From an uncultured Lachnospiraceae bacterium (GTDB lineage Bacteria > Bacillota > Clostridia > Lachnospirales > Lachnospiraceae): 42,253 nt of DNA. Positions 1 through 42,253 of the stretch are shown here, piece by piece. The position numbers and the translations under genes were made by a program. The stretch covers positions 1 to 42,253 of the forward strand of contig CANSTU010000022.1 in assembly GCA_947650005.1 (NCBI GenBank), read 5' to 3'. Position 1 is the stretch's first letter. Every line of letters begins with the position of its first letter. The notes beneath the pieces are model-generated. The model was not told the origin of the DNA and searched no databases. It saw only the letters and a list, made by a program, of their open reading frames with translations.

Positions 1-202
1 CTTTGCCCGAGGCCCGGGGAGCCATGCCATAGGGCCGGAGCATTCTTGCGTTTGTCGCATCGATAAATGGAATATCCGGGCAGAGGGGATACATTTCCTT
101 CACACATTCCCCCGTATCCAATATCGCCACCGTTATGCCTGAACCATCCCAGGGATAGATTTCCTCTTCCTGTGCATGAATCAGTTTTCTTACACGATCC
201 AT
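1..202 (-). CDS. Subtilisin-like (S8) serine protease, N-terminal fragment cut by the window edge
   Basis: Reading leftwards from an ATG at 202 there is an open frame of 67 codons that runs off the left end of the window. Around residues 23-31 it contains GITVAILDTG, the classic subtilase motif carrying the catalytic aspartate. The stretch that follows, up to the edge, fits the loop before the HGTH histidine motif, but that motif and the serine motif lie outside the window. No signal peptide is visible, so an intracellular or spore-associated protease is possible. An AAGGAAGG ribosome-binding site lies somewhat far (about 12 nt) upstream. It is divergent from the Cys-rich gene at 380. Family assignment rests on one motif, but that motif is distinctive. 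Confidence 0.72.
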   Translation of the reverse strand, partial: MDRVRKLIHAQEEEIYPWDGSGITVAILDTGECVKEMYPLCPDIPFIDATNARMLRPYGMAPRASGK

Positions 203-340
203 GATAGATCAAGCCTTCCTTTTGTTTTACCAAGGGTCTTTTCTTTAACTTATGCCGTGTATAACACCGGGTGCATGATCCCTTGGACATCCTTTCGATA
301 TTATGTTTAAAAATATTTGGTAACACAGACATGCTGCCCG

Positions 341-349
341 CATAGTATA
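341..349 (+). promoter_or_regulatory. Sporulation-type (sigma-K-like) -10 element before the Cys-rich gene
   Basis: The sequence CATAGTATA matches the mother-cell sigma-K -10 pattern CATANNNTA. An AC dinucleotide about 16 bp upstream (in GGTAACAC) could serve as the -35. It would place the transcript start about 25 nt before the ATG at 380. No sigma-A-like -35/-10 pair is obvious here. The match is short, so this is suggestive only. Confidence 0.4.
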
Positions 350-379
350 AACCATAAAACCAATTTGGAGGCAATAAAA

Positions 380-691
380 ATGAGTGATTTAACTGCTAGC
401 GGCTGCGGATGCGGCAGCAATAATTCCGGTAACAGCTGTGGGTGCGGTACGAACAACGGCTGTGGATGTGGTGTGAGTAATGGCTGTGGTTTCGGCGGAA
501 ACGGCTGTGGGAGCTGGATTTGGATTCTGATTCTGCTCTGCTGCTGCGGAGGCGGAAACGGCGGATTTGGCGGCAATGGATGTGGCTGCGGATGCAATGA
601 CGGCTGCGGATGCGGCACGAACAATGGCTGCGGAAGCTGGATTTGGATCCTGATCCTGCTTTGCTGCTGCGGAGGCAACGGCTTCTGCTAA
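380..691 (+). CDS. Small Cys/Gly-rich repeat protein, candidate spore coat or exosporium protein
   Basis: Start chosen at the ATG at 380 because GGAGG lies 8 nt upstream; longer upstream starts have no ribosome-binding site. The 103-residue product has 21 cysteines and is dominated by Gly, Cys and Asn. It consists of two tandem units, each a GCGCG-N-rich segment followed by the hydrophobic block SWIWILILLCCCGG, about residues 45-58 and 85-98. The Gly-rich-then-hydrophobic pattern recalls small YjcZ-type sporulation peptides, and Cys-rich coat proteins are common in spore formers, but I see no sequence identity that settles the function. A sigma-K-like promoter upstream supports a spore-surface role. 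A strong terminator follows. Function is inferred; the reading frame is convincing. Confidence 0.7.
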   Translation: MSDLTASGCGCGSNNSGNSCGCGTNNGCGCGVSNGCGFGGNGCGSWIWILILLCCCGGGNGGFGGNGCGCGCNDGCGCGTNNGCGSWIWILILLCCCGGNGFC

Positions 692-702
692 TCCGGCCAT
701 GT

Positions 703-767
703 CGGATGCCGGTGCGCTATTCGCACCGGCATCCGGTAAAAATAGGCTCTGTCATGGAGCCTATTTT
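703..767 (+). terminator. Double stem-loop terminator after the Cys-rich gene
   Basis: Two adjacent hairpins. The first has perfect arms at 703-716 and 722-735 around a 5-nt loop. The second has 11-bp arms AAAATAGGCTC (739-749) and GAGCCTATTTT (757-767), ending in a T run on the plus strand and an equivalent run on the minus strand, so it can work in both directions. Confidence 0.8.
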
Positions 768-856
768 CATTCAACAAATAAAGTTCGTTGCCACTTTCTT
801 GTTCTCATGTCTCCTTCGCCATCATAGAATTTCTGTGAAAGGAAGAAGGAAAATCC

Positions 857-1375
857 ATGGAGAAACAGGATAATGATTCCATACAGGCGTTTGACACGTT
901 GTATACGACCAACCAGATACAGCTATTGAAGATCCTCCTGCCCTTCTGCTCCCCCAACATGCGCGGGAGCCTGGTTGTCATGATCAGGTTTATGGAATTC
1001 CAGTACACCCTGTCCTTTGTGCGTGCCCACCCGGAATCTTTTTTGGCCGAACCGCTTCCTTTTTCTTTAAACGAGATCTGCGAAAAGATGAAAAACTACT
1101 GTCCTCCAGGGCTTCGCCCCATGCTGGAACAGTTCCAGTCCATGCAGAATGCCCTGCAGATGTATGAGGAGATGAAACAGATGATGGAGATGTTCCAGGG
1201 AATGGAAGCGGAAAACCCTGCGCAGGATACGGGCAGCTTTGGCCAGAGCGGTGGGTTTGATCCCATGAACATGCTGTCCGGCATGCTCTCCCCGGAACAG
1301 ATGGAAATGTTTCGTATGTTTCAGTCGGATTTTGGATCCACGGAGGCCCCAAAGCCTCCGGAAAAGGAGAATTAG
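857..1375 (+). CDS. Hypothetical protein, Met/Gln-rich C-terminal half
   Basis: ATG at 857 is preceded by AAGGAAAA at good spacing. The 172-residue product has a helical N-terminal half (to about residue 95) with no recognised motif. Residues 95-150 are rich in Met, Gln, Glu and Phe (repeated EQMEMF/MMEMFQ-like strings). The end is short and Pro/Lys/Glu-rich. There is no signal peptide or membrane segment. It is followed after 2 nt by the gene at 1378, so the two are almost certainly co-transcribed and may act together. I do not recognise the family and assign no function. The neighbouring coat-like and protease genes make a sporulation link possible, as context only. Confidence 0.7.
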   Translation: MEKQDNDSIQAFDTLYTTNQIQLLKILLPFCSPNMRGSLVVMIRFMEFQYTLSFVRAHPESFLAEPLPFSLNEICEKMKNYCPPGLRPMLEQFQSMQNALQMYEEMKQMMEMFQGMEAENPAQDTGSFGQSGGFDPMNMLSGMLSPEQMEMFRMFQSDFGSTEAPKPPEKEN

Positions 1376-1377
1376 AT

Positions 1378-1665
1378 ATGTCAGAGCGTTCGGAAAAACC
1401 TCAGTGGATGGGTGAACCCTCGCTGAAAGATATCCCCATAGAAAAACTGGATTTCCTGCAGAAAATGGTTTTTGAAAGCCAGGGCTTATCCCAGAAGGAG
1501 CTGATGCCCTTCCTGATGGCTCTGGCCCAGAGAAGCCGCCAAGCCCAAATCACCTTCAGCCAAGAGGAAATGACGGCTATCATAGAAGCGATTAAAAAAT
1601 ACAGCACGCCGGAAGAACTGATGAAGATGAATCAGATTATGAAGCTGATGCAGCGCCGCAGATAG
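1378..1665 (+). CDS. Hypothetical small helical protein, partner of the upstream gene
   Basis: A 95-residue basic, largely helical protein starting 2 nt after the stop of the preceding gene, with GGAGAATTAG supplying the ribosome-binding site inside the upstream coding end. The sequence is charged and Met/Gln-rich (for example the C-terminal MKMNQIMKLMQRRR), with no membrane segment and no enzyme motif. The two genes form an isolated plus-strand pair convergent with trmD. The family is not recognised. Good codon structure, tight coupling and a terminator that begins inside its last codons support it as a real gene. Confidence 0.68.
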   Translation: MSERSEKPQWMGEPSLKDIPIEKLDFLQKMVFESQGLSQKELMPFLMALAQRSRQAQITFSQEEMTAIIEAIKKYSTPEELMKMNQIMKLMQRRR

Positions 1666-1680
1666 CGCTGCATCGGTTTT
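1648..1680 (+). terminator. Rho-independent terminator overlapping the gene end
   Basis: Perfect 9-bp arms ATGCAGCGC (1648-1656) and GCGCTGCAT (1665-1673) followed by CGGTTTT. The stop codon of the 1378 gene lies in the loop, so stem formation starts within the coding end. It separates this gene pair from convergent trmD. Confidence 0.75.
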
Positions 1681-3115
1681 AGGAAATCCAGTAAATTCTG
1701 CCCGGCGCCAGACGCAGGCCCAATTTTTTTTGAAGGGCCAGGGAAGCCTGATTTCCTTCAAAGACCTGGCAGAAGGGAACGTCCCCATTATCCAGGAAAA
1801 TATTGATCAAACGTGTTTCCAACGCCGTTGCCATCCCCCTGCCCCGGTATGCTTCCAGTACGTGGAGCATTCCCATGCTGCCTTCCGCATGGAAACCCGC
1901 AAAGGCGGCCAGCTTTCCGTTCTCCCGGATGGCCAACATTTTTTCAGAACGGATCCTCTCTAAAAGGTAGGCTTCGGGTTCAAGCGTTCCATATGCCTCC
2001 CGAATGATAGGAAGTTCCGCCTCATCCGGTACGCAGATCGTAAACCCTTCCGGCTCCGGCAGGGGCTTTTTTTTCGTATAGACGGCTTGCAGACAGGTAT
2101 TCACTTCTTCTGCGCCAAAGCGTCTGCATATGCTGTCCCTTAAAAAGGGCTGATGAACCGCAAACAGCGGATCGGGACAATCCCTAGGGATCCTGGATAG
2201 CAGGCGTTCTCCCATATCCTCATCCGCTGCGGAGACCATCCATGCTTTGCTGGGAAGATCGTAAAGAAGGACTCCGTTTTCATCTGCATATCGGATTTTG
2301 GCCTGTTTTTTACGGATCACTTCGATCATATCCATATGCCCAAGCCTGTCCTTTTCCAGAAAGGCGAGCGCTTTTTTTTCACGGGTATGAATTTCATACA
2401 GATCTGGTCGGCGGAGCCGCGTTCTTTCCTCCGCCTGTTCCAGCCGCCATCGATCGACCCTGGCATGATCGCCGGAAAGAAGGATGGAAGGGACGGCTTT
2501 TCCCTCCCAGATTTCGGGACGGGTGTATTGTGGGTATTCGAGAAGGCTGTCATGGAAGGATTCATATTCTGCGGATTCTTCGTTTTTTAATACGCCCGGT
2601 ACCAGGCGGGAAATACAGTCGATCATGACCATAGCCGGCAGTTCCCCGCCGGTTAGGACATAGTCCCCGATGGATACCTGATCCGTAACGATGGCTTCCA
2701 AGACCCGTTCGTCGATCCCCTCATAATGGCCACAGAGGAAAATCAAGTCCTTTTCCCTAGCCAGTTCTTCCGCCAGGCTTTGGTCGAATACCCGGCCCTG
2801 AGGCGTCGTGTAGATCACCCGCGGCGTCCGGCTTTCCTCGCCCTTTCGGGAATGGTTATCGGATGCCAAATGCCCTTCTGCAATCTTTTTCGTGACAGCC
2901 TGCCAGGCCGCATATACGGGCTGTGCCTGCATGAGCATACCCGCTCCGCCACCATAGGGATAATCATCCGCTTTTCCATGTCTATCCACAGTGTAATCTC
3001 TGATATTCACCGCTTCCAGGCTGATATATCCTTTCTGCACAGCCCTTCCCAAAATACTGGCGTCAAGGCCCTGCATCACCATCTTTGGAAAGAGCGTTAG
3101 CACATGAAAATTCAT
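1679..3115 (-). CDS. trmD: tRNA (guanine37-N1)-methyltransferase TrmD fused to a C-terminal GNAT acetyltransferase domain
   Basis: Residues 1-245 are a complete TrmD, with CGHYEGIDER (128-137) and SIGDYVLTGGE (148-158), the trefoil-knot SAM-binding segments. TrmD methylates G37 of tRNAs reading CNN and some other codons and prevents +1 frameshifting. Typical TrmD ends near residue 240-250. Here the frame continues without a break to 478 residues. The extra 220 residues resemble a two-lobe GNAT acetyltransferase, with the acetyl-CoA motif RGRGMA at 424-429 and a closing NxxSxxLxxKLG pattern. The start is ATG at 3115, preceded by AAAAGGAC and overlapping the rimM stop by 4 bases (ATGA). The acetylation substrate is unknown. 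Confidence 0.93.
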   Translation of the reverse strand: MNFHVLTLFPKMVMQGLDASILGRAVQKGYISLEAVNIRDYTVDRHGKADDYPYGGGAGMLMQAQPVYAAWQAVTKKIAEGHLASDNHSRKGEESRTPRVIYTTPQGRVFDQSLAEELAREKDLIFLCGHYEGIDERVLEAIVTDQVSIGDYVLTGGELPAMVMIDCISRLVPGVLKNEESAEYESFHDSLLEYPQYTRPEIWEGKAVPSILLSGDHARVDRWRLEQAEERTRLRRPDLYEIHTREKKALAFLEKDRLGHMDMIEVIRKKQAKIRYADENGVLLYDLPSKAWMVSAADEDMGERLLSRIPRDCPDPLFAVHQPFLRDSICRRFGAEEVNTCLQAVYTKKKPLPEPEGFTICVPDEAELPIIREAYGTLEPEAYLLERIRSEKMLAIRENGKLAAFAGFHAEGSMGMLHVLEAYRGRGMATALETRLINIFLDNGDVPFCQVFEGNQASLALQKKLGLRLAPGRIYWIS

Positions 3116-3645
3116 TTGTCCTTTTCCCTTTCCGCTACGTCCATCAGCCCGTCTAAAAGATGGACCCTCATCCTCGCTTCTTCCACATCCACTTCCAGAA
3201 TGCATTCCCGGATGGCCGGAATTAGAAGGCTTCTGCCATCCGCAAGCGTTACATCATACACATCGTTCGCTCCAGTGGTAATTACATCTTTCAGGACTCC
3301 TAAATCGGAACCGTCCTCCCCCATCACCTTCATACCGATCAGATCCGCAATGAAATATTCGTCCTTTCTTAAGCGGACCGCATCCTTTCTATCCACATAG
3401 AGCCCGCAATGGTGGAATTTTTCCACATCGCCGATATCGTTAAGACCTTTAAATTTGAGGATGACAAGCTGCTTGAAAAATTTCACATTTTCTATTTCCA
3501 GAGTGCGCTGTTCTTTACCGCAATCCAGAATCACTTCCTTCAGCTTACGAAAACGATTCGCATCGTCCGTGGTGGGGTAAACCTTCACTTCCCCCTTCAG
3601 GCCATGCGTCGTCGTGATAATGCCAATTTGTAATCTTTTTTCCAT
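3112..3645 (-). CDS. rimM: 16S rRNA processing protein RimM
   Basis: The 177-residue length is usual for RimM. The N-terminal beta-barrel begins with the family pattern LQIGIITTTHGLKGEVKVYP, and the C-terminal PRC-barrel half includes the LIGMKVMGEDG and DVYDVT stretches. RimM binds ribosomal protein S19 and assists maturation of the 30S head. It sits between khpA and trmD in the standard order and overlaps trmD by 4 nt, indicating translational coupling. Confidence 0.95.
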   Translation of the reverse strand: MEKRLQIGIITTTHGLKGEVKVYPTTDDANRFRKLKEVILDCGKEQRTLEIENVKFFKQLVILKFKGLNDIGDVEKFHHCGLYVDRKDAVRLRKDEYFIADLIGMKVMGEDGSDLGVLKDVITTGANDVYDVTLADGRSLLIPAIRECILEVDVEEARMRVHLLDGLMDVAEREKDK

Positions 3646-3698
3646 TTTCCCCTTTCCTTCTGCCGTACCGATAAAGGTTCGGATGCAGGATATATTAC

Positions 3699-3732
3699 AA
3701 AAGCTGCTTCCCTTATGCAGAGAGCAGCTTTT
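3699..3732 (-). terminator. Hairpin between khpA and rimM, possible attenuator
   Basis: Ten-bp perfect arms AAAAGCTGCT and AGCAGCTTTT around a 14-nt loop. In the direction of transcription the 3' arm ends in TTTTG, so the U run is short and lies within the stem. It may reduce readthrough from khpA into rimM-trmD or only stabilise the mRNA. Confidence 0.4.
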
Positions 3733-3745
3733 CTTTCAATTTGGG

Positions 3746-3973
3746 TTAGATGATTTCCACGTCAACCTGCTTTTTTTCTCCCAGTGCCGCAGCTTTCACA
3801 ACCGCCCGGATTGCCTTGGCAATGCGGCCCTGTTTCCCGATCACTTTGCCCATGTCGGACGGTGCAACGTGGAGTTCAATCGTCAGATTTCTGCCGTTTT
3901 CCTTTTCCGTTACAACGACTTCATCCGGATTGTCAACCAGTGCTTTTGCAATCACTTCAACCAGTTCTTTCAT
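3746..3973 (-). CDS. khpA: KH-domain RNA-binding protein KhpA
   Basis: A 75-residue single KH-domain protein with the GKQG loop (GKVIGKQGRIAKAIR, about residues 43-57) that contacts RNA. The length and the position between rpsP and rimM match KhpA (YlqC), which with KhpB binds RNAs and influences cell size and division in Gram-positives. The start ATG at 3973 follows GGGGGTATAGTC. That GGGGG ribosome-binding site closes a stem-loop leader (see the repeat at 3981-4064). Confidence 0.93.
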   Translation of the reverse strand: MKELVEVIAKALVDNPDEVVVTEKENGRNLTIELHVAPSDMGKVIGKQGRIAKAIRAVVKAAALGEKKQVDVEII

Positions 3974-3980
3974 GACTATA

Positions 3981-4064
3981 CCCCCTGGTCCGCTTCAGCG
4001 GACATCAGTTCCATAGTTTAGAAACGGAGTTTCAAATGCTCCTCCATTCCGCCGCAGGCATCAC
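3981..4064 (-). repeat. Two stem-loop/ribosome-binding-site cassettes in the khpA leader
   Basis: Between rpsP and khpA are two units of the recurring leader cassette. Unit 1 (4038-4064) reads, in the mRNA sense, TGATGCC-TGC-GGCGGAATGG then GAGGAGC. Unit 2 (3981-4010) has a perfect stem GTCCGC/GCGGAC with a 4-nt loop followed by AGGGGG, which is the khpA ribosome-binding site. A small GAAAC/GTTTC hairpin (4021-4033) lies between them. The layout closely resembles the plsX leader at 41846-41904. Confidence 0.55.
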
Positions 4065-4074
4065 ATCGGGCCCT

Positions 4075-4320
4075 TTATTTCTCAATGCCTGCCAGCTTGA
4101 AGATTTTGCTCACCACTTCCGTGGGCTGGGCGCCGTTATTCAGCCATTTCTTAGCCAATTCTTCATTCACCTTGAACTCGCTGGGATCCTTGGTCGGATC
4201 ATAGGTACCGATCTCTTCGATGAATCTTCCGTCCCTGGGGGATCTGGAATCCGCCACGATGATCCTGTAGAAAGGAGCCTTCTTCTGTCCCATTCTTCTC
4301 AGTCTGATTTTTACTGCCAT
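4075..4320 (-). CDS. rpsP: 30S ribosomal protein S16
   Basis: An 81-residue protein starting [20 protein letters not shown], the unmistakable S16 N-terminus, with the usual [19 protein letters not shown] segment. It binds 16S rRNA in the 30S body and stabilises assembly. A strong GGAGG ribosome-binding site precedes the ATG. It lies 44 nt after ffh and before khpA in the conserved order. Confidence 0.97.
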
Positions 4321-4364
4321 TTTTCCTTACCTCCGTAATCATTTCATTTTCTAAATATTATTTA

Positions 4365-5717
4365 TCAAAAAGGAAGTCTGAACCTGCCTTTTTTTCCTCC
4401 AAAACCCCCCAGCATGCCGGGAAGCTGCTTCATCATCTTCTGGCTTTGTTCGAACTGCTTGATGAAGCGGTTTACCACACTGATGTCTACGCCGGCCCCT
4501 CTGGCGATCCGATGCTTTCTGCTGGGATTTAACAGCTTCGGGTTACGACGCTCCGCGGGCGTCATGGAGAGGACTACCGCCTCCATACGGGCAAGCTGTT
4601 TCTCGTCTACCATGGATTCCAGGTCTGCGCCCTTCGCCCCGAGTCCGGGTATCATACCGAGGATACCGGATAGGCCGCCCATGTTGCGCATCTGCTTCAT
4701 GCTTTCCAGGTAATCTTCAAAATCGAATTTCCCCTTCTTCATGCGTGAAGCCATTTCTTTTTCTTTATCCGCATCCAGATTTAAATTGGCCTGCGCCTTA
4801 TCGATCAGGGTGAGCACGTCCCCCATACCGAGGATACGTCCGGCCATCCGGTCAGGATAGAACTGCTCCAGATCGGAAAGCTTTTCACCCATACCAACGT
4901 AGAGAATGGGCTTGCCGGTCACTGCTTTTACAGAAAGCGCCGCCCCGCCCCGGGTATCCCCGTCCATCTTAGAAAGGATGACGCCGTCCACGCCCACCTT
5001 CTCGTCAAATTCTTTTGCAACGTTCACCGCATCTTGTCCTGTCATGGCATCCACCACCAGGAGCGTTTGGTGCACGGTGATTTCCTCTTTGATACCGATG
5101 AGCTCCTGCATCATCTCTTCATCGATATGCAGGCGTCCTGCCGTATCCAGGAGCACCACATTGTTTCCGTTTTTAGCAGCATGCTCCATTCCGGCTTTGG
5201 CAATATCTAAGGGCGCGTTCTTCGTGCCCATGGAAAAGGAATCCACACCCTGCTTGCGCGCGTTGATTTCCAGTTGCTCGATGGCTGCCGGCCGGTAAAC
5301 GTCACATGCCACCAAAAGAGGTTTCTTTCCCTTCAATTTAAATTTACCCGCCAGTTTTGCCGCTGTAGTGGTCTTACCGGCGCCCTGAAGGCCGCACATC
5401 ATGATCACAGTGGTGGATTTGCCAGGTTGCATGGCAATCTCCGTGGTTTCTGAACCCATGAGGGCGGTCATTTCCTCGTTTACAATTTTAACCACCATCT
5501 GGCCTGGATTCAGGCCGTTCATCACGTCCGCGCCCACTGCCCGCTCTTCCACTGACTTCACGAATTGTTTTACTACGCGGAAATTGACGTCCGCTTCCAA
5601 GAGCGCCATCCTGACTTCCTTCAGCGCTGCCTTGACGTCCGCCTCCGTGAGGCGACCCTTTCCGCGGAGATTCTTAAACACATTCTGCAGTTTATCGGTC
5701 AAACTTTCAAATGCCAT
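4365..5717 (-). CDS. ffh: Signal recognition particle GTPase Ffh (SRP54)
   Basis: Full-length 450-residue Ffh. It has the N domain, then the NG GTPase with P-loop GLQGAGKTTTAAKLA, DTAGRLH and SKMDGDTRGGAAL, and a methionine-rich M domain that binds 4.5S RNA and signal peptides (for example FIKQFEQSQKMMKQLPGM near the C-terminus). It targets nascent membrane and secreted proteins together with FtsY. The start is taken as the ATG at 5717 (MAFESLTDKLQ), the family's normal N-terminus, with GGGAG just upstream. An in-frame ATG 30 nt earlier would overlap ylxM. It begins 7 nt after ylxM. Confidence 0.96.
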   Translation of the reverse strand: MAFESLTDKLQNVFKNLRGKGRLTEADVKAALKEVRMALLEADVNFRVVKQFVKSVEERAVGADVMNGLNPGQMVVKIVNEEMTALMGSETTEIAMQPGKSTTVIMMCGLQGAGKTTTAAKLAGKFKLKGKKPLLVACDVYRPAAIEQLEINARKQGVDSFSMGTKNAPLDIAKAGMEHAAKNGNNVVLLDTAGRLHIDEEMMQELIGIKEEITVHQTLLVVDAMTGQDAVNVAKEFDEKVGVDGVILSKMDGDTRGGAALSVKAVTGKPILYVGMGEKLSDLEQFYPDRMAGRILGMGDVLTLIDKAQANLNLDADKEKEMASRMKKGKFDFEDYLESMKQMRNMGGLSGILGMIPGLGAKGADLESMVDEKQLARMEAVVLSMTPAERRNPKLLNPSRKHRIARGAGVDISVVNRFIKQFEQSQKMMKQLPGMLGGFGGKKGRFRLPF

Positions 5718-5724
5718 ATGCTCC

Positions 5725-6039
5725 CTATAGCTCCTCCCTGATTTCATCGGCCAGCCGCCGGATCTCTTCCTGTTGTGCGATCTGTCCGATTCGTTCCAGT
5801 TTCTTGCTTATCCTGCCGAACCGTTCCATCAGATGAAGTTTGTTCTCATATTCCTCCAACGCCCTGTCGCATCGCCTGATCAGGTCATGTACGCCCTGCC
5901 TGCTGATGCCCGCGATCTCGGCGATCTCGCTGAGAGACATATCGTTGAGGACAACGTCTTCATAGATCCTGCGCTGATGTTCTGTGAGGAGCGTCCCATA
6001 AAAATCATACAGGAGGCCCTGTTCCACTATTCTTTCCAT
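5725..6039 (-). CDS. ylxM: YlxM-family putative DNA-binding protein
   Basis: A 104-residue helix-turn-helix protein with the sigma-70 region-4-like segment LSEIAEIAGISRQGVHDLIRR (about residues 35-55), followed by a helical tail. It is the usual partner gene directly upstream of ffh in Firmicutes and may modulate SRP gene expression or function. It is the first gene after the promoter at 6093-6121. Confidence 0.93.
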   Translation of the reverse strand: MERIVEQGLLYDFYGTLLTEHQRRIYEDVVLNDMSLSEIAEIAGISRQGVHDLIRRCDRALEEYENKLHLMERFGRISKKLERIGQIAQQEEIRRLADEIREEL

Positions 6040-6092
6040 AATCGTTTCTATGTCCGCTCATTTTTGTGGCGCACTGCCGCGCTGCAAAGAGT

Positions 6093-6121
6093 ATGTTACT
6101 ATAAAAGAGATGTTGTGTCAA
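6093..6121 (-). promoter_or_regulatory. Sigma-A promoter of the ylxM-ffh-rpsP-khpA-rimM-trmD operon
   Basis: In the minus sense: TTGACA, a 17-bp spacer, then TAACAT. The -35 is perfect and the -10 has one mismatch. The start site would fall near 6086, leaving a leader of about 45 nt before ylxM. Having its own strong promoter explains how this block works when separated from ftsY by the polysaccharide island. Confidence 0.8.
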
Positions 6122-6186
6122 GTATTTATTCTTTACAAACCGTGCTCTGGAAAAGGCAGCTGGTTGATAATTCGATCTATATTTGA

Positions 6187-6855
6187 CTAGTCCTTCCAAA
6201 TGCCGCTTTCCTGCATTCGGGTTCTTCGCACGGTTCCATCCCGTAGAAATTTGATCCAATCGACCTCATCCATATGGCGGACTATAGGACATTTCCGACA
6301 TTTGTATTCAAGCGGTAATTTCTTATCTTCGTACTGATAGCATTTCAGATTGACAACGTTCTCTTTTTCTTCCGCTTGGGAAGACAACAATATTTTGGGA
6401 TAGGGCAGATGTTCGAATTTTTCCACAATGGCATCTTCCACATCTGGGCCGGCATTCAGTATCACCCTGATGTTATCATAACGGATTCTTTTCTTTCGGC
6501 GTTCCCAGCAGTCTCTGGCTTCAGCAAAGGAATTATAATGCATAAAATATAAACGGATATCTCCATATGCCCCGTGAATAATCCCTGAAGGATACGCCAG
6601 ATCGTTTTTTTCTTCCTCCACAGTCCCGTTCAGATACTTTTTCAGATGAAAACAGAATAAAATAAAGTCTTCATTCGTCATATACAGATTAATGGTCGGC
6701 GAAGAAAATCTTGCATGCATTCTTTTGTATAACACACCTCCGATACAATCCCTGGAAACGATTGTGGGAACATCCTTTATCATGATCCTATACGGAAGTG
6801 TGTAGATCGTTCTGCATAGAGTGCGTACGAAATCGGCTGTTTTCATCAAATCCAA
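6187..6855 (-). CDS. DUF1919 family protein, likely polysaccharide-associated transferase
   Basis: A 222-residue protein with the DUF1919 pattern: an HARFSSPTINLYMTNEDFI segment (about residues 48-66), then YPSGII and FMHYNSFAEARDCWERRKKRI. DUF1919 genes are typically found in capsule and exopolysaccharide loci and are presumed to modify or transfer sugars; the reaction is not established. It is the last gene of the island, 8 nt after the membrane protein gene. AAGGAG sits 4 nt before a TTG at 6855; the alternative ATG at 6846 has poor spacing, so the TTG is preferred slightly. No clear terminator follows it before the ylxM promoter. Confidence 0.8.
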   Translation of the reverse strand: MDLMKTADFVRTLCRTIYTLPYRIMIKDVPTIVSRDCIGGVLYKRMHARFSSPTINLYMTNEDFILFCFHLKKYLNGTVEEEKNDLAYPSGIIHGAYGDIRLYFMHYNSFAEARDCWERRKKRIRYDNIRVILNAGPDVEDAIVEKFEHLPYPKILLSSQAEEKENVVNLKCYQYEDKKLPLEYKCRKCPIVRHMDEVDWIKFLRDGTVRRTRMQESGIWKD

Positions 6856-6863
6856 TATACTCC

Positions 6864-9236
6864 TTACCCAATCCCTAAACTGTACGGCGCAGTCGGTTCC
6901 TGCCTAAAATAATAACAGACAAAATCATCGTCTTCGTAGTAGATATTCATTTCATATGGATAGAGCTGTGCAAAACGCTGACACCATTCATAGGCCTTGG
7001 ATTCGAGAATGGTACGGCTCTCCAGCTGTGTATAAATCCACCAGCTGTTCGAAAAACGCATAATGTCCTCCTGCGCAGCCTCCTGGGAAATATTTGATGC
7101 ATCGATTTCAGGACATCGGCTGGCAGAAGTATCATATTGATCTTTTTCCAATGCCAGCCAGGGCGGGCCGCTGAAAAAGTGATTCTGCGCATAACGTATG
7201 GGCCTTTTCTCCACATAGATAAAGACATACTCCGTGGGCAGCATATAAGTTTCATCCGTGCTGCGTTCCAGAAAAGACAGCAACTCTTCATGCCATCCAT
7301 ACAGAATCGTCTGATACATCTCATCTGTAGGCGAAACGATTGTATAAGTATAACGCGGCAGAGTCTCGATAATGGAATTGGTCACCATAACCACCGAATT
7401 GTAACGTGTCAGCTCATAGTACAAATATCCATGGTAACAGCCCAGGAGTATGGTTGAGGCGCAAATTCCTATTACACTGAGAAGGGTCAATATCTGCAGA
7501 AACGCTTCCCGGCACAAAAGGGCCAGCAGGGAAAACAGCATGTCAACGGGCATAAAGATCACTGCAATCGTTAGGATATGGATGCTGGAACAGAGGCGGA
7601 CACCATCAACCAGCTGCGGGAGCCCGATACTCTGTGCATCGTAGAATGCCATATATAGGAAGGAGGCAAATATCATCGGCATATATCCGTCAAAGCATTT
7701 CTTGTCAATCCGTCTTTTCAGACAGATCCCCCAAAGCGCACAAAACAGGCGATACACAAGCCACAGCAATATAGCAAACACCGTAACCGTCACAATCTGT
7801 TTCGCCCTTTCGGTTCCATAAATGAGCGTATACCCAGACCGATAAACGTTTCTGATGATCCCCATGCACAGGCCTGCTGCCTTTGTTGGCACTTCCGAAA
7901 TTTTTTCCGCAAATGTCCGGGAAGCCTTTTCTTCCTGTCCCACGAAAGCCGTATCCTCATCCTTCTCCTGCTTCTCTTCCAACGGCATCTCTTCCGGATG
8001 AGCTCCCTCCGGCGCCATTCCTTCGGAAGGCCCTTCCTGTCCCTCCTCAATACCCATGGACGTGTTGATAATGTTCATAGCCCATCCAATCGACCCCTGG
8101 AATTCGATTCCTGATACATAAGCTCCTGCCATGGGGGCGGCCGCAATCAGGACACCGCATATGGCGGATATGACCAAAGGCAGAAAATGCCCTTTGGTAA
8201 AAATCTTTTTCAGAGAAAACAGTGCAAAGGATACGCACAGGAAAAAGGCCATAATAGCAGGATAAAAATGAGACGCTATGGAAGCCGACAGGGACATGGT
8301 AAAAACCAGAAGGTTTTCATCCCAATACAGCCGGAATCGTTTCTTCCCATGATCTGGCCCGCTTCGGGATGCATTCAAATAGCGTATCATGTATAAAGCG
8401 CATAAAAACTGTGTATGCAGGCCGAATTCTTGCGGAAGGGTCCATTGAAGCCGCGACATACTCGCCACGGCATTATGGCACTTCAAATCCAAAATCAAAA
8501 ACAGAACAAGGACAAATAGCGATGTATAACGCGTATGAAAAACCTCCCGGGCCAGGCTGTAGGCAGACAAAAGGAAAACGGCCGTATGAATTCCCTGTAA
8601 AAACAAGAGGATACTGTAAACCTTGATATCTAACAGCGCATACATCCCATAAATGAAGCAATGCATTCCCTCCGGATAGATGCCAGCGGAAAATATTTTT
8701 CCTTCCATCAGGCCATAGATCCAGGAATGGTGGGTATATAAATCACCAAACCCATAGGAACAATCCTGAAAAGCCCCATAGGAAAAATAAATCATCCCAT
8801 AGATGAGAATCACGAAAAGAAGCAGATATTCCCCAAAATGGGGCCGTATCTCTTTCCAAATCCGTCTCAGCTGTCCTTTCACCCATCCTGCCGCATCCGC
8901 AAACAGAAAAGATTTTATGCCATAGGTCCCCAACAACAGGCCCTGTATCTTTTTTTGTTCTTCCCGGCCAAAATGAATCCCTTTCAGAAGGTTCCATAAA
9001 AACAGGCCATAAAAAAGGATAACCACGACCCATCTGTTTAAAATATGAAAAAGCCCCAAAGAAAGAACAACCGTATTGACGATGACCACCTGTGCGGTAG
9101 CGCAGAAGCCAAATCGGAATAATTTAGATTTTCCGCGCAAATACCTTCTGAAGACGACAGACGGCCACACAAACATGAGAAACAGATATCCGAACAATAC
9201 TTTTCCATATTCAACCAGCCAATAGAATGTAATCAT
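6864..9236 (-). CDS. Large polytopic membrane protein, GT-C-like, polysaccharide island
   Basis: A 790-residue protein with many hydrophobic segments in the first 600 residues and a soluble C-terminal domain of about 170 residues. An early loop (about residues 165-195) has GDLYTHHSWIYG and YPEGMH, resembling the acidic, His-bearing first loop of GT-C glycosyltransferases and related DUF6541-type membrane proteins. A hydrophilic Glu/Pro/Gly-rich insert (about residues 395-440) interrupts the membrane part. In context it could transfer a sugar from a polyprenyl-phosphate donor, for example the one made by the DPM-like GT2 at 10537. Enzyme activity is inferred; the membrane character is plain. 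Confidence 0.7.
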   Translation of the reverse strand: MITFYWLVEYGKVLFGYLFLMFVWPSVVFRRYLRGKSKLFRFGFCATAQVVIVNTVVLSLGLFHILNRWVVVILFYGLFLWNLLKGIHFGREEQKKIQGLLLGTYGIKSFLFADAAGWVKGQLRRIWKEIRPHFGEYLLLFVILIYGMIYFSYGAFQDCSYGFGDLYTHHSWIYGLMEGKIFSAGIYPEGMHCFIYGMYALLDIKVYSILLFLQGIHTAVFLLSAYSLAREVFHTRYTSLFVLVLFLILDLKCHNAVASMSRLQWTLPQEFGLHTQFLCALYMIRYLNASRSGPDHGKKRFRLYWDENLLVFTMSLSASIASHFYPAIMAFFLCVSFALFSLKKIFTKGHFLPLVISAICGVLIAAAPMAGAYVSGIEFQGSIGWAMNIINTSMGIEEGQEGPSEGMAPEGAHPEEMPLEEKQEKDEDTAFVGQEEKASRTFAEKISEVPTKAAGLCMGIIRNVYRSGYTLIYGTERAKQIVTVTVFAILLWLVYRLFCALWGICLKRRIDKKCFDGYMPMIFASFLYMAFYDAQSIGLPQLVDGVRLCSSIHILTIAVIFMPVDMLFSLLALLCREAFLQILTLLSVIGICASTILLGCYHGYLYYELTRYNSVVMVTNSIIETLPRYTYTIVSPTDEMYQTILYGWHEELLSFLERSTDETYMLPTEYVFIYVEKRPIRYAQNHFFSGPPWLALEKDQYDTSASRCPEIDASNISQEAAQEDIMRFSNSWWIYTQLESRTILESKAYEWCQRFAQLYPYEMNIYYEDDDFVCYYFRQEPTAPYSLGIG

Positions 9237-9263
9237 CCCGTCTCTTCCTCTTCTCTTCGCGCT

Positions 9264-10553
9264 TCAAAACCTGCCAAGCGAAACCCTTTCTCCAGCTCCC
9301 TGATTCGCGAAACGAAGAATCCTCCCATCGCGTTTCCGCTTCAGCTCCAGAAACAGTTCTCCAGGTCCTTTTATTCCTTCCGGATGCGGTATTGCCACCT
9401 GCAATTGGATCTTTTTCCCGCTACGCCATTTTCGGACGTCCGTATCTACGCGGACAGAGTATCTTTGCCCGCTTCCTTCTTCCACAAGAAGAAAACATTC
9501 AGCCGGTTCACACAGGGATGCAAACCCACAGTTCTCCACCGCGATCAGCAGCCTGCCACCGGAAAGGGATTTCAGATCACGGATGACAAAGCGGTATCCA
9601 AGGTGGCGGCCCAGATACTCGTATCCGCTGAGCCCCTTCCAACAGTCCGGACGGCTTACCGTCTCTTTTTTCCAGTAATCCAGCTGTTCGGGCTGATAGG
9701 CGCTGTTTAAATAGCTCAAATGCATCTTTTCCATGTCTTCTGCCGCCTGTACATAGCTGATCAGACGTTCTCCGGCCAGAACTTCTCCGCCATTCGGCAC
9801 GCCGTCCATATGGGCGTCCTGCCACGTGAGCTCTTCCCCGCGGCTCCAGCTGTTGGTTTCTCCGGCTTCCCGTCTGCCTAGCATACTATACGTTCCCAAA
9901 TCCGTTAGCGAACCGAAAATGCCGTCATTAAACAGGGCCAGCTTCTCTTCAGGGATCGTTGTGTTCGGGCTGCCAATGATTCCACGCCACCAAGATGGAG
10001 TACGCACCGCCAGATAACAGCAGCCCTCGGTCACAGCGAACAATGTTTCTGCCAGTCTGGCCGGATAATGTCCTGTCAGAAATTTAGAACCATGCATCTC
10101 TCCCCAGTTACCCACAAAAATCCCTTGTAGGACTAGGATATGATCCCGATACGCCCGGATGACAGCCCCCAGTTGTTCCATATGCCTTTTTACCAAACGC
10201 GCAGACGATGGTTCCCGTTCCAAACCATGCCCCGTCCTATCGTAGGCAAAACGAAGAATCAGCTGCTTTCCATTCTCCTGAAAAAAACGCAGAATATCCG
10301 TAATCGCCGCAAGCCCTTCCGATGAAATTTCGCTGGTTTGAAAAAAACCGATATCGATCAGCGCTAAAGCCAGTTCTTCTTGGTCAAAGAGGAAAATGGA
10401 TTTGCTCATTTCTTCCCGTTCAGCGCACATCCACTCCTGTACGGAAAAATAATAGACATGATACCACCCGCACCCCGGATTAGGCATCGATTCGCTGCTT
10501 TCCCTAAATTCAGCCTTTTCCAACCTGATTCTGCCGCTAAATCCCTTCCACAT
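9264..10553 (-). CDS. DUF4874/DUF4832 family protein, soluble paralogue
   Basis: A 429-residue protein resembling DUF4874 plus DUF4832, predicted TIM-barrel-like domains seen in surface-polysaccharide loci. Characteristic stretches are PNPGCGWYHVY near residue 25, LILRFAYDRTG near 98 and GIFVGNWGEMHG near 145. The same blocks occur in the protein at 31271, so the two are paralogues. This copy lacks the N-terminal membrane anchor of the other. Catalysis (glycoside-hydrolase or lyase-like) is possible but unproven. It overlaps the upstream GT2 by 17 nt, indicating an operon. Confidence 0.75.
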   Translation of the reverse strand: MWKGFSGRIRLEKAEFRESSESMPNPGCGWYHVYYFSVQEWMCAEREEMSKSIFLFDQEELALALIDIGFFQTSEISSEGLAAITDILRFFQENGKQLILRFAYDRTGHGLEREPSSARLVKRHMEQLGAVIRAYRDHILVLQGIFVGNWGEMHGSKFLTGHYPARLAETLFAVTEGCCYLAVRTPSWWRGIIGSPNTTIPEEKLALFNDGIFGSLTDLGTYSMLGRREAGETNSWSRGEELTWQDAHMDGVPNGGEVLAGERLISYVQAAEDMEKMHLSYLNSAYQPEQLDYWKKETVSRPDCWKGLSGYEYLGRHLGYRFVIRDLKSLSGGRLLIAVENCGFASLCEPAECFLLVEEGSGQRYSVRVDTDVRKWRSGKKIQLQVAIPHPEGIKGPGELFLELKRKRDGRILRFANQGAGERVSLGRF

Positions 10554-11316
10554 TTTTCAACCCGGCTCCCTCATCTATCCGCAATACTTTGATTCTGAAA
10601 ACCACCGCCAACACGCTGAAAAACATTCGGAACATATACCAGACCGGCTTCAGGCCGGAATGCATACTTTGTCCGTCCGTTCTCATATGCATAACAGCCG
10701 GCACTTCCACCACCTGAAACTGTAGCAGCAACATCTGCATAATCATATTTGCATCCGGATACTTGTCGTCAAAATGATTATACTGCGAATAATAAGAGAA
10801 CGCATTCCTGCTCAGCCCCTGCAGCCCTGTTGTAGGATCGGCGATCCGCCTTCCCGTTGCCCTGCGGATCATGAAACGAAACAGGGCAAAAGCAACCCTT
10901 TTCACCACAGGAACCGGGAAATCCGAGCTGCCCTCTATGAACCTGGAAGCGAGCACCACGTCCGGATATCGGCCGGTTTCATCACTTTCTTTTAGCCGTT
11001 TGTAAATAACGGGTACATTACAGACGTCATGCTGCCCGTCCGCGTCCATTTGGATCACATATTTATATTTCCTGCGCACTGCATACTTATAGCCCAACTG
11101 AAGCCCGCTTCCATATCCCAGTCCATACACATGGGTGACCATACGACTGCGGTGCTCCCTGACCAGGCGACCGGTGGAATCCGAGGAAGCATCGTTCATC
11201 ACCAATACGTCAGCTATTGACATAATTTCAGGCCGTTCCAGCTGCTCCAGAACCTTTTGGATATTCTTCTCCTCATTGTATGCAGGCATGATAATCAATA
11301 AATCTTTTCTATCCAT
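10537..11316 (-). CDS. GT2 glycosyltransferase, polyprenol-phosphate-mannose-synthase type
   Basis: A 259-residue GT-A enzyme beginning LLIIMPAYNEEKNI, with VMNDASSDST and the metal-binding QMDADGQHD, a pattern of the DPM1/GtrB class that moves a sugar from a nucleotide donor to polyprenyl phosphate. No C-terminal membrane helices of the GtrB type are obvious. The start ATG has a good AGGAGG site 5 nt upstream. That start lies one base after the stop that the preceding GT4 gene would have in its ON frame, so translation is probably coupled to it. Confidence 0.85.
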   Translation of the reverse strand: MDRKDLLIIMPAYNEEKNIQKVLEQLERPEIMSIADVLVMNDASSDSTGRLVREHRSRMVTHVYGLGYGSGLQLGYKYAVRRKYKYVIQMDADGQHDVCNVPVIYKRLKESDETGRYPDVVLASRFIEGSSDFPVPVVKRVAFALFRFMIRRATGRRIADPTTGLQGLSRNAFSYYSQYNHFDDKYPDANMIMQMLLLQFQVVEVPAVMHMRTDGQSMHSGLKPVWYMFRMFFSVLAVVFRIKVLRIDEGAGLKNVEGI

Positions 11317-11317
11317 A

Positions 11318-12533
11318 TCAGCCTCCTGTTCCCAGCAGCAGCAACAGCTTCCCCAGTCCCTGATCCTGCGATATTTTCTTTTTTTGCGCTCTTTGACCTA
11401 ATTCCTCCCTTTTCTTTTCATCATTCAGCAATACGATGATACTATCGGCAATGGATCGGGGCGTCAACTCACAGATTATACCCCCCCCCCATATCCTCAC
11501 CGATAGCTTCTTTACTGCCGCTGTAATTGGAAACAATGATCGGGCATCCCAGCGTCTGCGCCTCCTGTACCGCTATGGACTGACCCTCATATCTGACCGC
11601 ATGGACATAGATATCGGTTTGAGCATAGTAAGGATAGGGATTGGCGACGGCGCCCAGCAGCAGAAAATCCTTCTGCAGCCCCAGCGCGGCGATCTTTTTT
11701 TCCAGGGCAGCCCGCTGATCGCCCTCCCCCAGCACATACCATCTGACTTTATATCCTGCCTCCTTCAGCAGCCGCATCGCTTCCATTGCAATATCATATC
11801 CTTTCTGCCAGGTCAGCCTTCCCACGGTCAGCAGGCGCATGCCTCCATATTCGTCTGAAAAACCGCCCGGCTGCTTTGCCTGCCTGCGGATGGATTCCTG
11901 GTCAATGATATTTGGAAATACATCCGTTCTGTCCCGATACTGCGGATAGACTGCCTGAAAGCGTTCCACAGTATCCTTCGAGACCCCAAAAATCCTGTCA
12001 AAACGACTCCAGCAGTCCTGATCCATCCCTCTGGTGTATCCGGATTCTTCGTAATTGATATGGATAAAAGCCGCCTTTCTGCGCGCTTTTACGTAATCCG
12101 CCACATAATAGGCGGAACCTCCCTCCAGCCAGGCAATTGCCAGGTCAAAAGTCGTATCAAATCTCCGGCTTCCCTCTGCCATCATACGCCACATCAATTT
12201 GTCAATCTGAATTCTTTTCCGCTTGACCATGGATGCAAAAGTCAGGAGTATGTAACGCAGTTTTCCAAACCAATTTCCGTTTCGGAAGAAGGCCTTTGTC
12301 ACCCTTCTTCGCATCTGTTTTCTTCCTTTTGAAGACAGGACTGATTCGCTGCTGAATTCTGCATTCAACAGATGGACATGGGAGGGCAGCTGGCCAATCA
12401 TTTCCCCCTGTCCCATCAACACGTACAGATAGACTTGATACTCCGTGGCATCCCACCTTTTTAATAATTCCAGCAACGCTTTTTCCGCACCTGCGCCGCC
12501 CATGGTATTAATTACAAACAGGATTTTCTTCAT
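11318..12533 (-). CDS. GT4 glycosyltransferase, frameshifted at a G10 tract (candidate phase-variable, OFF)
   Basis: A GT-B enzyme starting MKKILFVINTMGGAGAEKAL (ATG at 12533), with a C-terminal EGQSIAVQE donor-site motif (EX7E) and LTVGRLTWQKGYD. The frame as read stops at 11469 just after GEDMGGG, because ten G residues (11481-11490) shift the frame. With nine G the frame continues as GGGIICELTPRSIADSI and ends at 11318 after 404 residues, giving the normal closing helices of GT4 enzymes. That stop falls one base before the next gene's ATG, which supports the nine-G form as the functional one. A longer upstream start would overlap the 12508 gene more. Sequencing error in the homopolymer is the main alternative. 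Confidence 0.82.
11481..11490 (-). repeat. Poly-G(10) homopolymer tract inside the GT4 gene
   Basis: Ten consecutive C on the plus strand (G in the coding sense), the only such run I see in the window. Loss of one base restores the GT4 frame. It encodes the glycines before the last strand/helix block of the GT-B fold. Confidence 0.95.
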
Positions 12534-12939
12534 TTCCGGTCCGTTCCTCCCCGCTAAGATCTTCTCGGTCCTTTCGTTTATGAATTTCCTCCAGTTCAAA
12601 CAAGATTCTCTCATTTTCCTGGTTCAGCAATGATACCTGTATCGCAAGTTCCTGATTTTTCATTGTCAGCTGGGAAACCAGCAGGCTGAATTGAAACCCT
12701 CCCATAAGACAGATCGTTCCCAGGCAGAACAGCGCGAAGCCTGTTCCCGCCGAAATAAGCCTGGTCCAGGCTGACAATACAGGGACTGTGCCGATTATGA
12801 TCAAAATGACGCCCAAAAACTCCCATACGACGGAGAAATTAACCGTCATCTTCTTAATGGAATGGAACCAGAAGCCGGCCAAGATAATTACAATGCCCAC
12901 GACAATCATCCCATACTTGACAAGATAAGCTGTTTCCAT
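12508..12939 (-). CDS. Small membrane protein with C-terminal coiled coil, next to pelG
   Basis: A 143-residue protein with three hydrophobic segments (about residues 7-25, 33-55 and 62-85), then a heptad-like, Glu/Leu/Asn-rich segment (about residues 90-125) and a charged tail. AGGAGA gives a well-placed ribosome-binding site. It lies 26 nt after pelG and overlaps the GT4 start by 26 nt. I do not recognise a family. Position and topology suggest a membrane partner of the Pel or glycan machinery, which is inference from context. Confidence 0.65.
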   Translation of the reverse strand: METAYLVKYGMIVVGIVIILAGFWFHSIKKMTVNFSVVWEFLGVILIIIGTVPVLSAWTRLISAGTGFALFCLGTICLMGGFQFSLLVSQLTMKNQELAIQVSLLNQENERILFELEEIHKRKDREDLSGEERTGNEENPVCN

Positions 12940-12965
12940 ACTGTTTTCTCTCCTTTCCTGCTGAT

Positions 12966-14411
12966 TTATTTTTCAGCTTTCCCATATACCATTCCGGAGG
13001 GTTCCGGACCATTTCCCTGCTTTACGAGTACGCCTCTGCAGAAAACATGAGTATCCAGGTTTTTTTCCACCCAGCGCAGACGCATATATGCCACTGTCCA
13101 TCCAACGAAGGCTCCTGCCACCACGCCGATCCCATACCAGATTTCCGGAAGGCGTGTCGCTAACACGCTTCCCAGAAAGGTCGTACCGCAGAACATAAAA
13201 GTGGTCAATACCGCGCCAGCCATATCGTTAAAATAATATAGAAAGAGGATTCCAGAATACATGAGGAACAGGATAAAATATCCTGCGGCCAGGCAGGGAT
13301 AAATCCGCATAACCATTCCCGCGAAACCAAACTGCGGTAGAAAGATAATACACAGCAGGTATACCGCTACGGATATAATAAACTGGATACGTACCAGAGT
13401 CATGAGTTCACTGGAGATCTGGCGGAACATCCTGCTTTTTGTATTTTCTATGTCCGCAAGTTTCCCGCCGATTACGGCCTCCGAATAGGCTTTATATTTA
13501 TCATGAAAATGCATTTCCACCCGCGATATAAAAATGATGGTCGCCGAGATGTTGGTAAACATGGCGAGGCAGGTTGCCATATCATAGGGCTGATTGCATA
13601 CGAAACTCCTCACCACCACCATTCTCATATCCGTTGTCCAAAATACAAAGTTATGAATATACAATCCCAGGATATAAAGAAAGTTGGTCACAACCAGTTG
13701 CCACCATCTTCCGAAATAGCGCAATACCGGCAGAAATCGGTTGCTGTTTTGGATAAAATACCTTTTTATCGTTGTAAATTCCAGAACCGCAATCAGGAAA
13801 AAACCCACCATCAGGGCAAACAGCATGCTTTCCGTTATTTCCCAGCGAAAAAGAAACCTCAATATCAAGGAAAGCAGGAATGATACCGCCATGCCGATCA
13901 GAAAATACAACGAAATCCGCTCGTAATCTTTACAGATAGACAGATAGATCATGGAGTAGAATACCAGAGCCAGGGAAATATAGGCACAGAATCCGGTAAA
14001 CACATAAAAAATCTTTACCCCGCCGACAAAGTGTTCCCAAAGGCAGAACGGAATGCCCAGAAGGCAGGATAAGAACATGTTCATAAAAAGGCCCAAGAAA
14101 TAACAGGGCAGAATATCCTGATACCGCTCTTCATAAATGACATCCTGCATATATTTGGACAACACCGCATTAAAAGGGGATGCCGTGAGAAGAGAAAAGA
14201 TAAACGTATACAGCACTGTGCAGGAAAACAGCTCCCTCGTCAAATAAGGCACTTCGTCAAACCCAAGCACCAGCCCCATCAGCAGAATGTTTCCGATGAC
14301 CACCACCATTGGCGCGATGGTAATCACAGAGCTGTAAGAAAAGCCCACGAGATCTGCTGTAATGGATTTTTTTTCAAATATATGGTTTAGCTTAACGCCT
14401 ATTCCTGCCAC
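12966..14411 (-). CDS. pelG: Exopolysaccharide transporter PelG
   Basis: A 481-residue, roughly 12-helix membrane protein with the PelG N-terminal pattern (GIGVKLNHIFEKKSITADLVGFSYSS-like opening, then the SVITIAPM segment). PelG is a MOP-superfamily transporter that moves the Pel polymer across the cytoplasmic membrane with PelF, PelD and PelE. The start is a GTG at 14411 with GGGAGGGA upstream. The predicted length (about 450-480) and gene order directly after pelF fit. It closes the pelDEAFG core. Confidence 0.92.
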   Translation of the reverse strand: MAGIGVKLNHIFEKKSITADLVGFSYSSVITIAPMVVVIGNILLMGLVLGFDEVPYLTRELFSCTVLYTFIFSLLTASPFNAVLSKYMQDVIYEERYQDILPCYFLGLFMNMFLSCLLGIPFCLWEHFVGGVKIFYVFTGFCAYISLALVFYSMIYLSICKDYERISLYFLIGMAVSFLLSLILRFLFRWEITESMLFALMVGFFLIAVLEFTTIKRYFIQNSNRFLPVLRYFGRWWQLVVTNFLYILGLYIHNFVFWTTDMRMVVVRSFVCNQPYDMATCLAMFTNISATIIFISRVEMHFHDKYKAYSEAVIGGKLADIENTKSRMFRQISSELMTLVRIQFIISVAVYLLCIIFLPQFGFAGMVMRIYPCLAAGYFILFLMYSGILFLYYFNDMAGAVLTTFMFCGTTFLGSVLATRLPEIWYGIGVVAGAFVGWTVAYMRLRWVEKNLDTHVFCRGVLVKQGNGPEPSGMVYGKAEK

Positions 14412-14447
14412 TTTTGCATCCCTCCCGGAAGTTCTGACCGCTTTTTG

Positions 14448-16187
14448 TCATGTCCATGCAAAATCAGAGTCTTTATTCTCAAATGTATTATCAAAATCGT
14501 CGCCCTCAAATGCATAATCATAATCGTCCGCATCTGCCGGGCCCTTCCCATCCGTTGTCATCCCTCCCGGATTTGAAATCTCCCAGGCATGGTCATAATC
14601 ATCCTCATCACAGATATAATCATAGTCGTCTTCATCGTCGAATGAATAATCGAAATCATCGATCGCTGCGGATCCCATTGGCGCCGCCAGCGCCGGTACA
14701 GGCACTCGTATCCTCCGGTCATAACCTGTCCCTTCGTTTTCTATTGCGGACTGAGGTTCTTCCTCCCACACCAGCCACATACTGCTCGCGAAGTCTTGAT
14801 AAATCTGCTTATAGGTATTTCGCATATATTCGATACGATAACCGGACATTACCCTCTGATAGCCGTTTTCGCCCATCCGTATGCGCATGGACTCATCAGC
14901 GGCCATGCTTATCATGGCTTGCGCAATTTCTTCCACGTTCATGATATGGGTGATGATGCCTGCCGGGCCAAACTCATCATTCTCTCCGAGGAGCAATCCG
15001 CTGCAGTTTCCCACATCAGTGGCAATGACCGGCTTATGGGCCGCAAAACTCTCCAGGATCGTCAGAGGCTGCCCTTCACTGATGCTGGTCAAAATGGTCA
15101 TATCCATTTTGCCGTAATAGTCTTTGACATCGATTCTTCCGGTAAAGACCACATCGTCAAGCTTCATATTCTCCACCAGCTCAAAGCATTCTTCCGCATA
15201 TTCCTTATCCTCGTCCCAGGGGCCCATAATCCACAGTTTCAGACGCGGATCCCTTTCTTTGGCAAAACCAAAAGCCTGGATCATCGTCTTGATATCCTTG
15301 ATTGGCGCTACCCGAAGAACGGCGCCAATATGAATCTTTTCCTGTTCTTCATCGGTCTTTCCCGGAAGCATCTGAAACTGTTCCACCGCAATGCCGTTCG
15401 GCGTAACCATGGTCTTTTCGATCGGGCAGTCCAGCTCCACCTGCAGTTTTCTGGCATGTTCATATAGGCTGGTAACCAAGCCTGCTCTGTCATAGGCCAG
15501 TCTGGACATCTTTTTAAACTGATCAATCCAGATATTTTTATAAATCCCCTGCACCCATTTTGCCTTGATCAGCTCTTCTTCCCTCTCCCGGGTGTAGATC
15601 CCATGTTCTGAAATTAAAAGGCGTCCGCCATGCATATATTGGGCCAGGCTGCCCAATACGCCGGCATATCCGGTGGAGACACAATGGTAGATATCCGCCT
15701 TTGGCGTTTTCATTTTTAGAGTAAAAAACAAGGGCAGGTAGATGGAACGCATCATCCAAAGGAAATCCGAAAATACGATCTGGCTGTAATTAAGGCGATA
15801 ACAATCCCTAACTGCATTCAGGAAATCCACACCCATCAACAAATCATTGAGGGATCGGTTTTTCTTCTGAAATAGGTCAAACAGCACATCCCATTCCACT
15901 TTCTGATCCAGGAGCAAGCTTCTAAGCGCCTGATATTCTTTTCGGTTGATCCGTTTCTTGTGCCGTCTATTTTTATGCCAGTCCCTGTCTTCCAGATAGA
16001 CCTCATGGACTTCCGTTACATTTTCCGGCAATTCATATACATACTTTCCCCGCAGAGAACGGTTGGCAATGATTGCCAGGATTACGAATTCCTGATTGGG
16101 AAAGGATTTTATTAAACTATGCACCCAGCTGGATACGCCCCCCACCACATAGGGATAACATCCTTCTGCTATGATACAGATTCTCAT
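14448..16187 (-). CDS. pelF: Pel glycosyltransferase PelF (GT4) with an acidic Asp/Tyr-rich C-terminal tail
   Basis: Residues 1-470 are PelF, with the opening IAEGCYPYVVGGVSSWVHSL (7-26), the APIKDIKTMIQAF segment (294-306) and EGQPLTILE (371-379), the GT4 EX7E donor motif. PelF is the UDP-sugar-dependent polymerase-type enzyme of Pel synthesis and works at the membrane with PelG, PelD and PelE. Family members end near residue 470-510. Here about 70 further residues (510-579) carry 27 Asp/Glu, several DYDY/DDFD repeats and many Tyr, with no predicted fold. The ATG at 16187 has GAAGGGA just upstream and follows pelA by 25 nt. Confidence 0.94.
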   Translation of the reverse strand: MRICIIAEGCYPYVVGGVSSWVHSLIKSFPNQEFVILAIIANRSLRGKYVYELPENVTEVHEVYLEDRDWHKNRRHKKRINRKEYQALRSLLLDQKVEWDVLFDLFQKKNRSLNDLLMGVDFLNAVRDCYRLNYSQIVFSDFLWMMRSIYLPLFFTLKMKTPKADIYHCVSTGYAGVLGSLAQYMHGGRLLISEHGIYTREREEELIKAKWVQGIYKNIWIDQFKKMSRLAYDRAGLVTSLYEHARKLQVELDCPIEKTMVTPNGIAVEQFQMLPGKTDEEQEKIHIGAVLRVAPIKDIKTMIQAFGFAKERDPRLKLWIMGPWDEDKEYAEECFELVENMKLDDVVFTGRIDVKDYYGKMDMTILTSISEGQPLTILESFAAHKPVIATDVGNCSGLLLGENDEFGPAGIITHIMNVEEIAQAMISMAADESMRIRMGENGYQRVMSGYRIEYMRNTYKQIYQDFASSMWLVWEEEPQSAIENEGTGYDRRIRVPVPALAAPMGSAAIDDFDYSFDDEDDYDYICDEDDYDHAWEISNPGGMTTDGKGPADADDYDYAFEGDDFDNTFENKDSDFAWT

Positions 16188-16212
16188 AGGATCCCTTCTA
16201 TCATAAATTTAG

Positions 16213-18081
16213 TCATTCAAATATATAAACGTACCTGTCAGGTTTCATGTTTAAAGACACCATCTCATTCTCCACCGTAAGCAGATATATGTTGTCTTCC
16301 AGCCGCTGCCAGCTTCCGCCTTCCATACTTACGATCTCCTCATCCTTTGTCCTTAAGATAAACCAAGCCGGCCCGCGCAGATCGGAAACCATGAGGTCAA
16401 TCCGCTCCCCGCTCCGATTTTCCGTGTACTTTAAGGTATAGAAATTTCGGATCCTCTCATCGCACTGTGAGGCAGTCGTTCCGGCAAAATTACGGAAAGG
16501 TTTCAAATAAAACTTCGTATTCCATTTAAAATCATGGGAAATATCCTTCCAGGTCTCATTCCCTTCTCCGGAATAAGCCACTTCGTTCATATCCACCAGC
16601 ACACTGGAATATCCCAGCGCTGTTTCCACGCTTCTCAGCCGGAAATCCTCCCGGTAGGTATACTTAAATCCATCTGTTAAAATACTTTGTTTCGTCACAT
16701 CCTCCGAAGCAAATCCTATGATCTCATTATCCCCGGTATAATCCGTGATTACAGTCCGCACTGCTGACAGCCATTCTTCCTGTAAAACGGCATCCACTTC
16801 TTCCTGGGCCATATTCCCTGTATAAAGGGATGTAAACCGGTACTCAGGCAGCGCTTCTTCCATAAATCTTCTGTCCTCTGACAGTTTTTGATCAAGAGGC
16901 GTATCCGATACGCTGATACAGGACAGGCCAGCTTCCGCCTTCTGTTCATTTAAAAGCTTCATATAGTGAACTAGCTGTTTTGGTTCCGGGAAACGATTGT
17001 CCTGATAATCAAACTGAGGCGCGATCATGCAGGACAGGCCCAGCTTATTCTGTTGATAGATGGATATTAAGTCAGGCCACACGATATCCCTGAACACCCC
17101 CTCCATGGGCTGGCCGTAGAGCCGTTCCATCTCTTCTTCATTTTCACTGGACAGGCCGGGATAGTTGGCAACGATCATGTTCTGCGCATTTATAACGGGA
17201 TAGATTTCATAATATTTCGTCTCCGTCATCATTGCGGATAAAAGGCCCAACCCCGTTACATCCTCCATGTATCCGCCGTTGACGGCAAACAGGCACCCCC
17301 ATTGTGCCTTTCCAAAGCTTCTGCGCCAGATAATGCCGGGACGCTCCTCCAATTGCACCGTTTCATCCTCCGGTATTCCCTTCATATAGGCCTTGGTTCC
17401 TGATCCTAAGATATACCAGGGAAAGGCAAGCTCCATGTCCTGTCGCTTCTCGTTTTCCTCTTCGTTCTGCGCCTGATAGATGATCTCTCCTCCAAAAAGA
17501 AATCCCTTGTAGAGGTGAATTCCCGCTACCGTTGTTTCCGCCGCCCTTATCTCTCGAATTCCCAGAAATTGCTGAAGCCGGCTGTTTCCTTCTATTATGG
17601 AGACATCCGGAAGATTACAGAAAACCAGATTGATTCCTTCCTTGACGTATCCTTCCAAACGATCCAGTTCTTGTGTCTGCTCCCAGTCCATGTTCGCAGT
17701 ATCTAAAATCATCATCTCCGGTAAAGGCTGTCCGCCCTCCTTTTCGGCTTCATACTGCCAAAGGGATCCATAGGTATACAATTCCCGTCTTGTGTATGTG
17801 GCCCATGCCTGCACTACACCTCCAATCTTCTCTGTTTCGTTTCCAATATAAACAAGATTATCCTGAAAGGACGATTCCGTTCCTTGCGCGTTCTGATGGC
17901 CCACCGCCTCCTGCCCGGCTCCTAAAACATCCCCTCTTCCTGGAAGCGTTTCCTTATCTGCGACATAGGGGTTTATTTCAAACATATTCCAGGTTTCCAA
18001 GGCAACGTTAATAAACTGGAACAGAAAAAATACAACAGCCATAATCACCGTAATTGTAAAATAATTCCGGCGCGATATCAT
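16213..18081 (-). CDS. pelA: PelA-type protein (deacetylase-domain form, DUF2194-like), membrane-anchored
   Basis: A 622-residue protein with one N-terminal membrane helix (about residues 9-28) and an extracytoplasmic body. It occupies the pelA slot between pelE and pelF, matching the Gram-positive order pelD-E-A(DA)-F-G. The body begins with an alpha/beta segment containing MMILDTANMDW and continues with CMIAPQFDYQDNRF, which resembles the first metal-binding Asp region of polysaccharide deacetylases. I cannot find a clear His-x3-x4-His partner, so activity is uncertain. The likely role is partial de-N-acetylation or processing of the exported polymer. The ribosome-binding site GGGAGC comes from the leader cassette at 18087-18120. 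Confidence 0.75.
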   Translation of the reverse strand: MISRRNYFTITVIMAVVFFLFQFINVALETWNMFEINPYVADKETLPGRGDVLGAGQEAVGHQNAQGTESSFQDNLVYIGNETEKIGGVVQAWATYTRRELYTYGSLWQYEAEKEGGQPLPEMMILDTANMDWEQTQELDRLEGYVKEGINLVFCNLPDVSIIEGNSRLQQFLGIREIRAAETTVAGIHLYKGFLFGGEIIYQAQNEEENEKRQDMELAFPWYILGSGTKAYMKGIPEDETVQLEERPGIIWRRSFGKAQWGCLFAVNGGYMEDVTGLGLLSAMMTETKYYEIYPVINAQNMIVANYPGLSSENEEEMERLYGQPMEGVFRDIVWPDLISIYQQNKLGLSCMIAPQFDYQDNRFPEPKQLVHYMKLLNEQKAEAGLSCISVSDTPLDQKLSEDRRFMEEALPEYRFTSLYTGNMAQEEVDAVLQEEWLSAVRTVITDYTGDNEIIGFASEDVTKQSILTDGFKYTYREDFRLRSVETALGYSSVLVDMNEVAYSGEGNETWKDISHDFKWNTKFYLKPFRNFAGTTASQCDERIRNFYTLKYTENRSGERIDLMVSDLRGPAWFILRTKDEEIVSMEGGSWQRLEDNIYLLTVENEMVSLNMKPDRYVYIFE

Positions 18082-18086
18082 GTTTA

Positions 18087-18120
18087 GCTCCCATCTGCGC
18101 GCAAAGACGCACTCAAATCA
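18087..18120 (-). repeat. Stem-loop/ribosome-binding-site cassette before pelA
   Basis: A 34-bp copy of the recurring leader cassette. In the mRNA sense it opens TGATTTGAGTGCG, has a short imperfect stem, and closes GCAGATGGGAGC, five bases before the pelA ATG. Opening and closing sequences are almost identical to those before plsX and rnc, although pelA belongs to the polysaccharide island. Confidence 0.65.
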
Positions 18121-18135
18121 AAATATCTCACAAGC

Positions 18136-19089
18136 TCATCCGAAAATCCTGATTAACTCCAGCGTTTCATTATCAATCACAACATCCGATTGTTTCAAAG
18201 CTTCGAGAGTCTGAAAAAAGGCAGCCTTATTTTTCATGGTAAAATACAATTTTAACTTACAGGTATAGGCAGAAAGGCTGTTTGGATACCGCTCTGCCAA
18301 CCGCTGGCACCATCGGTTCGAATCGTCAAACGCTTGGATCTCAAGCAGCCGCAGACATACGCTTTCCAAATGCTGCTCGCTAAGCCCCATGACGCGTTTC
18401 CTGTATAGATTTTCCGCTGCCTCTGCCATCATACGTACATACTTCTTCTGTTCCAAATTAGAGAAAACACCCTGTTTCAAAATGCCGTTCATATATTTAA
18501 GCAGGAATTCTTCACACTCTGTTTCCGTGGAGCCTTCTTTTCCCATTTCCTGATATACCCTCTGCACATCGATCCGAAACAGGTTCAGTTCATCGCTCAG
18601 AATGGACGCAGCATAATGGGATGATTCGGAATCTTCCGTATTTAAAGCCAGCGCTATGGACGTTAAGGAATTCTGAATCTCCCCTTTGGCTATGTTCAGC
18701 ATCGCCATACGCAGGTTCTTTTTCTCATTCACCGCAATGGCTTCCTCTATGGGGACAATATTGCGTTCCCGCTCTTCATCCGCCTTCAACTGGATTCTCA
18801 CCCGCTCTTTGCTGAAAATAACATCCTCCAGATCCACCTGGGAACGGAAGATCGTGATATAAAGCAGATACGAGCATAGAAAAAACAGGGGACCAATCAC
18901 CGGACAAAGCAGCATCACAATAAAACGGAGCAGGTATGTCCTTCTATTATCATGCAGAAATTCAACAGCTTCCTTCTTTTCTTTAAATCTGGCAGTTACG
19001 ACCACGACCATGCCCCATAGGACATAAACGACGGCCACCAGAAAATTGATGAAAAGCACGATCAGAAAAATATACTCATTTCTCGTCAA
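18136..19089 (-). CDS. pelE: PelE-like membrane protein with helical repeat domain
   Basis: A 317-residue protein with two N-terminal membrane helices (about residues 4-32 and 50-80), then a helical cytoplasmic region that looks TPR-like (for example LLEIQAFDDSNRWCQRLAERYPNS split over helices). Pseudomonas PelE has the same layout and forms the inner-membrane complex with PelD, PelF and PelG. Sequence identity alone would not identify it; the position between pelD and pelA does. The frame starts with a TTG overlapping the pelD stop (TTGA), with AAGGAGG rather far upstream inside pelD, so the exact start is uncertain. Confidence 0.78.
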   Translation of the reverse strand: MTRNEYIFLIVLFINFLVAVVYVLWGMVVVVTARFKEKKEAVEFLHDNRRTYLLRFIVMLLCPVIGPLFFLCSYLLYITIFRSQVDLEDVIFSKERVRIQLKADEERERNIVPIEEAIAVNEKKNLRMAMLNIAKGEIQNSLTSIALALNTEDSESSHYAASILSDELNLFRIDVQRVYQEMGKEGSTETECEEFLLKYMNGILKQGVFSNLEQKKYVRMMAEAAENLYRKRVMGLSEQHLESVCLRLLEIQAFDDSNRWCQRLAERYPNSLSAYTCKLKLYFTMKNKAAFFQTLEALKQSDVVIDNETLELIRIFG

Positions 19090-21272
19090 GGCAGCAACTC
19101 TGCCTCCTTTCTTATGCAGCTTTCAAAACCGGATGTCCGAAAGCGCTCCATCACATTATATGCGTTCTTTTCGTCCGTATTGGACAAGAGAATATACAAC
19201 TTTCCGTCCTTTAGCATACCCATATAATCTGTCTGGCGTATTTTGCTGTTCAAAGCGACAGCCGCTTGCTCACATTTCTGCGTCTCTGCTATGATTTCCA
19301 CTAGGGTACATTCTGTCAGTCCCTTATTGCGCGCGTCGAAAAAGGCCTTTACAAGGAGGGAAAAGGCTTCTGCCGCCAGTATATTGGTCCCTCCGATATA
19401 ACGCTGGTTTTCCAGCGCCTCCAGATAACGGCTGGCGCGTAACGTCGCATTTTGGATTAGCGCCCCCACAATCGTCAGACGGTTGGCTTCCGCCAGGGTC
19501 ATACGCTGCCACGGGATGCTCCAGATCATCAGAATCAGCTGCATTTCCTCCGCTTCATATACCGCCCCTGCCATGAGGGGAAGCGTTTCATCCATGTATT
19601 TATTAATGAAGACGCGGCGTTCTTTCAATTCATCATACATGGCTTCCATAGCAGTATATTCAATAGAGTTGCCCAGCTTTCTTGCTTCCGGGCTGGTAGC
19701 GGAAAAGAGCCTTGCATAATCTTTGTTGGCCACTGTATAGATGGCCACATCCCTGCTTTCCATCAGCTTGGACAGCACCTTGGCAGCATAGAAAAGGACT
19801 TCCTCCGGCCCATACCATTCCAAACTTGAGGTGATTTCATAGATTTTTCCCAAGCTGTCCCTCTGATTGACGAGCTGCATCTCAAAACTCTGTTTCATCC
19901 GGACGTTACTGTCATTGATGTCCGCAATATCATTCATTTTTCCCCTGAGGTACTTGATCTCTTCTTCATCTTCACTCCGAATTTCATGCAGTCTGTCCTT
20001 CATATAGCCGACCACCATTCCCAGAATAAAGAGCTGCGCCATCCAAACATAGGTGTTGTAATCCAGCAGTACCTCGAATCCAGTCCGCTGATACATTTGA
20101 CGGAAACAGTAGCCTGCCACAGACAACAGCGCGGAAAAAATCGCCTGCTGCTGTCCATGCACAATAGCAAACAAAAGCACATACAGCAGGTAAAAATCCA
20201 GACGGTCAAAATACTCGCTGCCAACCGCCCGGTTGTTCAACATAAAAAAGGGAATAAAGCATATCATATTCTCAATAAACGGAAGAAGCCTCCCCAGGAT
20301 GGACATAGCGGTATGCCACAGCCTTCCTAACCAGCTTCCTCCAGCATCCGTCCTACTGGTAAATGAGGAACTATGGCGCTTCATATATTGAACTACTTGC
20401 TCTGTTCCCTTTTCATAATTTGTGAAGATCTTCTGCCCGTATTCCTCTTGGTATTCCCGTCCGTCTAAAATCAACTGATGATGTTCCCCAACGGAATTAT
20501 CCACGAGGGATACTCCGGCTCCCATCTTTTTAATCAGCAGCTTGGCAAGCTGTTTTTCGTTGATTTCTTCCATGGAGGAGATATGGTAAAGGGGACGGGT
20601 CGGTTTTTCCTCCATAATAACCTGAAAAGCCAGTTCCACCGCGTCCTTTATGTAGAGCATGGAAAAAACGTTTCTGTCGTTGGCTGGAATTTTTCCTGTT
20701 TTTAAAGCTTCCAGGCACATTTGAAAACAAACGTCCCCCTCTTCCTGCCCCCTTTTGGGGACGCCATAAATATGATCGAGCCGAAGGATGAGGATATCCA
20801 TCCCCTGCGTCCGGCGGTAATTATCACATATACCCTCTCCCTGCGCCACCATCATGGCCTTTAATCCTGCAGGTGATACCGGTTCCGTCTCCGCAATGGC
20901 ATCCATATAGGAATTGCCATACACCTCATGGGAAGAGAAATAGACAAAACGCCCTTTCCTCAGCATGGCGTATGCTGACAGGATATTCATCAGGGCAGCT
21001 GCATAATGTACGGAATCCTGCCTGTCCCTGTGCCAGGAAAAATTCGTATCATACGCCCCCAAAAACAGCACTAGTTCCGGTTTGATGCTTTCCAGAATGT
21101 CCTTAATACTGTCGTCTTCATAGGAAAAACAGTATTTTTCGAATACATGCTTATAAGAAACGCTTTTTTCCCGTTTTCCCGTTAACAGGTAAATACGGTG
21201 ATTGCCTTTATTCAATTTATCAATGATGGCGTCCACAATCCTGCTTCCGCCGCTTATCAGCAAAACATTCAT
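19086..21272 (-). CDS. pelD: PelD c-di-GMP receptor with an N-terminal degenerate SDR domain
   Basis: 728 residues in four parts. (1) Residues 1-290 form an extended SDR/NAD-epimerase-like domain with SSHEVYG (113-119), but the glycine-rich loop is degenerate (SGGSRIVDAI) and the catalytic Tyr of YxxxK is Pro134 (Lys138 kept). (2) Membrane helices span about 325-425, followed by an acidic coiled coil to about 470. (3) A GAF-like domain spans about 475-615. (4) A degenerate GGDEF domain spans about 625-728, with KDGKL (688-692) in place of GGDEF. The I-site RQTD (679-682) stands five residues before it, exactly as in c-di-GMP-binding PelD. PelD activates polymer export when c-di-GMP is bound. 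It is the first gene of the pel operon, after a near-perfect promoter. Confidence 0.9.
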   Translation of the reverse strand: MNVLLISGGSRIVDAIIDKLNKGNHRIYLLTGKREKSVSYKHVFEKYCFSYEDDSIKDILESIKPELVLFLGAYDTNFSWHRDRQDSVHYAAALMNILSAYAMLRKGRFVYFSSHEVYGNSYMDAIAETEPVSPAGLKAMMVAQGEGICDNYRRTQGMDILILRLDHIYGVPKRGQEEGDVCFQMCLEALKTGKIPANDRNVFSMLYIKDAVELAFQVIMEEKPTRPLYHISSMEEINEKQLAKLLIKKMGAGVSLVDNSVGEHHQLILDGREYQEEYGQKIFTNYEKGTEQVVQYMKRHSSSFTSRTDAGGSWLGRLWHTAMSILGRLLPFIENMICFIPFFMLNNRAVGSEYFDRLDFYLLYVLLFAIVHGQQQAIFSALLSVAGYCFRQMYQRTGFEVLLDYNTYVWMAQLFILGMVVGYMKDRLHEIRSEDEEEIKYLRGKMNDIADINDSNVRMKQSFEMQLVNQRDSLGKIYEITSSLEWYGPEEVLFYAAKVLSKLMESRDVAIYTVANKDYARLFSATSPEARKLGNSIEYTAMEAMYDELKERRVFINKYMDETLPLMAGAVYEAEEMQLILMIWSIPWQRMTLAEANRLTIVGALIQNATLRASRYLEALENQRYIGGTNILAAEAFSLLVKAFFDARNKGLTECTLVEIIAETQKCEQAAVALNSKIRQTDYMGMLKDGKLYILLSNTDEKNAYNVMERFRTSGFESCIRKEAELLP

Positions 21273-21331
21273 TATTAAGACCCATTTGAACCATTCAGAA
21301 AATCAACAGGAAGCCGAGCATCATTTTTCTA

Positions 21332-21360
21332 ATTATAAAACATTAAATTTTGAAATGCAA
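21332..21360 (-). promoter_or_regulatory. Sigma-A promoter of the pel operon
   Basis: In the minus sense: TTGCAT, a 17-bp AT-rich spacer, then a perfect TATAAT. The predicted start near 21325 leaves a leader of about 53 nt before the pelD ATG. It lies in the 114-nt gap between the flippase gene and pelD, so pel has its own transcript besides any readthrough. Confidence 0.8.
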
Positions 21361-21386
21361 CAATGTCCAAATTCTGTTTGATTGTG

Positions 21387-22931
21387 TCAGCATTTGAATG
21401 CTTTATTATATTTTTGTAGGATCCTTCTAGCTTTTCCCGCTAACAGCTTAAATTCTTTAGTCCGGCAATAGATCGCCAGATAAACTGCGTTGGTAATGAT
21501 GAAACAGAGGATCAAACGCTGGAAGCATACCATCCAGAAGCCGCCCGCAAGGCAGCGGCACAGAAGATCCACCCCTGCCCACAGCAGAAAGGTTACGGAA
21601 GCATACAGGGCGTAGCGCATGAAATAAGGCTTGGCGGATGTCTGCAGGCGATGTTTATAGAGCATATAGGGTTCCACCCATAAGGAGGTGGTTATCGTAC
21701 TGATCGTTGTTCCTAAAAAGATACCTGCAGTTCCCATATATCTGCCAAGGATAATGGAAGCCGTCAAATTAATGCATGCTTCTGCAACAAACTTATATCT
21801 GTCATACCAGAATAATCCCATGGAATCCCGAAATACCAAAATGGCCTGACGCATTCCCATAAGATAAAAGTTCAGGCAAAGTAGTAATGTTACATCTTTT
21901 GTAAAAATATATTGTTCTCCAAAGCTGAAAGCCACAACAGAATCGATTAGTTCATACAGACAGATGGATACTAGGCCGAAGACCCATTGTCCTGCAAAAA
22001 AAGACGCCTCAAATATTTTCCGCACTCTTTCCCTGCCCTCCTGGACACCAAGATTTCCCACACTTGCCGTTATTCCCTGGAACATTTGATTTAGTATCTG
22101 GCGCACGGAACCGATGATCAGAAAGTAATTAGAATAGCTGCTTACGCTGGTAAGCCCGACAAGGGAGGATAAGAGCAGATTATCCGTATTATTGACAAGC
22201 ACGTCTCCCGCTTTATGCATGAGCATCGCACGTATATTGGTATATAGGGCTTGCTTCTCATCTTTGGGCAGCTCTTCCACATTTCTTTCCTTCAAATAGG
22301 GAAACATCCTGTCTGCCTTAAGAGAAGTAAAAAAATTTTTTAGCACCAGACAGACAATCATAATTCCCACATACAGAATAAAATTCCGGGTAAATAAAAG
22401 CGCTATAATCTGTACCAGATATTGGACAATCAGAAAAAAAGTATAGTACAAAACTCCGATATATCCCAACTGGTGAGCATCTATTAGCGTTTTTTTATAT
22501 ATAAACAAATAAGACATTACAGAATTGAGAAGATACATCAGGTAGATTATCGTCAGATACTCTATACCCTTCTGATCCTTAATTATAATATCCATAAATG
22601 GAATAACCAGAAGTCCTATCCCCAGTACAGCGCCTGCCATCAGATGGTAAAATCTCTGATGTATCTTCATTAAAGTTTTCTGCTTTTCTATATTCCCCTC
22701 AGCTATGGGTTTATACAGAGCATAGGTGGTTGCTGTTTCTGTGCTTAGTTCCGTTAGCGACAATACGTTCAATATATCCATAAAAAGGCCGTTGATTCCT
22801 ACATATTCCCTGCTGAGCATGTGGATAAACACGACCCTGGTCGCGTATCCTATCAGTATGGAAAATACCCGCGCTATCATGGCTATTGTTGTATTTTTGG
22901 CAGAGTACTCAGTCCTGCTTTTTTCAATCAC
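21387..22931 (-). CDS. Wzx-like oligosaccharide flippase
   Basis: About 514 residues with 12-14 hydrophobic segments and the N-terminal pattern of polysaccharide flippases (RVFSILIGYATRVVFI, then LSREYVGINGLF), plus a middle NNTDNLLLSSLVG segment. It would flip lipid-linked repeat units outward. A GTG at 22931 is preferred as start because GGAGG stands 6 nt upstream; an ATG 18 nt earlier has no good site. It belongs to the first half of the island and is followed by the pel promoter. Confidence 0.85.
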   Translation of the reverse strand: MIEKSRTEYSAKNTTIAMIARVFSILIGYATRVVFIHMLSREYVGINGLFMDILNVLSLTELSTETATTYALYKPIAEGNIEKQKTLMKIHQRFYHLMAGAVLGIGLLVIPFMDIIIKDQKGIEYLTIIYLMYLLNSVMSYLFIYKKTLIDAHQLGYIGVLYYTFFLIVQYLVQIIALLFTRNFILYVGIMIVCLVLKNFFTSLKADRMFPYLKERNVEELPKDEKQALYTNIRAMLMHKAGDVLVNNTDNLLLSSLVGLTSVSSYSNYFLIIGSVRQILNQMFQGITASVGNLGVQEGRERVRKIFEASFFAGQWVFGLVSICLYELIDSVVAFSFGEQYIFTKDVTLLLCLNFYLMGMRQAILVFRDSMGLFWYDRYKFVAEACINLTASIILGRYMGTAGIFLGTTISTITTSLWVEPYMLYKHRLQTSAKPYFMRYALYASVTFLLWAGVDLLCRCLAGGFWMVCFQRLILCFIITNAVYLAIYCRTKEFKLLAGKARRILQKYNKAFKC

Positions 22932-23007
22932 ATTAATCCTCCGCTTCATTTTGGCAACATTCTTTCTATACGTTCAAAGGAAAAAGCATTCCTGAAAAAC
23001 ATATCAG

Positions 23008-24717
23008 TCATTTCACTCTAACCAGCTTTTGATTTTCTATTTTGTAGATCAAATCACATTCATCTGCCAGCTGCATATGATGCGTCACCACAAGCAGCGT
23101 TTTATTCTTCCTGATCTGGCGTATGGAATTCATAATCGCTTTTTCCGTTGCCCGGTCCAGCGCTCCCGTGGCTTCGTCCATGATAAGGATTTCAAAATTC
23201 TTATATAAGGCTCTTGCCAATGCAATCCGCTGCCGCTGTCCGCCGGAAAGCGTAATTCCGTTCTCTCCGATCAGTGAGTGAATCCCTTCTGGCATTTTCT
23301 TAACTTCATCCCACAGCTGGGCGCAGATGAGAGTTTCCTTTACCCTTTCTTCGTCAACCGTATCCTTTCCTTCAAAAAAAGCCACGTTATTCTGAATGGT
23401 TTCCCCGTTCAGATAAACGGTTTGCGGAATATAACTAACTATTTCACCGATATTTGCTTTGCAGGCGCCTTCCGGATCAGAGCGGGAAACAATGTCATAA
23501 TCATCATACAAAATGGAGCCTTTCTGAGGCTGCAACAATCCCAAGACCAAATCGAGAAACGTCGTCTTTCCGACGCCTGAGGCTCCAATCACCGCAACAG
23601 AACGGCCCGCCGGGATCTCCAGGGAAACCTGATCAAAAATTTTCACATTCTCATTATAAGCAAAAGACAGGTTTTTAATGGAAAGCCCTTTTTGGAAAGT
23701 CACCTTTTTTTGTCTCAGCCCTTCTTCCTCTATTTCCTTTTCTTTGATCTTTTCGTATCTGTCCAGGCATTCCTTCAAGATTTCATAAGATTTTCTGGAA
23801 AACTCCACATTGCTTAATCCTCTTATCATATTAAATGCCATTGGCATAACCCTGGCAAATGCTATTACGTATATGAGCATGGTTCCCATAACAAGTGTCA
23901 GATTTTTTCCGATACACAGGAAAATCCCAAGGATGGCAAACAGAACCGTCACCAGAGAATTCTGCATTATCGTTCCGATACCGTAACTTTTATATCTGAA
24001 TTCGCTCTGCACCTGTGCATAGGCCCTGCTCGCATCCTGATATTTCTGCTGGATATGTACAGAGCGGTCGTCAATTTTCAACTCCTTAAAAACGCCGTAC
24101 GCAACCGTAACCTGTGAATTAGTCTTAATTGCACAGGCCCTGCATTTCTCGCCGTAAGCCTTCATCCTTGTATGATACAGAAAATAGAGCCCCGCTATGC
24201 CCACAGCCAGCAGCATGCTGATGAGGAGCCCCGGCCATCTGGATGTCCAAATCATTACCGCAAGATATCCTCCCATAATGATAACATCCGTGCATATTTC
24301 AATGCATTCAGTCATAATATTTACGCAATTCATGGTATCACTGCGAGTAATCGTCAACGCCTGTACCGCGCTTTTATGGTTATGATCCTCCAAATCTTCC
24401 TTTATGAGGACCTCATAGATCTTCATAGACAGATTGTGCATACTGTCATATACAAACCGGCTGGATAATTTACATTTATAATATTCAAAGAAAAGCTTCA
24501 ACAAGGATATGATTCCCATTAAGAGAGTAAACAAAACCGTTGCTCTCGAGGCATGGCCGTCGCGATCCACCATTTGGATAATATAAATCACCATGGAATA
24601 GCTGAAAATATCCATCCCCGGATTCATAAGGCTAAACAGGATCAACAGCCGCCAGGATTTTCGTTCTTTTTTTCCTAAAATTCCTGTTAGATATTGAAAC
24701 ATTTCCATCCTGCACAT
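23008..24717 (-). CDS. ABC transporter, fused permease/ATPase, PglK-like glycan exporter or flippase
   Basis: 569 residues: six membrane helices (to about residue 310) and an ATPase domain with Walker A GASGVGKTT, Q-loop IPQTVYLNGE, signature LSGGQRQRIALARAL and Walker B ILIMDEATGALD. The size and permease type match half-transporters such as PglK, which flips lipid-linked oligosaccharides. In this setting a glycolipid or oligosaccharide substrate is likely, but peptide export cannot be excluded. Three in-frame starts lie within 16 nt; the one at 24708 has better ribosome-binding-site spacing. Confidence 0.85.
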   Translation of the reverse strand: MCRMEMFQYLTGILGKKERKSWRLLILFSLMNPGMDIFSYSMVIYIIQMVDRDGHASRATVLFTLLMGIISLLKLFFEYYKCKLSSRFVYDSMHNLSMKIYEVLIKEDLEDHNHKSAVQALTITRSDTMNCVNIMTECIEICTDVIIMGGYLAVMIWTSRWPGLLISMLLAVGIAGLYFLYHTRMKAYGEKCRACAIKTNSQVTVAYGVFKELKIDDRSVHIQQKYQDASRAYAQVQSEFRYKSYGIGTIMQNSLVTVLFAILGIFLCIGKNLTLVMGTMLIYVIAFARVMPMAFNMIRGLSNVEFSRKSYEILKECLDRYEKIKEKEIEEEGLRQKKVTFQKGLSIKNLSFAYNENVKIFDQVSLEIPAGRSVAVIGASGVGKTTFLDLVLGLLQPQKGSILYDDYDIVSRSDPEGACKANIGEIVSYIPQTVYLNGETIQNNVAFFEGKDTVDEERVKETLICAQLWDEVKKMPEGIHSLIGENGITLSGGQRQRIALARALYKNFEILIMDEATGALDRATEKAIMNSIRQIRKNKTLLVVTHHMQLADECDLIYKIENQKLVRVK

Positions 24718-24732
24718 TCCTCGTTTTCTATT

Positions 24733-25725
24733 TCATTTAAATCTATTTTGCAGTTTCTCACACATACGCCGGAATAAATCTCTAACCGACTGATTAAAAC
24801 GGTCCCATCCGCCACATCGATATAACGCAAATCGCTCTTGAAGGATCCGCTTTCCATCCCCATATTTGCGTGCGAGCTGATATCTGCGTCTTATCTTCCA
24901 ATATTGGATCCGTTTTTTTCCTTTTTCATCCGTAATACCACAGATCTGCGTGATCTCATCAACCATCATTTCATAGAGCTGGTATTTCCGCTCCTCTTCC
25001 TCCCGAGACAGAGCCCTGCGGGAATGGCTTCCTTTCCGGCAGCACACGCCGTACAGTTTCTGTTGAATCGTGGGGCATTTGTGAAAAAACAGAAACGGCA
25101 ATAGCATTTGAAAGTTCTGCCCCACATCGTATTCCGGGATATGCCGATTGGAATATATTTCAAAAAAGCGCTCTGATCTCAGCATATAGCAACCGCAACA
25201 GACAAAGGTCCTGCCCTCCAGCATATCCCAGAACAAATCTTCTTTCTCTAGATCGCCGCTTTGTTCTTCCCTTTCGGCCGCTGTCCCATCTTCCGCATGA
25301 AAATAATAGGATAGGGTCCTGACGCACTGATACGCTGGATTCTCCTGCAAAAACGACACTCTTCTTTTTACGGATTCCGGCTCCAGCACGTCATCGCCGT
25401 CAGGCCAGATCAGATATTCGCCCGTTACATAGGGCAGTCCACGGTTCAATGCGGCCGAAGCGTTTTGGTGTTCTGCGCGTATAATATGGTATTCATATCC
25501 CCTCGTCGCAAATTTGCAACAATAATCCTCTGCCACCTTTACGGTATCATCCTCGGAACCGTCGTCCACCAGGATCATTTCAATCTGTCCATAGGTCTGC
25601 TTCAAAACGGAATCCAGCATCTGAGGCAGGTACGACGCACCATTATAAACAGGAGTCACAACGGAAACCAGCCCTTTTTTGAATTGATATCCCATCATTC
25701 GTCTTTCACCAACAGCACTAGCCAT
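24733..25725 (-). CDS. GT2 glycosyltransferase
   Basis: A GT-A enzyme of up to 330 residues with VSVVTPVYNGASYL, MILVDDGSEDDT and the metal site WPDGDDV, then the usual C-terminal variable region. It would add one sugar to the lipid-linked repeat. The acceptor and donor cannot be read from sequence. Start is either the ATG at 25725 or a downstream ATG near 25698; neither has a strong ribosome-binding site. It lies 25 nt after the iron-sulfur protein gene. Confidence 0.88.
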   Translation of the reverse strand: MASAVGERRMMGYQFKKGLVSVVTPVYNGASYLPQMLDSVLKQTYGQIEMILVDDGSEDDTVKVAEDYCCKFATRGYEYHIIRAEHQNASAALNRGLPYVTGEYLIWPDGDDVLEPESVKRRVSFLQENPAYQCVRTLSYYFHAEDGTAAEREEQSGDLEKEDLFWDMLEGRTFVCCGCYMLRSERFFEIYSNRHIPEYDVGQNFQMLLPFLFFHKCPTIQQKLYGVCCRKGSHSRRALSREEEERKYQLYEMMVDEITQICGITDEKGKKRIQYWKIRRRYQLARKYGDGKRILQERFALYRCGGWDRFNQSVRDLFRRMCEKLQNRFK

Positions 25726-25750
25726 ACGAAAGATAATTTTCCCTTTCCTT

Positions 25751-26854
25751 TCATCCGATCGTGCGCTCTGCCAGCTTTATAAAAAGCGAAAAGGGCAAAG
25801 TTTTGTACAAATTCATCAGCATTTTCCGCCTTTGGGCCGCTTGGGTGGGGGCGATCAGGCGAGGTTGCAGGATCTCTTCTTTTTTACAAGAAAACCAGCG
25901 GGTTTGATCCTTTATACCGCTCCAGATTTCCTCTGCCCGTTTTGTGTGGAGAATCACCATGGAAGTCCCCATGCCATCATCCATATCTTTTCTGACCCGT
26001 TCGATTCCCCAGAAATCGCCTATTGTAAAATCACTGCTTCGCTCCACTGTGCAAAATCCGCAGCTATGGCAGGAGGGACGCAGAATATAGTTTTTAAAGT
26101 ATATTCTGCAGTAAATGTCCTCATACAAGGAACCTGTATATGTAACCTCATCGATCCGATAGGAGCGGCCATGCCCATTATCCCGATTCCTTTTATCCCG
26201 GAAAGAAAAATCCGTCAAACGGCCTCGGTGCCTTTGTTCCAAATATTTCACATAAGATGCCCAGATACCGGGAGAGGGGACGCCGTAACATACCAGATCA
26301 ACGGTCACAAGCCGGGAATACTCTTTCTTCAAATAAAGACGCAAAGCGTGCGCCTGGCAGGGCGTTCCGCAAAACAGGACCCAGCGTTTCCTTTGCAGCT
26401 GCTCTTCTATTTTATGGAATGTTCCATCCAGCCTGCTCTGGACATACTTGGTCTTTCTGAGCATATCGAGCTGCTCCATATTGTCGGCCTGCATGTGTAA
26501 TACTTCCATTTCATCACCATATGCAGCTCCATATACGACTCCCTGACGCTTAAAAATATACTGTGCAAGAACGGAAAACATTCCGCCCGATGAGCTCGCG
26601 AATCGGAGACTCTCTTCCCGCGCCTGTACCCCCAGGTAAATCCTTTCCCGATGCGTTCTTTCTTTATCATTCCTGATGGGGCAGACTTCCCTGCATTGGC
26701 CGCAGCCTATACATACCGTCCGGTCAATCCGGGGATATGCAAATCCTTCTTCATCCTGTTCCATCCGGATTGCGCCTTGCTTGCAGGCATCTACACACGC
26801 GCCGCAGCCGCAGCAAGCGCCCTTGTCTAAAAATCGTACCATAACCCTATTCAC
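25751..26854 (-). CDS. Iron-sulfur protein, coenzyme F420 hydrogenase/dehydrogenase beta-subunit family
   Basis: About 367 residues. The N-terminus has two 4Fe-4S cysteine sets, CCGCGACVDACKQG (about residues 14-27) and CIGCGQCREVCP (about 48-59). The rest matches the F420 hydrogenase/dehydrogenase beta N- and C-terminal domains (SSGGMFSVLAQYI, FCGTPCQAHAL, SCHSCGFC, TIGDFWG). Members of this family commonly lie beside polysaccharide pyruvyl transferases in glycan loci, where they are presumed to reduce a sugar intermediate; no F420 chemistry is implied. The frame opens with GTG at 26854, overlapping the preceding gene by 8 nt; an ATG at 26842 is also possible. Confidence 0.87.
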   Translation of the reverse strand: MNRVMVRFLDKGACCGCGACVDACKQGAIRMEQDEEGFAYPRIDRTVCIGCGQCREVCPIRNDKERTHRERIYLGVQAREESLRFASSSGGMFSVLAQYIFKRQGVVYGAAYGDEMEVLHMQADNMEQLDMLRKTKYVQSRLDGTFHKIEEQLQRKRWVLFCGTPCQAHALRLYLKKEYSRLVTVDLVCYGVPSPGIWASYVKYLEQRHRGRLTDFSFRDKRNRDNGHGRSYRIDEVTYTGSLYEDIYCRIYFKNYILRPSCHSCGFCTVERSSDFTIGDFWGIERVRKDMDDGMGTSMVILHTKRAEEIWSGIKDQTRWFSCKKEEILQPRLIAPTQAAQRRKMLMNLYKTLPFSLFIKLAERTIG

Positions 26855-29012
26855 CGTCTGACAGCATCGGAAGATTATGCTTTAAAAAGGCTTCCGAAAA
26901 CCGGACATGCTCTTTGATTTTCCTGTTTACCTCATCCCAGTCAATATCTGCATCGATCTGCCCTTCTTTTCCCTTTTCATACAGCCTGTTTTCCAGCCCG
27001 GACATTCTGAGGACGTTCCTAACCCGAATCCCGCTTTTGCTGTATAAAAAGGCCAGGAATTTTTTCTCAAAAATAATGCTGAAGGCAACCGCGTGAAAAG
27101 AATTTGTCACCACATATGTTGCCTGAAGGATATATCCCAGGAATTCTGCAGGCCCGACAGCGTAATCCGGCAGGAAATCCTTCCCAATCTTTCCCATACC
27201 GGTTTGGAGCTCCACCACAGGCAGGCCGGTATCGGCCGCCAAGCTTTGTACAAACCGGATTAATTCCTGATTCTGCTCCGTCTGGTATATCAAGATATAG
27301 TGTTTCCTATCCGGTTTCTTCGCTACGCCCTTCCAGCATTTTCCGCTCAGTAAAAAGACAGGATCCAAAACCGTTTCCACCTTTCCCTGATAGAGCCTTT
27401 GGACATAGGGGACTGCATCTGCTTCTCTGAGTGAAACAGCATCCACATGTTGAACCAATTCGGAAAATTGCTTTTCGTATTGAGGCGCCAGGGCTTCCCC
27501 TCCCAGACTCGCTCCATAAGAAATCACTTTTTTCTTATATTCGTTCTGGAAGGCGCCAAAGTACACGCTCTTTAATCCAATTGTGACATCCGGGTTCCAG
27601 ATCTGATCGCTGCCAACGATGTAAGATTGATACGCAAGCCCACGCAGCTGCCAGGAGGACACTAGCTTCCGATCCCCTTTCCCGATCAGATACTCTTTCC
27701 TGAAACGTTTCATTTTTGCTCTTAACAGAAAGAAACCCGTTCCTGTTTCCAGATGAGTCTTCCATCCCCCTATACTACGTCTCATACGGCAGAGGATTCC
27801 ACCGGATGGGATATAGGGGAACCACCAATGTCTTCCGGTCATAAAAGAGGGCTCATAACGGACGATATGGGCTTGGGCTCCTGCATCTGATATATATTTT
27901 TTTAGGCCATAGGCCTGCAGCATCGCTCCATAATTATCCGCACAGTGAAAGGTTATAATTCCCACAGAATCCCTTTCTTTTTCCCCTGCCGTCCATAATC
28001 TCACGTTGTTATATGCAGTCCAAAGCAGCCTTGAAGCTGAGATGTATTTTTTCACGAAAGGATAAAACGGATAATTGTCAAAGCAACAGTAAAATAGCAG
28101 TTTCATATTCCTTTCAAGCTTCCGGAATAAAGGATGCTCTCTTTCTAAGGCCGCCGCTTCCCTTAAGCGATCGCATTCTTTCCTGTTTTTTCGGCTTCTT
28201 AGAATCGAATAATTCTGCGTTATCTGAAGAATTAGATTCTTTTCCCAATACATCGCGAAACAGATATTTTGTCTGGCATATTCCCGGTCTCTGATACGTC
28301 TGCTTACTTCATAAAACTGGTTTCCCACCAAGATCTTGTTAGAGTGAGTTACGCTCCCCGCATGGATTCTGTAATAATACCATTTTCGCTCTAAAAAGGC
28401 GATTCGGATCTGTTTCCGGATGAATTCATATAGAAATAAGGTATCCTCACCACGTATCAGGCCCTCATCAAAGCACAGTGCGCCGATACAGTCTCTGCGG
28501 ACCAGCTTGCCTCCAATCAATGTAAGATTGAGGAAATACTTTTTCTGGAACCATTCCTCTGATTCCGCTCCACTTTTACTGATCTGCCACCCGTCTCTTC
28601 CATCCACATTGGCGGTTTGATCCTTTTTATGATTCATTCGCCGATTTTTCAACTTCTGGACATCGCATGCTGCGAGTCCGGCCCCATACGCTTCCGCTTT
28701 TTCGATCAGTTCCTCAAGCAGGCGCGGATGAATTGCATCGTCGCTGTCCAAGAAAAAAAGGTATTTCCCCTTGGCAGCATTCATTCCACGGTTTCTGGCC
28801 GAAGAAACGCCTCCGTTCTTCTGGCTGATTAGGCGTATTCTGCCGTCATCCCTTTGCAGCATCCTGCATATTTCCATACTTCGGTCTGTGGAACCGTCGT
28901 CAACGATGATAATCTCCAGATGCCGATATGTCTGGCAGCTGACGGAATCTACACACTGTCGGATGAATCGTTCTGCATTATGCATGGGAATGATTACGGA
29001 TATTCTTTCCAT
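26847..29012 (-). CDS. Fusion of GT2 glycosyltransferase and polysaccharide pyruvyl transferase
   Basis: 721 residues. Residues 1-340 are a GT2 domain with ISVIIPMHNAERFI, IIIVDDGSTDRS and the metal site LDSDDA (about 88-93). Residues 348-721 are a polysaccharide pyruvyl transferase (CsaB/WcaK-like) opening GIITFHCADNYGAMLQAYGL, with VGSDQIWNPD and TNSFHAVAFSIIF. Such enzymes ketalise a sugar with phosphoenolpyruvate and add a negative charge. The fusion would let one protein add and cap a sugar. The start at 29012 has GGAAGG 5 nt upstream; it overlaps the previous gene by 19 nt. The frame is continuous through the linker, so this is not an annotation artefact. Confidence 0.9.
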   Translation of the reverse strand: MERISVIIPMHNAERFIRQCVDSVSCQTYRHLEIIIVDDGSTDRSMEICRMLQRDDGRIRLISQKNGGVSSARNRGMNAAKGKYLFFLDSDDAIHPRLLEELIEKAEAYGAGLAACDVQKLKNRRMNHKKDQTANVDGRDGWQISKSGAESEEWFQKKYFLNLTLIGGKLVRRDCIGALCFDEGLIRGEDTLFLYEFIRKQIRIAFLERKWYYYRIHAGSVTHSNKILVGNQFYEVSRRIRDREYARQNICFAMYWEKNLILQITQNYSILRSRKNRKECDRLREAAALEREHPLFRKLERNMKLLFYCCFDNYPFYPFVKKYISASRLLWTAYNNVRLWTAGEKERDSVGIITFHCADNYGAMLQAYGLKKYISDAGAQAHIVRYEPSFMTGRHWWFPYIPSGGILCRMRRSIGGWKTHLETGTGFFLLRAKMKRFRKEYLIGKGDRKLVSSWQLRGLAYQSYIVGSDQIWNPDVTIGLKSVYFGAFQNEYKKKVISYGASLGGEALAPQYEKQFSELVQHVDAVSLREADAVPYVQRLYQGKVETVLDPVFLLSGKCWKGVAKKPDRKHYILIYQTEQNQELIRFVQSLAADTGLPVVELQTGMGKIGKDFLPDYAVGPAEFLGYILQATYVVTNSFHAVAFSIIFEKKFLAFLYSKSGIRVRNVLRMSGLENRLYEKGKEGQIDADIDWDEVNRKIKEHVRFSEAFLKHNLPMLSDGE

Positions 29013-30109
29013 ATCAGCCTTCCTACCATGTTTTTCGTCATAATGTATTTCCCTTTTTTCCACCCATTCACCATTACCGTCAATGTTTTAGCCAACAGCA
29101 GGGACAGATAAACAAGCCGGAAGCTCAATAATAGAACATAAGATCGCTCATACCATTTCAGGCCTTTCATTGGACAGATGGGGAAACGATTCGCTTTCTT
29201 TATTTTTTCTTTTATAAGAAGAGAAGACTGCCGGAACGACGAACCAAACTGTATCTCCTGATACAAAGCGGAAACGATCCCGTCAAACTCGATCTTATTG
29301 ATCTGCCCATCCATCACGCTGCTATCCAGCCCCCCGATGTGGGTTCTCAGATACTGGCCCGCAATCCGGCTGTTTTCAAACAAGTCGGCATGATAACGTC
29401 TGTGCATGGAACTTGCACTAAAACGATTGTAGAAATACATATTCTGGGAGGAAAAGTACACCTGTTTTGCATGGTATACACACTCATATGCACATACCAA
29501 ATCCTCAAAAATGAAAAGAGAAGGTTCTTTGCAGCAATGTTCCATCAACAGTTTACGTGCGATGATTTTATCTCCAAGGGAACCGGAAACCAGCCCCATC
29601 CGCATCGTAATTCCTGTACGATACATATTGGGATATACTTCTTTTTCCAGCTGTTCTTTGGAATAAAGCCCAGACCGCCCTGGCCATAAATAGGAGACCG
29701 ACTGGCCATTTTCCTGAATCATACTATATCCAAAGATAAAAATATCCGGCGGATCATCACTGTCCAGCACCTGAGCCGCTTCCTTTAAAAGCTGCTTTGC
29801 TATCCAGTCATCCCCATCGACAAAACCCACATACTTTCCAGCTGCATGAAACAGCCCTTCATTCCGTGCTGCCGCCGCTCCTTCATTCCTTTTATGAATC
29901 ACCTTAACCCGCTTATCCTGCTGCGCGAATCGATCACAAATTCCAGGGGTCTCGTCCGTCGAACCATCATCTATCAGTATCAGTTCAAAATCCGTATAAC
30001 TTTGCCCCAGAATGCTTCCAATACATTTTGTTAGCTCATGCCCGTTATTATAAGTCGGCACAATTACCGAAAAAAAGGGAGGGGCCGGGACCTCTTCTTT
30101 TCCATCCAT
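28994..30109 (-). CDS. GT2 glycosyltransferase
   Basis: 371 residues with FSVIVPTYNNGHEL, LILIDDGSTDETP and VDGDDW, the GT-A nucleotide-sugar and metal motifs, then a variable acceptor region. The start overlaps the stop of the upstream GT2 gene (TAATG), so the two are translationally coupled. Its N-terminal domain closely parallels those of the genes at 30109 and 26847, suggesting local duplication of glycosyltransferases. Confidence 0.9.
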   Translation of the reverse strand: MDGKEEVPAPPFFSVIVPTYNNGHELTKCIGSILGQSYTDFELILIDDGSTDETPGICDRFAQQDKRVKVIHKRNEGAAAARNEGLFHAAGKYVGFVDGDDWIAKQLLKEAAQVLDSDDPPDIFIFGYSMIQENGQSVSYLWPGRSGLYSKEQLEKEVYPNMYRTGITMRMGLVSGSLGDKIIARKLLMEHCCKEPSLFIFEDLVCAYECVYHAKQVYFSSQNMYFYNRFSASSMHRRYHADLFENSRIAGQYLRTHIGGLDSSVMDGQINKIEFDGIVSALYQEIQFGSSFRQSSLLIKEKIKKANRFPICPMKGLKWYERSYVLLLSFRLVYLSLLLAKTLTVMVNGWKKGKYIMTKNMVGRLIWKEYP

Positions 30110-31125
30110 TATTTAAATACCACCTTCCCAAACGATTTGGCCAAAAGCCATCCAAGAAATGGACATCTCCTGGCAATCCACATCGCAGCTTTTCTGTATA
30201 ATGCTACTCTGGAAGATAACATAAACTCTTTGCCATATCGTTCCATCTCCTGAAGACAAATTTTTCTGTTCTCACATTCGGGCGTAAATTCCGGTCTCCT
30301 GCTTCGGAAGGCTTGCTCATACCAAAATGCCGTAAATCGAAACGTATACTGAAATCTATGGGAAATGAAATCAACATTATCCACCAGCTTTTCTATTTCC
30401 AGGATCGGCTGGAGAGATTGATAGAGTTCTTTCGCCGAATATTTTCTGGTGGTCAGGCTTCCCTGACGTTTACAATAAAAGACACCATGGAAAGGCAGAA
30501 CTTCCAGAAACCGTTTACAACGGCATATGTATCTGCAAACAAACGCAAAATCTTCAAAAGAAGAGACGTTTTCAGGAAAGCTAATTTGAAGCGCTCCCTG
30601 TTCGTCTATTATCTTTTCGCGCAAAAAAAGAGCAGGACAGACGCTCATTAAGATCTGCTCCCACATAACCATATCCAATGCCTGGATGGGACATTGCCGA
30701 TGCTGCTCCTTCAGACGATACTGGCGCCTGGACGGTTTTCCCTGCGCATCACAAATAAGCAGTCCGCATACTGCAAGGTCATTTCCCCTTCGCAGGCAAG
30801 CTGCCAATCGTTCAATCATTTCTGGATGAATCATATCATCCGCATCTGCAAATCCAATAAATTGCCCCCTGGAATGACATAAGCCGACATTACATGCATG
30901 GGCTAAACCACCATTGGGAATGTTGATCAGCCTGATTATCGGCCCCGTATCTTCCAGATCTTCCATAAATTTCCGTACTATTTCTTCTGTTCTGTCCGTG
31001 GAACCGTCATTCACTACGACCAATTCCAGATTCCGATAAGAGGATGCAAGAATACTTTCTAAACAACGCCCAATTCTTTCCTCTTCCTGATAAGCCGGAA
31101 TAATAATTGAAACTAGCTCTTCCAT
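30109..31125 (-). CDS. GT2 glycosyltransferase, first gene after the island promoter
   Basis: 338 residues with VSIIIPAYQEEERI, LVVVNDGSTDRTE and FADADDMIHPE, a standard GT-A core. Preceded by AAGGAGAATGCAGC and by the promoter at 31225-31253, so it leads a transcript that likely runs through the genes down to 21387. Donor and acceptor sugars are unknown. Confidence 0.9.
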   Translation of the reverse strand: MEELVSIIIPAYQEEERIGRCLESILASSYRNLELVVVNDGSTDRTEEIVRKFMEDLEDTGPIIRLINIPNGGLAHACNVGLCHSRGQFIGFADADDMIHPEMIERLAACLRRGNDLAVCGLLICDAQGKPSRRQYRLKEQHRQCPIQALDMVMWEQILMSVCPALFLREKIIDEQGALQISFPENVSSFEDFAFVCRYICRCKRFLEVLPFHGVFYCKRQGSLTTRKYSAKELYQSLQPILEIEKLVDNVDFISHRFQYTFRFTAFWYEQAFRSRRPEFTPECENRKICLQEMERYGKEFMLSSRVALYRKAAMWIARRCPFLGWLLAKSFGKVVFK

Positions 31126-31224
31126 CTATGCTGCATTCTCCTTACAAGTTTTTATTGAAAGCATATTCAAGAAAAACAGACATAAATAAATTTACTATAC
31201 TATGTTCGCAGCTATTTTCCTGTA

Positions 31225-31253
31225 AGTATATCTGGTTTTTTGACAAAATGCAA
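31225..31253 (-). promoter_or_regulatory. Sigma-A promoter of the glycosyltransferase operon
   Basis: In the minus sense: TTGCAT, a 17-bp spacer, then TATACT. It lies in the AT-rich 145-nt gap between the DUF4832 gene and the first GT2. The predicted start near 31218 gives a leader of about 90 nt with no obvious structured element. Confidence 0.72.
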
Positions 31254-31270
31254 TACTTTATTTCATTCCA

Positions 31271-32734
31271 TCATTTACTGGCGGATGTAATCACCATCGT
31301 TCCTACTTTATAACCATATTCCTCCGGGTCCTGTTCGTTCGCCAGAAGAATCCTTTCCCCTGTTGCTGCATCCTGAATATCCAGATATACCCCGTATCTC
31401 CCGCCGGTCCAGCCTGCAAGCGAGATTTCCTCATGGATCATAGAACACGCTTCCGTATCACATCCACCGGACAAAATGCCAGGGTCATAATCAATTAAAT
31501 AGGAATGTACGGCGTTGCCCTCTTCCTCCTTCAGAACGACCCATACCTTCGTTTCATGATATACGGGCGCAAAGCCCACATTCTGTACCTCTATATTTAC
31601 GGAGAGGATATCCTCAATATACTGATAATCAAGAGCAGCCTGATGAATGAGAAGTCTGTAACCCAAATGTCTTTCCATATAAGACAAGCCGTCCATCCCC
31701 TGAAAACAGCCCTCCTCATTTACCGTATACCTCGCCCATTTATCCAGCACGTTCCTGTCATAGTCCTTATTCAAGTAAGTGACATGCATCCGCTTCATAT
31801 CCTGCAATGCATTTTCAAAATCATTGTACGAATTATCAATGATTACTTCCCCTCCCATAGGAACGTTTTTGCAAAGTATCTCCTGAAATTCCAACTCCTG
31901 TTCCCTGTTCCAATAGGTAAAATAACCGTGTTCTTCCTTGGTCTGTTCTCCGTAGGTGCCATAGTCGCTCCAACTTCCCAGCATCCCGTCATTAAACAAT
32001 CCCAGCCTGGATGCCAGTGTCCCATCTCCCCGTACCACCTTTGTTGCCTCTCCAATCTGCGTTGCCATGCGCCATTGCATCGGCATACGCACCGCCAGGA
32101 AAGTGGACGGATCCGTCGCTTCCATCAGTTCTTTAGCCAACCGCTGTATGCTGGAAGGATCCGAATAGCTTGTCCCCCACATTTCTCCCCAATTCCCAAC
32201 GAACAGTCCCTGCATGGTAAAAATCAGATCCTTGTATTCGCGTAGAAGAGGAGCGACCTGACGAATGTGCTGCAAAATCAGATCGATGTTTTCCGGCTCG
32301 TATTCCTCGTTCTCCCCATCCCAGTCATAGAGAAATCTTAGGATCAGCCGCTTGTCCACCTGTCCCAGTTCCCGCAACAATTCTTCCAGATTTTCAAGTC
32401 CTTTCTTTGAAATCGGTCTATCTCGAAAATCCTGCAGATTAATCTGTACCAAGGCAAGCTTCGTCTCCCTGTCTCTACTGAAACGGTTGGAAACCTCCTG
32501 TCTGAAATCCGTATCTTCATCATTTATGTAAAAACCATATATATAATAAAATCCTCTGTTTGGATTCAACAGCTCCCGGTTCGATTCCGTGAATACATAG
32601 CTTTCCAGGCTCACATTTCCATGTCCTCTTGCTGTCAGAAGCTTATCTCCAGCTTTGTACAACAAAAAGACAACGATGAACATAAAAATCCCCCATGCAA
32701 TCCGTACTAGAAATCGTCCTGATCGTTGCATCAT
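31271..32734 (-). CDS. Membrane-anchored DUF4874/DUF4832 family protein
   Basis: About 487 residues from the ATG at 32734, which follows GGGAGGGG. The longer frame overlapping yitT has no ribosome-binding site. One N-terminal membrane helix (about residues 8-27) anchors a large outer domain with LNPNRGFYYIYGF, LILRFLYDWDGE and GLFVGNWGEMWG, the same blocks as the soluble paralogue at 9264. The C-terminal DUF4832 part is beta-rich. The predicted barrel fold and outer location suggest a role in trimming or modifying the exported glycan, but no reaction is established. It opens the island just after yitT. Confidence 0.78.
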   Translation of the reverse strand: MMQRSGRFLVRIAWGIFMFIVVFLLYKAGDKLLTARGHGNVSLESYVFTESNRELLNPNRGFYYIYGFYINDEDTDFRQEVSNRFSRDRETKLALVQINLQDFRDRPISKKGLENLEELLRELGQVDKRLILRFLYDWDGENEEYEPENIDLILQHIRQVAPLLREYKDLIFTMQGLFVGNWGEMWGTSYSDPSSIQRLAKELMEATDPSTFLAVRMPMQWRMATQIGEATKVVRGDGTLASRLGLFNDGMLGSWSDYGTYGEQTKEEHGYFTYWNREQELEFQEILCKNVPMGGEVIIDNSYNDFENALQDMKRMHVTYLNKDYDRNVLDKWARYTVNEEGCFQGMDGLSYMERHLGYRLLIHQAALDYQYIEDILSVNIEVQNVGFAPVYHETKVWVVLKEEEGNAVHSYLIDYDPGILSGGCDTEACSMIHEEISLAGWTGGRYGVYLDIQDAATGERILLANEQDPEEYGYKVGTMVITSASK

Positions 32735-32790
32735 GAACGCCCCTCCCTTTTCTATTACTGCTAAAACAATTTCATCCAATATCCCCTGTT

Positions 32791-33666
32791 CTAAAGTTTT
32801 TCCCCCAGAATATCTTTGTACCCTTCCCCATAAATTTCCGTAGCCCCGGTGATGATCATAAAGGCCATGGGATCTTCTTCCTTCACAATTTCTTCCGCCC
32901 CGGGCGCCAGCGTATTGCGCATCACGCACATGATCACATCTTTGGGCTGACTGCTGTATCCCCCTTTTCCTTCCAGAAATGTGACGCCGATATCCAGCTG
33001 CCGCATCATACGATCCGCAATATCTTCCGCGTGGTCACTGATGATATAGATGAGCCTGGCTTCATCCCCGCCGTAGAGTACAATGTCAAACACCCTGCTG
33101 TTTACCAAGACTGCAATCATAGCATACATGGCGGTATTGACATCGTGAAAAACCAGAAGGGATGCGGAAACCACTAAGGCATCTATTACGAGAAAAAGTT
33201 TGCCACTCTTCATGTGCTTATATTTCAAACGAAGGAATTTTACGACAATATCCGTTCCTCCGGTGGTGGCTCCCGCTTTGAAAACCATCCCTAAGCCGAT
33301 GGCCAGTAGGACGCCGCCCGACAGGGAAGCCAACAAGGGCTCCCTGGTTACTGTTTCGAAAGTGGAAAAGACATTGATGAAAACGGAACACAGAAACGTG
33401 GCATAAATGGTGGAAATCAGGAATCGGTGACCGAACTTCCACAATCCGGCCAAAAGGATGGGCACATTGATGAGCAGCATTCCCGTGCCGGTAGGCAACC
33501 CAGTTAAACGGTTTAGGATGATCGCAATACCGGTCACCCCTCCTGGAGCAAGGTTGTTGGGATCCAGAAAAAGGCTGATGCTGATTCCGTACACGCATGC
33601 CCCTGCCGTAATCATCAGATATTCCCGGATTCTCTTACGCAATGTCCTTTTCCCGCTTTCCCGCAT
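32791..33666 (-). CDS. YitT-family membrane protein (DUF161 plus DUF2179)
   Basis: 291 residues from the ATG at 33666, which has AAGGAG at good spacing; upstream codons are not conserved-looking. The N-terminal two thirds have about five to six membrane helices with GISISLFLDPNNLAPGGVTGIAIIL, shortened here in that the family Gly/Pro-rich first repeat is intact. A C-terminal cytoplasmic DUF2179 domain (YIISDHAEDIADRMM to the end) follows. The transported substrate of YitT proteins is unknown. It follows ilvA by about 95 nt. Confidence 0.9.
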   Translation of the reverse strand: MRESGKRTLRKRIREYLMITAGACVYGISISLFLDPNNLAPGGVTGIAIILNRLTGLPTGTGMLLINVPILLAGLWKFGHRFLISTIYATFLCSVFINVFSTFETVTREPLLASLSGGVLLAIGLGMVFKAGATTGGTDIVVKFLRLKYKHMKSGKLFLVIDALVVSASLLVFHDVNTAMYAMIAVLVNSRVFDIVLYGGDEARLIYIISDHAEDIADRMMRQLDIGVTFLEGKGGYSSQPKDVIMCVMRNTLAPGAEEIVKEEDPMAFMIITGATEIYGEGYKDILGEKL

Positions 33667-33760
33667 TCCGATTTCTCCTTTCCGCCCGATTTCGTTTTTC
33701 CATCCGCTTGCTTTCCTGCGTTGAAGAGCAAGCGGGAATTCCAGCCTAAAACGCTGCGCC

Positions 33761-34987
33761 TTACATATTCGTCCTTGCGATCTTGGGCCGATAACCGGCC
33801 TGCTCCAGGGCGGCAATAATCTGTTCTTTGTGCTCCGTGCCGAAGGCCTCCATTGTGATGCGCAGTTCCACCGCCGCATTCCTGTTAATCGAGACGAACT
33901 GGTTGTGCTCCAGTTTAATCACATTTCCGTTTTCCCTGGCGATCACTTCCGATACCCGGGTCAATTCTCCCGGCTTATCCGGAAGCAGGACGGAAACGGT
34001 GAAAATCCGATCCCGGAAAATCAAACCATGCTGAACCACGGAAGACATGGTAATCACGTCCATATTTCCGCCGCTCAAGATGGAAACTACCTTCTTGCCC
34101 GTTACATCCAGGTGTTTGAGGCCAGCCACCGTGAGCAAGCCGGAATTTTCCACCACCATTTTGTGGTTTTCCACCATATCAAGAAAAGCCGTGACCAGTT
34201 CTTCATCCTCTACGGTGATGACATCGTCTATGTTCTCCTGTATGTAGGGGAAAATCACGCTGCCCGGGGTTTTTACCGCCGTGCCGTCCGCGATGGTATT
34301 TACCTGATCCAGAGTGCGAACTGCCCCCGCCTTCAGGGAAACCTGCATGCAGTTGGCCCCCGCGGGTTCCACGCCGATCACATGGATTTTGGGATTCAGC
34401 AGCTTAGCAAGGGTGGAAACCCCCGTTGCCAGCCCGCCTCCGCCGATGGGCACCAGAATATAATCCACCAAAGGCAGTTCCTTAAAAATCTCCATCATAA
34501 TCGTGCCCTGTCCCGTGGCGACAGCGGCATCGTCAAAGGGGTGGATGAAAGTATATCCCGCTTCCTCTGCCAGCTCGTATGCCCTGGCACAGGCTTCATC
34601 ATACACATCTCCGTAGAGAACCACTTCGGCTCCATAGCTTTTGGTACGGTTCACCTTCATGAGCGGCGTCGTGGTAGGCATGACGATCACTGCCTTACAG
34701 CCATAGGCCTTTGCCGCATAAGCGACTCCCTGCGCATGATTTCCAGCGGAAGCGGTGATCAACCCTTTACCGCGTTCCTCCTCGGTCAAAGTACTGATTT
34801 TAAAATAGGCTCCCCGCAGCTTGTATGCGCCGGTGAGCTGCATATTCTCCGGTTTGAAATATACCCGGTTTCCAGACTGGCTGCTGAAATATTCGCTGTA
34901 AACCAACTTGGTTTCCTGGGTAACCCTTTTTACCACTTCGGAAGCCTCTTCAAATTTTTCCAGGGTGAGCATCTCTTTTTCTGCCAT
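33761..34987 (-). CDS. ilvA: Threonine ammonia-lyase with C-terminal ACT domain
   Basis: About 408 residues. A fold-type II PLP enzyme with the Schiff-base lysine in MQLTGAYKLRGA, the substrate loop TASAGNHAQG, the phosphate-binding GGGGL loop and a C-terminal ACT domain (VSVLLPDKPGELTRV). It deaminates threonine to 2-oxobutanoate. The length with one short ACT domain fits the TdcB-like class rather than the two-ACT E. coli IlvA, so the symbol is used loosely. ATG at 34987 has GGAGG 5 nt upstream; earlier TTG and ATG starts have none. It begins 26 nt after ftsY and is an unusual neighbour for SRP and cell-division genes. Confidence 0.9.
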   Translation of the reverse strand: MAEKEMLTLEKFEEASEVVKRVTQETKLVYSEYFSSQSGNRVYFKPENMQLTGAYKLRGAYFKISTLTEEERGKGLITASAGNHAQGVAYAAKAYGCKAVIVMPTTTPLMKVNRTKSYGAEVVLYGDVYDEACARAYELAEEAGYTFIHPFDDAAVATGQGTIMMEIFKELPLVDYILVPIGGGGLATGVSTLAKLLNPKIHVIGVEPAGANCMQVSLKAGAVRTLDQVNTIADGTAVKTPGSVIFPYIQENIDDVITVEDEELVTAFLDMVENHKMVVENSGLLTVAGLKHLDVTGKKVVSILSGGNMDVITMSSVVQHGLIFRDRIFTVSVLLPDKPGELTRVSEVIARENGNVIKLEHNQFVSINRNAAVELRITMEAFGTEHKEQIIAALEQAGYRPKIARTNM

Positions 34988-35013
34988 AATAGCCTCCATT
35001 CTTGCCAAAACCT

Positions 35014-35955
35014 TTACTCCTGCTCTGATTTTACGTCAAAAAGGGCATTTACAAATTCATCTGCATTGAACTTCTGCAGATCCTCCATATCCTCTCCCAC
35101 ACCGATATACTTTACAGGCACATTCAGCTCGGATTGAATGGCCACAGCAATCCCGCCCTTAGCCGTACCGTCCATTTTGGTTAGGATAATTCCTGTCAAA
35201 TCCGCTACGCAACCAAATTCCCTGGCCTGCTGCAGGGCATTCTGCCCTGTAGTGGAATCCAGTACCACCAGGTTTTCCCGATGGGCCTCCGGGAATTCCC
35301 TGCTGATAATCCGATCCATTTTTTTCAGCTCTTCCATCAGGTTCTTTTTATTATGGAGCCTTCCAGCCGTATCGCACAGCAGCACATCCACATGCCTGGC
35401 CTTGGCCGCATTCACCGCATCGAATACCACACTGGCCGGGTCAGATCCTTCCGCCCCTCCGATCATATCCACACCAGCCCTGCTGGCCCAGCCCGCGAGC
35501 TGCTCCCCGGCAGCAGCCCGGAAAGTATCCGCTGCGGCAATTAAAACTTTACGCCCTTGCGCTTTCAGAATTCCCGCCAGTTTCCCCACGGAGGTAGTCT
35601 TACCCACGCCGTTCACACCGATCACCAGAATGATGGACTGCTTCTTCTCAAATTCATAGGCGGTCTCTCCCACAGCCATCTGTTCCCTAATGCTGTCGAT
35701 CAGAAGCTGTTTGCAGTCCGCCGGATCCTTGATATGCCGTTCCTTCACCTGCGCTTTCAAGCGCTCCAGGATATCCGAGGCAGCGTTGACGCCGATATCT
35801 CCCATGATAAGGATTTCCTCCAATTCTTCATAGAATTCGTCATCGATGGAAGAAAATCCGTTAAACACGGAATCAATGCCGTTTACAATATTATTCCTCG
35901 TTTTATTCAGGCCATCCTTCAACCTCGCAAAAAAGCCCTTCTTCTCCTCACTCAC
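35014..35955 (-). CDS. ftsY: Signal recognition particle receptor FtsY
   Basis: 313 residues with N and G domains of the SRP GTPase family: P-loop GVNGVGKTTSVGKLA, DTAGRLHNKKNL and TKMDGTAKGG. It docks Ffh-ribosome complexes at the membrane. It lacks a long acidic A domain, as is normal in Firmicutes. I chose the GTG at 35955 (VSEEKKGFFARLK), which has GGAG 6 nt upstream; the in-frame ATG at 35991 has no ribosome-binding site and would translate through a leader hairpin. Normally followed by ylxM-ffh; here that block is 29 kb away. Confidence 0.93.
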   Translation of the reverse strand: MSEEKKGFFARLKDGLNKTRNNIVNGIDSVFNGFSSIDDEFYEELEEILIMGDIGVNAASDILERLKAQVKERHIKDPADCKQLLIDSIREQMAVGETAYEFEKKQSIILVIGVNGVGKTTSVGKLAGILKAQGRKVLIAAADTFRAAAGEQLAGWASRAGVDMIGGAEGSDPASVVFDAVNAAKARHVDVLLCDTAGRLHNKKNLMEELKKMDRIISREFPEAHRENLVVLDSTTGQNALQQAREFGCVADLTGIILTKMDGTAKGGIAVAIQSELNVPVKYIGVGEDMEDLQKFNADEFVNALFDVKSEQE

Positions 35956-35961
35956 GCCAAA

Positions 35962-36052
35962 CTCCAATCCGCCTTGTTTAAGGCATTCCATTCAAGAGCA
36001 TGAAATCACAGATTTCATGTACTCCCCTATGCCTTCTTTAAGGCATTAATCA
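35962..36052 (-). repeat. Stem-loop leader cassettes between smc and ftsY
   Basis: Two cassette copies in the mRNA sense. The first (36021-36052) opens at TGATT, whose TGA is the smc stop codon, then has the stem ATGCCTT/AAGGCAT and ends GGGGAGT. The second (35962-35988) is GAATGCCTT-AAAC-AAGGCGG ending ATTGGAG, the ftsY ribosome-binding site. Between them lies a hairpin ATGAAATC/GATTTCAT (36000-36018) almost identical to one in the plsX leader (41905-41923). Confidence 0.55.
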
Positions 36053-39000
36053 GTTATCCAGTTCTTTGTCGATCAGGCTCACGCTGACCAGGGTGGAGAT
36101 TCCCTTTTCCTGCATTGTAATACCATACAGCCTGTCCGCCTTCTCCATGGTCCCTCTTCTGTGGGTAATGACGATGAATTGCGTATGTTTCGTCAGCTTA
36201 TGTAAATAACCCGCAAACCGTCCCACATTGCTGTCGTCCAGGGCCGCTTCGATCTCATCCAACAAACAGAAGGGAGATGGCTTCAGGTTCTGGATGGCAA
36301 ATAGAAGGGAGATGGCCGTAAGCGCCTTTTCTCCGCCGGAAAGCTGCATCATGTTCTGCAGCTTTTTTCCCGGCGGCTGGGCGATGATTCGAATTCCTGC
36401 CTCCAGGATATCTTCGTCTTCCATCAACTCCAGTGTTCCCTTTCCGCCGCCGAATAATTCCCGGAAAACCTTGTCAAATTCCTGTCCAATCTGGGCGAAT
36501 TTTTCCTTGAACTGCCTGCGCATGGCTTCATCCAGTTCCTTGATGACGCCCACCAGGGTCTCTTCCGCCGCCACCAGATCATCATGTTGGTTTTTCAGGA
36601 AAGTGAAGCGCTCCATCAGATTCTTATAATCCTCAATGGCATTTACGTTCACGTCCCCCAATTTCCGGATCTGATCCTTTAGGGAGGCGATTTCCTTCTT
36701 CATAGCGGCCAAATCCTGCATAGATTCATCCCGTAGGGCGGCGGCATCGCTCAGGGTGATTTCATATTCATCCCACATATAGTTAATCTGGGATTCCACG
36801 GATTCTTCCAGCTTTTCCCTCTGGGCATTCAGACGATAGACTTCCTTATCCAGTCCGGCCTGGCGGTCGGCAAGACTTTCCCGGTCTGCGAAGAAATTTT
36901 TCTGCTGCGCGGCCAGAAGTTCCTTTCTGGCCACATCCTCTTTCAATTTCTTTTCCCCGTCCGTCTGGCTCGTATGAGAGGCCAGGATGGTTTCCTGAAG
37001 GCTTTGGATGTCTTTCAGGCGGGTTTCTATTTCCTCCGCCCTTTGGTCTAATCCGGACTGAACTTCCTCCAGCTCCTGCGTGAATCTGTGAATTTCTCCT
37101 TCCACACGTTCCAGGTTGGTCTGCTCAAACCCCTGTTTCTGGCGGATTTTTTCCACCTCCACATCCCATTCCGCTACCCGGGCAGCCTGTCCGGCCTCCT
37201 CTTCCCGCAAGCCTTCCAATTCCTTCTCCGCTTCAGAAATTCGCTTCTTTACGTCCTCCTCCAGCTTTTCTGATGCTTCCAGCTGGCCGCGGATACGTTC
37301 TTTATCACTGTGGATTTCTTCCATTTGAGCCGCGATCTGCATCTGCTCCTTTTGCAGATCCTCAAATCCTTGGCCAGCCTTCTCGCGTTTCTCTCTGGCT
37401 GATGCCACATTCATTCTGGCCGTGTTCTGATGAATAAATTCCTGCTGGAGAGATGATTTTACCTGTTCCAGCTCCATACGCAGGCTGTTTCGGCGCTTTT
37501 TGGTCTGCTCGATCTCGTCTAAAAGGGTATCCACCTGCCGCAGGGTATCCTTGACCGCCTTTTCCAGTTCCTCAATCTCCCGCCTTCTTCCCAACAGGTT
37601 GCTGCTGTTGCGGAAGGCGCCTCCGCTGATGGCGCCTCCTGGCGTAAAAAGTTCTCCTTCCAGCGTGACCATGCGCAGGCAGTAACCGTATTTTCTGGCG
37701 ATTCGTACCGCTTGATCCACATTTTCAACCACCAGGATCCGTCCCAGTAGGGAGGAGGCCACATCCCGATATCGTTCGTCCACCCGCACCAGGGTATCCG
37801 CCAGGCCCAGAACACCTTGTTCTGACAGAACTTCCCGCTGGCGGAACTCCTGCCTGTTTCGGATGCTGGTCAATGGCAGAAATGTGGCCCGTCCCGCCTT
37901 ATTGGTTTTCAGGAAACCGATCATCCGCTTAGCAGTCTCTTCGTTATCCGTGACGATATTCTGGATGCTGCCGCCCAGGGCGGTTTCAATGGCCACTTCA
38001 TATCTGGCATCTACCTTCAAAAGATCCGCTACCACACCGATAATTCCCGGATTGCCCTCCTTTTGCTCCATGACCCGTTTTATGCTTCCACCATATCCCT
38101 CATAGCGTTCTGTGAGATTGGTCAAAGCCTCCAGCTTGGATTTTTTCTGGTGATAGATAACCTGGGTGTCCCGCAGCTTCTGATCCTTTGCGGCCATTTC
38201 ATCCCGGATTTCATTCAGTCTTTCTTCGGTCAGCGATTGGCTTTCGTTGAGCTTGGAAATATTGTCATTGATTCGTAGGAATTCCAGTTCCAGTTCCTTG
38301 ATGTTCTCTTCCTGCTGTGTTTCATCCGATTTCGCCCGCAGCAGTCTGGAATTCAGTTCCGCTTTTCTGATCTGAACCTGCTCCATCATGGTGTCATAAC
38401 GGCCCATCCGGGATTTGATGGTGGCGCGCTCGTTCAATTCGTTAATGATCGTATTCTTGCCGCTTTCGATGTTGGCATTCAGTTCTTCTATCCTTGAAAG
38501 GACATCGGAAAGAAGGGCGGCTGCCTCTGACCGCACCGCCTCCAATTCACCCAGGCGTCCGTCAGTCTCCCTCTTTTCTTCCAGGATGCGATCCCGGTCT
38601 GCGCCCCGCTGGCCGATATCTGCTGAGAGAGCCTCCTTCCTGTTTTTCAGGTGCGCTTCATTCCCCTTTGCGGAATTGATCTGCTCCTTCAGGACATTGA
38701 TCTGTCCTTCCAGTTTTCCCTGCATGAGACCTGTATCAGCCAGAAAAGTACGGGCCTTCTCAATCCTACCGTCCAGTTGCTCGATCTCTGCCTGAACCCG
38801 TTCATATTCTTCTTTGATATGTTCATATTTTTGCGTGGTTTCCTGAAGCTCTTGCGAAGCGTTATCGTACTTTTGGCCGATTTCCGTAAGCTGTTCCCGC
38901 AGCCTGGTATTTTCCAGGAGGAATACATTTACGTCAAGCCCTTTTTGTTCCTCCTTCTTTTTCAAATAGATTCGGGCCTTTTCCGACTGTTTTTCAAGAG

Positions 39001-39610
39001 GGCCGACCTGCTTTTCCAGCTCGGCCAGAATGTCCCGTACGCGCAATAAGTTTTGCCGTTCTTCCTCCAGCTTCTTTACAGCCGTGTTCTTCCGTCTTTT
39101 GAATTTCACGATTCCGGCCGCCTCGTCGAATAACTCCCTACGTTCCTCCGGCTTTCCGCTGAGAATTTTATCGATCTGCCCCTGCCCGATGATGGAATAG
39201 CCTTCTTTACCGATACCGGTATCGTAAAATAATTCGTTCACATCCTTTAGGCGGCATGCCGTTCCGTTCAACAGGTATTCACTCTCTCCGGAACGGTAGA
39301 TCCGTCTGGCCACCGTGACTTCCTCATAATCGATGGCCAACTGATGATCGCTGTTGTCCAAAGTAATCGCCACGTAGGCATAGCTCATGGGTTTTTTCAG
39401 TTCCGTGCCTGAAAAGATCACATCCTGCATGGATGCGCCGCGTAGCTGTTTGATACGCTGTTCCCCCAAAACCCAGCGTACCGCGTCCGCCACGTTGCTT
39501 TTTCCGCTGCCGTTTGGCCCCACAATCCCGGTGATCCCGTTGTGGAACTGAAAATTAATCTTATTGGCAAAGGACTTGAAACCATGTATCTCTATACTCT
39601 TTAAATACAT
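36050..39610 (-). CDS. smc: Chromosome segregation ATPase SMC
   Basis: 1186 residues, the usual length. Walker [10 protein letters not shown] (31-39), a long coiled coil, a hinge around residues 510-670, a second coiled coil, signature [10 protein letters not shown] (1090-1099) and Walker [14 protein letters not shown]. With ScpA/ScpB it forms the bacterial condensin that organises and segregates the chromosome. The ATG directly abuts the rnc stop (TAAATG), so the two are translationally coupled. Confidence 0.97.
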
Positions 39611-40336
39611 TTATCTGCTTTCCTCTCCCTCCCAGATCCGTTCCTGACGCAGGGATAGAATGGTCTGATAGGCTGCCTGCTGTTCCGCCGCTTTTTTCGT
39701 CCTTCCTTTTCCCCTGCCTGCCGTCCTGCCATCCAATCGGGCTTCCACCAGAAATTGCTTATCGTGATCCGGCCCCTCCTCTCCCATCAGGACGTATTCA
39801 AATACGGTTCCGGGGATTGCCTGAATCATTTCCTGCAGAACGGTTTTACTATCATAGAAAAGAATTTTGTTCTCCAGATCCGTTAAAACAAAACGGTGGA
39901 TGAACGCATGTGCAGCCTCAAAACCACCGTCCAGATACAGGGCTCCGATCATCGCCTCCATAGCATCCGATGTGATGGACTCCCGTTCCCTGCCCCCAGT
40001 GGATTCCTCCCCACGTCCCAGCAGCATATATTTTCCCAGCTCCAGATCTCTGGCGCAATAGGCCAGCGCCGGTTCACAGACCATAGAAGAACGCAGCTTC
40101 GTCAGTTTTCCCTCCGGCATATCACGATTTGCATGGAACAGAAAATCGCTGGAAACCAGTTCCAGGACCGCATCGCCCAAAAACTCAAGCCGTTCATAGT
40201 TCTCTAATTTATTGATTTTCTGCTCGTTTGAATAAGAACTATGGGTCAATGCCTGCTGCAACAGCTTTTTATCATGAAACTGATACCCTATCCTTCTTTC
40301 CAATTCTTCCAGACTGTACTTCACATTTGCTCCCAT
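39611..40336 (-). CDS. rnc: Ribonuclease III
   Basis: 241 residues or slightly fewer: a catalytic endonuclease domain with the signature ERLEFLGDAVLEL (48-60) and the second acidic cluster ESITSDAMEAMIGALYLDGG, then a C-terminal dsRNA-binding domain ending in a GRGKGRTKKAAEQQAA stretch. It cleaves double-stranded RNA in rRNA precursors and mRNAs. The ATG at 40336 lies inside a leader cassette (ATGGGAGC); if GGGAGC is the ribosome-binding site, the true start would be the GTG at 40324. Tandem perfect hairpins in its leader are possible self-cleavage sites. Confidence 0.95.
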   Translation of the reverse strand: MGANVKYSLEELERRIGYQFHDKKLLQQALTHSSYSNEQKINKLENYERLEFLGDAVLELVSSDFLFHANRDMPEGKLTKLRSSMVCEPALAYCARDLELGKYMLLGRGEESTGGRERESITSDAMEAMIGALYLDGGFEAAHAFIHRFVLTDLENKILFYDSKTVLQEMIQAIPGTVFEYVLMGEEGPDHDKQFLVEARLDGRTAGRGKGRTKKAAEQQAAYQTILSLRQERIWEGEESR

Positions 40337-40498
40337 CCGCCCGCCTTCGCGGGCATCTAAATCAAGGAGGTTGAAAGCGTACTTCTTTCAACCTTGCTCC
40401 CGTACGCCCGCTTTTGCGGGCATTTAAATCAAGGAGGTTGAAAGCGTACTTCTTTCAACCTTGCTCCCATCTGCACGCTTTCACAGGCGCACAAATCA
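40329..40498 (-). repeat. Tandem stem-loop array (67-bp period) in the rnc leader
   Basis: Three 36-bp cassettes start exactly 67 bp apart (plus-strand starts 40329, 40396 and 40463). The outermost is the most diverged. The first two have perfect CCCGC/GCGGG stems with 4-5-nt loops. The 31-bp spacers between cassettes are identical and contain a second perfect 10-bp stem, AGGTTGAAAG/CTTTCAACCT, with a 7-nt loop. The array therefore forms at least four strong hairpins between the acpP terminator and rnc. Confidence 0.85.
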
Positions 40499-40534
40499 AA
40501 AAGCCCTACCCGGGTTTCCCCGCTACGGGCTTTT
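40498..40534 (-). terminator. Rho-independent terminator after acpP
   Basis: In the minus sense AAAAGCCC pairs with GGGCTTTTT, with an inner CGGG/CCCG stem, ending in five T. It should end most plsX-acpP transcripts, so rnc-smc-ftsY needs readthrough or a promoter that I cannot locate in the short leader. Confidence 0.8.
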
Positions 40535-40568
40535 CGGATATGCTGCCTTCTTTCTGTTTCTATAATAA

Positions 40569-40799
40569 TTAATGAGAACTGCTTTTAATCAGCTCCATCG
40601 CCTCTCCGACCGTATGAATCTTTTCCGCGTTCTCGGCCGTAATCTCGATTTCAAAGGTTTCTTCAATTCCCATTACAATCTGGTAAAGATCCAACGAGTC
40701 CGCACACAGATCGTCCACAAAAGTGGTTTCCTCCGTGATTTCCTTGGGATCCACACACAATACTTCAGCAATGATTGTCCTCAGCTTATCAAGCTCCAT
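40569..40799 (-). CDS. acpP: Acyl carrier protein
   Basis: 76 residues, acidic, with the phosphopantetheine serine in CADSLDLYQIVMGIEE (about residues 32-47). The Tyr-Gln after DSLDL replaces the more usual Val-Glu but keeps the helix. It carries growing acyl chains in fatty acid synthesis and donates acyl groups to PlsX. It lies 27 nt after plsX. Confidence 0.95.
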   Translation of the reverse strand: MELDKLRTIIAEVLCVDPKEITEETTFVDDLCADSLDLYQIVMGIEETFEIEITAENAEKIHTVGEAMELIKSSSH

Positions 40800-40826
40800 A
40801 TCATTCGTCCTCTCCCTAACCTATGC

Positions 40827-41834
40827 TTATATCCCGGAAATCGATTTCTGAATTTTACCGATGATATCCTGCTCTCGGAAAGCCACGCACTGCAGGATGG
40901 TATTTTTAATTTCAATCGACTTGGAACTCCCATGGGTTTTCACCACAAGCCCCTTTAAACCCAGAAGTGGCGCACCGCCGTATTGTTCCAGGTCAAATTT
41001 CTTTAATGTCTGCTTCAAAGCAGGCTTAACCAGAAGAGCGCCGATCTTGCTTCTCAGACTCGACATCATCCCGCCCTTCACCATCTTGATGAGCGTACCG
41101 CCTACCCCTTCATATAGCTTCAAAATCACATTGCCCACAAAGGCTTCGCAGACGATCACATCCACCTCGCCCTTTGGGATATCCCTGGCTTCTACGCTTC
41201 CCACAAAGTTAATATCGCTGCATTCCTTCAGCAAGGGAAACGTTTCCTTCACCAGCGCATTGCCCTTTTTTTCCTCAGCACCGATGTTTACGATTCCCAC
41301 CCGTGGGTTTGGAACGCCCATCACGTATTTCATATAGATGGATCCCATCCTGGCAAACTGCACCAGCTGGGAAGGCCTGGAATCCACATTTGCCCCGCAA
41401 TCAATCAATAAGGCTGCTCCCTTTTCCGTGGGAATCAACGGAGCCAGAGGAGGACGTTCCACGCCCTTACTGCGCCCCACAATCACCTGGCCACCCACCA
41501 GCACTGCTCCCGTACTCCCCGCGGATACAAAGGCATCGCACGTGCCCTCCCGCACCATGTACAGACCTTTGACAATGGAAGAATCCTTCTTCCCTTTAAT
41601 CGCCGCCACAGGTGGTTCCGCCATAGCGATGATCTGGGTGGCGTTCACCACCTCGATCTGTTCAGGCGGATAGGTATATTGTGCCAATTCAGTTCTGATA
41701 GCCTCTTCTTTTCCCACCAGGAAGGCCTTGATCTTCTTTTCACTGCAGACGGCATCCACCGTTCCTTTGACTATTTCCGCGGGCGCATTGTCTCCTCCCA
41801 TAGCATCCACTGCCACATTCACATATTCTGCCAT
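40827..41834 (-). CDS. plsX: Phosphate acyltransferase PlsX
   Basis: 335 residues starting MAEYVNVAVDAMGGDNAP at the ATG at 41834 (GAGGGAAG just upstream), with the family blocks SAGSTGAVLVGG, RPPLAPLIPT and DCGANVDSRP. It makes acyl-phosphate from acyl-ACP for the first step of phospholipid synthesis. The usual upstream rpmF/yceD genes are not present; instead there is a structured leader and a strong promoter. Confidence 0.96.
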   Translation of the reverse strand: MAEYVNVAVDAMGGDNAPAEIVKGTVDAVCSEKKIKAFLVGKEEAIRTELAQYTYPPEQIEVVNATQIIAMAEPPVAAIKGKKDSSIVKGLYMVREGTCDAFVSAGSTGAVLVGGQVIVGRSKGVERPPLAPLIPTEKGAALLIDCGANVDSRPSQLVQFARMGSIYMKYVMGVPNPRVGIVNIGAEEKKGNALVKETFPLLKECSDINFVGSVEARDIPKGEVDVIVCEAFVGNVILKLYEGVGGTLIKMVKGGMMSSLRSKIGALLVKPALKQTLKKFDLEQYGGAPLLGLKGLVVKTHGSSKSIEIKNTILQCVAFREQDIIGKIQKSISGI

Positions 41835-41845
41835 TCTTCCCTCTA

Positions 41846-41923
41846 GCTCCCATCTGTCCGCTTCGGCGGGCATTCAAATCAGGCTAAGGAAACTCTCGTT
41901 TCCTGTGAAATCGAAGATTTCAC
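41846..41923 (-). repeat. Stem-loop cassette and accessory hairpins in the plsX leader
   Basis: The 36-bp cassette at 41846-41881 opens TGATTTGAATGCCCGC in the mRNA sense and closes CAGATGGGAGC, 11 nt before the plsX start. Upstream in the transcript lie AGGAAAC/GTTTCCT (41887-41904) and GTGAAATC/GATTTCAC (41905-41923) hairpins; the latter recurs in the ftsY leader. Confidence 0.65.
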
Positions 41924-41972
41924 GATATTCCACAGCCGTGGCTGTCCTTTATATTGCCACTCGGACAACTGC

Positions 41973-42045
41973 CACAGACCTCGCAGCCGGGTTTTGCCGC
42001 ATCTTCGCATCTTGGCCCCTGCAAAGCCCGGCTGCGGGATCTGTG
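41973..42045 (-). ncRNA. Long 5'-terminal hairpin in the plsX mRNA leader
   Basis: A 73-nt inverted repeat. In the mRNA sense CACAGATCCCGCAGCCGGG pairs with CCCGGCTGCGAGGTCTGTG with two or three mismatches, extended inward by TTTGC/GCAAA across one mismatch. The loop holds a direct repeat AAGATGCG. It begins about 7 nt after the predicted transcript start, so it would cap the mRNA. It matches no riboswitch that I recognise. Confidence 0.6.
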
Positions 42046-42058
42046 TTTCTTCCATATA

Positions 42059-42087
42059 AATATACTAAAGAAGGCCTTAAAAGTCAA
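42059..42087 (-). promoter_or_regulatory. Sigma-A promoter of plsX-acpP
   Basis: In the minus sense: TTGACT, a 17-bp spacer, then TATATT. The predicted start near 42052 gives a leader of about 220 nt that contains the hairpins described here. Confidence 0.8.
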
Positions 42088-42253
42088 TAATGGCTGTATT
42101 ATCCTACATAGCTGGGCAATAGTTGCATTTCCCACCTCTGTCAGGATGCAGTTCCGAGAAGCGCAGCCCAGGAGCGGGCGTGGAATCCACATCAAGTTTT
42201 TGAGCGCCATCGCGCCGGACATTTCGATGAGCCCTGGACGCTTCCCTGTCGAG
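42088..42253. other. Right-end stretch with no identifiable gene
   Basis: Open frames run across this stretch on both strands, including a minus-strand frame entering from the right edge and ending near 42104, but none shows a recognisable motif or a ribosome-binding site. It could hold the end of a gene lying mostly outside the window. Confidence 0.3.

Follow-up and report, generated by a model that had tools for sequence, protein, structure and literature searches.

A hairpin repeat family positioned at start codons in a Lachnospiraceae genome, with a possible role as a mobile source of ribosome-binding sites

Results

Repeat units in the leaders of rnc, plsX, ftsY and a DUF2194 gene

The window (the whole stretch of DNA analysed, 42,253 nt) holds several genes, among them rnc, plsX and ftsY, whose leaders carry a recurring stem-loop, for which an earlier note on this DNA had listed nine sites. 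A scan of the window with covariance model R1 (filters off, E up to 10) recovered five of them as strong sites, all on the minus strand; their scores are high partly by construction, since the 38 units of the same genome on which R1 was trained include these five (Table 1). Two weak sites, at 35960 and 36020, were accepted as diverged members because the smc–ftsY interval of a sister species (G007) also carries a tandem array, with the same A+T-rich hairpin and another G+C stem. The last two sites, both in the khpA leader, are not members: positions 3987–4004 reached 9.7 bits (E 3.8), and the site at 4038 gave no R1 match at E up to 10. This leader is near-identical in G007 and was thus regarded as a conserved leader rather than an established family member.

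The last unit of the rnc array, whose first unit lies directly behind a terminator-like hairpin and T run, places GGGAG 5 nt 5′ of a GTG start (40324, minus strand) of a gene with RNase III domains (Pfam). GGGAG likewise lies 6 nt 5′ of the start of a DUF2194 gene (622 aa; ATG at 18081). For ftsY (SRP54 domains, Pfam), whose start was placed at the GTG at 35955, GGAG precedes that codon by 6 nt. The claim that the closing string of the unit stands at ribosome-site distance holds for these three genes and fails for plsX, where the unit sits upstream of a native, conserved GAGGGAA ribosome site without replacing it. The smc stop codon is indeed supplied by one copy, as the TGA of the unit at 36052, and the accompanying TGAAATC/GATTTCA hairpins are likewise confirmed, as members of an A+T-rich partner class.

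Table 1 Repeat units and associated hairpins in the window
Feature	Position	Strand	Evidence
Single unit before DUF2194 gene	18086..18120	-	R1 39.1 bits; Pfam
Diverged last unit, ftsY leader	35960..35994	-	R1 17.6 bits, E 0.06; orthologous array
A+T-rich hairpin CATGAAATC..GATTTCATG, ftsY leader	35999..36019	-	Same hairpin in G007
Diverged unit 1, smc/ftsY interval	36020..36052	-	R1 16.2 bits, E 0.13; G007 array at same place
rnc array unit 3 (last)	40328..40364	-	R1 51.3 bits
A+T-rich hairpin, rnc units 2/3	40369..40393	-	Sequence
rnc array unit 2	40395..40431	-	R1 48.5 bits
A+T-rich hairpin GGTTGAAAG..CTTTCAACC, rnc units 1/2	40436..40460	-	Sequence; class covaries
rnc array unit 1	40462..40498	-	G+C hairpin; R1 45.9 bits; absent in G007
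plsX leader unit	41845..41881	-	R1 52.3 bits; G007 site empty; Pfam FA_synthesis
Hairpin AGGAAAC..GTTTCCT, co-inserted with plsX unit	41887..41904	-	Inside insertion missing from G007
Hairpin TGAAATC..GATTTCA, co-inserted with plsX unit	41906..41922	-	Inside insertion missing from G007

A high-copy unit with two covarying hairpins

These units belong to a repeat family with ~430 copies in the genome (extrapolated from 400 kb). In the mRNA sense, each unit consists of TGATTTG, a 7-bp G+C hairpin and AGATGGGAGCA, often preceded by an A+T-rich hairpin (xTGAAA..TTTCAx) and a pyrimidine spacer. Exact matches to the pattern number 30 in the genome, versus 0 for the same pattern read backwards. Units occur singly or in arrays with a period of mostly 61–68 bp, and neighbouring stem-loops within arrays are identical in 49% of 35 adjacent pairs, compared with 5% of random pairs.

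Both hairpins covary, bearing out the earlier impression that stem sequences vary while structure is conserved. The G+C stem shows 58 double-change cells versus 24.5 in shuffles, a value reached by 0 of 500 shuffles; two of the five covariation measures were not clearly above shuffles, namely pairs with a double change (4 versus 3.8; 366/500) and further pair types (11 versus 9.7; 49/500). For the A+T-rich hairpin, outward pairs were found in 58/64 and 60/64 cases, versus ~33–34 in shuffles with a maximum of 45.

Units face the next gene and end at its start codon

Position was analysed in 400 kb plus the window, with genes called by an ORF/hexamer script; some R1 training units fall within these stretches. 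Of 53 units, 51 point in the same direction as the next gene (null 48%), and none lies deep inside a called gene (>130 nt from its 5′ end and >60 nt from its 3′ end). A start codon occurs within 14 nt of the array-end unit in 34 of 45 cases, against a null of 15–16% (0.147 over all intergenic points; the second null uses co-directional points only), and 2–5 nt past the match in 28 of 45 (null 0.046 over co-directional intergenic points). The enrichment before start codons that the earlier note had proposed counting is therefore strong against two nulls. With 34 array ends that have a start per 331 called genes, about a tenth of genes are concerned.

Among 161 parsed arrays, 124 have a start, and in 107 of these GGAG lies 5–6 nt from it. 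The 37 arrays lacking a qualifying start were assigned by eye to chance matches, internal units, contig ends, short ORFs and upstream insertions; a start was likewise missing from 11 of the 45 array ends of the less selected sample. Hairpins ending at −17 to −12 numbered 25 in 311 genes of this genome (G000). Among the 1134 genes of 78 other Lachnospiraceae loci there were 6, and the 32 genes of E. porci/E. tayi loci had none; in this count, start choice is biased toward good ribosome sites. The genes behind units are unrelated by Pfam (rnc, plsX, ftsY, xseB, rpiB, and undecaprenyl-diphosphate synthase and dehydroquinase II types). The earlier reading of a recurring stem-loop and Shine-Dalgarno module before unrelated genes is supported.

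Occupied and unoccupied sites in relatives

Family matches were found in at least 17 of 397 Lachnospiraceae genomes (E≤0.001), and in a phylum sample of 398 genomes only the genome itself matched among the candidates scored. Copy numbers are lower bounds, with at most 150 candidates scored per genome (own, genus and selected genomes) or at most 17 (family and phylum), and weak carriers may be missed. One genome, G004, gave at least 7 matches.

At 12 loci comparable between G000 and G007, the unit is present in both at four, no unit is found in G007 at five, and another or diverged hairpin is found at three; these classes were set by eye, after dropping two chance matches in coding sequence and adding plsX and ftsY, in G007 stretches mostly picked around matches. 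Occupied and unoccupied orthologous sites were seen at plsX, rnc, xseB and two more loci. At xseB, the G007 sequence reads as an overlapping GTGA stop/start, whereas G000 has ~100 bp extra, ending in a new site and ATG. At rplP, GAAGGGAG lies shortly 5′ of the start in 25 of 29 other loci, while in one genome (G325) the order is GGAAGGGA, unit, ATG, with a ribosome-site-like motif on each side of the unit. At a few G007 loci, as at plsX, the unit stands upstream of an apparently retained native site. The differences from relatives suggest insertion of the repeat at the starts of genes, and the unoccupied orthologous sites at plsX, rnc, xseB and rplP point toward the mobile module first proposed.

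Searches for a known element

The Y1 transposase (PF01797) gave no match in G000, G007, G325, G360 or G099 and is present in G275, G356, G002 and G004. An IS200/605 or RAYT origin was rejected, as neither of the two highest-copy genomes, G000 and G007, has PF01797. Rfam yielded no match in the window at gathering score or in 11 of 30 fetched loci at E≤1, and a known Rfam family was rejected on these grounds. Viral contigs contained no exact match to one pattern. Among the papers listed from the open-licence PMC literature, titles and abstract openings gave no description of the family, which is weak evidence of absence.

Discussion

Sequence comparison establishes the family, its structure, position, orientation, presence or absence in the sister species and array homogeneity. 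The explanation that we consider probable, judged as a whole, is that this high-copy, tandem-prone interspersed repeat has the translation initiation region as its preferred home, landing there as a mobile element and supplying a new Shine-Dalgarno sequence. Each unit (mostly 61–68 nt in arrays) would be transcribed as two hairpins terminating in a Shine-Dalgarno sequence. A copy landing between the upstream stop codon or native Shine-Dalgarno sequence and the start would swap in its own ribosome site; because the site is replaced, the gene would remain expressed and the insertion would be tolerated. As the end left by the unit would again be a Shine-Dalgarno sequence followed by a start, more units could be added in tandem, and arrays would homogenise. 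On this explanation, copies would have spread by insertion, the unit's Shine-Dalgarno sequence is presumably the one used, and tolerance rather than regulation may account for the distribution. Since plsX and a few G007 loci look to retain a native site downstream, insertion would not be strictly between site and start.

The Shine-Dalgarno signal in the left flanks of units is no more than moderate, which counts against this explanation: the median is −5.8, compared with −7.4 for gene starts and −5.3 for shuffles (p 0.03), measured on 24 of 56 flanks after removal of 32 unit-like ones. The arrays and array ends with no start, the two covariation measures near shuffle level, the lower predicted accessibility of the unit's site and the lack of Y1 in G000 and G007 count against it too.

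It is conceivable, if doubtful, that the element homes to ribosome-binding sites, recognising the Shine-Dalgarno/start region, inserting in one orientation, masking the old site and installing its own. Each landing would then regenerate the target and build arrays, rewiring the starts of about a tenth of genes without a known transposase.

The site of the unit is predicted to be less accessible than that of other genes, with unpaired fractions of 0.41 for array-end sites (n=83) and 0.57 for control genes (n=147); the proposed role of the hairpin in keeping the site free of pairing was therefore rejected. Specific masking of the unit's site by its pyrimidine spacer was also rejected, the pairing energies equalling those expected from composition or permutation in G000 and other genera.

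That predicted structures can mask the ribosome site would suit a regulatory RNA leader, recruited before many genes as the target of a common protein or RNase, in which the conserved TGATTT and AGATGGGAG flanks serve for recognition, on a scaffold formed by the hairpins. Such a leader would also fit the flanks, which are alike across genera while middle stem pairs covary, and the four loci of 12 that keep the unit, with altered stem sequence where alignments show. We nonetheless think it rather unlikely: no common pathway emerged among the ten genes tested by Pfam (behind units or in the window), 8 of 12 loci lack a shared unit between the sister species, spacer–site pairing does not exceed composition, and 380 of 397 family genomes had no match (E≤0.001, at most 17 candidates scored each).

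Alternatively, the element could be tolerated as a MIRU-like repeat with an internal ORF translationally coupled to the next gene. Three loci, L217, L228 (in G099) and L233, do have a 21–23-codon ORF ending across or beside the downstream start, the G007 xseB site reads as an overlapping stop/start, and insertion at start codons is described as a habit of MIRU (PMC12548453). Such coupled ORFs exist in a few copies, and no constant frame links the start in the A+T-rich hairpin to TGATTT (33, 19 and 29 of 81 units in the three frames, with 101 further units having no recognisable start in that hairpin). A conserved upstream ORF was rejected on these counts, and coupling seems quite improbable.

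More improbable still would be an RNA processing or stability element, acting by cleavage or protection within operons, with the ribosome site as a by-product. The hairpins are strong and most of the 53 copies have a co-directional gene on the upstream side too, but such a role does not need a fixed start spacing of 5–6 nt. That the eye over-read hairpins lying near ribosome sites by chance can practically be dismissed: two of nine reported sites fail the model and the 18086 unit folds no better than its shuffles (z 0.60), yet the backward-pattern, covariation and positional controls refute this reading.

If the repeat does replace ribosome sites, the family would amount to hundreds of naturally occurring before/after comparisons of translation initiation in sister species, and would illustrate near-neutral insertion at a gene's most sensitive point. 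Gene calls and operon predictions for Eisenbergiella and the other Lachnospiraceae that carry the repeat are affected as well.

REP/BIME elements with RAYT (Y1) and IS200/605-derived elements are hairpin repeats of high copy number in tandem clusters. The present family resembles them in these features and differs in its start-codon location and in the absence of Y1 from the two highest-copy genomes. It shares with Rfam leader RNAs a structured 5′ leader with covariation, but has no Rfam match and precedes unrelated genes. The pneumococcal BOX, RUP and SPRITE repeats are likewise small and interspersed in a Gram-positive, and are described as having spread mainly in one transposition burst (PMC3049150). 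They are over-represented between convergent genes, whereas the units here share one orientation and are nearly confined to the region before starts (51/53 co-directional with the next gene). Judged by described features and position, the nearest analogue appears to be mycobacterial MIRU, which also forms tandem copies. MIRU are described as short, apparently mobile repeats with insertion sites at start codons, the probable reason for their tolerance being that gene expression is little affected (PMC12548453). The present family is likewise a short interspersed repeat at start codons with gene-directed orientation; it differs in that the MIRU internal ORF is coupled at −4 nt while no frame is kept here, and in that its Shine-Dalgarno sequence sits behind covarying hairpins.

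A repeated two-hairpin unit in gene leaders

The recurring cassette that an earlier note had marked at nine sites of the window is a member of a repeat family. The genome (G000; 3.59 Mb in 138 contigs, the window being contig C22) is taken as that of an Eisenbergiella-like Lachnospiraceae because, among 80 relatives listed, the SMC of the window is closest to those of Eisenbergiella porci (79%) and E. tayi (78%). In the mRNA sense, the core of the unit reads TGATTTG-NN-TGCCCGC-TAAA-GCGGGCA-GATGGGAGCA; 5′ of it there often stand a hairpin rich in A+T (GGTTGAAAG..CTTTCAACC, for example) and a C/T-rich spacer whose final 5 nt are 80% C+T. A hairpin lies immediately 5′ of the first unit in 67 of 124 arrays having a start codon, 56 of these hairpins being of the TGAA/TGGAA type. 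Core spacing within arrays is mostly 61-68 bp (28/35 adjacent pairs), and the stem-loops of neighbouring units are identical in 49% versus 5% of random pairs, so that arrays are locally homogeneous.

Five of the nine sites are strong members and two, in the ftsY leader, are weak but orthologous, while the two in the khpA leader are not supported as members: the small hairpins there, nearly identical in the sister-species genome G007, form a conserved leader. The other small hairpins said to accompany the cassettes are present, as part of the element rather than as separate features. Upstream of the units in five G000 leaders (L002, L017, L021, L024 and L028), a second repeated hairpin module occurs whole or in part, laid out as a TTTGAAAC..GTTTCAAAC hairpin, CTCTTTATTGGTGGCAGT, a ATCGCAGGC..GCCTGCGAT-type hairpin and ATGCAGGGGTATAAG; G007 carries yet another module (GGCGGCAGAATGAGAGG).

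Features of the window with their positions
Feature	Position	Strand	Observation
khpA leader	3930-4120		Two small hairpins
Ten-C run	~11481-11490	+ (ten G on minus)	Within a minus-strand ORF, very close to its 3′ end; slippage may occur here
Gene earlier called pelA	18081		Label not upheld; sole Pfam match DUF2194 (E ≤ 1e-5)
Repeat unit	18086		Fold no better than shuffles (z 0.60)

Compensatory changes in the hairpins

An alignment of 68 units (66 distinct rows) drawn from G000 and other genera has 93.3% of its G+C stem cells paired, and two central pairs switch between C-G and G-C (36/26) and between C-G and U-A (40/22). The compensatory changes expected of a conserved stem are evident as 58 cells with double changes versus 24.5 in shuffles, none of which attains 58; two other measures over the same 68 units, how many pairs show a double change (4 versus 3.8) and how many stem pair types occur (11 versus 9.7), are not distinct from shuffled values. 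Selecting A+T hairpins on their TGAAA/TTTCA core gave 64; of these, 58 and 60 also match at the first and second pair further out, versus 34 and 33 after shuffling (maximum 45). Across genera, TGATTT, AGATGGGAG and the outer and closing stem pairs are largely conserved and the middle pairs vary. Folded singly, the rnc, plsX and ftsY leaders do better than shuffles (z −3.2, −2.5 and −3.2), unlike the 18086 unit.

Copy number and spread

A genome scan gives 30 hits for the pattern GATTTNNNTGCCCGCN{2,8}GCGGGC and none for its backward-read control. A covariance model built from 38 units finds at least 160 matches in G000 at E ≤ 1 (150 of 3925 candidates scored). The window and 400 kb of contigs C1-C4 hold 53 matches with E < 0.1, 48 of them outside the window, and extrapolation from the 400 kb suggests about 430 copies genome-wide. 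Within the genus, at least 8 of 13 genomes have matches (at least 154 in G000, at least 148 in G007, then at least 10, 7, 1, 1, 1 and 1). The family sample has carriers in at least 17 of 397 genomes and at least 15 of 334 genera; in a phylum sample of 398 genomes, G000 is the sole carrier among the matches listed. A fuller search of five other-genus carriers gave between at least 11 and at least 46 matches each (E ≤ 0.01), and at most of their displayed loci the unit is placed before a start codon. One G007 contig (C173, leader L191) ends within its ftsY leader array; repeats may thus fragment assemblies and hide copies.

Units are placed at start codons

The bias towards start codons, whose absence the earlier note had named as refuting its reading, is strong. 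Fifty-one of the 53 units are co-directional with the next gene, versus 48% of random intergenic points, and none of the 53 lies deep inside a called gene. A start codon (ORF ≥50 codons) follows within 14 nt in 34 of 45 array-end units, compared with 15% of random and 16% of co-directional intergenic points; in 28 of the 45 it falls 2-5 nt past the match, versus 5% of co-directional points. A wider parse of G000 and other genomes found such a start in 124 of 161 arrays, with GGAG 5 or 6 nt from it in 107 of the 124. A G+C hairpin ends at −17 to −12 of the start 25 times in 311 G000 genes, and 6 times in 1134 genes at 78 other Lachnospiraceae loci.

Presence and absence in relatives

The SMC proteins of G000 and its sister G007 are 93% identical. 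When 52 G000 arrays were queried in G007, both flanks were found at 12 places; with two parser errors dropped and plsX and ftsY added, 12 loci were compared and classed by eye. The unit is in both genomes at four, absent from G007 at five (plsX, rnc, xseB and two more) and has a different or diverged hairpin at three. At xseB, G007 reads as an overlapping GTGA stop/start; G000 is ~100 bp longer there, and its unit is followed by an ATG. At plsX, G000 has ~82 bp extra and GAGGGAA still adjoins the start; the closing string, earlier read as the plsX ribosome-binding site, is therefore not that site. In the carrier genome G325, a unit is located between GGAAGGGA and the rplP start; rplP leaders elsewhere have GAAGGGAG shortly 5′ of the start in 25 of 29 loci, exactly AAGGAAGGGAGCGATAAATAATG in 8. 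The 56 A+T-type left flanks include 32 unit-like ones; with these excluded, the remaining 24 are similar to ribosome sites (median −5.8 versus −3.5 at gene positions −70 to −50, p 2e-5), although against shuffled flanks p is only 0.03 and gene starts reach −7.4.

Proposed mechanism

The simplest model that fits is that the element would be tolerated at start sites since it supplies its own Shine-Dalgarno sequence, which, judging from its spacing to the start, is probably used for initiation. Predicted accessibility does not favour unit sites (0.41 versus 0.57 for ordinary sites); last units are predicted to be more open than internal ones (0.30). The reading frame through the unit is spread over three frames (33/19/29 of 81) with none kept, and a coupled leader peptide is therefore not general. 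As guesses, spread might proceed by recombination at ribosome-site/start microhomology, or by an enzyme. Neither of the high-copy genomes, G000 and G007, has a PF01797 transposase.

Comparison with known repeat families

No Rfam family matches the window at gathering score, or the 11 loci compared at E ≤ 1. The pneumococcal BOX, RUP and SPRITE repeats are described as over-represented between convergent genes (PMC3049150), unlike this family. Closest in behaviour are the MIRU of mycobacteria, described as apparently mobile elements that insert at start codons and have a coupled ORF (PMC12548453). Copies starting ATGAAAGA at L217, L228 (in carrier genome G099) and L233 encode an ORF of 21-23 codons (MKD..) that runs up to or into the downstream start codon, an arrangement that is MIRU-like and not general in the family. 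Since the coupled ORF that defines MIRU was looked for here and does not characterize this family, we regard MIRU as an analogue, with the present repeats standing outside that group.
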